The translations under genes and the position numbers were made by a program. This document shows, piece after piece, positions 1 to 37,782 of a stretch of 37,782 nucleotides of DNA. A model generated the notes under the pieces. The model was not told the DNA's origin and ran no database searches. It saw nothing but the letters and a program-made list of their open reading frames with translations. How positions within the stretch are numbered: the stretch's first letter is position 1; every line of letters starts with the position of its first letter. The stretch covers positions 1 through 37,782 of the IMG/VR virus record IMGVR_UViG_3300008113_004466; one strand, given 5' to 3'. Source of the DNA: a virus.

Positions 1-155
1 ATACGACCGAGTATAGGAGATACTGTCCACGGTTGAAACTTTGGACTTGGTAGATGTAGCATCGACGGAAACTGATACTCTCGAACATAGTCAAGAATCT
101 TTTGTTCATCAGGTAAAGACACATCAATGTCAACGGGCATACATGCTATAGTCAT
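1..155 (-). CDS. Partial hypothetical protein (N-terminal end only)
   Basis: An open frame runs leftward from an ATG at 153-155 and leaves the window without a stop, giving 51 codons that begin MTIACMPVDI. The start overlaps the stop of the gene to its right as ATGA, the junction used throughout this region, which supports it as a real gene. The visible N-terminus is rich in aromatic and proline residues (YQFPSM, PKFQPW). I do not recognise the family and the rest of the protein lies outside the window. Confidence 0.6.
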   Translation of the reverse strand, partial: MTIACMPVDIDVSLPDEQKILDYVREYQFPSMLHLPSPKFQPWTVSPILGR

Positions 156-847
156 TTTGTTTCTTCTAAAATCCTATCTATTAAATCTCTTGGGTAGTTT
201 TTACGAAAACTATTAAAAGCAATTACTTGTAACTGTGTAGCAGGATAATCTGTATCAAAGTCTATGTTATATTTTTCCAATATAGGATATAAATTTTCTC
301 TACGTCCACTGCTAATTTGTATGTTCATGTTGGCAAAACTATCGTAGCCTGCGTCAGCATCATAACAATAAAACCAATTTAATGGTACTAGTGATCCATT
401 GCTTACTGTCCAACTGTTTGGATGTAAACTTAATTTAACAATATTTGCTAGACGCATTTCTTTAATACGTGCTATCCACTGTTCTTTCCAATTAGGTAAT
501 ACTGCTTCGTAACTGCCTGCTTGTATTCCCTGCATAAGAAAGTCATCGCCTGGCCAGCGATAAACAATAGTTCTTGATGCTTCATCTACATCTACCATTT
601 CTAACACAGGCATTGATTCTTTTGCCCTAGCATGATATTTTAATTCTTTACGAAATCTGTCTTCTAAGAGTGCATCAGTCCACTGTGCATTTTCTTCATC
701 AAAAGGATGATAGCGTATATCACGTTGGAACTTTTGGCAATAATGTTTGCCCGATGGACTAACATAGGCACTGTAGACTAAATTGCCGCGAATGGTTTGT
801 CCGTTTTCAGTGTTCCAATATAGGCTCCAATTTGAAGTATCAATCAT
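152..847 (-). CDS. Kinase-like (APH/LPS-kinase-fold) protein, probably catalytically degenerate
   Basis: A protein of 231 residues. Its layout resembles a small protein-kinase/aminoglycoside-phosphotransferase fold: a lysine in YCQKF near residue 40, a helix with RFRKELKYH near 66-72, a hinge-like IVYRWPGDDF near 94-103, then LSLHPNSW near 139-146 followed by VPLNWFYCYD. In active kinases the latter loop would read HxD....N and end in a metal-binding Asp. Here the catalytic Asp is missing (HPN), so a pseudokinase or an unrelated fold is possible. It is preceded by a perfect T4-type late promoter box at 876-883 and is followed by an ATGA overlap with the next gene. The family call is a weak inference from motif order. 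Confidence 0.45.
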   Translation of the reverse strand: MIDTSNWSLYWNTENGQTIRGNLVYSAYVSPSGKHYCQKFQRDIRYHPFDEENAQWTDALLEDRFRKELKYHARAKESMPVLEMVDVDEASRTIVYRWPGDDFLMQGIQAGSYEAVLPNWKEQWIARIKEMRLANIVKLSLHPNSWTVSNGSLVPLNWFYCYDADAGYDSFANMNIQISSGRRENLYPILEKYNIDFDTDYPATQLQVIAFNSFRKNYPRDLIDRILEETK

Positions 848-863
848 GTTTTTTGTGATAAAT

Positions 864-877
864 TATAGTATACTATA
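864..877. repeat. 14-base perfect palindrome in a divergent spacer
   Basis: TATAGTATACTATA reads the same on both strands. It sits between the divergent starts at 847 and 890 and shares two bases with the minus-strand late promoter box. A symmetric AT-rich site between divergent genes could be an operator or a bidirectional promoter element; chance is also possible in AT-rich DNA. Confidence 0.4.
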
Positions 878-883
878 TTTATA
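876..883 (-). promoter_or_regulatory. T4-type late promoter box TATAAATA
   Basis: The minus strand reads exactly TATAAATA, the consensus -10 element used by the gp55 sigma factor of T4-like phages. It lies 28 bases before the ATG at 847, leaving room for a short leader. It is in the 42-base spacer between two divergent genes, next to a 14-base perfect palindrome. The match is seen directly; its use is inferred from the T4 family. Confidence 0.6.
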
Positions 884-889
884 GACCAT

Positions 890-1669
890 ATGATCCGCGG
901 AATAAATTCTCTACCTTACATTAATCTCGATCCGTATATTGATATAAACGGCTTCTCTGCATTGCATTACGAAATATGCAAAGGAATCGTTATGGCCGAT
1001 CATAAAAAAGAAGGCAACATGGTTAAGCCTGCTGCCGTCGAACAATACAAGTTTGAATTTAAACCTCTGTTTAAAGCACTAGAGGAATACCACGCACTAC
1101 CAGATGACCACGAAATTAAAAGAATTGGAGTCGAAATCGGCGAATATAAGAACCGTGACAAGTTTATGCTGTTCTTAAAACTTGCCATGGGTGCATATGA
1201 CCCATATCAGTTTATTTTTTTAAAGACAGAAGATGGCGGGTGGGAAACTAGGTTTGAAGAAAAAGCATGGACTGCTGATGCTATTAATTATTTTCCAAAA
1301 GTAAAAACATGGATTGAACAAGAAATACAAGATAAAGTTTTTAAAACCATTGGACGTATTATTATTTTTAAAGCCGAACACGATTGCAAAATGCAAGTAC
1401 ATAGAGACTTGCTAGAAGGCGAAAGTGATTACTACCCACACAGACACGAGTTTATTCACTTACGCCCTAACTTAGACAAACCTTTCTACATACAAGATCC
1501 TGAAAAGAATACTGCTGTTCCTGTAAAAAGTCGTGCTTGTTTCTTTAATGACTTAGATTGGCACTCAGGCGGTAGTAGCAAAGTGCAGACTTACAGTATG
1601 AGAATCGATGGTGTGTTTTCTGAAGAGTTTAGAAAACAAGTGGGCATTGGTCATTTAGAAAACTATTAA
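890..1669 (+). CDS. 2OG-Fe(II) oxygenase, aspartyl/asparaginyl hydroxylase-like
   Basis: A protein of 259 residues. The C-terminal half carries the iron-binding set of the 2-oxoglutarate oxygenase superfamily: H171-R-D173 (VHRD), then a distal H225 in DLDWHSGG and R238 in YSMRID, the expected 2-oxoglutarate-binding Arg. A hydrophobic strand (IIIFKAEHDC) precedes the HxD as in cupin-fold hydroxylases. It is the only gene of the first plus-strand island and its end overlaps the convergent gene by four bases. Substrate unknown; hydroxylation of a small molecule, sugar or peptide is expected for the family. Confidence 0.65.
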   Translation: MIRGINSLPYINLDPYIDINGFSALHYEICKGIVMADHKKEGNMVKPAAVEQYKFEFKPLFKALEEYHALPDDHEIKRIGVEIGEYKNRDKFMLFLKLAMGAYDPYQFIFLKTEDGGWETRFEEKAWTADAINYFPKVKTWIEQEIQDKVFKTIGRIIIFKAEHDCKMQVHRDLLEGESDYYPHRHEFIHLRPNLDKPFYIQDPEKNTAVPVKSRACFFNDLDWHSGGSSKVQTYSMRIDGVFSEEFRKQVGIGHLENY

Positions 1670-2160
1670 TCGTAAAACATTAATTGAAAACTAATCTTAG
1701 GAGTGAATCCTAAATTTGCCGCGGCATGCCATTCATTTGATGGGAATTCAAATAAGTCGCCGGCTTTGTAATCTTCTAATACGTGATCACCGCAGACAAA
1801 AATATGACCAGGTTGATGATCTTGGCACGCCATCCAGAAACGTTGTACATTTTTTTCTGTAGCAAAATGGTCAACGTGCATAGGAAACATATCGCCAGGA
1901 TTGAGTTTACTAAACCACCATTTGTATTTTGATCCGTTAGGATTAATTGGCAGGTCAATGTGCTCACGATTAATATGCTGGTTATAATAAAATTCCCAAC
2001 CTATTTTTTTCATATCAAACCCTGCGGCATTCCATTCTGATTCTGTTAGAGATTCATACCCGCCTATTTGTGGTTTAGGTCTACGTTCACCTGGAGTTTG
2101 CAAAATTGTTTGTATGATAGTAGGATCTATCCACGATTTATAATTTCCAACATACATCAT
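1666..2160 (-). CDS. Small 2OG-Fe(II) oxygenase / hydroxylase-like cupin protein
   Basis: A protein of 164 residues if it starts at the ATG at 2160, which overlaps the stop of the upstream radical SAM gene as ATGA; a GTAAG stretch lies just upstream. A longer in-frame start at 2205 is possible but would overlap the neighbour by almost 50 bases. Motifs: H95-V-D97 (MHVDHF), H145 in SNEWHAAANLG, and K155 in PKISFQL where many relatives have Arg. This HxD...H...R/K order is that of 2-oxoglutarate-dependent hydroxylases. The phrase DLFEFPSNEWHAA is typical of their second metal-binding strand. Substrate unknown. Confidence 0.6.
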   Translation of the reverse strand: MMYVGNYKSWIDPTIIQTILQTPGERRPKPQIGGYESLTESEWNAAGFDMKKIGWEFYYNQHINREHIDLPINPNGSKYKWWFSKLNPGDMFPMHVDHFATEKNVQRFWMACQDHQPGHIFVCGDHVLEDYKAGDLFEFPSNEWHAAANLGFTPKISFQLMFYD

Positions 2161-3056
2161 AGTACACTTACCTTTGTGATAGGAATGTCTGCGGCACAAG
2201 TACAAAAGTTTCTGTCACATATAACAGGATTAAGAGGTTGTAAGAATGTACCTTCGTATATGTTGCCTAACGATCCGCCTACTCGACATGTAGCACGATG
2301 CACATCACCATCCCAATTAATCATTAGACTTTCAATTCCTGCATTGCAAGTCCAATCTTTATATTTGTTTAAGTGCAATTTAATTACATCATTAGCGTGA
2401 ATCAGTTGTGTATCATCAATTACACAGTTGCTTTGAACTGTAGCATCTTGTTCTTTTAACCATTCTAAGTCGGTTAAATTGTAACGCATGTCGTCAAATA
2501 AGTCGCGGTCACCTTCGGTCCATCGTATACGTCTGACTGTATTAGGAATGTGTGCTAATAAACACTTAGCACGTAATTGTATCACAGCATCCATATGATC
2601 GTGATGGGCCATAATCTGTGCTATGACTTTCTTGTTTGTCGAGTCAACAACACTTTCTACTGTATTGAAAACACGCTTCCAGTCATACTCCAAGTGTATA
2701 CTGAACACAAGTTGATCTGCGTCTAATGCTGAATAAAATTCATAAGGCATTGTCCCATTAGTTGTTACACTGATCCAACTTATGCCTACATGTTTACAGT
2801 ATTTTATTAACTCTAAAAATTTAGGATGCACACAAGGCTCACCGCCGGTAAAACTTAACCGTATAGGCTTACCTAATGTCATTAATTTATCTACCGTTGC
2901 CTTAAGTATTTTGATGTCAGTATGAGGACTAGAGTTATCATGTATACTTGCTGGACAATAACTGCAATCGTAGTTACACCGCTTACCAAGATTCCATTCA
3001 ATCTTAATGCTATTTTGATGCGGCCATCTACTAGTTACTTTAAACATACGGTGCAA
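2157..3056 (-). CDS. Radical SAM protein with a SPASM-like C-terminus
   Basis: A protein of 299 residues. It has the [4Fe-4S]-binding motif C27-N-Y-D-C31-S-Y-C34 and GGEP at 71-74, which binds the methionyl amine of S-adenosylmethionine. The C-terminus holds DWTCNAG, TCRVGG and a closing CDRNFCTC cluster, like an auxiliary iron-sulfur (SPASM/twitch-type) domain. It is paralogous in architecture to the genes at 6437 and 19540. It overlaps the upstream twitch radical SAM gene by 17 bases; an alternative ATG at 3047 (MFKV) would cut the overlap to 8. Radical-based modification of a peptide or sugar is expected; the substrate is unknown. Confidence 0.85.
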   Translation of the reverse strand: MHRMFKVTSRWPHQNSIKIEWNLGKRCNYDCSYCPASIHDNSSPHTDIKILKATVDKLMTLGKPIRLSFTGGEPCVHPKFLELIKYCKHVGISWISVTTNGTMPYEFYSALDADQLVFSIHLEYDWKRVFNTVESVVDSTNKKVIAQIMAHHDHMDAVIQLRAKCLLAHIPNTVRRIRWTEGDRDLFDDMRYNLTDLEWLKEQDATVQSNCVIDDTQLIHANDVIKLHLNKYKDWTCNAGIESLMINWDGDVHRATCRVGGSLGNIYEGTFLQPLNPVICDRNFCTCAADIPITKVSVL

Positions 3057-4302
3057 ATTCTGGATTTACTTGGACAAAGTTTTGCTCTCGAGTCGCATCT
3101 AAGTTTTGATTAAACTCAATGCAGTCTTTCCACAAATGACTACGGTCACTTGCCTTTAGGAAATTAATAATCCCTTGTATTTGTCCTAATGTTACATCTA
3201 ACAACACAGGCTCGTTTTGCATCATCTTAAATCCTGCGACACGGGGTTTAATATTTTCTAATCTGCTAATTGCAATTTGTTTCAGTTCTTCAGGCAATAC
3301 TTGTGGATTTAATACATTAGGGTATCTAACCATATTAGTATAAAAGAAAATACCAAGATTGTCAAGAAACTCTTCAATCATTTTATCCAAGATCAATACA
3401 TTGCTAGCCTGTACAGCCACTGCTCCAACAATTCGTCTAACATTCGGTATTTGTTGCATGACAGAAATGTTATTAACAATGTCACTATAGTCACCGTTAC
3501 CTCGAATGTACGAATAAACATCACCGAGTCCGTCAATTGATACGTTAACAGCAACTGATTTAAAATAAGGCCAATAGTCGTGTATAGTTCGTCCTTTGCT
3601 AATACCCAGCGTAGTACCGTTAGTAGCATACTTAATTTCTATGTTCTTGCCATACGGTTTAAGCATATCTAAAATTTTGTAATGTTGTGGATCCATTAAT
3701 GGTTCACCACCTGCGAACTCTACACGCCTAAAGTAAGGCAATAACTTTTCAAAACTATTCCACCAGTTAGGATTATCTTCAAAATTATCTAGGTAAGGTT
3801 TTTTATTTAGATTTAGGGTAACTACTTTATCTACTAAGAAATTGTCTTCTTTAGCATAAAATTTTTCAACACCTTGCCAGTCGTTCCAACTTGTACTGTC
3901 CATAGGATTGCACATACGACATTTTAAATTACATAGATTGTTTAATTTAACTTCCATCGTAGGTATTTCAAATGGCATTGTGTAATCGTCATTTAATTGC
4001 TGGAGTGCGGTGGGATACAACTTAATACGTGCTTCAGGTATTTGTCCTGCAATATGTCGTTGACGTAAACTTTCTACACCCTGATCTTCTAAACTAAAAC
4101 AAGGTTCACATTCCTTAGGACGTTCGTTATTAAGAACTTGCCTACGAATACGTTTCATTGTATTATTGTTCCAAATCTCTTCAAGACTTTGACAGTTTAT
4201 ATTGCCAACAGGATGACTGCGACAACACGCAGATATTTCGCCGTCTTGTCTAGTGGCTAGTCCCGTAAAAGGGTGCATACAAAATGTTTTACTGTTGTTC
4301 AT
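3040..4302 (-). CDS. Twitch-domain radical SAM protein
   Basis: A protein of 420 residues. The N-terminal half-SPASM ('twitch') region has C8-MHPF, C26-C27 and C65-EP-C68, which can bind a second iron-sulfur cluster. The radical SAM core follows with C124-NLK-C128-RM-C131 and GGEP at 198-201, then ATNGT and VSIDG motifs. This N-terminal twitch arrangement matches the 'twitch domain-containing radical SAM' family, which I associate with phages and some bacterial sugar clusters. Its start overlaps the upstream aminotransferase-like gene by 14 bases. It is the intact counterpart of the broken gene at 5206-6440. Confidence 0.87.
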   Translation of the reverse strand: MNNSKTFCMHPFTGLATRQDGEISACCRSHPVGNINCQSLEEIWNNNTMKRIRRQVLNNERPKECEPCFSLEDQGVESLRQRHIAGQIPEARIKLYPTALQQLNDDYTMPFEIPTMEVKLNNLCNLKCRMCNPMDSTSWNDWQGVEKFYAKEDNFLVDKVVTLNLNKKPYLDNFEDNPNWWNSFEKLLPYFRRVEFAGGEPLMDPQHYKILDMLKPYGKNIEIKYATNGTTLGISKGRTIHDYWPYFKSVAVNVSIDGLGDVYSYIRGNGDYSDIVNNISVMQQIPNVRRIVGAVAVQASNVLILDKMIEEFLDNLGIFFYTNMVRYPNVLNPQVLPEELKQIAISRLENIKPRVAGFKMMQNEPVLLDVTLGQIQGIINFLKASDRSHLWKDCIEFNQNLDATREQNFVQVNPEFAPYV

Positions 4303-5140
4303 GTTCTACTAAGTGTCTAATAAGTGGAGCAATGCCCACAGGGTGTCCGTCTTTTAATGCAAGGTATATACTACGAGTTGGTGTTAAATTAAAATCGTTG
4401 CATACTTGTGCATTTAATTTTCCATACGTTGTCCATAAGTAGTCTGTAGGAAACTTACGAATAAAATGTAAACCTATCTTTGCCAGTACACGACAATTCA
4501 TATTGAAGTCGTTCATAATTGTAATGGCATCTTTTGTTTCTTTAGTCCAACGAAGTCCTACTCTATTCCAGCCGAGACCAAGACCTTTGCTAAGACTGAT
4601 ACCAACGGATCTAATAGCCACATGGTTAAAGTCAAAAGTGATGTCACGGCAACAACTAATCCAAGCACCGTCAATATGTACTGCAATGTTTTTAATTTTA
4701 CACTCATGTAAAATCTCCTCCATGTCTTGATGTGGAGCACCAATGCTAGGAAACGGCATTGCTATAATTAAAGGAATATCTGGTATTAGCGAGCCCACAT
4801 CTTTAACATACGCTAATCCTAATCTTTCATGATATCTGTATTCGCCACGCAACACCTGTACAGGGCCTTGCATGTATAGATTATCGATAAACTGTGTGCA
4901 ACCAATAATGATATCTTTGCGTGTAAATGTATCAATACCTGTTAAAGTGTTTAACTTAGAATCAAAAATCCATTCTTCGCATTCTGTTTTAAAGTCTGCG
5001 TAAATTTGGTCGCTGATATCGTCGTCCCAATTACCGTGTAATATACTTTGTATTTCACGTTCTATCACTGCATCCGAAAGCGGTTTTGGTCTTTCAACCT
5101 GAAGCCATTCAGCAGAGTACGTAGGAGCGATTATAGTCAT
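4289..5140 (-). CDS. Short fold-type I PLP-dependent aminotransferase-like protein
   Basis: A protein of 283 residues, clearly shorter than the usual 380-420. Motifs in order: NIAVHIDGAW with D157 (the Asp that pairs with the pyridine nitrogen of PLP), SLSKGLGLGWNRVG with K185 as the likely Schiff-base lysine and R193 as a phosphate/substrate-contact Arg. The glycine-rich cofactor loop is reduced to IIIGCTQFIDN. The C-terminal small domain is abbreviated. It heads a three-gene minus block with two radical SAM genes. An active compact aminotransferase is possible, as is a binding-only relic. Confidence 0.6.
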   Translation of the reverse strand: MTIIAPTYSAEWLQVERPKPLSDAVIEREIQSILHGNWDDDISDQIYADFKTECEEWIFDSKLNTLTGIDTFTRKDIIIGCTQFIDNLYMQGPVQVLRGEYRYHERLGLAYVKDVGSLIPDIPLIIAMPFPSIGAPHQDMEEILHECKIKNIAVHIDGAWISCCRDITFDFNHVAIRSVGISLSKGLGLGWNRVGLRWTKETKDAITIMNDFNMNCRVLAKIGLHFIRKFPTDYLWTTYGKLNAQVCNDFNLTPTRSIYLALKDGHPVGIAPLIRHLVEHEQQ

Positions 5141-5161
5141 GTGGAATATTTAGCGGGTACT

Positions 5162-5185
5162 ACCAAGACTAAATTTCTTCTTGGT
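5162..5185. repeat. 7-base inverted repeat in a divergent spacer
   Basis: ACCAAGA at 5162-5168 pairs with TCTTGGT at 5179-5185 across a ten-base AT-rich loop. It lies in the 65-base spacer between the divergent starts at 5140 and 5206. It has no T-run after it on either strand, so an operator or leader hairpin is more likely than a terminator. Could be chance. Confidence 0.3.
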
Positions 5186-5205
5186 TATTTACAATAAGTA
5201 TTTCT

Positions 5206-5850
5206 ATGCATAAAGAAATGTCAAAAATTATCAAGATAGTAGAAGAAAAAACAGGTAGCCAAACTTTTTGCGCTTTACCTTGGATCCATTTGGCAACAAG
5301 ACCAAACGGTGATGCAAGACTATGTTGTGTAACTAATGCCAGTGGTGCAGAAAGCGGAGACCATACTGTAGGACTTGTTAAAAATATAGATGGCAAGCCT
5401 GCTAACTTTGGAAAAGATTTGCCGTTAGATGCGTTTAATAATGAGTATATGAAGAATGTACGCCTTACTATGTTAGAAGGTAAGGTTCCTGCAAGTTGCA
5501 CAAAATGTTTTGAAGAAGAATCGAATAATGTTGTAAGCAAACGTATGTGGGAAATGTACGAATGGTTACGAGAAGGCCTAGACATTGAAAAACTAGTTAA
5601 AGAAACTAGTGAGGACGGAACTGTTCCGCCTGTGGTCAGATACTTAGACTTACGTCTTGGACACACTTGTAATCTTAAATGTGTTATGTGTAGTCCACAT
5701 GACAGTAGTCGTTGGGTACAAGACCATAAACAACTAACTGATATTACTAAAAGTCCTATCATACTTAAACAAGTTGAGTGGCATGCCAGCGAGTTTGATA
5801 ACTATTGGTATGTTATAATTCCAATGGCATTCTTATCGATCAAGAAATGA
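5206..5850 (+). pseudogene. N-terminal fragment of a disrupted twitch radical SAM gene
   Basis: A 214-residue frame that holds the front part of a twitch radical SAM protein. It has C22-ALPW, C40-C41, C98-TK-C101 (twitch region) and C155-NLK-C159-VM-C162 (SAM cluster), then SPHDSSRW as in intact relatives. After about residue 199 (FDNYW) the sequence stops resembling the family and ends quickly. The rest of the enzyme continues in another frame from 5805. The GGEP motif expected between the two parts is absent from both, so sequence has been lost as well as the frame. A separate, still expressed cluster-binding fragment cannot be excluded. Confidence 0.7.
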
Positions 5851-6440
5851 TTGATATTTGGAACAATTTCAAGCAGGTTAGATATGCGTTTAGTATTGAC
5901 GACTTGCAAGAAAGAAACTATTATATAAGATATCCTGCTAAGTGGCAGGACATCGAACGTAGTCTTTGGTTACTAGACAGTACTCCGGATCATATCCATG
6001 TACACGTTGCCTGTGCTGTTCAAGTATTAAACATTAAAAATTTAGTTAATTTTGCCAAATGGAAACTGTCACAGGGCTTTAAAAAAATTAACAAGTTTAA
6101 ACTAGACGACTTCGAATCAGGTGGTGGTATTATTAACATGCACCTATTGTATATTCCAACTTTTCTTAGTGCAAGAATATTGCCTAAAGAAGATAAGGAA
6201 GAAATACGCAAACAATTTATGGAGTTTAAACAATGGCTATGGGACAATTACCGACAAGACGACAGTTTTTGGCACTTAAACCCTTATGGATGGAAGCGAT
6301 GGGAGGGTATCTTGAAGTTTGTAGAAGCACAAGACCACAGCAATCTACTACCAGACTTCAAGGAGTACATACAGAATCTAGACAAGATAAGGGAAACAAA
6401 CGCTAAAGAAGTGTTTCCAGATTTGGCACACTTGCTATGA
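5805..6440 (+). pseudogene. C-terminal fragment of a disrupted twitch radical SAM gene
   Basis: A 211-residue frame in a different reading phase from the preceding fragment, with only a TTG available as a start and an in-frame stop just before it at 5799. Its first residues, VCYNSNGILIDQE followed by FSIDD, correspond to the (T/S)NG and SID strands that come after GGEP in intact relatives such as the gene at 3040. The end (DFKEYIQNLDKIRETN) also matches that gene's end (LDATREQN). Together with 5206-5850 it forms one gene broken by a frameshift plus loss of the GGEP-containing segment. Its stop overlaps the next start (ATGA), so the operon layout is retained. Confidence 0.7.
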
Positions 6441-7366
6441 AGTTTCCTATTAAGATAGTATCTCCTAAAAAGTTAAAAGTGTTATGGCAGATTACTACTG
6501 CCTGCACTTATACTTGCAGTTATTGTCCTAAAGAATTGCATACGGGCAAAAGTCACAACATTAATCTAGACGAACTAGACACGTTTTTAGATAAACTTAA
6601 TGGTAAAGATTATATAGTAAATTTTACAGGCGGCGAACCTACAATTCATCCACAATACTTAGACGTATTAAGGAAAGTAAAAAGTAGAGGCATCAAAGTT
6701 ATCTCAGATACTAACTTATCAAGGACTGTAAGATTTTACGAAGAAGCAGGCCCGTTAGTAGATAACTGGTGCGTAAGTATACACCCTAGTATGTTTGAAT
6801 GGAACGAAGAAAAAATTCGTACATTAGCCAATAGCAATTATACAGTTGTCTATTTAATGATGGATCCTAGACACTGGGATCTTGCAATAAAATATTGGGA
6901 AATACTTAAAGGTATTCCAAGAATAAAAATTATCATTGTAAAATGCTTGTCTAACTGGAGTGGCTCCGACTGGGTAGGTAAATATACAGAAGAACAACAA
7001 GAGTTTTTTAATACTGCTCCTTCAATATATACATTTACTAAACAAGAAATTGAACATATACAGGGAAACTATACTTGGTTGCAAGACCAAGCCAGTAATG
7101 TTACATGGAATGATAACTCCACTGATATACTAGAACCCGATCAATTAATGAAAGAAGGACTACACAGTTTTAAAGGATGGCAGTGTGAAGTCGGAGAGGA
7201 AGTTCTTGTAGTTAATCCTACTTGTGACGTAAGTTTAGGAACCTGCGGAACTAGACATTTAGGAAGTTGGAATAATTTTACATCATCGATGCTAAGTGAT
7301 CCTATAACTTGTCCTAGAGAATATTGTCATTGCGGAGTGGATATTAAAGCATCTAAATACAAATAA
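6437..7366 (+). CDS. Radical SAM protein with a SPASM-like C-terminus
   Basis: A protein of 309 residues. The cluster motif is C23-TYT-C27-SY-C30 and GGEP is at 65-68. The C-terminus has GWQCEVG, NPTCDV, TCGTRHLG and CPREYCHCG, the same auxiliary-cluster layout as the proteins encoded at 2157 and 19540, so the three appear to be paralogues. The ATG overlaps the stop of the preceding fragment (ATGA), and its own stop overlaps the next ATG (TAATG), so it is translationally coupled on both sides. Radical chemistry on a sugar or peptide is expected; the substrate is unknown. Confidence 0.85.
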   Translation: MKFPIKIVSPKKLKVLWQITTACTYTCSYCPKELHTGKSHNINLDELDTFLDKLNGKDYIVNFTGGEPTIHPQYLDVLRKVKSRGIKVISDTNLSRTVRFYEEAGPLVDNWCVSIHPSMFEWNEEKIRTLANSNYTVVYLMMDPRHWDLAIKYWEILKGIPRIKIIIVKCLSNWSGSDWVGKYTEEQQEFFNTAPSIYTFTKQEIEHIQGNYTWLQDQASNVTWNDNSTDILEPDQLMKEGLHSFKGWQCEVGEEVLVVNPTCDVSLGTCGTRHLGSWNNFTSSMLSDPITCPREYCHCGVDIKASKYK

Positions 7367-7788
7367 TGAAATTCGGTCGTATAGATTTAACAAAAACTAC
7401 ATATAGTGTTACATTAGATGCACACTTGTTAAATCCAGTACCTGTCGATGAAATCAACAGAGTTTATAAAGCATATTGCCTACATAAAAATTTTAAAAGT
7501 ATAATGCCAATGGTACCTGGTAGATTCCTAGTTCCAGGCACTGAGGTATTTGGTTATTACGAGCAAGACCGCTTAATAGCATGGAGCATGTATCGTATCT
7601 GGGATGACGAAAGCGTTGTTATAGATCATCATGCATGGGATTATAACAACCCTAAACTAAGACTAGGTTTAAATAGTTTGCAGAATGAATGTGCAATCTA
7701 TCGAAATCGAGGATTTCGATTTATGTATTTTGAATCAATTGAATCTTATATGTTAAAACTACAAGGTTTTGAAATATTAGGTGCCTGA
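7366..7788 (+). CDS. GNAT-like acetyltransferase-fold protein
   Basis: A protein of 140 residues. The strand pattern VFGYYEQDRLIAWSMYRIW is like the central GNAT strands. It is followed by LRLGLNSLQNECAIYRNRGFRFMYF, with a helix where GNAT enzymes bind acetyl-CoA, and a final SYMLKLQGFEILG resembling the 'Y.k.GF...g' end of the family. The usual Q/RxxGxG/A loop is not clear, so the call is tentative. It closes the second plus-strand island, starts in a TAATG overlap, and its end overlaps the convergent gene by 12 bases. Confidence 0.45.
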   Translation: MKFGRIDLTKTTYSVTLDAHLLNPVPVDEINRVYKAYCLHKNFKSIMPMVPGRFLVPGTEVFGYYEQDRLIAWSMYRIWDDESVVIDHHAWDYNNPKLRLGLNSLQNECAIYRNRGFRFMYFESIESYMLKLQGFEILGA

Positions 7789-8265
7789 TTCAAAACGCCA
7801 TCTAACTACATCATTATATTGTTCGTCACTCCAATTAATATAATATCCTCCGCGTTCTAAAGAGCGACTGGCTTCATTAATACTATGCAATCGTTGTACA
7901 ATAACGATGTTGTATTTTCCGTTATTAAATTTAATGCCGTGAAATGATTCCTCAATACTTACATGATCTTCTAATAGTACTAAGTCCTGAGGAAGAAATT
8001 GTTTGTTGAGTTGTTTAATATCTTCTACAAACTTAACAGGATCTACATCGTCATCGCAAACAAATAATACAGCATGATTATTATCATCCCATGCTGTTAA
8101 TTTTTCTGTTATGTCTTTGTTGTAGTCAGATGTGCGAATAAATTTAACTTGATTCTTTAATATTGCAGACTTTGCAAAAGGACAAATAGGCAAACTGTTT
8201 AACAAATCGTGAGGAACAGATAATACTTCTTCTACCCATTTAGTTAGATATTCTTCATACTCCAT
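7777..8265 (-). CDS. Conserved small protein with a CPFA motif, unknown function
   Basis: A protein of 162 residues if it starts at the ATG at 8265 (MEYEEYLTKW), which overlaps the upstream amidinotransferase stop by 11 bases; a start at 8295 would add ten residues. The N-terminal LPICPFAKSAILKNQ recalls the CPFA(K) motif of the DUF1415-type family, which I mention only as a resemblance. The middle has VLFVCDDDVD, and the C-terminus contains YNIVIVQRLHSINEASRSLE. No signal peptide or membrane segment is seen. Its place directly after an amidinotransferase suggests a role in the same pathway. Confidence 0.5.
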   Translation of the reverse strand: MEYEEYLTKWVEEVLSVPHDLLNSLPICPFAKSAILKNQVKFIRTSDYNKDITEKLTAWDDNNHAVLFVCDDDVDPVKFVEDIKQLNKQFLPQDLVLLEDHVSIEESFHGIKFNNGKYNIVIVQRLHSINEASRSLERGGYYINWSDEQYNDVVRWRFESGT

Positions 8266-9424
8266 AGTCACGTTGACCTCCACTACGTTTAACATCTAAT
8301 GTAAGACAATGCCATCCGCCGTCCCAGAAGAATCTGTTACGTAACGGACATACTATAGGAGTAACACCTTTTGACTCTAATAGTTTAAGTAACTCAGGAT
8401 TGTCGCTGTTAACTACCACGTGCTTGTCATCAATTACTAAACAATTTAAATCAAAAATAGTTTCTTCGCAGAATCCTGTCCAATTAGGTAAAAAACTTTC
8501 TACAAATTCAGTAAATTGGTCATTACCCTCTTCTCCAGGAACCCACCAGTTTCCTCTATTTTTGTCTCTTAGTTTATACCACTGTCTAACATTATCCCAA
8601 TTAGGATCATTAAAGTAGATTATTTCCCAACCTGGAAATAACTTTTCGTAACCTTTAAACCAAGGTCCGGCAATAACTACTCCTTCCTTGACTACACTAA
8701 AGATACCATCTAGATGGCCGCCTATGCACACATCTTTATAAGAGAACTGAGGATACCGCTCGGTTAAGAACTCTAAAATGTCTGCGCTCTGCCATAGGTC
8801 AACCATACAGGTGGTACCTATTCGTGTTAGATTAGGACTGCAAAATCCCATTAAACTCATTACATTAGGATCTGGATTTTTAATAAAGTAGTCTTCTGGT
8901 AAACCTCGATCTTTAGCGGCAGCAATTAAATTTAGTTCACTACGTTTAAACTCCATAGCGCCATTGTAAATGCTTAGGTCTATTTGATCTTCACCGAACC
9001 ATTCAATAAACTTCTTAACATATCCTTCAACTTCAAATGTTCTGTCTGTAATTAATAACTTATTGCCCATTACAATGCTGTCGTCTCTGACTTGTAACGG
9101 GCTTGTGGGAATCATATTCTTTTTAATTAAGTCTGGACGGTCACTAGCAAATCCCATTTTGCCGTTGACGTCTACATAGTCTAGTATACTATCTTTGTAT
9201 CCAAGTTCCTTAGGAGATGCTTGTAATACATTAACACCGTGACTCTTTAATTGACTTTTAAAATACTCAATATCTTCGTTGGTCTCATCAACTATCTTTT
9301 TTAATACATTGGCTATTCTAGGATTTTTGACACCGTCAAAGAAACTAGCATCATAGACACTACCAACAATAACTGCTTCTAACTTTTGTAACTCATCCCA
9401 ACTATTTAATTTAATTTTGTCCAT
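8255..9424 (-). CDS. Amidinotransferase (glycine/inosamine amidinotransferase-like)
   Basis: A protein of 389 residues when started at the ATG at 9424 (MDKIKLNSWD), 14 bases inside the upstream gene's end; a longer frame to 9505 is unlikely. It carries the pentein-fold catalytic set: R113-D-D115 in QVRDDSIV, GGHLDG at 235-240, and C373 in GGWHCLT, the nucleophilic cysteine that forms the amidino-enzyme. The length suits arginine:glycine or arginine:scyllo-inosamine-phosphate amidinotransferases. The reaction would move an amidino group from arginine to an amine, making a guanidino compound. The acceptor is not known. A second, diverged copy lies at 15458. Confidence 0.85.
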   Translation of the reverse strand: MDKIKLNSWDELQKLEAVIVGSVYDASFFDGVKNPRIANVLKKIVDETNEDIEYFKSQLKSHGVNVLQASPKELGYKDSILDYVDVNGKMGFASDRPDLIKKNMIPTSPLQVRDDSIVMGNKLLITDRTFEVEGYVKKFIEWFGEDQIDLSIYNGAMEFKRSELNLIAAAKDRGLPEDYFIKNPDPNVMSLMGFCSPNLTRIGTTCMVDLWQSADILEFLTERYPQFSYKDVCIGGHLDGIFSVVKEGVVIAGPWFKGYEKLFPGWEIIYFNDPNWDNVRQWYKLRDKNRGNWWVPGEEGNDQFTEFVESFLPNWTGFCEETIFDLNCLVIDDKHVVVNSDNPELLKLLESKGVTPIVCPLRNRFFWDGGWHCLTLDVKRSGGQRDYGV

Positions 9425-9743
9425 CCGGCCAATCCCTGTAATATGCGTGTTGGATATTACCCGACACAAATTGATTAAAACTACGGTGTTTGTCTTCGAG
9501 TTCACCTTCTAACGGTGCTACACGTTGGAACGCTGTTTCTAACTGTGCCATATTATTGAACTCCATCATAATATGCCACTCGGGAATATCCATACTACGA
9601 AATCCCATTTTACATCTAGTAATTCTATAACTTACCATCTTGTCTTCATCAACTAAATGATCGAGAAAAGATTTCATATTGTTGACCCATGCTAGATCGC
9701 TGATGTCACCTTGCTTGTCTGCCCAGATATGATAGATATCCAT
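9411..9743 (-). CDS. Small conserved protein, ferredoxin-like fold (DUF6614-like)
   Basis: A protein of 110 residues beginning MDIYHIWAD at the ATG at 9743, which overlaps the stop of the upstream PP-loop gene as TAATG. Features are MVSYRITRCKMGF, IPEWHIMMEF, and a helix LETAFQRVAPLEGELEDKH, ending in YYRDWPD. This pattern of strand, helix, strand with a WHIMMEF core resembles a small family of dimeric alpha/beta-barrel proteins that I recall as DUF6614. The function is unknown. It sits between a PP-loop ATPase and an amidinotransferase. Confidence 0.55.
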   Translation of the reverse strand: MDIYHIWADKQGDISDLAWVNNMKSFLDHLVDEDKMVSYRITRCKMGFRSMDIPEWHIMMEFNNMAQLETAFQRVAPLEGELEDKHRSFNQFVSGNIQHAYYRDWPDGQN

Positions 9744-10513
9744 TATTGTTTTTCTGCCCATGCACGTTCAGAACACCAAAAACATTTGCCGCACTTAGGC
9801 ACATATTGTCCCGGTGTATAACTTTCATAAGTTAGTTCATCGAACTCGCCTTCGCAACTTCTAGTCTGATTATACAAATCTAAAATATCCAATCGTTGGT
9901 ATTGTTTAAAGATCCAACTTTTATCAACAAATCTAAAAGGATGACAACTAACTTTACCCATGTGTGTTGTTATCATCTTCTTAACGTTAGTTGGCACAGG
10001 TTCAATATCACGACGACTCATCGCTCCTTCAATTTCAATATCTGGATTGTGTGTTACTGCATTAAAGTAGGCGTCTACATTTTCTTTGTGACCAATATAT
10101 TCAGCAAATGCTCTAATTTCAATAATATCTCCGCTGTTGAGTTCGCCATACTCATCAACTATTGTAGGTCCTTTATTTCCCCATTCAAAATCGGGTGGTA
10201 AAAAGTTTTCATGTCTTACAAATCGTATGTGTCTGAATTTCTCTAAAAGTACAGTATACACATCTAAACTGTTATATCGTTGCCATGGACGAGTTTTCCA
10301 ACAACGTACATGTGTGATAATATGAACAGTAATATCATAATTGTTCTTTTGAATTAAGTCGCATAATAAGTAAGCAAGTAGTGCAGAATCTGCACCGCCA
10401 CTAACACTAATAGCAATATTTTTCCAATCTTTATCGAGTGGAAAATAAACGTCGTCGATTTCATGCAGGATATTAGTGTAAGGTGTTAAGTCGTACAACT
10501 GTTTTATATTCAT
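9743..10513 (-). CDS. PP-loop ATP pyrophosphatase, QueC-like
   Basis: A protein of 256 residues. The PP-loop SGGADS at 38-43 binds ATP phosphates, as in QueC, asparagine synthetase and related amidating or thiolating enzymes. The C-terminus has C220 and C241-GK-C244-FW-C247-SER, like the four-cysteine zinc site of 7-cyano-7-deazaguanine synthase (QueC). Other QueC partners (QueD, QueE, FolE) are not seen nearby, so a QueC-derived enzyme that amidates or adenylates another carboxylate is equally possible. It is first in the minus block that includes a DUF-type protein and the amidinotransferase, with a TTTAAATA box five bases upstream. Confidence 0.7.
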   Translation of the reverse strand: MNIKQLYDLTPYTNILHEIDDVYFPLDKDWKNIAISVSGGADSALLAYLLCDLIQKNNYDITVHIITHVRCWKTRPWQRYNSLDVYTVLLEKFRHIRFVRHENFLPPDFEWGNKGPTIVDEYGELNSGDIIEIRAFAEYIGHKENVDAYFNAVTHNPDIEIEGAMSRRDIEPVPTNVKKMITTHMGKVSCHPFRFVDKSWIFKQYQRLDILDLYNQTRSCEGEFDELTYESYTPGQYVPKCGKCFWCSERAWAEKQ

Positions 10514-10518
10514 ATAGG

Positions 10519-10526
10519 TATTTAAA
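10519..10526 (-). promoter_or_regulatory. Late-promoter-like box TTTAAATA
   Basis: The minus strand reads TTTAAATA, 7 of 8 matches to the T4 late box, separated by five bases from the ATG of the PP-loop gene. If used like a T4 late promoter, transcription would begin at or next to the A of the start codon. The 12-base divergent spacer leaves no other room for a minus-strand promoter. AT-rich sequence makes chance matches common. Confidence 0.35.
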
Positions 10527-11203
10527 TGTTAAAAAAATTAGACCATGCATTTCCGATAGACCCAATTATAGAACAAGTTAAAGCACTGCCCTACTTCGAA
10601 CGGTATATCCAATTAAACGAAACCTCCGAAGGGCGTTTATTTAACGGGCCGTATCAAACCAAATCTGAGTTCGTAGGAACTCCGCTGGGCAATGTTTTGG
10701 AAGCGTTGGGAAATGTAGGCGAAGCACGATTACTAAAGTTAAAAGCCGAAGAAAGTTACATGGCGCACTGCGATCCCGATGATCGGTTGCATATGAGTAT
10801 TATCACAAACGAATACTGCCGAATTATTGACTTAGAAGAAAATCAGATGTACCACTTACCAGTAGACGGAACTGTATGGTTAATGAACACTGGTAACGTA
10901 CATGTTGCTAGTAACTTTGGAGCACATGAGCGTATTCATTTAAACATCAGAGTACTGTTGCCAGATGTTACAGACGGATGGGTTCGCTTTACTGTAGAAG
11001 GCGGCGACTACGATTGGAAACACATTATTCAAATCTCCATTACACGATGGATGAATCGTGCCCTTAAAGAAGGCAAGATGGTAGGTATCAAAAAATTAAC
11101 TGACAGAGAAATGTTAGTAAATCCTCGAGACCAAGCGGCTATGGATGAACTTGTTCGTATAGGAGAACAAGCAGGATTTACTATTAAGACATCAACTGTC
11201 TAA
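10526..11203 (+). CDS. Aspartyl/asparaginyl beta-hydroxylase-family 2OG oxygenase
   Basis: A protein of 225 residues. The iron-binding set is H81-C-D83 in MAHCDPDD and H126 in TGNVHVASN, with R136 in HERIHLNIRV as the probable 2-oxoglutarate contact. The run VDGTVWLMNTG before the distal His is typical of the Asp/Asn hydroxylase (PF05118-type) jelly roll. It stands alone as a one-gene plus-strand island: it starts 12 bases from the divergent PP-loop gene and overlaps the convergent radical SAM gene by 12 bases. Substrate unknown; relatives hydroxylate free or peptide-bound amino acids. Confidence 0.75.
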   Translation: MLKKLDHAFPIDPIIEQVKALPYFERYIQLNETSEGRLFNGPYQTKSEFVGTPLGNVLEALGNVGEARLLKLKAEESYMAHCDPDDRLHMSIITNEYCRIIDLEENQMYHLPVDGTVWLMNTGNVHVASNFGAHERIHLNIRVLLPDVTDGWVRFTVEGGDYDWKHIIQISITRWMNRALKEGKMVGIKKLTDREMLVNPRDQAAMDELVRIGEQAGFTIKTSTV

Positions 11204-12268
11204 ATTCTGTCTTTCTAAGAATTGATCGCCTGGACGTGATATCTCTGCACTTTGTCCGCAAATTCTAGCACACATGATTAACTTCTTAGTAGTCCAGTAA
11301 GTTTCCCAAACAGATTGCCACGCATCTGAATCGATTACATTTTTAATCCCAACTGTAACTGCACTAGTATCGCCCAAGTCAGCAACTAACTCGGAATGCT
11401 GACGTTTTATCTCGTAGCGTAAAGATGCATTTACATTATCATAATCGTATTGGGTATAAGGAATACTTGCAAGCCAACAGCAAGGCATGATATTCTTGTA
11501 AGCATCTATATAGATTTCTTTATCGTTTTGAACTTTGCATTTGATTTCTAACGGAAGTACTGTAGTCTTATAGTTGTTAATCATGTCCTTGCTGATAAAA
11601 TGCATTTTGTTATCTGTAGGGGGTTCGATGTAATGTGTTACATCACCATGCTTGTCAATAACTCTATACTTGGGCTCTCCTAAAAATCTACTAGAGTTTT
11701 TAAGAGTGAACACTGTAAAGTTCATTTCCTTAGCAATGCGTCTTGCTTCTTCTTCTTGATGCTCGTTGTGTTTAAATTTAATAAATGCCCATTCGGCTTT
11801 ACCGCCAGCATTAATAAATGTTTGAGCATTTTGAATAACTTTGTTATAGTTGACACCAACTCTATACAACGATAATGTATCTTCTAGACCATCTAATCCA
11901 AATACTACCATATGGTTTTGTGGAAGACTTTGAGCAAGTTCTTTCCACCACGATTCGTTACGTAATCCGCCATTAGTATGAATGTTAATAACCAAGTGTG
12001 GATTCTGTGGAGAGATCCACTTAATCATTTCTAAAAAGTCGTTGTTTAACAATGGATCGCCGAAGTTTCCACAGAAGTAAATGCCTTGTACTTGTGCAAC
12101 TACCTCAGGAGTAAAGATATCTTGAAAATCTTTAAGTGTCCAATTGTTAATTTTTAACAACGGATTGTCTTGTCCGCCGTGATAATTTCTAGCACACATT
12201 GGACAACTGGCTTGGCAGTTATTGGTAATTTCTAAATGGATTGTACGGAGTTCGTTGAATTTAAACAT
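11192..12268 (-). CDS. Radical SAM/SPASM protein
   Basis: A protein of 358 residues from the ATG at 12268 (MFKFNELRTI); a longer frame reaching 12439 would run into the divergent gene and is rejected. The cluster motif is C18-QAS-C22-PM-C25. The usual GGEP is replaced by GNFGDP at 67-72, as in several SPASM-type sugar- and peptide-modifying enzymes. Near the end IKCKVQ, MPCCWLAS and CARICG supply cysteines for auxiliary clusters. It is a single minus-strand gene between two plus-strand islands. Its architecture differs from the other radical SAM genes here, so it probably has another substrate. Confidence 0.83.
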   Translation of the reverse strand: MFKFNELRTIHLEITNNCQASCPMCARNYHGGQDNPLLKINNWTLKDFQDIFTPEVVAQVQGIYFCGNFGDPLLNNDFLEMIKWISPQNPHLVINIHTNGGLRNESWWKELAQSLPQNHMVVFGLDGLEDTLSLYRVGVNYNKVIQNAQTFINAGGKAEWAFIKFKHNEHQEEEARRIAKEMNFTVFTLKNSSRFLGEPKYRVIDKHGDVTHYIEPPTDNKMHFISKDMINNYKTTVLPLEIKCKVQNDKEIYIDAYKNIMPCCWLASIPYTQYDYDNVNASLRYEIKRQHSELVADLGDTSAVTVGIKNVIDSDAWQSVWETYWTTKKLIMCARICGQSAEISRPGDQFLERQNLDS

Positions 12269-12293
12269 GTCATGATATTTACTTTTATTTCCC

Positions 12294-12301
12294 ACCGCGG
12301 T
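12294..12301. repeat. 8-base GC-rich palindrome in a divergent spacer
   Basis: ACCGCGGT is a perfect palindrome in an otherwise AT-rich 52-base spacer between the divergent starts at 12268 and 12321. The spacer also holds an AATAAGTA box at 12309-12316 four bases before the plus-strand ATG and an AGTAAATA box on the minus strand at 12276-12283. A regulator site is possible; the palindrome is short enough to be chance. Confidence 0.25.
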
Positions 12302-12320
12302 AAAATAAAATAAGTATATT

Positions 12321-13007
12321 ATGACCTTTAATTTTAGCAAAGAACCTTTACCAAATTCTAGAGAGTATTTGTTTAGTGATGCCAAATGTTTAAAACTTGA
12401 CTTGACTGTTCCGTTTGAGGAAATGGCCGAAGAAGCCAAGGCATTACGATCAAAATTTATTCTTTATAGGAACAACGATGGTTACGATCATAAAGGTTGG
12501 TGGAGTTTGCCAATACACGGATTAGGTTTAGATAAACCTATGAGTTGGGATGCCTACGATTATGCCAGTCCTAATGAGGCTGCAAAAGATTTTCGTTGGA
12601 CAGAAATTGCAGAACAATGTCCTGTAACTGTAAACTGGCTTAAAACAGTATTTCCTAGCCAGCGTTATGGTCGTGTAAGATTTATGCTTTTAGAAGCAGG
12701 TGGGTATATATCTCCACACTCCGATGGTCCTCACAGAATTCCTGAACCAGTAAATGTAGCATTAACTAATCCCAAAGGTTGTGAATGGCATTGGGGAGAT
12801 GGAGGCATTTTAGACTTTCCGCCAGGTACTGCTTATGCTATGAATATTAGTTATGAACACAGTGTTTATAACAATAGCAACGAAGATCGTTATCATTTAA
12901 TTATACATCATCATGATTCAACTCCTGAATGGAAAGATATGATGAAACTTGCATTGGAAAAACAAGATGAAACAGGTTATTTTTATTACAGTCAAGATCT
13001 CTACTGA
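12321..13007 (+). CDS. Aspartyl/asparaginyl beta-hydroxylase-family 2OG oxygenase
   Basis: A protein of 228 residues. It has H133-S-D135 in ISPHSDGPHR, a distal H180 in YEHSVYNNS and R190 in EDRYHLIIHH, the full iron and 2-oxoglutarate-binding set of the Asp/Asn hydroxylase family. The WGDGGILDFPPGTAY stretch is the expected strand pair before the distal His. It is first of five genes in the largest plus-strand island. Its 3' end overlaps the next gene by 41 bases. The substrate is unknown, but it may act on a product of the aminotransferase and amidinotransferase encoded downstream. Confidence 0.8.
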   Translation: MTFNFSKEPLPNSREYLFSDAKCLKLDLTVPFEEMAEEAKALRSKFILYRNNDGYDHKGWWSLPIHGLGLDKPMSWDAYDYASPNEAAKDFRWTEIAEQCPVTVNWLKTVFPSQRYGRVRFMLLEAGGYISPHSDGPHRIPEPVNVALTNPKGCEWHWGDGGILDFPPGTAYAMNISYEHSVYNNSNEDRYHLIIHHHDSTPEWKDMMKLALEKQDETGYFYYSQDLY

Positions 13008-14277
13008 GAGTGAATGGCTCAACGACAAGATGTTACAATTAACACTTGCCGGTCAACATCAACTCAGTGAAGGAAAATATCCAATATATGTAGTAGACAA
13101 ATATGAAGATATCAATCAGTACATGGATCAAGCAGAGTGGCTGTTCGTAGAAACTGCTGGCGATATTATTATAAACAGAGATCATCTTTGGAAAAAATTA
13201 CATAATATAGATCAAAGCGTTGGAGTTATTGGTCATTTAATGTGGTACCCTGAAGATCCTACTCCACATTTACACGAACAATGTTTTATATTAAACACCA
13301 ATACGTTTCGAAGTCATGTATTAAATTTTACAGATACTTACAAAGATACTGGTCGAGAATTTGTCAGAGGCCACGGAGATATGAATTGTGGTCATGCTCC
13401 GTTAAGTATTACATTGTCTGAAAATATTGTTTCTAGAGAAATCCAATTTGGTACTAAAGTAATGGAGCATGCCTTGATCAACGGGTACAGTGTTGTAAAC
13501 TTTGATACAGAATGGAGATATCCTACTTTTCATAAAAACTTTGTAGCCATTGACGATCTTGTCGATGATTTAGATTTAGATAAAGATAGATTTAAACTAG
13601 CATCCAGAGGATTTTTCTATCCTACCACCGACACTGAATTATTTGAAAAATGTTTAAAGTCGTTGTCAATGTCTGATGAATTAGAAGAGACTCAAAAATT
13701 AATTATATCTATTTTAGGAAAATTCTTATCATGGGAATATGTGAATATGTGGCAATGGGATGGCAACGAACCACATATTCAAGGAGATGTAGTTATTTGT
13801 CCTGCTAACGGCTTATTAGGAGAAAACATGGCATTAACTAGTAATGCCAAAAAGATTATATTTTATGATATCAACCATCATAACATCGAATTTAAGAAAG
13901 ACCTTTATACTAACTGGGACGGAATTAATTATCAACAGTATGGAGAAAACTGGGCTCGACAAAAAGGTTTAGAAATAGAACCTAGATTAGATAGTGCGCA
14001 AAATAGTGCAGAATTATTGATGGGCGACAACTTAAAAGTTTTTGAAAACTGGAATAAAATTCGCAATTTAGATGTAGAATTTCATTGTTTAGATTTTATC
14101 AATAATATTGACACGTTATTAAAAGATCAAAAAAACTTCTTTTTACACACTAGTACTATAATGAATTATTTCATTATTACAAATATAAGACACGATACAT
14201 CTACTATTAATAATGCAAGATCAAAAATTCAAGAATACTGTACAAAAAATAACGGTAACTGGATTGAAAGCAAATGA
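12967..14277 (+). CDS. Large protein of unknown function, possibly two domains
   Basis: A protein of 436 residues when started at the ATG at 12967 (MKQVIFITVK); an upstream TTG at 12949 is also in frame. The N-terminal region (roughly 1-130) has short beta strands such as PIYVVDKY, WLFVETAGD and VGVIGHLMWY and contains several His-rich loops. The C-terminal half (from about 260) has DVVICPANGLLGENMAL and KKIIFYDINHHNIEF, which loosely resemble a Rossmann-fold nucleotide or SAM pocket. No catalytic motif is decisive and I do not recognise the family. The stop overlaps the next start (ATGA). Confidence 0.5.
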   Translation: MKQVIFITVKISTESEWLNDKMLQLTLAGQHQLSEGKYPIYVVDKYEDINQYMDQAEWLFVETAGDIIINRDHLWKKLHNIDQSVGVIGHLMWYPEDPTPHLHEQCFILNTNTFRSHVLNFTDTYKDTGREFVRGHGDMNCGHAPLSITLSENIVSREIQFGTKVMEHALINGYSVVNFDTEWRYPTFHKNFVAIDDLVDDLDLDKDRFKLASRGFFYPTTDTELFEKCLKSLSMSDELEETQKLIISILGKFLSWEYVNMWQWDGNEPHIQGDVVICPANGLLGENMALTSNAKKIIFYDINHHNIEFKKDLYTNWDGINYQQYGENWARQKGLEIEPRLDSAQNSAELLMGDNLKVFENWNKIRNLDVEFHCLDFINNIDTLLKDQKNFFLHTSTIMNYFIITNIRHDTSTINNARSKIQEYCTKNNGNWIESK

Positions 14278-14882
14278 CGTACAAACTTATTAAATGGACT
14301 CCTGAATTAGATTTGACCGAGTTTTACTCGGAGGCTAATAGGCGCGGTTACGAAAATAATAACAGTCAAAAAACAATGTTTGACTGTTTTCTTAACGAGC
14401 GTGAATGGGCAGGTTGGATGTTAGAGTACAATGGCAAGTTCATCGGAGGAGTGTGTATACATAGTTTTGACGACGTGATGGGTCCTAATAGTTATAGAAT
14501 CCTAGCAAGGACTTGCACATTTACCAGCGAAACTCACAAACCTTGGCCTCATACTAAACAAACAATTATTGTAGAGCAACAATGTTGTGCTACACAATTT
14601 TTTATACCTATAAGTATTCAATGGGCTGGAGAGGGCAAGCGATTTTTTGCTACAAGTAACGCCAATCCTATGGGTAGTCAACAACGAGTTAATAATTTGT
14701 GGTTTCCTATGCAAGCCGAGTTAGGTAGATTTTCATGGGTTAAAGAAGCACACTATCGAGGATGCGATCAAAATGTATGGGAACTAAATGTAGACGAATG
14801 GAAGAAAAGTTTAGCAATGTACGAAATATGGCCGTGCGAGTTTCCTTCTGAGGATCCAAGAACAGAATATGTCAAACTTTGA
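14274..14882 (+). CDS. Unknown protein, weakly GNAT-like
   Basis: A protein of 202 residues. An N-terminal region with GWMLEYNGKFIGGVCIHSF and YRILARTCTF resembles the first GNAT strands. A middle part with EGKRFFATSNANP and QQRVNNLWFP has no clear acetyl-CoA loop. Cysteines occur in QQCCATQF. It starts in an ATGA overlap and overlaps the following aminotransferase by 14 bases, so it belongs to the same transcription unit. The assignment as acyltransferase-like is only a suggestion. Confidence 0.4.
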   Translation: MTYKLIKWTPELDLTEFYSEANRRGYENNNSQKTMFDCFLNEREWAGWMLEYNGKFIGGVCIHSFDDVMGPNSYRILARTCTFTSETHKPWPHTKQTIIVEQQCCATQFFIPISIQWAGEGKRFFATSNANPMGSQQRVNNLWFPMQAELGRFSWVKEAHYRGCDQNVWELNVDEWKKSLAMYEIWPCEFPSEDPRTEYVKL

Positions 14883-15468
14883 TGTGGTTTCTAAATTTGA
14901 AGATGTAGTAGCAGAATTTTATTCTGCACCATATGCTGTAGCCACAGATTCATGCACACATGCTCTTGAATTATGTTTAAGATATAAAAATATAAAACAA
15001 GCAAGTTGTCCTAGTAATACATATCTTTCTGTTCCTATGACATTTGTAAAATTAGATCTTGACTGGAATTTTAGAAAAGAAACATGGCAGGATTATTACT
15101 ATATAACAGAACAAATTATCGATGCCGCAGTGCTTTGGCGTAAAGACAGTTACATTAAAGGAACATTGATGTGTATAAGTTTTCAATTTAGAAAACATCT
15201 TAGTCTTGGTAGAGGCGGTGCAATACTGTGCGATGACCCTGAAGCAGCCATGGTATTAAAAATGATGAGTTACGATGGCCGTGTTCCAAACGTTCCGTGG
15301 GCTGAACAAGATATATCCATGTTAGGCTATCATTATTATATGACTCCGGAAACAGCAGAACTAGGATTGAATAAAATTGTTAATGCAATGAAAACTCCTC
15401 CTAAAATATGGTCTAACAATGACTATCCAGATTTATCAAAAATGAAAGTATTTAAAGATGTTAAGTAA
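14869..15468 (+). CDS. Short DegT/DnrJ/EryC1-type sugar aminotransferase
   Basis: A protein of 199 residues, about half the usual 370-400. The family motifs are nevertheless clear: AVATDSCTHALEL (cofactor phosphate loop), PSNTYLSVPMTF, IIDAAVLW with D85 (pyridine-nitrogen Asp), and SFQFRKHLSLGRGGAI with K109 as the Schiff-base lysine. YHYYMTPETAELGL follows, as in full-length sugar aminotransferases. The last part is abbreviated. Such enzymes add an amine to a keto-sugar or cyclitol. The amidinotransferase that follows with an 11-base overlap could then act on that amine. Confidence 0.75.
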   Translation: MSNFDVVSKFEDVVAEFYSAPYAVATDSCTHALELCLRYKNIKQASCPSNTYLSVPMTFVKLDLDWNFRKETWQDYYYITEQIIDAAVLWRKDSYIKGTLMCISFQFRKHLSLGRGGAILCDDPEAAMVLKMMSYDGRVPNVPWAEQDISMLGYHYYMTPETAELGLNKIVNAMKTPPKIWSNNDYPDLSKMKVFKDVK

Positions 15469-16441
15469 AAACGAGTGGAGTCCTTTAAAGAGTGTTATTG
15501 TGGGAGTTGCCGACGGTGCAACTATTCCTCCTTTAGATATAAGTTTGCGTGTGGTTAATTATGCAGACAAAAAAGACGAAAAGGATATACCACAAGGTCT
15601 TTATCCACAACAGGTAATCGATGAAGCCAACGAAGATCTGGAAGTGTTTTGCAATTTTCTTAAAGGCGAAAGTGTAGAGGTACTAAGACCAAAACGTACA
15701 CCACTACCTAACTATTATAATTATTGTCCTAGAGATAGTGTGCTAGTTTATAGAGATATGATACTAGCATCGCCACAACCTTTACGTGCAAGACACAAAG
15801 AGTATTTGGCCATGCACGAGCATTTTGAACCTTTAGAACGACTAGGCGCAAGATATATCGAAGCGCCATTGAATCGCAATGACGACTTATATAATCTGAA
15901 TTGTCTAGGAGATAAGGACACACTTGCGTTGAATGAAACACAACCTTGTTTCGATGCGGCAAACATATTACGTGTCAACGATGATTTAATTTACCTTGTT
16001 AGTAACAGTGGTAATAAGAAGGGCGCAGAGTACTTACAAAGTCTAGTAGGTAATAAGCGTGTATGGACATTGGAAGGTGTCTACAGTTACATGCACATCG
16101 ACAGTACTATTACACTACTACGAGAAGGATTAATGCTGTTAAATCCTAGTAGAATAAAAAGTATAGATCAATTACCTAAGCCTTTACAAAATTGGGACGT
16201 TGTGTGGGCGCCGGACCCTGGTGAAGTTGCACACTATCCTGGTTACTGTAATAGTAGCAAGTGGGTAGCAATGAATATCTTTTCTGTTAATCCTAATCTA
16301 GTGGCAATACCAGATCATCAACACGAATTGCGAAAAGAATTAGAAAAGCACAAAATAGAATGTGCGATGCTGCCGGCAAGACAACAACGCACATTAGGTG
16401 GAGGATTCCACTGCGTTACGTTGGATTTAATCCGCGAATAA
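15458..16441 (+). CDS. Amidinotransferase-family protein, second copy
   Basis: A protein of 327 residues and shorter than the copy at 8255. The pentein catalytic set is present: R92-D93 in YCPRDSVL, FDAAN at 165-169, H213-I-D215 in YMHIDSTI, and C319 in GGGFHCVT as the nucleophile. The DAANILRV loop and the HIDSTITLLREG stretch are typical of glycine amidinotransferase-like enzymes. It lies directly downstream of a sugar aminotransferase, so amine formation and then amidination is a plausible sequence of steps. Its 3' end overlaps the convergent gene by 26 bases. Confidence 0.82.
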   Translation: MLSKNEWSPLKSVIVGVADGATIPPLDISLRVVNYADKKDEKDIPQGLYPQQVIDEANEDLEVFCNFLKGESVEVLRPKRTPLPNYYNYCPRDSVLVYRDMILASPQPLRARHKEYLAMHEHFEPLERLGARYIEAPLNRNDDLYNLNCLGDKDTLALNETQPCFDAANILRVNDDLIYLVSNSGNKKGAEYLQSLVGNKRVWTLEGVYSYMHIDSTITLLREGLMLLNPSRIKSIDQLPKPLQNWDVVWAPDPGEVAHYPGYCNSSKWVAMNIFSVNPNLVAIPDHQHELRKELEKHKIECAMLPARQQRTLGGGFHCVTLDLIRE

Positions 16442-16925
16442 TTCCAGTAATCTGTAGAGTGTAACGATTCTCAGTGCCTTCATTGTAAGCACCGTGACTG
16501 TCTGTGCCGATCCAACTGATCCAATCTCCAGCAATCCAATTATCTAAATTAACACCATTAAGTGTAAATCTGTGTCCAGGCTTTTTATCTTCTAGGAATA
16601 TAATTACACGCTGTATAGAATTAATATCAGCGCCAGTTGTTTTAATAAAGTAAGGATACTTGTCTGAATGTTCTGGTAATGCACATCCAGGTTTCATACA
16701 ATGTACAGCATACATCATATTAGACAACCAATTAAAAGAATCTTCTAATTTAAGAATGTCAAATAAAGGGTGTAGACCTTTATGTATGTCCATAGATACT
16801 TCTACTTGTGAGTAAACGTCTCCGTAATCGATAGGAGAGAATCCACGTTGTATATTTTCTTGGCTTTCATAATTAACTAATGGTAGTTGACTACTGAGCC
16901 AGTGAGGAGTTATATGGCCTCTCAT
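16416..16925 (-). CDS. Aspartyl/asparaginyl hydroxylase-like 2OG oxygenase
   Basis: A protein of 169 residues. Motifs: H86-S-D88 in LPEHSDKYPY, H144 in TDSHGAYNEG and R154 in ENRYTLQIT, matching the iron and 2-oxoglutarate ligands. The text between, RVIIFLEDKKPGHRFTLNG, is the usual jelly-roll strand pair. Its start abuts the stop of the next gene upstream, a 2OG oxygenase fused to another domain, so two oxygenases are translated in series at the end of the 19-kb minus-strand run. It is similar in layout to the protein encoded at 1666. Substrate unknown. Confidence 0.75.
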   Translation of the reverse strand: MRGHITPHWLSSQLPLVNYESQENIQRGFSPIDYGDVYSQVEVSMDIHKGLHPLFDILKLEDSFNWLSNMMYAVHCMKPGCALPEHSDKYPYFIKTTGADINSIQRVIIFLEDKKPGHRFTLNGVNLDNWIAGDWISWIGTDSHGAYNEGTENRYTLQITGIIRGLNPT

Positions 16926-18046
16926 TATTCTTCCCAGACGTAAAGACCTTTTTTAGGCACTGCAAAGTTTAGATAAGTTTCGATCTTTTCTAAATCTTTT
17001 TTAGTTTTTAAACTTGTTAGTTCGTTAGCAAAGTGCAGTTCAACACCCAAGTCCAATGCTAGTTGTAATATTTCACTACGGCGTTCAACATCATCTGTTA
17101 GACAATACATACTACACAACACAATACCATCTGGACGTTCTTTAATATAATACTCGAGTCCTGGTTGCCAATCTAAGTGTTCGTTTTCAAACTCGTAACT
17201 AGTGTAAGCAATTTTGTTCTTTTGACAGTAAGGTTCGATGATAGCACGTTGCATAGGTAATGGAATGTCTTTGCTAAACTTGCTGTTCCAACCTGCATAG
17301 GTAATAAAACTTTTACCAGTATAATCCATTGTTTCTGTAACTTCGTAATCTCCAGGTAGTCGCATAAACCCTCCTGGTAATCTACGACCCCACTCTTCAC
17401 CTTCAATTAGAATACGCATGTCCATACTGACACGAGTGTAGCCTTCTTCGTTGTTTACATTACCATGAATCATTTCTTGGAAAAATAAATGACTTTGACC
17501 TGGCTGTAGTGTTACAGGCCAGGCGTGCTTTAGACTTTCTTCTTCAAACTTTTCTAAACTCCACTTTTCTGCTAGAACACGTTTTGTAATTTCCCTACTA
17601 ATGTCTAAGTCTAACATCCACATGGTGTTAGTTTTTTCTGCTTTAGTAAACGGAGTCCATATAGTACGGCAACCACGGCCATTGCCTACAAAGATACCTT
17701 GATGGAAGGCAAGTCTACGTCCTACCTTTGCTTGGTTAGGAATAACAACACGAAGTGTACCTTGACGTTGAATCATGTAACGTTTATTGCCAATACGTTG
17801 TGGCACAATGCTTTCAGCGAACTCATCAAAACGTTCCATGAAGTCTCTACGACTACAAGCATTTTGTACATGCTGACTTACTCTAACAATTTCTGCAGGA
17901 GTTAAAACTTCATGTAGTGTTTCAAGTTCTTTAACTTGTGGAGCAACTTCTTGAATAACACTTAATGCCCACGCAGGCCAATTATACTTTTCTAAGTCAT
18001 AGTCGACAACTTTGTTGTTCCAGTGTACTTGTAGTTCATTTAACAT
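16925..18046 (-). CDS. 2OG-Fe(II) oxygenase fused to a 'sporadic carbohydrate cluster' (LIC12192-like) domain
   Basis: A protein of 373 residues with two parts. Residues about 80-215 form a phytanoyl-CoA-dioxygenase-like oxygenase: FHQG with H115, SHLFFQEMIHGN with H194 and YTRVSMDMR with R205. Residues about 246-365 (SFITYAGWN...DGIVLCSMYCL...ELHFANEL) match my recollection of the LIC12192-type 'sporadic carbohydrate cluster' family, usually a separate protein. The two families are known from the same rare carbohydrate gene clusters in bacteria, so their fusion supports a joint step in sugar biosynthesis. It overlaps the upstream epimerase gene by 11 bases. Reaction unknown. Confidence 0.72.
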   Translation of the reverse strand: MLNELQVHWNNKVVDYDLEKYNWPAWALSVIQEVAPQVKELETLHEVLTPAEIVRVSQHVQNACSRRDFMERFDEFAESIVPQRIGNKRYMIQRQGTLRVVIPNQAKVGRRLAFHQGIFVGNGRGCRTIWTPFTKAEKTNTMWMLDLDISREITKRVLAEKWSLEKFEEESLKHAWPVTLQPGQSHLFFQEMIHGNVNNEEGYTRVSMDMRILIEGEEWGRRLPGGFMRLPGDYEVTETMDYTGKSFITYAGWNSKFSKDIPLPMQRAIIEPYCQKNKIAYTSYEFENEHLDWQPGLEYYIKERPDGIVLCSMYCLTDDVERRSEILQLALDLGVELHFANELTSLKTKKDLEKIETYLNFAVPKKGLYVWEE

Positions 18047-18959
18047 TTAACTTTTCTCTCCAGATTTCGATAGTCTTATCTAAGCCTTCATCTAAACTTA
18101 CTCGAGGTGTCCAACCTGTTAACTTAGTAAGTAAGTTATGATTACTGTTTAACCAATAAATTTCTCCAGGACGATGTAGTTTGCGGTGCCAATGTATCTT
18201 GCCAGTCCAGTTGAGTTTCTTTGCAATCATATCTGCATAGTCTCTAATCTTAATAGGGTTGTCTGGTCCAATGGTTAAAATCTTTCCTGTGTTTACTAGT
18301 GCGGGATTATTAATGATAGTAGTCCATGCACTTAACATATCGTCAATAAAAATAAAGTTGCGATATGGTTCTGCGTAACCAAATTCTACTTCATGCGGAT
18401 TAGTTAACATCTGCATGATAAACTGTTCTGTAACAAAGAAGTCGTTGTCTTTACGGCCGTAGCAGTTAGTTTGTCTAATAGCAGTAAATGGTAGGTCTAA
18501 GCAACGATGTGCATATTCTAAATATTTCTCAACTCCGTACTTGGCTACAGCATAAGGTGCATTAGGATTTGGATACGTGTTTTCATCAAATGCTTCAAAT
18601 ACTTCAGGAACTCGTCCACTCTGTACAACATCACTAATAGGTTGCCATCCATAAACTTCCATGGTGCTGGCAAAGACAAAATTCTTTAGGGTTGGAACTT
18701 TAGATGCGGCTTCAATTAAGTTTACACTGCCTACATAATTAATTTGACTGAATGTAGTTTGCTCGTAAAAACTCTTTTCTACTTCTGTACGTGCGGCAAG
18801 GTGTACAATAATGTCAGGTTGAAAGTCTAACACTTCTTTAGTAACTGCGTCAAAATCTAGCAAATCACTTTTTAAAGAATAAATTTCGTGTTGTGCTTTT
18901 AGCAATGGCTCTAAGTGTTGTCCTATAAAGCCGCTTGTTCCTGTCATTAAAATTTTCAT
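18036..18959 (-). CDS. NAD-dependent nucleotide-sugar epimerase/dehydratase
   Basis: A protein of 307 residues, the normal length for an extended SDR. The NAD-binding loop TGTSGFIG is at 6-13, the HLAARTEV stretch follows at about 53-60, FASTMEVYG gives the catalytic Ser/Thr region, and Y136-AVA-K140 is the active-site pair. Later NCYG and FIFIDDM motifs are typical of UDP/GDP-sugar 4-epimerases and 4,6-dehydratases. Which nucleotide sugar it uses cannot be read from the sequence. It is coupled on both sides: a four-base overlap with the methyltransferase-like gene upstream and 11 bases with the fusion gene downstream. Confidence 0.88.
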   Translation of the reverse strand: MKILMTGTSGFIGQHLEPLLKAQHEIYSLKSDLLDFDAVTKEVLDFQPDIIVHLAARTEVEKSFYEQTTFSQINYVGSVNLIEAASKVPTLKNFVFASTMEVYGWQPISDVVQSGRVPEVFEAFDENTYPNPNAPYAVAKYGVEKYLEYAHRCLDLPFTAIRQTNCYGRKDNDFFVTEQFIMQMLTNPHEVEFGYAEPYRNFIFIDDMLSAWTTIINNPALVNTGKILTIGPDNPIKIRDYADMIAKKLNWTGKIHWHRKLHRPGEIYWLNSNHNLLTKLTGWTPRVSLDEGLDKTIEIWREKLNVK

Positions 18960-19549
18960 TGTAGTTTTCCTATTACCATGTATCTAGTATACAAGGGTAG
19001 TTCTAATTCTCCGGCCCAAATAACATTGATGCCACATTGTTTTTTAAATTCTTCCAAACTGTTAGCGATCCTAACATGTTCGGGTATATTATAATTATTG
19101 CTTTGTAGTACTAGTAGGCTGTTATATGGCATGCCACTTAACCATAAATCGTATTGTTCCTGTGTTATATGTTCGCAACTTGTGTTAATTATAACATCAG
19201 CATCACTACGGATGGCACACATATCTGCGGTTACTGCACGAAACTTACCAACTATTTCCTCTTGCTTATTCATCATTACAGCAATAGGCTCGCATGTAGG
19301 ATCTATATCTATGCTACGAATATTAATTACTGGAACATCGCTTTGAAATAATAAACTTGCTAGTGTACCTACCCAGCCGCCATGTATATCCACTGTAACA
19401 AACTTCTTAACATGATTACGTAGATTAGTAATCAACCACTCTTTACTTTTAAGTTGACCGCTCCAGAACGCATCCATGGTCCGAATAGGATCTGGACTTT
19501 GTCGAATGGCTTGCATCCAAAAGTGTAAGTGGTCTGTATCTATTTGCAT
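18956..19549 (-). CDS. Class I SAM-dependent methyltransferase-like protein
   Basis: A protein of 197 residues. The sequence has a Rossmann-like order: FVTVDIHGGWVGTLASLLF (a motif I-type loop), then NIRSIDIDPTCEP (acidic residue that binds the SAM ribose), then DADVIINTSCEHI (motif IV). The glycine loop is unusual (HGGWVG). The N-terminal helix region FWMQAIRQSPDPIRTMDAFW is conserved-looking. It overlaps the upstream radical SAM gene by ten bases. A methyl acceptor cannot be named. Confidence 0.6.
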   Translation of the reverse strand: MQIDTDHLHFWMQAIRQSPDPIRTMDAFWSGQLKSKEWLITNLRNHVKKFVTVDIHGGWVGTLASLLFQSDVPVINIRSIDIDPTCEPIAVMMNKQEEIVGKFRAVTADMCAIRSDADVIINTSCEHITQEQYDLWLSGMPYNSLLVLQSNNYNIPEHVRIANSLEEFKKQCGINVIWAGELELPLYTRYMVIGKLQ

Positions 19550-20517
19550 TTTGGTATCTTACTGTCTGCTGAACTAACACAACTAGGTGTAATACATTTC
19601 TTAGGTTCAGTAAACAAATCAAATCCTGTTAAAATATTTCCTAATGGCTGGTCATGACAACTATAACTACGTTTGACTTCTGTACTTCTTATTATAACAC
19701 TTTGATAGCCTGCATTGCAAGTCCAATCTTTAAACTTGTTAAATCCAAAAGCATTAAACCGTTCTGCTTGATCTAGTAAATGCTCTGTACCATTTTCTTC
19801 ATATAATGCAATTTGGTATATGTCCTCACCGTTGACTCGTTGTGGAAATCCTGTTTGCATCTTGTTAATCATGTCTTCGGTATAACCTTCAACGACACCG
19901 CTGGCTGTTGGATCACTTTGCGGTTTGAGTGTTACGTTAATTCCACGCTTGTGCAATCGTTCCATTCTATCATAAAGTTCATAAAACTTTTCAGGAACCA
20001 TTACTTGATTAACTGTTACATGAACTAGTTCGTATTGTAACTGTAAACACTTGTCTCCGAACTCTTGCTCTTTGGCAAACTCATCGTGGAAACTAGCCGT
20101 TATACTGCGGCGCTGTAACATGTCTGTATTCTTACACCAAGTGTTCCACCACTTACTACCTGGACTTAGGTTAGTAGTCATGTGTATGCTTTGATAGGAA
20201 CTTTCTAACTCATCTAGGTGCTTGACTAAATCGTTTAAGTGCTTATATGCTGTGGGCTCACCGCCGCTGAACGACCAATGGAACTGGTTAAATCCATTGG
20301 CTCGTGCTTGACGCTTAATCTCGTCTACAGTAGATTTATATACTTCAAGCGGTTGGTGATCAATACGGTCACTGCGAGCATACGGCCAACAGTAAGAGCA
20401 GTTGTAATTACAAAAACGTCCCAGTATCCAACTGGTGTTGAATAAGGGACGATCTAGCATGGTCCGTTGACCAAACTTACTTATTTGTTGGAACGGGATA
20501 TCTTGAAAAGAATGCAT
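19540..20517 (-). CDS. Radical SAM protein with a SPASM-like C-terminus
   Basis: A protein of 325 residues from the ATG at 20517 (MHSFQDIP); other in-frame starts lie at 20535 and 20460, and no ribosome site decides between them. The cluster motif is C36-NYN-C40-SY-C43 and GGEP is at 85-88. The C-terminus has DWTCNAG, SYSCHDQPLGN and a last CITPSC region, the same frame as the proteins from 2157 and 6437, making three paralogues. It overlaps the upstream glycosyltransferase-like gene by 41 bases. Substrate unknown. Confidence 0.85.
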   Translation of the reverse strand: MHSFQDIPFQQISKFGQRTMLDRPLFNTSWILGRFCNYNCSYCWPYARSDRIDHQPLEVYKSTVDEIKRQARANGFNQFHWSFSGGEPTAYKHLNDLVKHLDELESSYQSIHMTTNLSPGSKWWNTWCKNTDMLQRRSITASFHDEFAKEQEFGDKCLQLQYELVHVTVNQVMVPEKFYELYDRMERLHKRGINVTLKPQSDPTASGVVEGYTEDMINKMQTGFPQRVNGEDIYQIALYEENGTEHLLDQAERFNAFGFNKFKDWTCNAGYQSVIIRSTEVKRSYSCHDQPLGNILTGFDLFTEPKKCITPSCVSSADSKIPKCK

Positions 20518-21172
20518 GTAACCACTCGAAGTCATTTATTTTACTTAAGGCTGCTAAGTCTCCTGCCTTTTGCATGCCGTACATCTTACCATCTTCTGCG
20601 CCCAAGTAAGCCCAGTCATTGTGGGGCTTGTCTTGAAAATATGTACACCATGTCATCAAACGATGCTCTGTTTCTGCATCTACTTGTCCGTCAATTACCT
20701 TTGCGGCAAGTTTTACACATTCTCTAAATGCCGACTTCCAAGAATTGAAAGGGTCTGTATTAAATGCTGTAATATTAGATACTTGATCCATGGCTTTAAA
20801 TTTTGTACTAATACTTGTTGTCATGTCAGGCTTAGTAACGTCCATGTCTAATGTTAGTTTACGTGGAAGTAGTTTAACACCACCGTAGCCGTATTCTAAA
20901 CCGTTGATTGGATTTTGACTTCGCCATACGTGAACAACATCTAAATCGTACTCACTAACTTCGTGGTCAAAATTAAAATCATCTAATACTTCTGCATCAC
21001 CGTCTACTACCCAAAACATTTTTGTAAAACATTTTTTTGCCGCGGCAATGTGTGCTTGATGTATACCTTTAACATCCTTAACACGCTTGGCTAAAGGAAA
21101 ACGTTTCTTAAGACGTTCCCAATTGACTTCTGCATTTGGTTCGCCGTAACTAATAAAAACAATATCGTACAT
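20477..21172 (-). CDS. Glycosyltransferase-like protein ('EPNAE' type)
   Basis: A protein of 231 residues from the ATG at 21172, which overlaps the stop of the SDR gene as TAATG. The N-terminus FISYGEPNAEVNWERL, then KRVKDVKGIHQAH and MFWVVDGDAEVLDDF form a GT-A-like nucleotide-sugar pocket with DGD as the likely metal-binding DxD. GYGGVKLLPRK follows, as expected for an acceptor loop. A longer paralogue with the same order of motifs is encoded at 31750. Glycosyl transfer is inferred from the fold pattern; donor and acceptor are unknown. Confidence 0.65.
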   Translation of the reverse strand: MYDIVFISYGEPNAEVNWERLKKRFPLAKRVKDVKGIHQAHIAAAKKCFTKMFWVVDGDAEVLDDFNFDHEVSEYDLDVVHVWRSQNPINGLEYGYGGVKLLPRKLTLDMDVTKPDMTTSISTKFKAMDQVSNITAFNTDPFNSWKSAFRECVKLAAKVIDGQVDAETEHRLMTWCTYFQDKPHNDWAYLGAEDGKMYGMQKAGDLAALSKINDFEWLHAFFSRYPVPTNK

Positions 21173-21846
21173 TAGTGCCACTCCACTTCTGGAAACATTG
21201 TGATTGTTTTAATTTCTGTTGTATGCGGAACTTCTGCAATATGAAATACTGCATCAGCAACTATATCTGGATCAAGTGCATCTTCTGCTTTTCCGCAGGG
21301 GTAAGGATTCTGGTCATTCCACAATGTAGTATTGATGCCGCCTGGATGAATACTAGAAACTTTGATTTTACGACTACGAAGTTCTTGTCCAATAATACCA
21401 GCAAAACTTCTCAAAGCGGCTTTACTTGCACAGTATAGACTTTGATTTTGTATTTCTCTAATACCAGCAACACTATTAATAAAGACTATTCTGCTACCCG
21501 CAGTCATGGACTTTAGTGCTTCCATGGTTACATACATTGTACCTTTGATATTAGTGTCTATTATTGTACATATATCAATATACTCTGCTGTATCAAAAGA
21601 CCCAGCGTGAAATGCCGCACTGTTATTCACTAGCAAGTCAATGTTTGTTTTGACTTTACGCATAGTTTCAAACGCACCGTGGACTTGACTTATATTTGCA
21701 ATGTCTGCTGTGTAATGCGTATAATTTTCTAATTTATCGGGCGCAGTTCTGCCCAGGCCAATAACATGCCAACCTGCATTAATAAACTTCTTGGCCGTGG
21801 CTAATCCTAATCCTCTGCTTGTTCCTGTAATAACCACTGTCTTCAT
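21172..21846 (-). CDS. Short-chain dehydrogenase/reductase (SDR)
   Basis: A protein of 224 residues with all classical SDR marks: TGTSRGLG at 7-14 (NAD(P) loop), NNSAAF near 74-79, S125 in INSVAG and Y138-CAS-K142 as catalytic residues, and HPGGINT after them. The R after TGTS suggests NADP(H). It lies immediately downstream of the sugar-phosphate cyclase gene with an ATGA overlap, so reduction of the cyclase product's ketone is a reasonable guess. Expected in the cytoplasm. Confidence 0.9.
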   Translation of the reverse strand: MKTVVITGTSRGLGLATAKKFINAGWHVIGLGRTAPDKLENYTHYTADIANISQVHGAFETMRKVKTNIDLLVNNSAAFHAGSFDTAEYIDICTIIDTNIKGTMYVTMEALKSMTAGSRIVFINSVAGIREIQNQSLYCASKAALRSFAGIIGQELRSRKIKVSSIHPGGINTTLWNDQNPYPCGKAEDALDPDIVADAVFHIAEVPHTTEIKTITMFPEVEWH

Positions 21847-22907
21847 TGTAAACTCTTTAACCTCTGTGTTGCTTGTTGGATCTCGCTATAAGTAACATCG
21901 TTTATGATTTCACAACGTCCTATACTAATAGGGATAGGTAAATGTTGATTACCATTTCTATGATTCATTACATCGTTTAAACCACTCCATAATAAATCAA
22001 CGTTGTAAAAATCTTCGTGCTCTGTAGCAAGTCCACAATTTTTAATTACTGTAAAAATACGTTCTAAATCTTCGTTGGATAACAATCCTCTAAGATTGCT
22101 AATACAACTGCTCAACAAACAGTCTAAAATAACTGCTTCACCGTGTAATAGGTTAGGCACATTTTTCATTTCAACTACTGGACTAAAACTATGTCCAAAG
22201 TCTACTGGCCGTTTTAAATTTCGTTCCCACAAATTGTCATTTAATTCCTGTGTCATACCAGTGATTGCACGATCAATAATTTGATCTGCTAAGGCATGAT
22301 TTTGAAACTTTTGTGTTAACAACTGCTGTGGTGCTAGTTCCATCATCTCAAAAAGACGATGGTCTAGTACAATTGCCAACTTTAATATCTCTGCCATACC
22401 ATTGGAAATTTCCCTACGGTCCTGTGTTTTTATAAAACTCGTATCAATAAGAGTTTGTACAGGAGGATAAAAACTACCAATACGATTTCTACGACCAAAG
22501 TGATTAATACTAGTCTTAGCACCTACACTTGCATCAACTATGGCTAACAATGTTGTAGGAATTCTAACATAAGGAATTCCTCTACGATAGATACTGCAAC
22601 AAAATCCTACTAGATCTAATAGGACGCCACCACCTATTGCAATGATAGGTTCACTTCTACGAAGCACATTTTTTTCTTCAAAAAACGCAAGAACACGTTC
22701 TGCATTTTTCCAATGTTTTTCGGCTTCGGTAGATTCAATAGTTAATAATTCTACACCTTCAGGAATTCTTTCCTTGTATAGATTATACACTATTTGATCG
22801 ACAACTGCAATACGTCGTTGACCTGGAATTACCCAAAAGTCTAGAGCATCGGAAACTTTGTTAATTTCGAATTGTACAGGAAGATTAGTTTTTACACGCC
22901 AAGTCAT
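21843..22907 (-). CDS. Sugar-phosphate cyclase (sedoheptulose-7-phosphate cyclase/AroB-like)
   Basis: A protein of 354 residues of the dehydroquinate-synthase superfamily. It has GGGVLLD at 92-98, IPTTLLAIVDASVGAKT at 116-132 (NAD and phosphate contacts, K131), MAEILKLA at 171-178 (E173), DFGHSFSP at 236-243 (H239) and LHGEAVILD from 254 (H255); E173, H239 and H255 are the expected zinc ligands. The SFSPVVE stretch between the zinc histidines resembles 2-epi-5-epi-valiolone synthase-type enzymes more than true AroB, and no shikimate genes are near. It would cyclise a heptulose 7-phosphate to a C7 cyclitol. Subtype is inferred. Confidence 0.8.
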   Translation of the reverse strand: MTWRVKTNLPVQFEINKVSDALDFWVIPGQRRIAVVDQIVYNLYKERIPEGVELLTIESTEAEKHWKNAERVLAFFEEKNVLRRSEPIIAIGGGVLLDLVGFCCSIYRRGIPYVRIPTTLLAIVDASVGAKTSINHFGRRNRIGSFYPPVQTLIDTSFIKTQDRREISNGMAEILKLAIVLDHRLFEMMELAPQQLLTQKFQNHALADQIIDRAITGMTQELNDNLWERNLKRPVDFGHSFSPVVEMKNVPNLLHGEAVILDCLLSSCISNLRGLLSNEDLERIFTVIKNCGLATEHEDFYNVDLLWSGLNDVMNHRNGNQHLPIPISIGRCEIINDVTYSEIQQATQRLKSLQ

Positions 22908-23866
22908 AGTAATCTATTTACTAGACTACAGGCATGGGCATAAAAAAACTTGGCCGCTTCTATGTTATCTGCATGGCATTTAAAGGGCAACATACGGAAA
23001 AATTGTGTTGCTTCAAATAGTTTTACCAAATTGTATTGCTTGGGATATCTGTATTTTAATTCATCATTAAACAATTCATTAAAGTAAACAAGATTTTCTG
23101 GAACTTCATCTATGGAGAAATCCGTTATATTGCCGTTGACTTTGAGAACTCCGTCATTGAGCAACCCGTACAAACTATTACTACATTGGAGCACTTGACT
23201 GTAATCCATAAATTGGCTATCAACTATTCCCTCTTCGTACAGATCTATAAACACAATTTTATCAGTGTCTGGATCGTACAGAATATTTTCTAAAGTAGGA
23301 TTTCCGTGTACATAGCATTCGGAAGAAATCGCTTCGTCAAATAATTTAGAAAATTGTTCAATTTTATTTTTAATTCCGCTAAAAGTTTCGCCTTGATGCA
23401 CGTAAACATCTAAATTATAAAATTGTTCAAACTCAGGAAACTGTCTAGCATCATTTAGTTTTTGCAAAACTTCTTCTTGAAAGTAAAGTTTAAGACTACT
23501 AACGTTTGGTGTATACTTATGGCTGTGCAATCTATCAAAAGTAAACCACAAAGATTTATGCATCTTTTCTGTTTGATACCTTGTTAATGCATTTTCTTTA
23601 AACAATGTTTTAATATCTTTTGCATCAATATATTCGATATCAAAATATGCTCCATCGTCTACAAGTCCTGCATCATATACTTGCGGAACAACGCCTGGAA
23701 CAAGGGCGTTAAATCTTTGTAATTTTTTTAATTGACTGTACCAGCGTACATATCCATATTCTCTATCAGCACTAGTAGAGATAAGTTTTCTTACAAATTT
23801 CTTATCTCCATCTATGTGTAATGAAGTTGAATTAAGACTGCCGCCTTTTAACTTGATTATTTGCAT
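22904..23866 (-). CDS. APH-like sugar kinase family protein with catalytic Asp replaced by Asn
   Basis: A protein of 320 residues. The fold is that of aminoglycoside/choline-type phosphotransferases: K27 in FVRKLIS as possible ATP-binding Lys, EYIDAKDI hinge near 78-85, YVHGNPTLENIL at 185-196 as the catalytic loop, and IVFIDL with D208 as the metal-binding Asp. The catalytic base, normally Asp in HGD, is Asn189. Relatives with HGDxxxENIL occur next to nucleotidyltransferases in capsule-type clusters. It overlaps the cyclase start (ATGA). It may be an inactive or altered kinase for the cyclitol or sugar. Confidence 0.72.
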   Translation of the reverse strand: MQIIKLKGGSLNSTSLHIDGDKKFVRKLISTSADREYGYVRWYSQLKKLQRFNALVPGVVPQVYDAGLVDDGAYFDIEYIDAKDIKTLFKENALTRYQTEKMHKSLWFTFDRLHSHKYTPNVSSLKLYFQEEVLQKLNDARQFPEFEQFYNLDVYVHQGETFSGIKNKIEQFSKLFDEAISSECYVHGNPTLENILYDPDTDKIVFIDLYEEGIVDSQFMDYSQVLQCSNSLYGLLNDGVLKVNGNITDFSIDEVPENLVYFNELFNDELKYRYPKQYNLVKLFEATQFFRMLPFKCHADNIEAAKFFYAHACSLVNRLL

Positions 23867-23867
23867 T

Positions 23868-25106
23868 TTAAAATTCTAATACCCACTCTGGTAATGATCC
23901 GTTATCAGTCTTATATCCCCACTTGTCGATGGCGATTCTAAATTCTTCTCCAGGTTTTTTATCTATGGCTTGGCGCATGGCTAGTGCTCCTGCCAGTGTT
24001 CCGTTAGGATGTCCGTGTACTGCGCCTCCACAGTTGGCAAGAAAGTCAGTGCCAAACTTTTCAGTTGTAGCAGTTACTATGCCAGGATGCATACCACAAC
24101 TTAATGCTGGCAGTACATTTCTCTTGTGTAGAGTTTCCATTGTGTATTTGAGATCAGTTTCGTCATCGCTGAGATAGCCTCCCCACATGCCTGCATGGAT
24201 AGTATCAACACCGCATAAGCCTGCAAGGTCACACAATACTGCCCAATCAATACCAAACGGATTACGTTTGTCTGTAAGGATCTTATCACCACTCTTCTGG
24301 TAATGAATAAACAAAGGTAAGTCTAGTTTACGAATAGAATTGTAAACACCTAGTCCACTCCAAAAGTTAATGTGAATACCGTTACCGCCATTGTTGGCTA
24401 CAAACTTAGCACGTTCTAGAATAGTATGATGATCTCCATTGATACAGAAACAATAGATAACATTACGTCCACAGTTATTAACAATGTTGGAAATTAATTC
24501 AACACGATCTTCAAGACTGCAAAAACTTGGATTACTTAAAATTTCATCTTCTTTAATAAAATCTACACCGCCGTCTAATAGTTCTTTAACCATGTCGGCT
24601 AGTGTACTAGGACTAATACCAGTTTTAGGTTTTACAATAGCACCAGACAACGGCTTGTCATAACGATTTACAAACTTTCTAATACCAGTAATACCTTGAC
24701 GTGGACCTAGAAAGTTCTTTTCAACATCAGCAGGAAATGCTACATGTTTTAGTCTACAGACTTTAAACATATTAATGTCTAGTTGGCCACCCATAAGTTG
24801 ACACATCAAATGACTAATGCCATCTCCTTGCCAATCTGTGTTTACTTTAGGAAATCCAATTTTTACTGTGCCTGCATATTTGCCTGTGAGTTCCTCTTCG
24901 CTGTGATAAATTACACACGATGACAATTCGAACAAGTCATCATTTTCCCAACGATTGCGAACGTTGGGATTTCCTACACTTTGACCTATGGCGAGATTCC
25001 ACGCGGCATCCTTTAAGTCGCCAAGAGTTTCGTATGTTTCAATATAATAAGTTACTACAACGCATCGATTTTTTTCTAACTCGGTTAAATCCCGAAAAAA
25101 TTTCAT
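23868..25106 (-). CDS. RuBisCO-like protein (form IV type)
   Basis: A protein of 412 residues aligned by eye to the RuBisCO large chain. Present: K159-P-K161 (sites of K175/K177 in the spinach enzyme), K185-E-D187-E188 (carbamate Lys and metal ligands), H268, H304, S336 and G360-G361. The loop-6 lysine (K334), needed for carboxylation, is replaced by Tyr311. AIGQSVG near 39-45 is also typical of form IV. It is therefore expected to enolise or isomerise a sugar-phosphate-like substrate rather than fix carbon dioxide. An AAAGGA ribosome site lies upstream. It sits between a kinase and a cupin/nucleotidyltransferase pair. Confidence 0.88.
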   Translation of the reverse strand: MKFFRDLTELEKNRCVVVTYYIETYETLGDLKDAAWNLAIGQSVGNPNVRNRWENDDLFELSSCVIYHSEEELTGKYAGTVKIGFPKVNTDWQGDGISHLMCQLMGGQLDINMFKVCRLKHVAFPADVEKNFLGPRQGITGIRKFVNRYDKPLSGAIVKPKTGISPSTLADMVKELLDGGVDFIKEDEILSNPSFCSLEDRVELISNIVNNCGRNVIYCFCINGDHHTILERAKFVANNGGNGIHINFWSGLGVYNSIRKLDLPLFIHYQKSGDKILTDKRNPFGIDWAVLCDLAGLCGVDTIHAGMWGGYLSDDETDLKYTMETLHKRNVLPALSCGMHPGIVTATTEKFGTDFLANCGGAVHGHPNGTLAGALAMRQAIDKKPGEEFRIAIDKWGYKTDNGSLPEWVLEF

Positions 25107-25123
25107 TCTCGATTCCTTTACTG

Positions 25124-25456
25124 CTATTTGTTAACGATATCAATCTCAAACTTGTCGTTTGGATCACTAATATTTCTTACTACTACTAACTTGACATCAG
25201 TCAAATATTCACATTGACTGATTTCATAAGGACCAAGGACAAAAATTTCACCCGGTCCAAATACTTGATCATTTATTTTAATACTGCCTTCTACTACTAG
25301 ATTAACCTCAGTACTTTTTTTATGAAAATGATCTTTGTGGAATTCTCCTGCGGTGTGCTGATGGAACCCTACTTCGAAATTTTCTTTTAGAAGACTAGGT
25401 TCAAAGTTTCCTATAAACCACCCTTTAACAAAATCCTTAATGTGTGCTTGTTTCAT
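25124..25456 (-). CDS. Small cupin protein
   Basis: A protein of 110 residues from the ATG at 25456; the in-frame codon at 25465 is TTG. It has the cupin metal motif HKDHFHKKSTEVNLVVEG, with three His and a Glu, and GPGEIFVLGPYE as the second conserved block. Single-domain cupins beside nucleotidyltransferases often act as sugar isomerases or epimerases, but binding roles are also common. One base separates its start from the stop of the nucleotidyltransferase gene. Confidence 0.75.
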   Translation of the reverse strand: MKQAHIKDFVKGWFIGNFEPSLLKENFEVGFHQHTAGEFHKDHFHKKSTEVNLVVEGSIKINDQVFGPGEIFVLGPYEISQCEYLTDVKLVVVRNISDPNDKFEIDIVNK

Positions 25457-25457
25457 A

Positions 25458-26180
25458 TTAATCAAAAAATGCTGTGTTACTGTTAAAGTGCATAAGGTCG
25501 TCAGGTGTGCCTACTGGCCAAAATTCAGAATTATCAATGGCATATTTTTTAACTTTTAGACCACGTTGAATGGAATAGTTATAAACTGGTGCAACATAAT
25601 ATTCACCATTTTCTTTATGGTCATCTGCTATCATCTGTTCTGCATCTTGAAAGAAGTCTCGAGTATGTGCCCAATGATAGAAACCTATTGTAGCATCATT
25701 ACTAATTACCCGTTTTTCCCGTACTTCTACCACGAATCCGGCTTGCTCCTTAACGTAACTACATTTTGGACTTGTTTCTTTGTAAGTAACAATAAAATTT
25801 ACATCGGGCTCTCGTTGCATTTGATCTATTAAGTTAAAAGGATTCCATGACAAAAACTGATCACAATTAACACTTAACATAGGAGCATTTACATCTTTAA
25901 TATGATTTTTTGCCAATAATAAACTTTCGGCTGCACCGCGTGTTCTTCCTTTTGAAATTATAATCTCATCTCCAAGGCCAAGAAGTAATTTTTCTAAATG
26001 TTTGTTTTCTAATAATTGATCTTCTCTAACAACAAAATGTATTTTTCCTGGAATCTTAATAGATTCAACAGCGTGGTAAATCATAGGGGCGCCGTTATAT
26101 ATCATTAAAAATTTAGGTAGAGAAAGCCCTACGTTTTTAAAACGACTACCGTCACCGCACATTCCCATTATAATATTCAT
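25458..26180 (-). CDS. Sugar-phosphate nucleotidyltransferase
   Basis: A protein of 240 residues. The N-terminal signature is CGDGSRFKNVGLSLPKFL, a variant of GxGxRx....PK that binds NTP. SVNCDQFL supplies the metal-binding Asp, GFYHW follows, and VGTPDDL near the end is typical of NDP-sugar synthetases. It would activate a sugar- or cyclitol-phosphate as an NDP derivative for the glycosyltransferases nearby. It starts in an ATGA overlap with the upstream SGNH gene and is followed by the cupin and RuBisCO-like genes. The nucleotide and sugar are unknown. Confidence 0.85.
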   Translation of the reverse strand: MNIIMGMCGDGSRFKNVGLSLPKFLMIYNGAPMIYHAVESIKIPGKIHFVVREDQLLENKHLEKLLLGLGDEIIISKGRTRGAAESLLLAKNHIKDVNAPMLSVNCDQFLSWNPFNLIDQMQREPDVNFIVTYKETSPKCSYVKEQAGFVVEVREKRVISNDATIGFYHWAHTRDFFQDAEQMIADDHKENGEYYVAPVYNYSIQRGLKVKKYAIDNSEFWPVGTPDDLMHFNSNTAFFD

Positions 26181-26863
26181 TTAATTTCTTCCGATATTGT
26201 CTCTGCCCAAATTTTATGTGTTTCTATCTTTGGGTGTTTATACTGGTATACAGGCAAATCTTTTTTAAACACATCTTCTAACCAAGAAGATTTTAGATAC
26301 ATATTTTCTATTTCTAGATTCCATTTCTTCTTAATAACTTCTTGCCAGTGATAAGGTGGTTTTCCTACAGCAATAAAATCATAATATCTAATGCCTAAAC
26401 CTTTGCATAACAATCTTAAATTAACCATATACATTGCTGTAATATGTTCTCCATAACTATCGGTATAGTTTTCATAAAATGCTTCGTGGTACTTTTTTAA
26501 AGATTTTTCGTCCACTGGTAAATTATGCAATCTAAGACAGTGCTGTATAGTAACACTATAAATTCCTTGACCACTGCTAACCTCTGATCGTTCAGGACTA
26601 GTCCAGCCAATACAAATGAATAAGTCTTTAGGATCTTTTCCGCTTCCTAGCCAGTTATTAATAAAATCGTTGGTCCTTCTAAATATTCTTGCGTTACTAG
26701 CGCCACCTTGTGCATCATTAACACAAACTGGAATATTTAAATTTTGACTTAGGAACCAGGGCCAAGTATTGTAATACCGTGTCGAAGCAGAATTCATATC
26801 ACTGCGATCAGGGATTTCATCACCATGTGTCCAACTGTCTCCGTTAGCATATAGATATTTCAT
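26177..26863 (-). CDS. SGNH/GDSL hydrolase-like protein, copy 1
   Basis: A protein of 228 residues. Block I is NGDSWTHGDE (nucleophile Ser), block II GGASNARIFRR, then CIGWTSPERSE, and near the C-terminus KHPKIETHKIWAE with the His of block V. No signal peptide is seen, so it acts in the infected cell or on the particle. SGNH enzymes in sugar clusters add or remove acyl groups. It is the first of three tandem SGNH genes (26177-28448), joined by ATGA or short overlaps. Confidence 0.78.
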   Translation of the reverse strand: MKYLYANGDSWTHGDEIPDRSDMNSASTRYYNTWPWFLSQNLNIPVCVNDAQGGASNARIFRRTNDFINNWLGSGKDPKDLFICIGWTSPERSEVSSGQGIYSVTIQHCLRLHNLPVDEKSLKKYHEAFYENYTDSYGEHITAMYMVNLRLLCKGLGIRYYDFIAVGKPPYHWQEVIKKKWNLEIENMYLKSSWLEDVFKKDLPVYQYKHPKIETHKIWAETISEEIK

Positions 26864-27636
26864 AATGAGTTATTTTTAATATGTTTAATTATTTTTTGAG
26901 ATACTTCTATATGTCCACGTTCATTGCAATGTCCACTCCTGCCGCTGTCAGGATACTTTCGAGAATATACTCCCCAATCGTTATGCAAATAATTTTTCTT
27001 ATCAATAAATCTATCCTGATGAGTATTAGGAGACATTATTACGTGTGAAAATCCTGCTTCTTTCAACATCATATGCATCATTAAGATGAGACCAGTATCA
27101 TTAGTTTGTTTAATTGAATCATCATATAACTCTTCGTAAAATGTTTTAATGGCTGCTAATTTTGTGTCAACATCTTTAAATAGGTATGCAAGATTAGGAC
27201 CTTCGCCTGAACTAAAGTGAAGGAAATTACTAACAGTTTCACTTATTAATTTAGGTGTCTTATTAGGTTTGAAAGGTATTTCTCTGCGATGCCATGCATC
27301 TCTTGCACAATAAGGTTCGTGCAAATGATATTCAACATCTGCTAATGTGTAATTGTTATAAGATTTAGTGACATGATCTGATGGAAGTGTAAATCTGCTA
27401 TGATTAGTCGTTGATACCAATACTAACGGCTTATCTTTATTCTTGTAATCTTCTATTACTTGCTGGACTTGCAAATAAATGATGTAGTTACAGCACCCGC
27501 TTCTCGCATAAATCTTATATGGTACTTCGAATGACTCTGCAACCAAACCTCCAAAACTTCTTTCAAAGCAGTACTTAGATTCTATACCTAAGCCGCAGGC
27601 AAAACTATCGCCACAGATTGCAACTTCTTTTACCAT
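26860..27636 (-). CDS. SGNH/GDSL hydrolase-like protein, copy 2
   Basis: A protein of 258 residues. CGDSFACGLG is block I, ARSGCCNYII is an altered block II, and the C-terminus has GHCNERGHIEVSQKI with the catalytic His region. It is the most diverged of the three SGNH proteins here and lacks the WTSPER phrase of the other two, having STTNHSRF instead. It overlaps the next gene by four bases and the upstream one by seven. Esterase or acyltransferase activity is inferred only from the fold. Confidence 0.72.
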   Translation of the reverse strand: MVKEVAICGDSFACGLGIESKYCFERSFGGLVAESFEVPYKIYARSGCCNYIIYLQVQQVIEDYKNKDKPLVLVSTTNHSRFTLPSDHVTKSYNNYTLADVEYHLHEPYCARDAWHRREIPFKPNKTPKLISETVSNFLHFSSGEGPNLAYLFKDVDTKLAAIKTFYEELYDDSIKQTNDTGLILMMHMMLKEAGFSHVIMSPNTHQDRFIDKKNYLHNDWGVYSRKYPDSGRSGHCNERGHIEVSQKIIKHIKNNSL

Positions 27637-28448
27637 AATTTATTTTCCTTTCCGTACTCATGCATGTGATCAGCCCACCATGTGTGTCCTAGTTCACTAG
27701 GATGCATATTTAAGATACTGTCTTTCTGATTTGGACTTGTATCTTTGTTGACAATGTAATTGTGGAAACTATGAATCTTATCGTCTTTGTGCATAAAACG
27801 TACAGGGTCGATCATATTCCATACCATCTCATCAGGTTGACCTTGATAATGTCTGTTGTACGGGTCATCAGTCCATTGACGAATATGCATGTCATTACGC
27901 TGATAAAATGCTTGAAAAAATAAATGCTTAATGCCGTAGTTGTTAAACAATGTTTGCAGATAAAATACTTGCTGAAGATATCGATGCACATACTCTTCTG
28001 GATTCCACATATAAGTGGCGTAGAGATCAGCAAACTCGTTTAAGGGCTCCTGGGGATAACGGTGTTTCCACATTGGCCATAGTGTGTACCAAAAATGTTC
28101 AAATTTGTTATTAATATTTCTATAATAAAAATCTTTACGCTCTGGACTAGTAAATCCTACTACGACAAATAGTTCACTGGTGTCTTTTTTAGGAGCAAGA
28201 TATTCTTGTGTAAGCCAACCTACAAGATTTCTAACTATTCTGTCATTACTGGCCGCAGGGTAACTTAAATTTACAACATCATTTATACCTAGATGGTTAC
28301 CTAACTTTGTAGGCCAAATTTTAGGCAAGCGATAACTATCGTTGGGTTCGTCCCAATCTTTAACACTTTCTGGCAATTTAGGATCACGGATTTCACTACC
28401 GTAGGTCCAACTATCTCCACTAACAACTAATCTTTTAAATTTTGGCAT
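27630..28448 (-). CDS. SGNH/GDSL hydrolase-like protein, copy 3
   Basis: A protein of 272 residues. Block I is SGDSWTYGSE, block II PAASNDRIVRN, then VVGFTSPERKD and, at the end, NMHPSELGHTWWADHM with the catalytic His and a preceding acidic residue. It resembles copy 1 closely in the phrases GDSWT and TSPER, so these two are probably duplicates. It overlaps the upstream glycosyltransferase-like gene by 14 bases. No export signal. Confidence 0.78.
   Translation of the reverse strand: MPKFKRLVVSGDSWTYGSEIRDPKLPESVKDWDEPNDSYRLPKIWPTKLGNHLGINDVVNLSYPAASNDRIVRNLVGWLTQEYLAPKKDTSELFVVVGFTSPERKDFYYRNINNKFEHFWYTLWPMWKHRYPQEPLNEFADLYATYMWNPEEYVHRYLQQVFYLQTLFNNYGIKHLFFQAFYQRNDMHIRQWTDDPYNRHYQGQPDEMVWNMIDPVRFMHKDDKIHSFHNYIVNKDTSPNQKDSILNMHPSELGHTWWADHMHEYGKENKLW
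28435..28440 (-). other. Stop overlap with the SGNH gene start region
   Basis: The stop of the 'SGQLR' copy 1 gene lies inside the start of SGNH copy 3, which begins at 28448, a 14-base shared stretch. This is one of the longer overlaps in the run and points to translational coupling rather than separate promoters. Confidence 0.35.
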
Positions 28449-29169
28449 ATCTATCTCTTATTTTATCGTAATCTCGTGTCGGGTCTAAGTGAGCAACATC
28501 TTCTCTCCAAGGTATTTCATTAACGCCTTGTACCCACCTAATATGTGCAATATTTTTTTCTATCGTCTTTTGATATATCATTGTACCTGGGCTTAGATAA
28601 TAATCGCTGACATCCATCTTAACACCTTCTTTTAAAAAGATGTCATTGTATAATGCTGTATATTTGTAATATCTAAAAGTATTACAAGCAATGTCCATGC
28701 TTTGACTATCACCCCAAAAAATTAAATCACTGATACCATGGTGTTCATAGTCTGTGTTATTAATACCTACATTTCCTCCGGCACTGTATATTGTTCTAGG
28801 AAGAATAGGAGTCAATGGAAATCTTGCATGTTCATGAAAAATTAAATCGAATCTAGTTTTAATAACCAAGTCGTATCTAAAATTATTTTCAATTTCGTGT
28901 TGTTTCTTTAATTCATTGGCCATCATTATGCTGTAAAGCATACTGCCAAAATTACCAACTTCGTCTACATTAATAGGAGGTTCTTCAATAAATTTCATTG
29001 GATTATACAAAGACTGTAATTCCAAACTAACGTCTGGTTTCAGTGTCCACGTATGATAGAAAACATCATAGTTACCTAGACTACCAAAAAATCTACGAAA
29101 AACATCGTGTCCAAGAATACCCGTGCGAAGTTGTCCGCTAATGCAGATTGCGATTTTACCAGACTTCAA
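28435..29169 (-). CDS. 'SGQLR' glycosyltransferase-like protein, copy 1 (TTG start)
   Basis: A protein of 244 residues. The start is chosen at TTG 29167-29169 because a perfect AGGAGG ribosome site lies six bases before it; a GTG at 29190 lies upstream of that site. The N-terminus IAICISGQLRTG, then YDVFYHTW and VIKTRFDLIF (an RxD metal-binding-like motif) define a family I know from cyanophages and algae as putative glycosyltransferases. SDLIFWGDSQSM follows. It overlaps the next upstream copy by 14 bases. Activity is inferred. Confidence 0.65.
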   Translation of the reverse strand: MKSGKIAICISGQLRTGILGHDVFRRFFGSLGNYDVFYHTWTLKPDVSLELQSLYNPMKFIEEPPINVDEVGNFGSMLYSIMMANELKKQHEIENNFRYDLVIKTRFDLIFHEHARFPLTPILPRTIYSAGGNVGINNTDYEHHGISDLIFWGDSQSMDIACNTFRYYKYTALYNDIFLKEGVKMDVSDYYLSPGTMIYQKTIEKNIAHIRWVQGVNEIPWREDVAHLDPTRDYDKIRDRYAKI

Positions 29170-29929
29170 AGCCGCCCTCCTTTTTTGCACAACTTAATTC
29201 TGCACTTTGTCTAAACAGTTTAACATCCCAGTGATTATTTTGCAACCGAATATTATTTTTCTTTAAGTAATGAAAGAAAACAAACTCTGGAGTAAATGTT
29301 GTTTGTCCAGGATTAGTAAACCATTTTTTATCAATATATCCTAAATTAATATAATAATCAGAAATTAGGTCGTGAGTATCGCTATCAGCAATCCAAAATA
29401 TATCGCCCATGCGTCCTTTGAATTCTGTAGGGGTCCACCCCATATGAAATCCATGCATGGTCATGGGCTGAACATTTCTATAAAACTCTGTCATGTTATG
29501 AGTATAGAATGCATCAAACCTTGCACGAACAACTGCCTTGTATTGTAAATTATTTTCAATTTCATACTGACGTTTTAAATTAGCACAACGCATAATGCCG
29601 TAAAATTGACTAATGAAAGGACCGTGTGTAATTGCCTGAGTATCACTAAAAGGAGGAAGTTCTTTACACGATTCAACTAAAAACTTTTTAGGTTTTAATA
29701 TATCAAGTATTTCTTGTATTTCACTATCTGCAACAGGCACTGGTGATTTATTTGCACCAGCCACACTATTTGGAATAGAATTAAAATCCCAAATATGACA
29801 AAAGATATCTATGTTGTCTCTTGTACCACCGTGTTCAAGAATATGCATCCAGGTGTCTTTGCACTTGCGCCATGTCCTTAATTGTCCGCTGAAGCAAATA
29901 GCAACTTTATTGACGCCAGGATTGAACAT
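29156..29929 (-). CDS. 'SGQLR' glycosyltransferase-like protein, copy 2
   Basis: A protein of 257 residues from the ATG at 29929 (MFNPGVNKVAICFSG). An earlier ATG at 29968 has an AAGGAA sequence seven bases before it, but would overlap the upstream gene by 62 bases and that AAGGAA also encodes part of the neighbour. Motifs are AICFSGQLRTWR, IDIFCHIWDF, VVRARFDAFY and DIFWIADSDTHD, matching copy 1. The pair is a tandem duplication. Nucleotide-sugar transfer is a reasonable but unproven role. Confidence 0.65.
   Translation of the reverse strand: MFNPGVNKVAICFSGQLRTWRKCKDTWMHILEHGGTRDNIDIFCHIWDFNSIPNSVAGANKSPVPVADSEIQEILDILKPKKFLVESCKELPPFSDTQAITHGPFISQFYGIMRCANLKRQYEIENNLQYKAVVRARFDAFYTHNMTEFYRNVQPMTMHGFHMGWTPTEFKGRMGDIFWIADSDTHDLISDYYINLGYIDKKWFTNPGQTTFTPEFVFFHYLKKNNIRLQNNHWDVKLFRQSAELSCAKKEGGFEVW
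29170..29182 (-). promoter_or_regulatory. Strong ribosome binding site AGGAGG before a TTG start
   Basis: On the minus strand AAAAAAGGAGGGCGGCT precedes TTG at 29169, with six bases between AGGAGG and TTG. It is among the strongest Shine-Dalgarno matches I noticed and lies inside the coding end of the upstream paralogue. It decides the start of the 28435-29169 gene. Confidence 0.6.
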
Positions 29930-30341
29930 AGTCGCCGCAAACTGCAACTGCTCTTGAGACATATACATAATCAAGTTCCTTATCTAAAATAACAACAACT
30001 GCGTTATCAATAATTTGTTTGTATGGGTAGGTCCAAACATAACCTTGACTGGTTAATACACGTTGATCATTTTCATGCCAGAAACAATGTACTCCATTAG
30101 CCAACATTAATTCCAATGCTTCTGCATTTTTAGCATGACACCAGAAACGTGTGTTCTTAATAAAACTCAAATCAACTTCGTACGTAGGAGCATCATGTCC
30201 TAACATTATTTTGCCGTCAACGTACCAAACATCAACTTCAACATCAAAGTCTGCGCGAATTGCAGACATAATGTATTCTGGACTGTTTTCTTTTTCAGGA
30301 TATACTCCTGTTAGGTTTCCTCGATGACTGATATATTTCAT
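29907..30341 (-). CDS. Short glycerophosphodiester phosphodiesterase-like (GDPD) protein
   Basis: A protein of 144 residues from the ATG at 30341, which overlaps the radical SAM stop as ATGA. It has SHRG near the N-terminus (H6, R7), KENSPEYIMSA, then FDVEVDVWYVDGKIMLGHD with E35, D37 and H49, the metal and catalytic residues of GDPD enzymes. The remainder of the barrel is shortened to about half of a normal GDPD (230-300 residues), but HAKNAEAL and CFWHENDQR are consistent with the family. It could hydrolyse a phosphodiester in teichoic-like or glycolipid substrates. Confidence 0.65.
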   Translation of the reverse strand: MKYISHRGNLTGVYPEKENSPEYIMSAIRADFDVEVDVWYVDGKIMLGHDAPTYEVDLSFIKNTRFWCHAKNAEALELMLANGVHCFWHENDQRVLTSQGYVWTYPYKQIIDNAVVVILDKELDYVYVSRAVAVCGDYVQSWRQ

Positions 30342-31750
30342 AATAGTGATTTGCAAAGTTTATAAAACTCTTCCATTTCTGGAAATGTTTCTAAAAAGTT
30401 TGTACCACGACGACGATCATGTTCGTCGACAAATCGTACAAAGTCTTTGCGTTTATTTACAGTACTCTGCTGTAGGTGCTCCCCAACTTTGAATGTACTT
30501 TCCAAAAGATGATAGACACGTTGTAATTTTTCTACTTCCCAATCGTAAAAGCCATTTCCAGCAAGTGGTTGCCAGTTTGCTGTTTGACGATTTTGATACA
30601 TGAAAGTCACTTGTTCTTCTACCTGTTTCAAATAATCAGGAGTAAGAATAGTCATACTCAAATGTTCTGGATAACGAAGATACGGAATATCGAAAATTAA
30701 TGGGTGTACACGATTCTGGTAATGATTAAAAGTGCTATTCAATGCAAGTAAGTCTTTCATGAAAGGCATGTAACTGGTAACACTTAGAATGTTGTAGGTA
30801 CTCATTATACCAAGTCTACTGTTTGGCACTTGTTCAAGGAATGTAGAACAATTTTCTAACCACTTGACATAATCTAGACCATGTCTGATATACTCTGCAC
30901 GTTTTCCGTGTGCTTCGCAACTGGTAAACAAGGTAAAGTCTTTGATCATGCCTTCACCTTGAATACGTTTCATTTTTTCTACAAACTTGTTAAACAGTTC
31001 ATCTGGTATACAGAGGTTACTGTTAATCATTAGTTCAAGTTCAGGGCGTGGATTTTCTATAATATAATCTAAAACTTTAAACGTATCTTTGCTTAATAAA
31101 GGTTCGCCGCCTGTAATACGGAAAACTTTCAAAGTCTTATACAGTTCAGGCCACCAATGCCAGAAAGCATTAACATAAGGATTATAGTCCTTATGAGGTA
31201 TAGGCATCTTGTCAATACTCTTTAACCAATCAATGTTATTAAACTTGTTGCTTGTTGGGTAAGCACCGTGCTGTTCAATCTCTTCCATCCACTTGCTAGA
31301 TACTTCTGGACTACAATAACTGCACTTAAAGTTACAGACGTTGCTGAAACTTACTTCCATGTAAGTTGGATTGAAGTTTCCTGCACCTGCAGACAATACT
31401 TCGTCTAAGTTTTGGCTCCACGTTTCAGCACTCTTAGCAACACGGTCACTGAAAATGTTTGATTCTTTAACATTGTCTTCAACGTTCCAGCAGTAGCCAC
31501 ACTCTTCAGGACGATCACCATCCAGCATACGTTGACGTTGTTGCTTCTTAAAAATAGTGTTGTGTAATGCACTAGGATCTGCGGCAATTTCTTGCAGTGG
31601 AATCTTATGTGTGTTAGGATGATGGCAACTATGTGTATGACCTGTGGCCAAGTGAATCGTTACTTGGTTCCATTTTGCCAAGCACATACCTGGGCCAACT
31701 TGATCTAATGCGGCTTTTACACTAGGATAAAAGTCAATTTTACTTGCCAT
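30338..31750 (-). CDS. Twitch-domain radical SAM protein
   Basis: A protein of 470 residues and the longest radical SAM protein here. The N-terminal twitch part has C23, C42 and C84-GY-C87; the core has C139-NFK-C143-SY-C146 and GGEP at 214-217, then MINSNLCIP. The long C-terminal region (from about 350) is rich in aromatic and charged residues and ends in a helix KDFVRFVDEHDRRRG, seen also in other phage members as I recall them. Its ATG shares a base with the stop of the glycosyltransferase gene (TAATG). Substrate unknown. Confidence 0.88.
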   Translation of the reverse strand: MASKIDFYPSVKAALDQVGPGMCLAKWNQVTIHLATGHTHSCHHPNTHKIPLQEIAADPSALHNTIFKKQQRQRMLDGDRPEECGYCWNVEDNVKESNIFSDRVAKSAETWSQNLDEVLSAGAGNFNPTYMEVSFSNVCNFKCSYCSPEVSSKWMEEIEQHGAYPTSNKFNNIDWLKSIDKMPIPHKDYNPYVNAFWHWWPELYKTLKVFRITGGEPLLSKDTFKVLDYIIENPRPELELMINSNLCIPDELFNKFVEKMKRIQGEGMIKDFTLFTSCEAHGKRAEYIRHGLDYVKWLENCSTFLEQVPNSRLGIMSTYNILSVTSYMPFMKDLLALNSTFNHYQNRVHPLIFDIPYLRYPEHLSMTILTPDYLKQVEEQVTFMYQNRQTANWQPLAGNGFYDWEVEKLQRVYHLLESTFKVGEHLQQSTVNKRKDFVRFVDEHDRRRGTNFLETFPEMEEFYKLCKSLL

Positions 31751-32646
31751 TACTTGGCTCTCCTAATAATTCGAGGTGTGTTCATGTATACTGTTTTAAA
31801 AAATTTGCTGGATTTCGTATCCATATCAGCAATTTCTAAATCTAATTCATGTCTAAGTGTTTCACCTAGACCCATAATCTCATACGGTAACATCTTGTCT
31901 GTTACTTTACTATACTTTTCTTCCCATTGTGTAGTTAGATATTCAAAGTCGCGCACATTGGCATAGTCCCAGTCTGTGCAGTTAGTCAAATAACAACCTT
32001 CGCGAGCGCCATAAATTGCCCAGTCGCCGTTTTCAATATCACTGCCGACACTGCACCAAATGAGTAATCGTTGATAATTTTGCCACCATATGTCTTTGAT
32101 ACTGGAAACCTTTGCTCCTTGATCCAGGGACATCTTTACACCTTCGCGGAACCCTGCACGGAATGCTTGAAATGGACTTGCGTTGATAACGCTGGTAGAA
32201 TAGTTTTCGTTGAACTGATAATATCTGTCATCAAAACAAAATTCTACTAAGCCTTTGGTATCACTTGGATCGCTGTTTTCATGTGTTCGCATGTTATTGA
32301 CAAACTTACGTGTCCATAACTTAAGGCCACCGTTGCCGTACATTAAGTTGTTAACATTAACTTTACCACACCAACTAAACACATGGTCTGTCGTAAGTCC
32401 TAACGCATCTAAATCAATTTCAACATTAATAAATTCAGGATCGACAACGTTATCACCATCGACTGTGACAAAGTATTCTGTTTCACTCAAGGCAGCACAG
32501 GCCTTATGAGCCGCATCGCTGCCTTTAACCCCATGTACACGCTTGGCCCATGGTATCTTACTGCACAGGTCTGCGTAGTTCTTCTCAGCATTTGGTTCGT
32601 CATAACTGAGATAAATGATATCTTGTTCTGCTATTTTTATTTTCAT
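31750..32646 (-). CDS. Glycosyltransferase-like protein ('EPNAE' type), larger paralogue
   Basis: A protein of 298 residues. IIYLSYDEPNAEKNY, AKRVHGVKGSDAAH, YFVTVDGDNVVDPEF (DGD as metal-binding DxD) and GNGGLKLWTRK follow the same order as in the shorter protein encoded at 20477. GDWAIYGAREGCYL near the C-terminal third corresponds to NDWAYLGAEDGKMYG in that protein. An extra C-terminal tail of about 60 residues is present. The pair may transfer different sugars or act at different steps. It overlaps the upstream gene by four bases. Confidence 0.65.
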   Translation of the reverse strand: MKIKIAEQDIIYLSYDEPNAEKNYADLCSKIPWAKRVHGVKGSDAAHKACAALSETEYFVTVDGDNVVDPEFINVEIDLDALGLTTDHVFSWCGKVNVNNLMYGNGGLKLWTRKFVNNMRTHENSDPSDTKGLVEFCFDDRYYQFNENYSTSVINASPFQAFRAGFREGVKMSLDQGAKVSSIKDIWWQNYQRLLIWCSVGSDIENGDWAIYGAREGCYLTNCTDWDYANVRDFEYLTTQWEEKYSKVTDKMLPYEIMGLGETLRHELDLEIADMDTKSSKFFKTVYMNTPRIIRRAK

Positions 32647-33245
32647 GATTGTATATGTACGTAACTGTCAAAAACTCTGCGGCAATAAACACTAGTTGGC
32701 ACCATTGCGGACTCGTGTTTAATCGTAAATGTACCTGTTTGTAATAGATCGAGTATTCTAAATTTTAATATTCCATATAATACATTGACATCGTCGGGTT
32801 TAGTAGAATAAAATGCCAAATTATAATTAACGTGATGTGACTGGCCTGCTAAAACTGTTTTTAGTTGTTCGCTGATTGTCAACGTCCACGTACCGCCAGC
32901 AGTATTTTGAACTAACTTAACACTTGCCTCGCCAGTGTTAGGCATTTGATATACTTCATCATTCCAGTTAAAACTACGAACGTCACCGTCTGCAATGTTT
33001 TGCATGATATATTCATTAGTTTTAAAATCCATGACTACGTGATAGTCTGCCGGACTATCTTTATTACTACGTATATCAGATAATTCAGCATTATTGACCT
33101 GAATATAATTTGTTTCCCCAAGAATCAGATAGTTAGAGATGTGTTTAATTTGTCCAGTTTCTGGATTAAAATAAACATAGTTACTAACAGGCTTGCTAAG
33201 TTCTGCTTGATAGGCAATAAGTTGCTCTAAGGTCATTTCAGACAT
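32643..33245 (-). CDS. Unknown protein, possibly virion-associated
   Basis: A protein of 200 residues. It starts with a helix MSEMTLEQLIAYQAEL and continues with a mostly beta-strand sequence: YVYFNPETGQIKHISNY, YHVVMDFKTNEYIMQN and TWTLTISEQLKTVL. The NPETGxIxxIS phrase recalls short phage baseplate or fibre-associated proteins that I have seen near tail genes, but I cannot name a family. It is coupled to the upstream glycosyltransferase by a 13-base overlap. No enzymatic motif is seen. Confidence 0.5.
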   Translation of the reverse strand: MSEMTLEQLIAYQAELSKPVSNYVYFNPETGQIKHISNYLILGETNYIQVNNAELSDIRSNKDSPADYHVVMDFKTNEYIMQNIADGDVRSFNWNDEVYQMPNTGEASVKLVQNTAGGTWTLTISEQLKTVLAGQSHHVNYNLAFYSTKPDDVNVLYGILKFRILDLLQTGTFTIKHESAMVPTSVYCRRVFDSYVHIQS

Positions 33246-34075
33246 AGTGCCTCCAATTTTGAAACTATCTTATCTGTTAAAAAGTCTTTTTCAGTGTAGT
33301 GGAATACACCTTGCTGACGATAGTTTGCTATTTTTAGTTCGCAGGCATCGTCAAAGTATACTGCTACACTTTGCATCCAACTATCAGTAGGCTCGGTCCA
33401 GCCTTGTATACGACTCTTCATGTGTATAAATGTCACAGGATCATGTTTTATATTAGTAACTTTTTCAGAAACATCCATTACCTTAGCGGCTAGTGCGGCT
33501 GTAATGTCCATACTAGCACGTTCTGGATAGTGTTCGCTGACAAATTTACCATAAAATAGTTCCCAGTTGTTGGTAATAACCTCTACCCAAGAATAAAATT
33601 CTTTAGCAAAGTCGCCTTTCTTAAAATAATGTAATCCAGAATATAAGTTAGGTAATTGATTGGCTGTAAATGCTTTGCGATAATAATCGTCGGTAACTAT
33701 TTTGTTGCGATAATCTAATACTTTACCTGTGTAATACACATCATAATTTTCAAAGGTATTCCAAAAACTATTCAAGTCGTCTAGCACTAGCATGTCTGTA
33801 TCTAGTACAACTGTTTGATCATACGGACTTGCGTGATAAATTTTCCAACGATTTTCAACTTTGAATCTGCTGTCGACTGCGGCATCACCCCAAGGTATTG
33901 GAATAATATTTTCAAATACAGACTTGTACTCTTCAGGAACTATGTCATCTGTGATGATAGATATGTTAGATACAGTTTGTTGACTTAGTTTTAAACTTAG
34001 TGCTAGTGCATAGGCCTGTCTAATATAGTCAATTGTATCAGTATTCTGTGCAAGAACAACGTAACCTTTAGTCAT
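33233..34075 (-). CDS. GT8-like glycosyltransferase, copy 1
   Basis: A protein of 280 residues. GYVVLAQNTDTIDYIRQAYALALSL opens the nucleotide-sugar fold, ISIITDDIVP follows, and VVLDTDMLVLDDL supplies the DTD metal-binding triad of GT-A enzymes such as family 8. LYSGLHYFKKGDFAKEF matches the acceptor-side strand. It overlaps the next upstream gene by eight bases. Its close neighbour at 34068 has the same layout, so the two form a duplicated pair beside the tail genes. Confidence 0.75.
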   Translation of the reverse strand: MTKGYVVLAQNTDTIDYIRQAYALALSLKLSQQTVSNISIITDDIVPEEYKSVFENIIPIPWGDAAVDSRFKVENRWKIYHASPYDQTVVLDTDMLVLDDLNSFWNTFENYDVYYTGKVLDYRNKIVTDDYYRKAFTANQLPNLYSGLHYFKKGDFAKEFYSWVEVITNNWELFYGKFVSEHYPERASMDITAALAAKVMDVSEKVTNIKHDPVTFIHMKSRIQGWTEPTDSWMQSVAVYFDDACELKIANYRQQGVFHYTEKDFLTDKIVSKLEALCLK

Positions 34076-34949
34076 TGGATTGTCCTTGCATAACTCTGTG
34101 TAAACTAAACTTATTCATTAAATGTACGCTGACATCTTTTGTTTTTATTAAAGTATACTCGCCCTGACGGTTTTGTTTTTCAAGTAAAACACGGAATCCC
34201 GAATCATCCATGCTGACTAACACATCTTTATCCAAGGTAAACACCATGCGTCCGGGCATTTTTCCTTGCCACGACTCGCCAGTGTAACCATTCATAATGT
34301 GTAGTGCAATGCTAAATGCATGGTCATTGCGATACATGTGACTGGCAAACTGATAAACTAATTTGTAGTAGTCCCAGTTATCACGAACATGGTCTACTAG
34401 ATCAAAGAAAGTTTTTGTTAACTCGCTTTTACGGAACCAAAAAGCAGTTGCCCAGTAAAAGTCTACAGTGTAGTCACTTACCTTTTCGAACTCTGCATGG
34501 TGTCTATGTCCTGCAAGGTCATAGCCTTCTTTGTAAATTAAAAAATCTTGTTCTTGTTCCCAACAATGTTTAAGAATATCGTTAGCCAAGAAGTAATCAC
34601 TGTCAATTACTAGTGTTTCATCATAAGGGGTAAGTTCGTAGGTCTTGGTACGTAGACTATTTTTAAAATTACCCTTCTTATGTGTAAGTGTACCATCTGC
34701 GAATTGTCTAATATTTCGAGTATTAAGAAGTTCTGCTGTAGATTTCAAGGAAGGATCTTGCCACACATCGATTACTGTATCAAAATAAATTCTATCAGGG
34801 TCAACTTTGTCAACTTGCACAGTCGAGTCCGTTACTAGACATACAGGAACACCTAAGTACATTTTAACTCTGCGGGCGGCTTCTTTAGCCATGGTGATGT
34901 AATCTATTTCCTCATTATTAAAGGCATAGATTAAACAACCTCGACTCAT
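34068..34949 (-). CDS. GT8-like glycosyltransferase, copy 2
   Basis: A protein of 293 residues. CLIYAFNNEEIDYITMAKEAA begins the fold, VCLVTDS comes next, and LVIDSDYFLANDIL has a DSD metal-binding triad. WATAFWFRKSELTKTFF corresponds to the acceptor strand of copy 1. The ending DVSVHLMNKFSLHR is typical of the family's metal-binding histidine (HLMNK). ATGA-type overlap with the small gene upstream. Donor and acceptor unknown. Confidence 0.75.
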   Translation of the reverse strand: MSRGCLIYAFNNEEIDYITMAKEAARRVKMYLGVPVCLVTDSTVQVDKVDPDRIYFDTVIDVWQDPSLKSTAELLNTRNIRQFADGTLTHKKGNFKNSLRTKTYELTPYDETLVIDSDYFLANDILKHCWEQEQDFLIYKEGYDLAGHRHHAEFEKVSDYTVDFYWATAFWFRKSELTKTFFDLVDHVRDNWDYYKLVYQFASHMYRNDHAFSIALHIMNGYTGESWQGKMPGRMVFTLDKDVLVSMDDSGFRVLLEKQNRQGEYTLIKTKDVSVHLMNKFSLHRVMQGQSND

Positions 34950-35293
34950 TGAGTGATGCCTTCTACACTACGTTGCTTACGTAGTTTTTGGTATTCTGTA
35001 TAGTATTCGTTGCTGGCTGTAAAGAACTTGTTCATAATTGTTTCGAAGAAGTCATTTAAGTTAGCAATTTCCACCGGGACATCGTTGTCATCAATCAGAA
35101 TGACGCCTGTGTCGTTACCTGTATCTACTAGTAACTTAACAAAATTGATTAATTCTTTATTAACGGCAAAGCATCCGCCGTTGTGATAGTAAATGATATC
35201 AGCCAAATACTTTTCTTTAAGAGCACGCCGTTGATTATTAAGTGTTACGCTATAATTGGCAAACTCTAGTGCTTTGGATAAACGTTCATCCAT
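34946..35293 (-). CDS. Small conserved phage protein, unknown function
   Basis: A protein of 115 residues. Helix-rich ends (ALEFANYSVTLNNQRRALKEKYLADI and FFTASNEYYTEYQKLRKQRS) flank a short beta part (GVILIDDNDVPVEI). I recall homologues of this size near structural genes of marine T4-like phages. It is the first gene of the long minus run. Its AGGAG ribosome site, seven bases before the ATG, is buried in a 14-base-pair hairpin, which suggests controlled translation. Confidence 0.6.
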   Translation of the reverse strand: MDERLSKALEFANYSVTLNNQRRALKEKYLADIIYYHNGGCFAVNKELINFVKLLVDTGNDTGVILIDDNDVPVEIANLNDFFETIMNKFFTASNEYYTEYQKLRKQRSVEGITQ

Positions 35294-35300
35294 TAAAAAT

Positions 35301-35337
35301 CTCCTAGGCTATATTGTGTATTATATAGCACTAGGAG
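35301..35337 (-). promoter_or_regulatory. Hairpin that masks the ribosome binding site of the first gene of the long minus run
   Basis: CTCCTAG+GCTATAT (35301-35314) pairs with ATATAGC+CTAGGAG (35323-35337) across an eight-base loop, with one bulged A at 35330. On the minus strand the 3' arm contains AGGAG, seven bases before the ATG at 35293, and is followed by ATTTTTA. It could block translation of the gene, act as a weak intrinsic terminator after the virion genes, or be a processing site. A TATAAT-like stretch also lies in the loop region. Confidence 0.55.
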
Positions 35338-35356
35338 ACAGATGTCAAGAAAAATA

Positions 35357-36274
35357 TTAAGTAATGGCTGTTGTTGTAGTGATAGTTGGTGAATTTACTG
35401 CTACATTTGAGCCTGTTGCACGACGAAGGTCGATACGACTTGTTAGAGTACCTGTGACCACTTCGTCAAAGTTTGGATTGCCACCTTTGTTATCATTAAA
35501 TTGAATATTAAAGAAAACGTTACCAGCGTTGTCTGTACGTGCATTAATGATATAAGTGTTTGTAGAATAGTTACCAGAACCCACACGACGGAAGATTTCT
35601 TGGTTACTTGTTGTTAATTGATAAAAACCTACTGCTTGTGTAGTTCCTGCACTACCAGTTCTTGTTGTGCTATTATGGTTAAAAATAATTGTTCCCATAG
35701 TAGAAAACATGCCTGACCAATCTGTAAAAATTTGGTTAACACCAGTGTCACTGGTTCCGCCTGTTAATGTAACACGGAAACGAATATCTCCACCGCTATT
35801 AAAATAAAAACGTGCGGCATCGTTAGAACCAAATGCTACAGTGATGTTGTGTGTTAATAAACCGTTCCAACTTGCTGTACGTTGACTGGTATTGGCATCA
35901 GTTGTATCTGTAAATTGATTCCCTAGTGTGCCACCTGCGCCCAATGCTAACTTGTTAGTTTCAATGGTAGTCATTTGGCTTTCAAGATTGGCTGCGAACG
36001 CATCAGTAACTTGGTCTGCTGTAGTTACTAACGGAAAAGCGCCTGTTCCTGGACTAGGTGCTTCATTATTAGCAGTCTGGTGTTGTCGTGCCTTAATCAT
36101 ATCTGTACGTAGATTCAACACTCTAACAAGGTCTACGTTGCTACCTACTGCAACCTGACCGCTGACCAAAGCCTGTCCGTATCCGCTGTTACCGGATCCT
36201 GTACCCATGATAACATTAATCCTACTCTGTAGGTTATTATATCTTGTTGCTGTAATTAAATCACCGACTGCCAT
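35357..36274 (-). CDS. Virion protein, fibre or appendage type
   Basis: A protein of 305 residues starting MAVGDLITATRYNNLQSRIN, which I recognise from structural proteins of marine T4-like phages. The body is rich in G, T, N and S in beta-like repeats, e.g. GSGNSGYGQ, RFRVTLTGGTSDTG and GNVFFNIQFNDN, typical of fibre, collar or capsid-decoration proteins. AAGGAA precedes its ATG, and a TATAATAA late-promoter-like box is at 36296-36303. The exact particle position is not determinable. Confidence 0.75.
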   Translation of the reverse strand: MAVGDLITATRYNNLQSRINVIMGTGSGNSGYGQALVSGQVAVGSNVDLVRVLNLRTDMIKARQHQTANNEAPSPGTGAFPLVTTADQVTDAFAANLESQMTTIETNKLALGAGGTLGNQFTDTTDANTSQRTASWNGLLTHNITVAFGSNDAARFYFNSGGDIRFRVTLTGGTSDTGVNQIFTDWSGMFSTMGTIIFNHNSTTRTGSAGTTQAVGFYQLTTSNQEIFRRVGSGNYSTNTYIINARTDNAGNVFFNIQFNDNKGGNPNFDEVVTGTLTSRIDLRRATGSNVAVNSPTITTTTAIT

Positions 36275-36295
36275 AATTCTTCCTTTTAACCTTGT

Positions 36296-36303
36296 TTATT
36301 ATA
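36296..36303 (-). promoter_or_regulatory. Late-promoter-like box TATAATAA
   Basis: The minus strand has TATAATAA, 6 of 8 to the T4 late consensus, 21 bases before the ATG of the virion gene, with AAGGAAG between as the ribosome site. The spacer is only 34 bases, so this is the natural place for a promoter, although read-through from the upstream tail gene is equally possible. Confidence 0.35.
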
Positions 36304-36308
36304 TATCA

Positions 36309-37782
36309 TTATAATACTAATACTTCTATTTTTTTGATGCCAACATCATCGCTGGATTCTAACGCAACTCCAAAAACATCAGTATGTTGGTGGAATCCGG
36401 CAGCAATAGCGCATCCATTATCGGATGCAACCAAACGCTGTCCTTTACGAACTGCGCCAATAACTTTACATGGAACACGACCTTTTAGAGCAACATAAGT
36501 TCCGCCTTCTAATTCGCTGTTCATCATATATGCAGGCGCAGTAGAAACTACGCCAACTGCTAAATCACCAAATTTAACAGCAGTAACTTCTTTTTCTCCA
36601 CCAATACACACAACTGTGCCAGACTCATATTCAGCATCAGCAAGATATTTTTCTGCCAAGTCAGCGTAACGTGCTGTTGTTGCTGTACCATTAAAGATAG
36701 TAGCAGTAATGTTGCCTGAACTATCACGGCAAGCCACTGTGTTTGCAGTTGCCGCAGTACTTGCTTGACGGAATACTGGATTATTAAATAAATCTACTCC
36801 TACTTGTAATGTTGCCGCTTGTGTGGCTGTACCTGTAAAAGTGTTAGAGTAAATATTGGCCCATTTCTTAGCATTTGTTCCTAAGAAGAAAGTGCTGTCA
36901 GTTCCTGGAGATAGGCTTAATGTTGTTGCGTCGATAACTGCGATATCTTTTGGAATACCTGCCTGTCTTGCACGGAAGGTTAACTTTGGACCAGATTGGT
37001 TTTCGTAAACAGGAGTTTGTTGATCGTCTGGATCAATGTAAACTGCTAGATCTTGTCCTAGACCAACTGTTAATCCGTCGTCGGATGAAAAGTTAACTAA
37101 TGTATTATTAGTTCCTTCTGAAATTTCTTTTAGTTTAGCACCAGAAACAAAATTACCTAGACCGTCTACAATACCTTGAGCGGCAGCAGAAATACCCCAA
37201 AATCTATGAGCACTGCTAGTAACTTGTTGACCTTCTGTCAAAGTTCCAACTGTATTAGGTAGTGTTATACCCTTCTTGAGAATGCTGTATCCTGCAATAG
37301 GATTAGTTGTATTATCAAGAGTAAATTCTGCTTTAGAAATAATATAAGTTACTTCTTCAAGTCCTGTACCACCAATAGTGGCAGCAATAATAGAATACAA
37401 ATTAGCATCAGTGCCGCGTACTTGTCTAGATACTAACTGAGTAGTACCTGCACCTGCTGTCTGTGGTCCGACCACTAGCCAGTCATTGCTTGTACGAATT
37501 TTTAATTGATTTAGTCCAGAATCGAACCATTGATCGCCTTCTGTAGCGCCAAGTGGTGCAGTTTCACCGTATTCAACGCCGCCGGCTGTTTTAAACACTT
37601 TAACGCCACCTGGCGCTTCACCTGTGTAAAACTTGATTTTTTTAGAAGGAACATCATACCATAGTTGACCGCGAATTGCTCTAGGTGGCGGACTACTACT
37701 GGCAAAATTTTCCAGCATGTGTAAGAAATTTTCGTTTTGAAGTTCGCCGTATCCAGCGTAATTCTTACCAATAAGTTTGATA
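36309..37782 (-). CDS. Tail fibre-like protein (5' end outside the window)
   Basis: The frame stays open to the window edge and adds residues such as IGKNYAGYGELQNENFLH before the first internal Met at 37718, so the start lies outside. LIGKNYAGYG...NENFLH(L/M)LENFA...PP...GQLWYD is a well-known N-terminal block of tail fibres in marine myoviruses. The centre has repeats of short beta segments. The C-terminal ATTARYADLAEKYLADAEYESGTVV and a following GG-EV region resemble the conserved fibre C-terminal (chaperone-like) part. It is the last visible gene at the right edge. Confidence 0.85.
   Translation of the reverse strand, partial: IKLIGKNYAGYGELQNENFLHMLENFASSSPPPRAIRGQLWYDVPSKKIKFYTGEAPGGVKVFKTAGGVEYGETAPLGATEGDQWFDSGLNQLKIRTSNDWLVVGPQTAGAGTTQLVSRQVRGTDANLYSIIAATIGGTGLEEVTYIISKAEFTLDNTTNPIAGYSILKKGITLPNTVGTLTEGQQVTSSAHRFWGISAAAQGIVDGLGNFVSGAKLKEISEGTNNTLVNFSSDDGLTVGLGQDLAVYIDPDDQQTPVYENQSGPKLTFRARQAGIPKDIAVIDATTLSLSPGTDSTFFLGTNAKKWANIYSNTFTGTATQAATLQVGVDLFNNPVFRQASTAATANTVACRDSSGNITATIFNGTATTARYADLAEKYLADAEYESGTVVCIGGEKEVTAVKFGDLAVGVVSTAPAYMMNSELEGGTYVALKGRVPCKVIGAVRKGQRLVASDNGCAIAAGFHQHTDVFGVALESSDDVGIKKIEVLVL

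Follow-up and report, generated by a model that had tools for sequence, protein, structure and literature searches.

The window, that is, the whole 37,782-nt stretch of viral DNA analysed here, belongs to a freshwater T4-like phage in which a patchwork of enzymes seemingly capable of making rare activated sugars adjoins tail-fibre genes (Table 1). We read this region, with a probability of about 60%, as a glycan-synthesis island of composite make-up in a T4-like myovirus, assembled from modules that travel separately and whose enzymes would act as proposed below. When about 250 viral loci were compared, no fewer than three distinct modules emerged: A (mini-DegT with a StrB-like amidinotransferase and a 2OG hydroxylase-like protein), B (nucleotidyltransferase, cupin and RuBisCO-like protein, RLP) and C (epimerase and 'sporadic carbohydrate' oxygenase). 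Judged from gene context (glycosyltransferases, tail fibres and the SAR11 polysaccharide islands described below), the most likely products of the phage are unusual sugars in nucleotide-activated form, or a C7-cyclitol, destined for a glycan on the virion or a surface.

Table 1. Predicted features of the region, with positions in the window.
Gene	Feature	Position	Strand	Basis
g12	Second, divergent amidinotransferase	8255..9505	-	HsvA/SxtG/AGAT match 3e-9, C-terminal only; HLD and WHC motifs
g20	Mini-DegT aminotransferase-like (module A)	14869..15468	+	DegT 2e-16
g21	StrB-like amidinotransferase (module A)	15458..16441	+	Best match StrB1 1bwd
g22	2OG Asp/Asn-hydroxylase-like (module A)	16416..16925	-	Weak PF05118 match
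g23	'Sporadic carbohydrate cluster' 2OG oxygenase fused to LIC12192-type domain (module C)	16925..18046	-	TIGR04324 and TIGR04323
g24	NAD-dependent epimerase/dehydratase, LegB/RmlB-like (module C)	18036..18959	-	Epimerase 3e-37
g25	Conserved protein without assigned family	18956..19549	-	Accompanies g26 and g27
g26	Radical SAM protein	19540..20535	-	Radical_SAM 8e-13
g27	Conserved protein, possible glycosyltransferase	20477..21181	-	DGD motif
g28	SDR oxidoreductase	21172..21846	-	adh_short 2e-37; 4-nt overlap with g29
g29	Sedoheptulose 7-phosphate (S7P) cyclase, EEVS type	21843..22907	-	DHQ_synthase 3e-36; PDB match; tree; residues
g30	APH/fructosamine-kinase-like kinase	22904..23866	-	APH 4e-7; 4-nt overlap with g29
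g31	RLP (module B core)	23868..25106	-	RuBisCO_large 1e-43
g32	Cupin (module B)	25124..25465	-	Own Pfam match none; family member L053 weak; adjoins RLP
g33	Sugar-phosphate nucleotidyltransferase (module B)	25458..26180	-	NTP_transferase 3e-6
g34-g36	SGNH-like hydrolases (GDSL/DUF6071)	26177..28448	-	DUF6071 for g34 and g36; g35 by eye only
g37-g38	Putative GT-A glycosyltransferases	28435..29974	-	g37 model; g38 from shared RFD motif
g39	Miniature GDPD-fold phosphodiesterase	29907..30341	-	AlphaFold pLDDT 96.7; belongs to module B in other phages
g40	Twitch-domain radical SAM protein	30338..31750	-	NF033640 342 bits, above cut-off
g47	Tail-fibre-like protein	36309..37718	-	phrog_19602 tail fiber 2e-13

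The window clade consists of T4-like myoviruses, as read from hallmark genes on clade contigs, the window itself holding only fibre-end genes: a T4-type baseplate wedge and hub are encoded on contig L107 (G005), and DNA polymerase on L112 (G004) and G003. On the minus strand, neighbouring genes from g22 to g45 overlap or abut within 17 nt, a spacing that suggests a continuous overlapping transcription unit with tail-fibre genes upstream. The layout of the region is repeated in an 89-kb relative, gene order and reading frames are retained in related phages, and dN/dS values of about 0.03–0.08 for g28–g31 among relatives of the window phage indicate strong purifying selection. Given this retention, the low dN/dS and the tight packing, the gene set is not due to chance.

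The cyclase, SDR, kinase, RLP, nucleotidyltransferase, epimerase and DegT genes named in the earlier note lie where it had placed them, ORFs and profile matches being in agreement; the same holds for the cupin, whose support comes from weak, below-cut-off Cupin_7/Cupin_2 matches of the family member L053. The two amidinotransferases it had counted correspond to g21 and g12, and profile matches account for its several 2OG oxygenases (g15, g17 and g22 of the Asp/Asn-hydroxylase type, g22 below cut-off, and g23 of a different 2OG family) and radical SAM enzymes (g4, g5, g9, g16, g26 and g40, with one more split across g7b/g8). Its claim of three SGNH proteins is borne out for g34 and g36, g35 having been recognised by eye. 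As for glycosyltransferases beside tail fibres, the fibre half of the claim stands through g47, which has homologues in PA5oct-like, Atu_ph07 and Campylobacter phages; g37 resembles GT-A enzymes (4e-5) only in a predicted structure of low confidence (pLDDT 61.5), and g38 is a putative GT-A enzyme from the motif that it has in common with g37.

Comparison of g29 with PDB entries gave ValA (4p53) as the best match with 266 bits, against 194 for DDGS and at most 147 for DHQS. In a tree built without the bacterial relatives L300–L305, which assigns g29 to the S7P cyclases but to no finer position, it fell inside that group, split from DHQS at 100/100. Alignment placed L222, D236, P243 and H316 of g29 at identical ValA residues; at these discriminating sites the phage cyclases carry L/D/P/H, as does ValA, compared with E/A/P/T in DDGS and V/N/H/V in DHQS. 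In ValA numbering we take the EEVS-discriminating sites to include L267, D281 and H360, matched here through the computed alignment. The metal ligands E173, H239 and H255 are also those of ValA. The metal-ligand Glu is absent from one of 11 distinct cyclase sequences, and the cyclase of clade member L012 has an in-frame 13-residue gap spanning a metal ligand, an observation that counts against the proposed working. Assignment of g29 as a 3-dehydroquinate synthase (AroB) was rejected (TIGR01357, 212 bits against a cut-off of 305), and score, tree and residues together rule out a host AroB picked up by chance. Family and residues thus point to an EEVS-type (C7-cyclitol) cyclase, predicted to convert S7P to 2-epi-5-epi-valiolone.

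The kinase–cyclase–SDR set (g30-g29-g28) was found only in 17 viral contigs, all of the window clade, and relatives of the g30 kinase only in window-clade contigs. No close bacterial donor of the cyclase was detected among 398 Pseudomonadota and 296 Bacteroidota genomes (best identity 34%); the best identity overall, 41%, was in plasmids, through which alone Actinomycetota and Cyanobacteriota were covered. A search of 50,697 public phage records yielded no EEVS-type cyclase, none was described for phages in the open-access literature searched, and by its sequence g29 would be a new kind of enzyme for a phage. The EEVS (ValA/AcbC) cassettes of Streptomyces clavuligerus and of an Agrobacterium vitis plasmid likewise have an S7P cyclase with EEVS residues, paired with a kinase and dehydrogenase(s). 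The phage set differs in standing beside tail fibres, in having a cyclase of at most 41% identity, and in having the RLP where bacteria have a sugar-phosphate isomerase or epimerase. Moreover, its kinase is APH-like, whereas the bacterial cassettes seen carry a ROK kinase, a difference that also speaks against the proposed working.

The RLP g31 retains the equivalents of K175, K177, K201, D203, E204 and S379. It was rejected as a RuBisCO carboxylase, the catalytic H294 and loop-6 K334 being replaced by Q and Y in 70 of 71 distinct sequences and R295 by K in 61 of 71. NCBIfam models also rejected MtnW (157 against a cut-off of 409, and 118 against 514) and OiaX (155 against 700). Thus, g31 shares with form IV RLPs (MtnW, the R. 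rubrum MTRu-1P isomerase and OiaX) the kept Mg-site residues and lost carboxylase residues, but it scores far below the cut-off of all characterised NCBIfam models and has fixed nucleotidyltransferase, cupin and mini-GDPD partners, mostly on viral contigs. In the partner families, the cupin keeps H46 and E53 in 64/64 sequences and H48 in 63/64, and the nucleotidyltransferase keeps R13 and K23 in 71/72. The 144-residue g39 gave no Foldseek match below E 0.001; structural comparison with VIA-align returned GDPDs as best matches (Z 10.7 to 1o1z), and HR, ExD and H are retained in 54 of 55 family members, so that the model has the TIM-barrel fold and motifs of a reduced GDPD.

The module has 211 viral relatives, more than 200 of them fragments of uncultured viruses. 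It also occurs in 2 of 297 SAR11-order genomes, within surface-polysaccharide islands containing Wzx-like, GDP-mannose dehydratase-like and glycosyltransferase-like genes (recognised by eye), and in 1 of 395 Bacteroidota genomes, on a contig that looks phage-like. This RLP family was not found in the 50,697 phage records, and no RLP in phages was described in the open-access literature searched; an RLP family that is mainly viral and has fixed partners would therefore appear to be new. A 2007 ocean survey reported new RuBisCO-homologue groups with a role then unassigned (PMC1821046); any identity of these with the g31 family is putative. Tentatively, and at slightly under even odds, we propose that this RLP family, found mainly in T4-like viruses, provides together with its dedicated nucleotidyltransferase, cupin and mini-GDPD a new and self-contained way to a nucleotide-activated sugar. 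In the window clade this set is joined to the EEVS-type cyclase, and there the RLP might take over the epimerisation or isomerisation step for which bacterial cyclitol clusters use other enzymes.

In module A, g21 scored 210 bits with StrB1 and 127 with human AGAT, and the catalytic H213, D215 and C319 are present in all 72 distinct sequences of its family. By best match it is a StrB-like amidinotransferase, for which inosamine-phosphate is a candidate acceptor. Its neighbour g20 retains the PLP lysine K109 and aspartate D85 in 68/68 family members; at 199 aa it covers part of the 360-position DegT profile, which excludes a full two-domain DegT/StsC fold (about 360 aa). The missing C-terminal domain is a further observation against the proposed working. 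As in streptidine biosynthesis (StsC and StrB1), a DegT-family protein adjoins an amidinotransferase that has the catalytic Cys/His/Asp and matches StrB1 best; the phage differs in its miniature DegT, in the constant third partner, a 2OG hydroxylase-like protein, and in a cyclitol substrate that is only putative. Module A matches at least 538 viral stretches. In the cultured cyanophage S-SCSM2R its genes lie among annotated glycosyltransferases, and both this Synechococcus phage and Campylobacter phage CP220, cultured T4-like phages, carry an amidinotransferase gene alongside radical SAM genes and genes resembling sugar-nucleotide transferases, whereas the cyclase and RLP queries match neither.

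For module C, g23 matches both models of the 'sporadic carbohydrate cluster' in fused form (TIGR04324 3e-21, TIGR04323 2e-13), but both scores are below the curated cut-offs and full TIGR04324 membership was rejected (76 bits against 150); the RLP and cyclase lie outside those models. It has 83 viral relatives. Its partner g24 scored 105 bits with LegB, below cut-off. The adjoining g25, g26 and g27 travel together in other viral contigs; Pfam and NCBIfam profiles gave no match to g25, and profile searches including these libraries gave no informative match to g27.

The earlier note had taken these genes as the parts list of one aminocyclitol pathway. The parts themselves stand (EEVS-type cyclase, StrB1-closest amidinotransferase, catalytic residues kept), and within the window clade the full set is conserved together, resembles the streptidine and C7-cyclitol pathways, and is tightly packed from g33 to g28. 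Nevertheless, a single route through cyclase, RLP, cupin, kinase, nucleotidyltransferase, DegT and amidinotransferase to one NDP-activated guanidino-cyclitol is improbable. Co-inheritance in related phages, on which the note itself had staked its reading, fails outside one narrow clade, since modules A and B are widely present in cyclase-free viral contigs: cyclase-free RLP loci keep the nucleotidyltransferase in 57/57 cases, the cupin in 56/57, the nucleotidyltransferase–cupin–RLP order in 56/57 and a nearby mini-GDPD gene in 47/57, and beyond the main window clade StrB loci keep DegT in 64/67 and a g22-type 2OG protein in 61/67, nearly all without RLP or cyclase. DegT and StrB also lie on the opposite strand in the window. 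Likewise, a general C7-cyclitol-specific role of the RLP was rejected, 16 of 22 RLP records having no DHQ-synthase-family gene. The link of modules A and B to the cyclitol may therefore be only physical, and use of the nucleotidyltransferase on the cyclitol is only putative because its gene belongs with module B.

It is similarly doubtful that the cassette yields a small soluble compound (a glycosidase inhibitor or a UV/stress protectant) with no glycan attachment. Most characterised EEVS products, such as acarbose, validamycin and gadusol, are small secondary metabolites (PMC4426668). However, the phage cassette is embedded among glycosyltransferase-like and tail-fibre genes, and neither gadusol's MT-Ox partner nor any transporter was recognised. 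It is very unlikely that these are ordinary O-antigen genes of host origin that serve seroconversion or receptor masking and involve no unusual chemistry, for although modifying the O-antigen is a recognised phage strategy and SAR11 polysaccharide islands carry module B, an EEVS-type cyclase and an RLP are not standard O-antigen enzymes and module B is rare in the bacterial genomes relative to its viral relatives.

Under the composite-island reading, in which the cassette lies directly behind module B in the window clade, g29 would convert S7P from the host pentose-phosphate pathway to 2-epi-5-epi-valiolone, the APH-like kinase and SDR could phosphorylate and then reduce or epimerise the cyclitol, and a nucleotidyltransferase might activate it. 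Independently, module B would produce its own NDP-activated sugar or polyol phosphate via Mg-dependent enolisation by the RLP. Module A may turn a carbonyl compound into a guanidino product by amination and amidination, in the manner of the StsC/StrB1-type steps of streptidine biosynthesis, and the context of the nearby glycosyltransferase-like, 2OG and radical SAM proteins suggests that they would attach these units to, or modify them on, a glycan of the host surface or virion.

Such clusters may be overlooked, as at least one large AMG survey (PMC11360552) drops candidates on contigs with polysaccharide-island genes. Since the partner sets are fixed, their substrates are directly testable. 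If the proposed working is true, the C7-cyclitol chemistry of antibiotics and sunscreens would be present in phages too, and a group of RLPs would gain its first context-based function.

Open reading frames and profile matches placed every enzyme class named in the earlier note where that note had put it, although the DegT-type aminotransferase (g20) is of miniature size (199 aa), only the C-terminal part of the second amidinotransferase (g12) can be recognised, and the cupin, while present, has no profile match itself. The source record is that of an uncultured virus. On the minus strand, g22 to g45 overlap or abut within 17 nt, and g46 and the tail-fibre-like g47 come after gaps of 34–63 nt; given this packing and these short gaps, the tail-fibre transcription unit appears to run on into the island. 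Fibre genes lead directly into the island in an 89-kb relative, and T4-type baseplate, DNA polymerase and thymidylate synthase genes were found on contigs of the window's own clade. The same baseplate wedge family is matched by the window clade and by G016, a 518-kb cyclase-free record carrying the RuBisCO-like protein (RLP), at ~800–870 bits each, a sequence match pointing to jumbo T4-like relatives.

Against the EEVS ValA, the cyclase g29 scored 266 bits; a DDGS gave 194 bits and dehydroquinate synthases 147 or less. At four type-separating sites g29 carries the ValA residues. A maximum-likelihood tree grouped it with sedoheptulose 7-phosphate cyclases, 100/100 apart from dehydroquinate synthases, without placing it more closely within the former group. 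Plasmid-encoded proteins annotated as sedoheptulose 7-phosphate cyclases match g29 at no more than 41%, and public phage records contained no relative above dehydroquinate-synthase level. Single-sequence and alignment scans retrieved the same 17 cyclase-bearing viral contigs, most of the larger ones keeping kinase-cyclase-SDR and the surrounding order; dN/dS for g28–g31 is 0.03–0.08. The cyclase of one contig, L012, lacks 13 residues in frame (Table).

Locus counts are rough lower bounds, since the contigs are not independent and short peptide seeds, different for viral and bacterial scans, were used. Scanning with an alignment of the RLP (g31) yielded 211 viral relatives, 80 of which were retrieved. 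In 57 loci that lack a cyclase and have 3 kb of sequence on each flank, the nucleotidyltransferase accompanied the RLP in all 57, the cupin in 56 and g39, which predicted structure and residues identify as a miniature GDPD, in 47; the order nucleotidyltransferase-cupin-RLP was kept in 56/57. A DHQ-synthase-family gene was absent altogether from 16 of 22 sampled RLP records, and 13 of the 22 carried at least one T4-type capsid, terminase, baseplate or polymerase gene. Across 71 distinct RLP sequences, metal-site residues are kept and carboxylase residues are lost in nearly all; none of the characterised RLP models fits. At the g31/g32 positions of contigs L005–L009, L013 and L014, the RLP allele and the cupin allele have been exchanged independently of each other (identity to the window 47–51% or ~95%, and 62–68% or ~90%, respectively), a sequence pattern that suggests homologous replacement of equivalent genes. 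This module is rare in bacteria (2/297 in the SAR11 order, 1/395 in Bacteroidota). Its SAR11 surroundings read, by eye, as Wzx flippase, GDP-mannose dehydratase, GDP-fucose synthase and glycosyltransferase genes. The Bacteroidota case (L023, a MAG contig labelled Sphingobacteriales, with RLP, cupin and nucleotidyltransferase) is probably viral, since it reads by eye as phage-like, with PhoH-like and peptidase genes.

Viral contigs are rich in amidinotransferases resembling the StrB-like g21 (at least 538 relatives in the viral scan), and an 85-kb relative holds further paralogues (Table). Across 67 loci taken from outside the main clade, DegT accompanies it in 64 and the 2OG hydroxylase-like g22 in 61; the amidinotransferase Cys/His/Asp and the DegT PLP lysine are invariant. 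These genes lie among annotated glycosyltransferases in the cultured cyanophage S-SCSM2R; in Campylobacter phage CP220, a less closely related amidinotransferase lies in a group of radical SAM genes. Viral amidinotransferases have elsewhere been annotated as glycine amidinotransferase (PMC8226683), a label placed in doubt by the StrB-like match and the DegT partner. The oxygenase g23 has 83 viral relatives, accompanied by a g24-like epimerase in 45/78 loci.

Coordinates of individual features
Location	Strand	Feature	Description
Window 5206–6440	+	g7b, g8	Twitch-type radical SAM gene split into overlapping ORFs in different frames
Window 7777–10513		g11–g14	DUF6875-like; divergent amidinotransferase; DUF6614; PP-loop ATPase (TilS/QueC-like)
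L012 4286–5311		Cyclase	In-frame 13-residue gap removing the metal-ligand Glu
L112 14753–15808		StrB-like paralogue	38% identical to g21
L113 16915–17901		StrB-like paralogue	70% identical to g21

Relatives of g7b/g8 in two other contigs form a single 461-aa ORF, and the split is either a frameshift or an assembly error. The g11–g14 region looks like another module; g12–g15 also occur together in relatives L015 and L224.

The single pathway proposed earlier is thus unlikely as a general rule, given the co-occurrence counts for RLP and StrB-like loci and the cyclase-free RLP records. Within the window clade, the RLP module and g27 tightly flank the cyclase cassette, the genes overlapping by 4–10 nt or lying 1 nt apart, which makes functional coupling there plausible. 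In bacterial EEVS loci, the partners of the cyclase are a kinase and dehydrogenases, together with an isomerase or epimerase; in the window, the APH-like kinase and SDR occupy the kinase and dehydrogenase places, and the RLP might, conjecturally, stand in for the isomerase or epimerase. A search of open-access papers turned up no description of a phage-borne EEVS-type cyclase, nor of an RLP family that is mainly viral and has fixed partners. Taken together, the island is real, selected and modular, a putative phage glycan island.

Follow-up and report, generated by a model that had tools for sequence, protein, structure and literature searches.

A RuBisCO-like protein (RLP) encoded in a viral genome fragment has the RuBisCO fold and metal site, has lost residues essential for carboxylation, and belongs to a mostly viral clade in which it is accompanied by a conserved cassette of neighboring genes and excludes, in the viral loci sampled, the RpiB-type isomerase found in otherwise similar cassettes. 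We think it reasonably probable that this protein is a carboxylation-dead isomerase of a (probably five-carbon) sugar phosphate that feeds nucleotide-sugar synthesis for glycans. Its gene lies on the minus strand at positions 23868–25106 of the stretch of DNA analyzed here (the window; all 37,782 nucleotides of IMG/VR virus record IMGVR_UViG_3300008113_004466).

The RLP gene is a complete reading frame from ATG to stop (412 aa) that starts 17 bases past a cupin gene, ends one base ahead of a kinase gene and has AAAGGA upstream of its start codon. The window protein matches the Pfam RuBisCO_large model (E = 9.9e-44, 150 bits vs a cut-off of 30.1), and its AlphaFold2 model (mean pLDDT 91.8) has two tied top matches in the PDB, MtnW 2zvi (Z = 43.2, rmsd 2.5, 367 residues aligned) and form III RuBisCO 2cwx (Z = 43.2, rmsd 2.2, 382 aligned), with form III RuBisCO also being the top PDB sequence match (143 bits). 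The initial annotation of a RuBisCO-like protein in a phage is thus confirmed by family and fold, and the window is itself a virus record, a fragment with a tail-fiber match near the region. The viral structures of BFVD gave 13 matches (E ≤ 0.001; query TM-scores 0.25–0.37), none of them recognizably named RuBisCO. Nucleotide differences between the window gene and those of close relatives are mostly at third codon positions (17, 6 and 125 at the first, second and third positions, respectively, against L003), which points to purifying selection on the RLP.

Residue equivalences are given in spinach RuBisCO numbering. The window RLP retains K159, K161, K185, D187, E188, H304, S336, G338, G360 and G361, which include the metal-site residues (K185 is encoded at 24552–24554, minus strand), the KPK motif (159–161) and the GG motif (360–361) noted initially. 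The reported loss of the loop-6 lysine also holds, as Tyr311 (codon 24174–24176, minus strand) aligns with K334. H268, listed initially among the retained motifs, corresponds to spinach H292 and not to H294, and the position of the catalytic H294 is occupied by Gln270. Further changes in the window RLP are at the positions of E60, T65, W66, N123 and G380, which are G41, N46, P47, G107 and C337.

We aligned 111 distinct viral and 17 cellular clade members, omitting viral sequences shorter than 350 aa and exact duplicates, with references from forms I–III, MtnW, OiaX-like proteins and other RLPs. K175, K177, K201, D203, E204, S379, G381 and G403 are invariant in all 128 clade members and G404 is retained in 125 of them. 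The conserved positions cover the metal site, the K175/K177 equivalents and the P1-site glycines. The substitutions E60→Gly, T65→Asn, W66→Pro, N123→Gly, H294→Gln, K334→Tyr and G380→Cys are likewise present in 128/128; the R295 position has Lys or Ser, with Arg in a single sequence, and the H327 position has His or Gln. Since the metal site is intact but the loop-6 lysine is missing, as are several residues on the substrate side, these proteins appear, by analogy, to be competent for enolization and not for carboxylation. To judge from these sequences, the RLP is very probably non-carboxylating. The description of the protein as non-carboxylating and form-IV-like, in the broad sense of RuBisCO homology and fold combined with loss of carboxylation-essential residues, is therefore upheld, with K334, N123 and H294 changed in 111/111 viral and 17/17 cellular members, and the absence of catalytic K334, N123, H294 and E60 places the RLP outside forms I–III.

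Relatives are widespread in viruses. When IMG/VR was scanned with the window protein, relatives turned up on 238 contigs, and a second scan, with a distant clade member, gave 169. The best 80 of each scan, which partly overlap, were retained, giving a working set of 145 viral loci (window included) after eight duplicates, recognized by contig name, were dropped, plus 23 cellular loci. The suggestion that such a protein would be unusual in a tailed phage was therefore too modest. A T4-type gp23 capsid gene was present in 13 of 31 virus records with RLP relatives (the 31 being records other than the window), and one contig of 518,643 bases (L055; IMGVR_UViG_3300017917_001342), a size typical of jumbo phages, carries gp23 and the RLP cassette together. 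No RLP was found by tblastn (E ≤ 1e-3) in the 50,697 phage records of INPHARED. Among GTDB genomes, 32 loci with relatives were found, in hosts that include SAR11 single cells, three Legionella species, Azospirillum oleiclasticum, Elusimicrobia, Verrucomicrobiia and small archaea. Clade counts omit L105–L113, the nine weakest of these loci; in a separate tree, eight of them (all except L110, a near copy) group with RuBisCO forms III and II/III. Of 200 SAR11 genomes searched, the clade RLP was present in one, the query genome itself, and two more gave weak matches of 64–70 bits.

In a tree of 60 rows, viral and cellular members of the RLP clade group together with support of 100/99, to the exclusion of forms I–III, MtnW, RLPs of the RLP-cupin type, IV-Photo and OiaX-like proteins, and the carboxylase rows form a different clade (97/95). 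The window RLP thus does not belong to a well-known clade of bacterial metabolic RLPs, the placement that would have contradicted the initial annotation. MtnW is represented in this tree by a single row (4nas) on a long branch, the IV-Photo rows (L234 and L241) are labeled by the phylum searched and by length rather than by a family model, and the RLP-cupin type is represented by L247, with an adjacent cupin, and L214, both of which are presumably of the Deep-Ykr type. Scores of the window RLP and five other members are far below all NCBIfam cut-offs for RuBisCOs and RLPs. The viral crown of the clade (support 100/100) is nested among cellular branches, a topology which suggests that viruses acquired the RLP gene from cells. 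Viral contigs or later transfers probably account for the few cellular rows within the viral crown: L082 equals a viral protein in the kept alignment columns and its contig measures 3.3 kb, which makes it probably viral, and L083, L085 and L087, also on short contigs, may be viral too.

Comparison with characterized relatives places the RLP near several of them but within none. Form III RuBisCO (Pyrococcus horikoshii 2cwx) shares its fold, Mg/carbamate site and K175/K177, but the RLP lacks K334, N123, H294, R295, E60 and T65 and lies outside the carboxylase clade. MtnW/YkrW (2,3-diketo-5-methylthiopentyl-1-P enolase; 2zvi, 4nas) is similar in fold, metal site and Gly at position 60, but the RLP scores only 118.4 vs 513.6 bits (TIGR03332) and 156.7 vs 409 bits (NF007095), differs at the K177, G380 and H327 positions, forms a separate clade and has other gene neighbors. 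OiaX and OiaX-like RLPs share the fold and metal site and again form a separate clade, and the RLP does not cluster with the Chlorobium-type RLPs of IV-Photo. The nearest functional parallel is the Deep-Ykr RLP of Rhodospirillum rubrum, a pentulose-phosphate isomerase that works with a cupin and converts 5-methylthioribulose-1-P to 1-methylthioxylulose-5-P (available text of PMC4958253). Nevertheless, the RLP clade is separate from the Terrarubrum and G146 RLP representatives, and the cupins are not recognizably related. Form IV-GOS consists of marine RLPs, as does part of the present clade, and the two may coincide; the 2007 GOS study lists 65 RuBisCO homologs outside known clades (PMC1821046, available text) and the name IV-GOS appears in PMC10173188.

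Directly upstream of the RLP gene on the same strand is a gene for a small cupin (25124–25465, minus; 113 aa), a family that accompanies either the RLP or the fusion protein described below. The window cupin alone has no Pfam match; among 20 family members there are 16 Cupin_7 and nine Cupin_2 matches (E ≤ 0.1), and the family profile matches PDB cupins. Next is a sugar nucleotidyltransferase (NTPt; 25458–26180, minus; 240 aa; PF00483, 3.3e-6) whose profile matches PDB 4evw at 1e-35. Farther upstream are two putative glycosyltransferases of the same DUF7796-like family, one at 28435–29190 (minus), assigned from a family profile and with its function inferred, and one at 29156–29974 (minus), with a weak DUF7796 match below the cut-off. 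These are followed by a miniature GDPD-like protein (GDPD-mini; 29907–30356, minus; 149 aa), a compact barrel whose AlphaFold2 model (pLDDT 94.9) has the GDPD fold (vs GDPD 1o1z, Z = 11.1, rmsd 3.3, 142 aligned) and whose family does not reach the Pfam GDPD cut-off (PF03009 matches in two of the 23 members, with a best E of 0.033).

This association is conserved. In the best 80 of the 238 viral loci, the NTPt neighbors the RLP in 78, the cupin in 67 and the GDPD-like gene in 63. Across the 145 viral loci (best 80 of each scan), the NTPt lies within 8 kb of the RLP on the same strand in 139, and the cupin, GDPD-mini and DUF7796-like glycosyltransferase lie within 8 kb in 113, 111 and 91, respectively. 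The NTPt accompanies the RLP in 18 of 23 cellular loci when one open reading frame is called per stretch, a procedure that fails in GC-rich cellular loci, and in 21 of 23 after six of the loci were re-read with unfiltered frames. In Azospirillum oleiclasticum, GDPD-mini, RLP, cupin and an NTPt match all lie within one stretch. Some cellular loci have additional genes. In Legionella L101 (L. drozanskii, LicD at 8749–9600) and L103, a LicD gene adjoins the RLP–NTPt pair, suggesting phospho-sugar transfer by LicD there. We rejected LicD as the general transferase of the system, as just 3 of the 44 genomes or records examined have it, all of them Legionella (L101–L103), each with a single LicD gene. 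A second NTPt-family gene lies near the RLP in L095 (SAR11) and L093 (a nanoarchaeal MAG), where two nucleotide-sugar steps may be coupled.

Cultured cyanophages that lack the RLP carry homologs of the cassette. In SynMITS9220M01 and Bellamy, an RpiB/LacAB domain (PF02502, 4.1e-33) forms one protein with the homologous NTPt, the homologous cupin comes next, and the glycosyltransferase and GDPD-mini are shared as well. Unlike the RLP cassette, however, that of the cyanophages has an RpiB-type isomerase together with a KdsC-like HAD protein and a PfkB kinase, and the RLP-linked and RpiB-fused NTPts are only ~30% identical. We sampled viral contigs by their cupin alone (the 80 closest to the window cupin of at least 561, with flanks of 5 kb) and found 62 loci with RLP only, 16 with RpiB only, two with neither and none with both. 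The same pattern holds among loci with less than 90% cupin identity (34 RLP, 6 RpiB, 2 neither and 0 both of 42; P = 5e-6 if loci are independent) and less than 70% (21, 2, 1 and 0 of 24; P = 0.011). Both loci with neither isomerase have cupin and NTPt, and one of them ends at the cupin. No RLP was found in 44 loci with the NTPt-RpiB fusion protein and no RpiB domain in 30 viral RLP records of up to 518 kb; in the five cellular RLP genomes searched, RpiB is present elsewhere in the genome. The KdsC-like HAD (83 bits, below a cut-off of 107) and PfkB-type kinase occur in 58 and 59 of 60 RpiB loci, respectively, vs 0 of 62 RLP loci. Within 8 kb, RpiB, KdsC-like HAD and PfkB are all absent from 185 RLP loci, a count that includes duplicate contigs and L105–L113.

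A separate, neighboring type of nucleotide-sugar cassette, in which the NTPt is fused to a HAD_2 (beta-phosphoglucomutase-like) domain, is common in aquatic viruses (L263, L267 and L392–L471 in our numbering). In 80 such loci, GDPD-mini was present in 75 and DUF7796-like glycosyltransferases in 62, and the cupin in three, only where RLP or RpiB occurs. As GDPD-mini is in 75 of 80 such loci, of which one has an RLP, we rejected GDPD-mini as specific to the RLP; it and the glycosyltransferases accompany HAD_2-NTPt without RLP and are thus shared context. We also rejected HAD_2-NTPt as a third exclusive alternative, because 17 of the 185 RLP loci also have HAD_2, and 2 of 80 loci have HAD_2 together with RpiB.

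Cytidylyltransferases that make CDP-linked ketoses exist (PMC10918830, available text), and RuBisCO-fold isomerases have a precedent in Deep-Ykr. These precedents and the occurrence of the RLP in the place of RpiB make a sugar-phosphate isomerase that feeds the NTPt the most likely function. A sugar-phosphate isomerase step, as initially proposed, therefore remains plausible, but its assignment to the neighboring cyclase and kinase pathway does not, these genes being found in 8 of 80 loci (best 80 of 238). In the isomerase reaction, Mg2+ would be bound at the carbamylated-lysine site (K185/D187/E188), abstraction by the RLP of the proton next to the carbonyl would leave a metal-bound enediolate, and reprotonation at another carbon would move the carbonyl or invert a center with no CO2 added. 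In RuBisCO, H294, E60 and N123 supply groups that act on the substrate; as the RLP has lost them, enolization by the RLP is here an assumption. The product of the RLP, or its substrate in activated form, might then be taken by the adjacent NTPt to yield a nucleotide-linked sugar, which the cassette glycosyltransferases would place on a glycan of the virion or host surface.

An isomerase, a PfkB kinase, a HAD phosphatase and a nucleotidyltransferase carry out the steps of NDP-heptose synthesis. The RpiB set resembles these steps, which suggests that it makes an NDP-sugar from a ketose phosphate. As RpiB loci have a kinase and also a phosphatase, the products of the two routes are not necessarily the same, and the routes may equally end in different sugars. 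A more far-reaching proposal, which we regard as possible but doubtful, is that the RLP represents the first case of a RuBisCO-family enzyme in nucleotide-sugar biosynthesis, from a lineage spread mainly by aquatic viruses, and that it replaces RpiB isomerase, PfkB kinase and KdsC-like phosphatase with one redox-free, ATP-free step, in which the carbonyl of a pentulose phosphate is shifted along the chain (turning a 5-phosphate into what is in effect a 1-phosphate).

Alternatively, the NTPt might act first, making a CDP- or other NDP-linked ketose that the RLP then isomerizes or epimerizes as a nucleotide-bound sugar. We consider this order unlikely, given that the RpiB stand-in is a member of a sugar-phosphate isomerase family and that, to our knowledge, RuBisCO-family sites described to date all act on small phosphates. 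The R. rubrum enzyme fits the latter point (PMC4958253, available text). Nevertheless, RLP and NTPt are a near-constant pair, and CDP-6-D-fructose is an example of a nucleotide-linked ketose that is modified by a second enzyme (PMC10918830, available text). An OiaX- or transcarboxylase-like role, in which the RLP would decarboxylate or cleave a branched or keto-acid sugar phosphate en route to an activated sugar, is improbable. The window RLP does match OiaX, an RLP family that functions in decarboxylation, at 155 bits and shares its fold and metal site, but the NF042437 score is 154.8 vs a cut-off of 700 bits, the RLP falls outside the OiaX-like clade of the 60-row tree, and the four aligned OiaX/OiaX-like sequences have K334 where the RLP clade has Tyr. 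In addition, the OiaX-type gene has a four-carbon acid sugar kinase next to it in 5/5 plasmid regions examined, and none was recognized in the RLP cassette. Isomerization of methylthioribulose phosphate in methionine salvage, with the cupin as partner, is what the R. rubrum RLP-cupin pair does (PMC4958253, available text), and RLP and cupin are also adjacent on a Terrarubrum plasmid. Yet the tree separates the RLP clade from RLP-cupin type RLPs and MtnW, E204 is His in three aligned RLPs of that kind but Glu in the RLP clade, and neither the NTPt nor the replacement by RpiB fits such a role, which is accordingly very improbable. Homology of the viral and Terrarubrum cupins was rejected on a profile comparison that gave no match, a weak test with one sequence on one side.

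The genes downstream of the RLP in the window had led to the proposal that it is coupled to a cyclase and a kinase and acts on heptulose phosphates. Here, an APH/fructosamine-kinase-like kinase (22904–23866, minus; PF01636, 3.9e-7), a sugar-phosphate cyclase of the DHQ synthase family (21843–22907, minus) and a short-chain dehydrogenase (SDR; 21172–21846, minus; PF00106, 2.4e-37) follow the RLP consecutively, and the structures closest to the cyclase are 4p53, a cyclase that we take to be ValA, and 5tpr. In this scheme, the RLP would handle heptulose phosphates for the adjoining sedoheptulose-phosphate cyclase and kinase in cyclitol synthesis. However, cyclase and kinase are both present in only 8 of the 80 related viral loci (best 80 of 238), as is the full set of cyclase, kinase and SDR, and the RLP occurs without them in the other 72. 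We therefore regard the three genes as local add-ons and dropped the cyclitol pathway, now a very unlikely explanation; the heptulose substrate falls with it, the constant partners being NTPt, cupin and GDPD-mini. An auxiliary metabolic gene for a real CO2-fixing RuBisCO is an extremely unlikely reading. Carbon fixation has been attributed to rbcL genes of viruses, and activity measured for one of them (PMC12615777, available text), but the K334, N123, H294, R295 and E60 positions are changed in 111/111 viral sequences of the RLP clade. Likewise, the RLP scores 198 bits vs 497 with the form III model and 188 vs 438 with the large-subunit model.

RuBisCO relatives are the main evidence on how carbon fixation arose from enolization chemistry, and we know of few RLPs with established functions. 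The present clade is large, coherent and mostly viral, with a fixed and distinctive active site, and is carried by many viruses of aquatic bacteria; its exchange with RpiB, an ordinary sugar isomerase in related viruses, points to the chemistry involved. If the isomerase function that we favor is correct, it would link the RuBisCO fold to the synthesis of glycan sugars. The clade also matters as a warning, because viral 'rbcL' genes are annotated as CO2 fixation and such calls need a residue check. In its available text, a landfill survey placed viral rbcL under CO2 fixation, a function it also lists for sampled IMG/VR viruses, and its own RbcL clusters with 'RbcL-like' proteins (PMC12607003). 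In the literature searched, mostly without subscription papers and hence a weak test, we found no report of the viral spread of the clade, its cassette or the exchange with RpiB, and no paper that brought RuBisCO-like proteins together either with auxiliary metabolic genes or with both a nucleotidyltransferase and phages. A paper on Pelagibacterales O-chains (PMC11898729) does not mention rubisco, ribulose, cupin or nucleotidyltransferase.

The rest of the window is rich in other enzymes. At least four radical SAM proteins (PF04055) are encoded within 38 kb (2157–3056, 3040–4302, 19540–20535 and 30338–31750), and the products of 6437–7366 and 11192–12439 look by eye like radical SAM proteins. 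Not far from the cyclase cluster, 14869–15468 matches DegT/DnrJ/EryC1/StrS aminotransferases. Two long proteins (8255–9505 and 15458–16441) resemble amidinotransferases by eye and have no Pfam match, and 10526–11203 encodes an aspartyl/asparaginyl beta-hydroxylase domain (PF05118, 1.7e-5). Between the NTPt and the glycosyltransferases, three proteins in a row (26177–28448) look by eye like SGNH hydrolases, the first of which (26177–26863) matches DUF6071; their homologs occur near the RLP in 5–7 of 80 loci (best 80 of 238).
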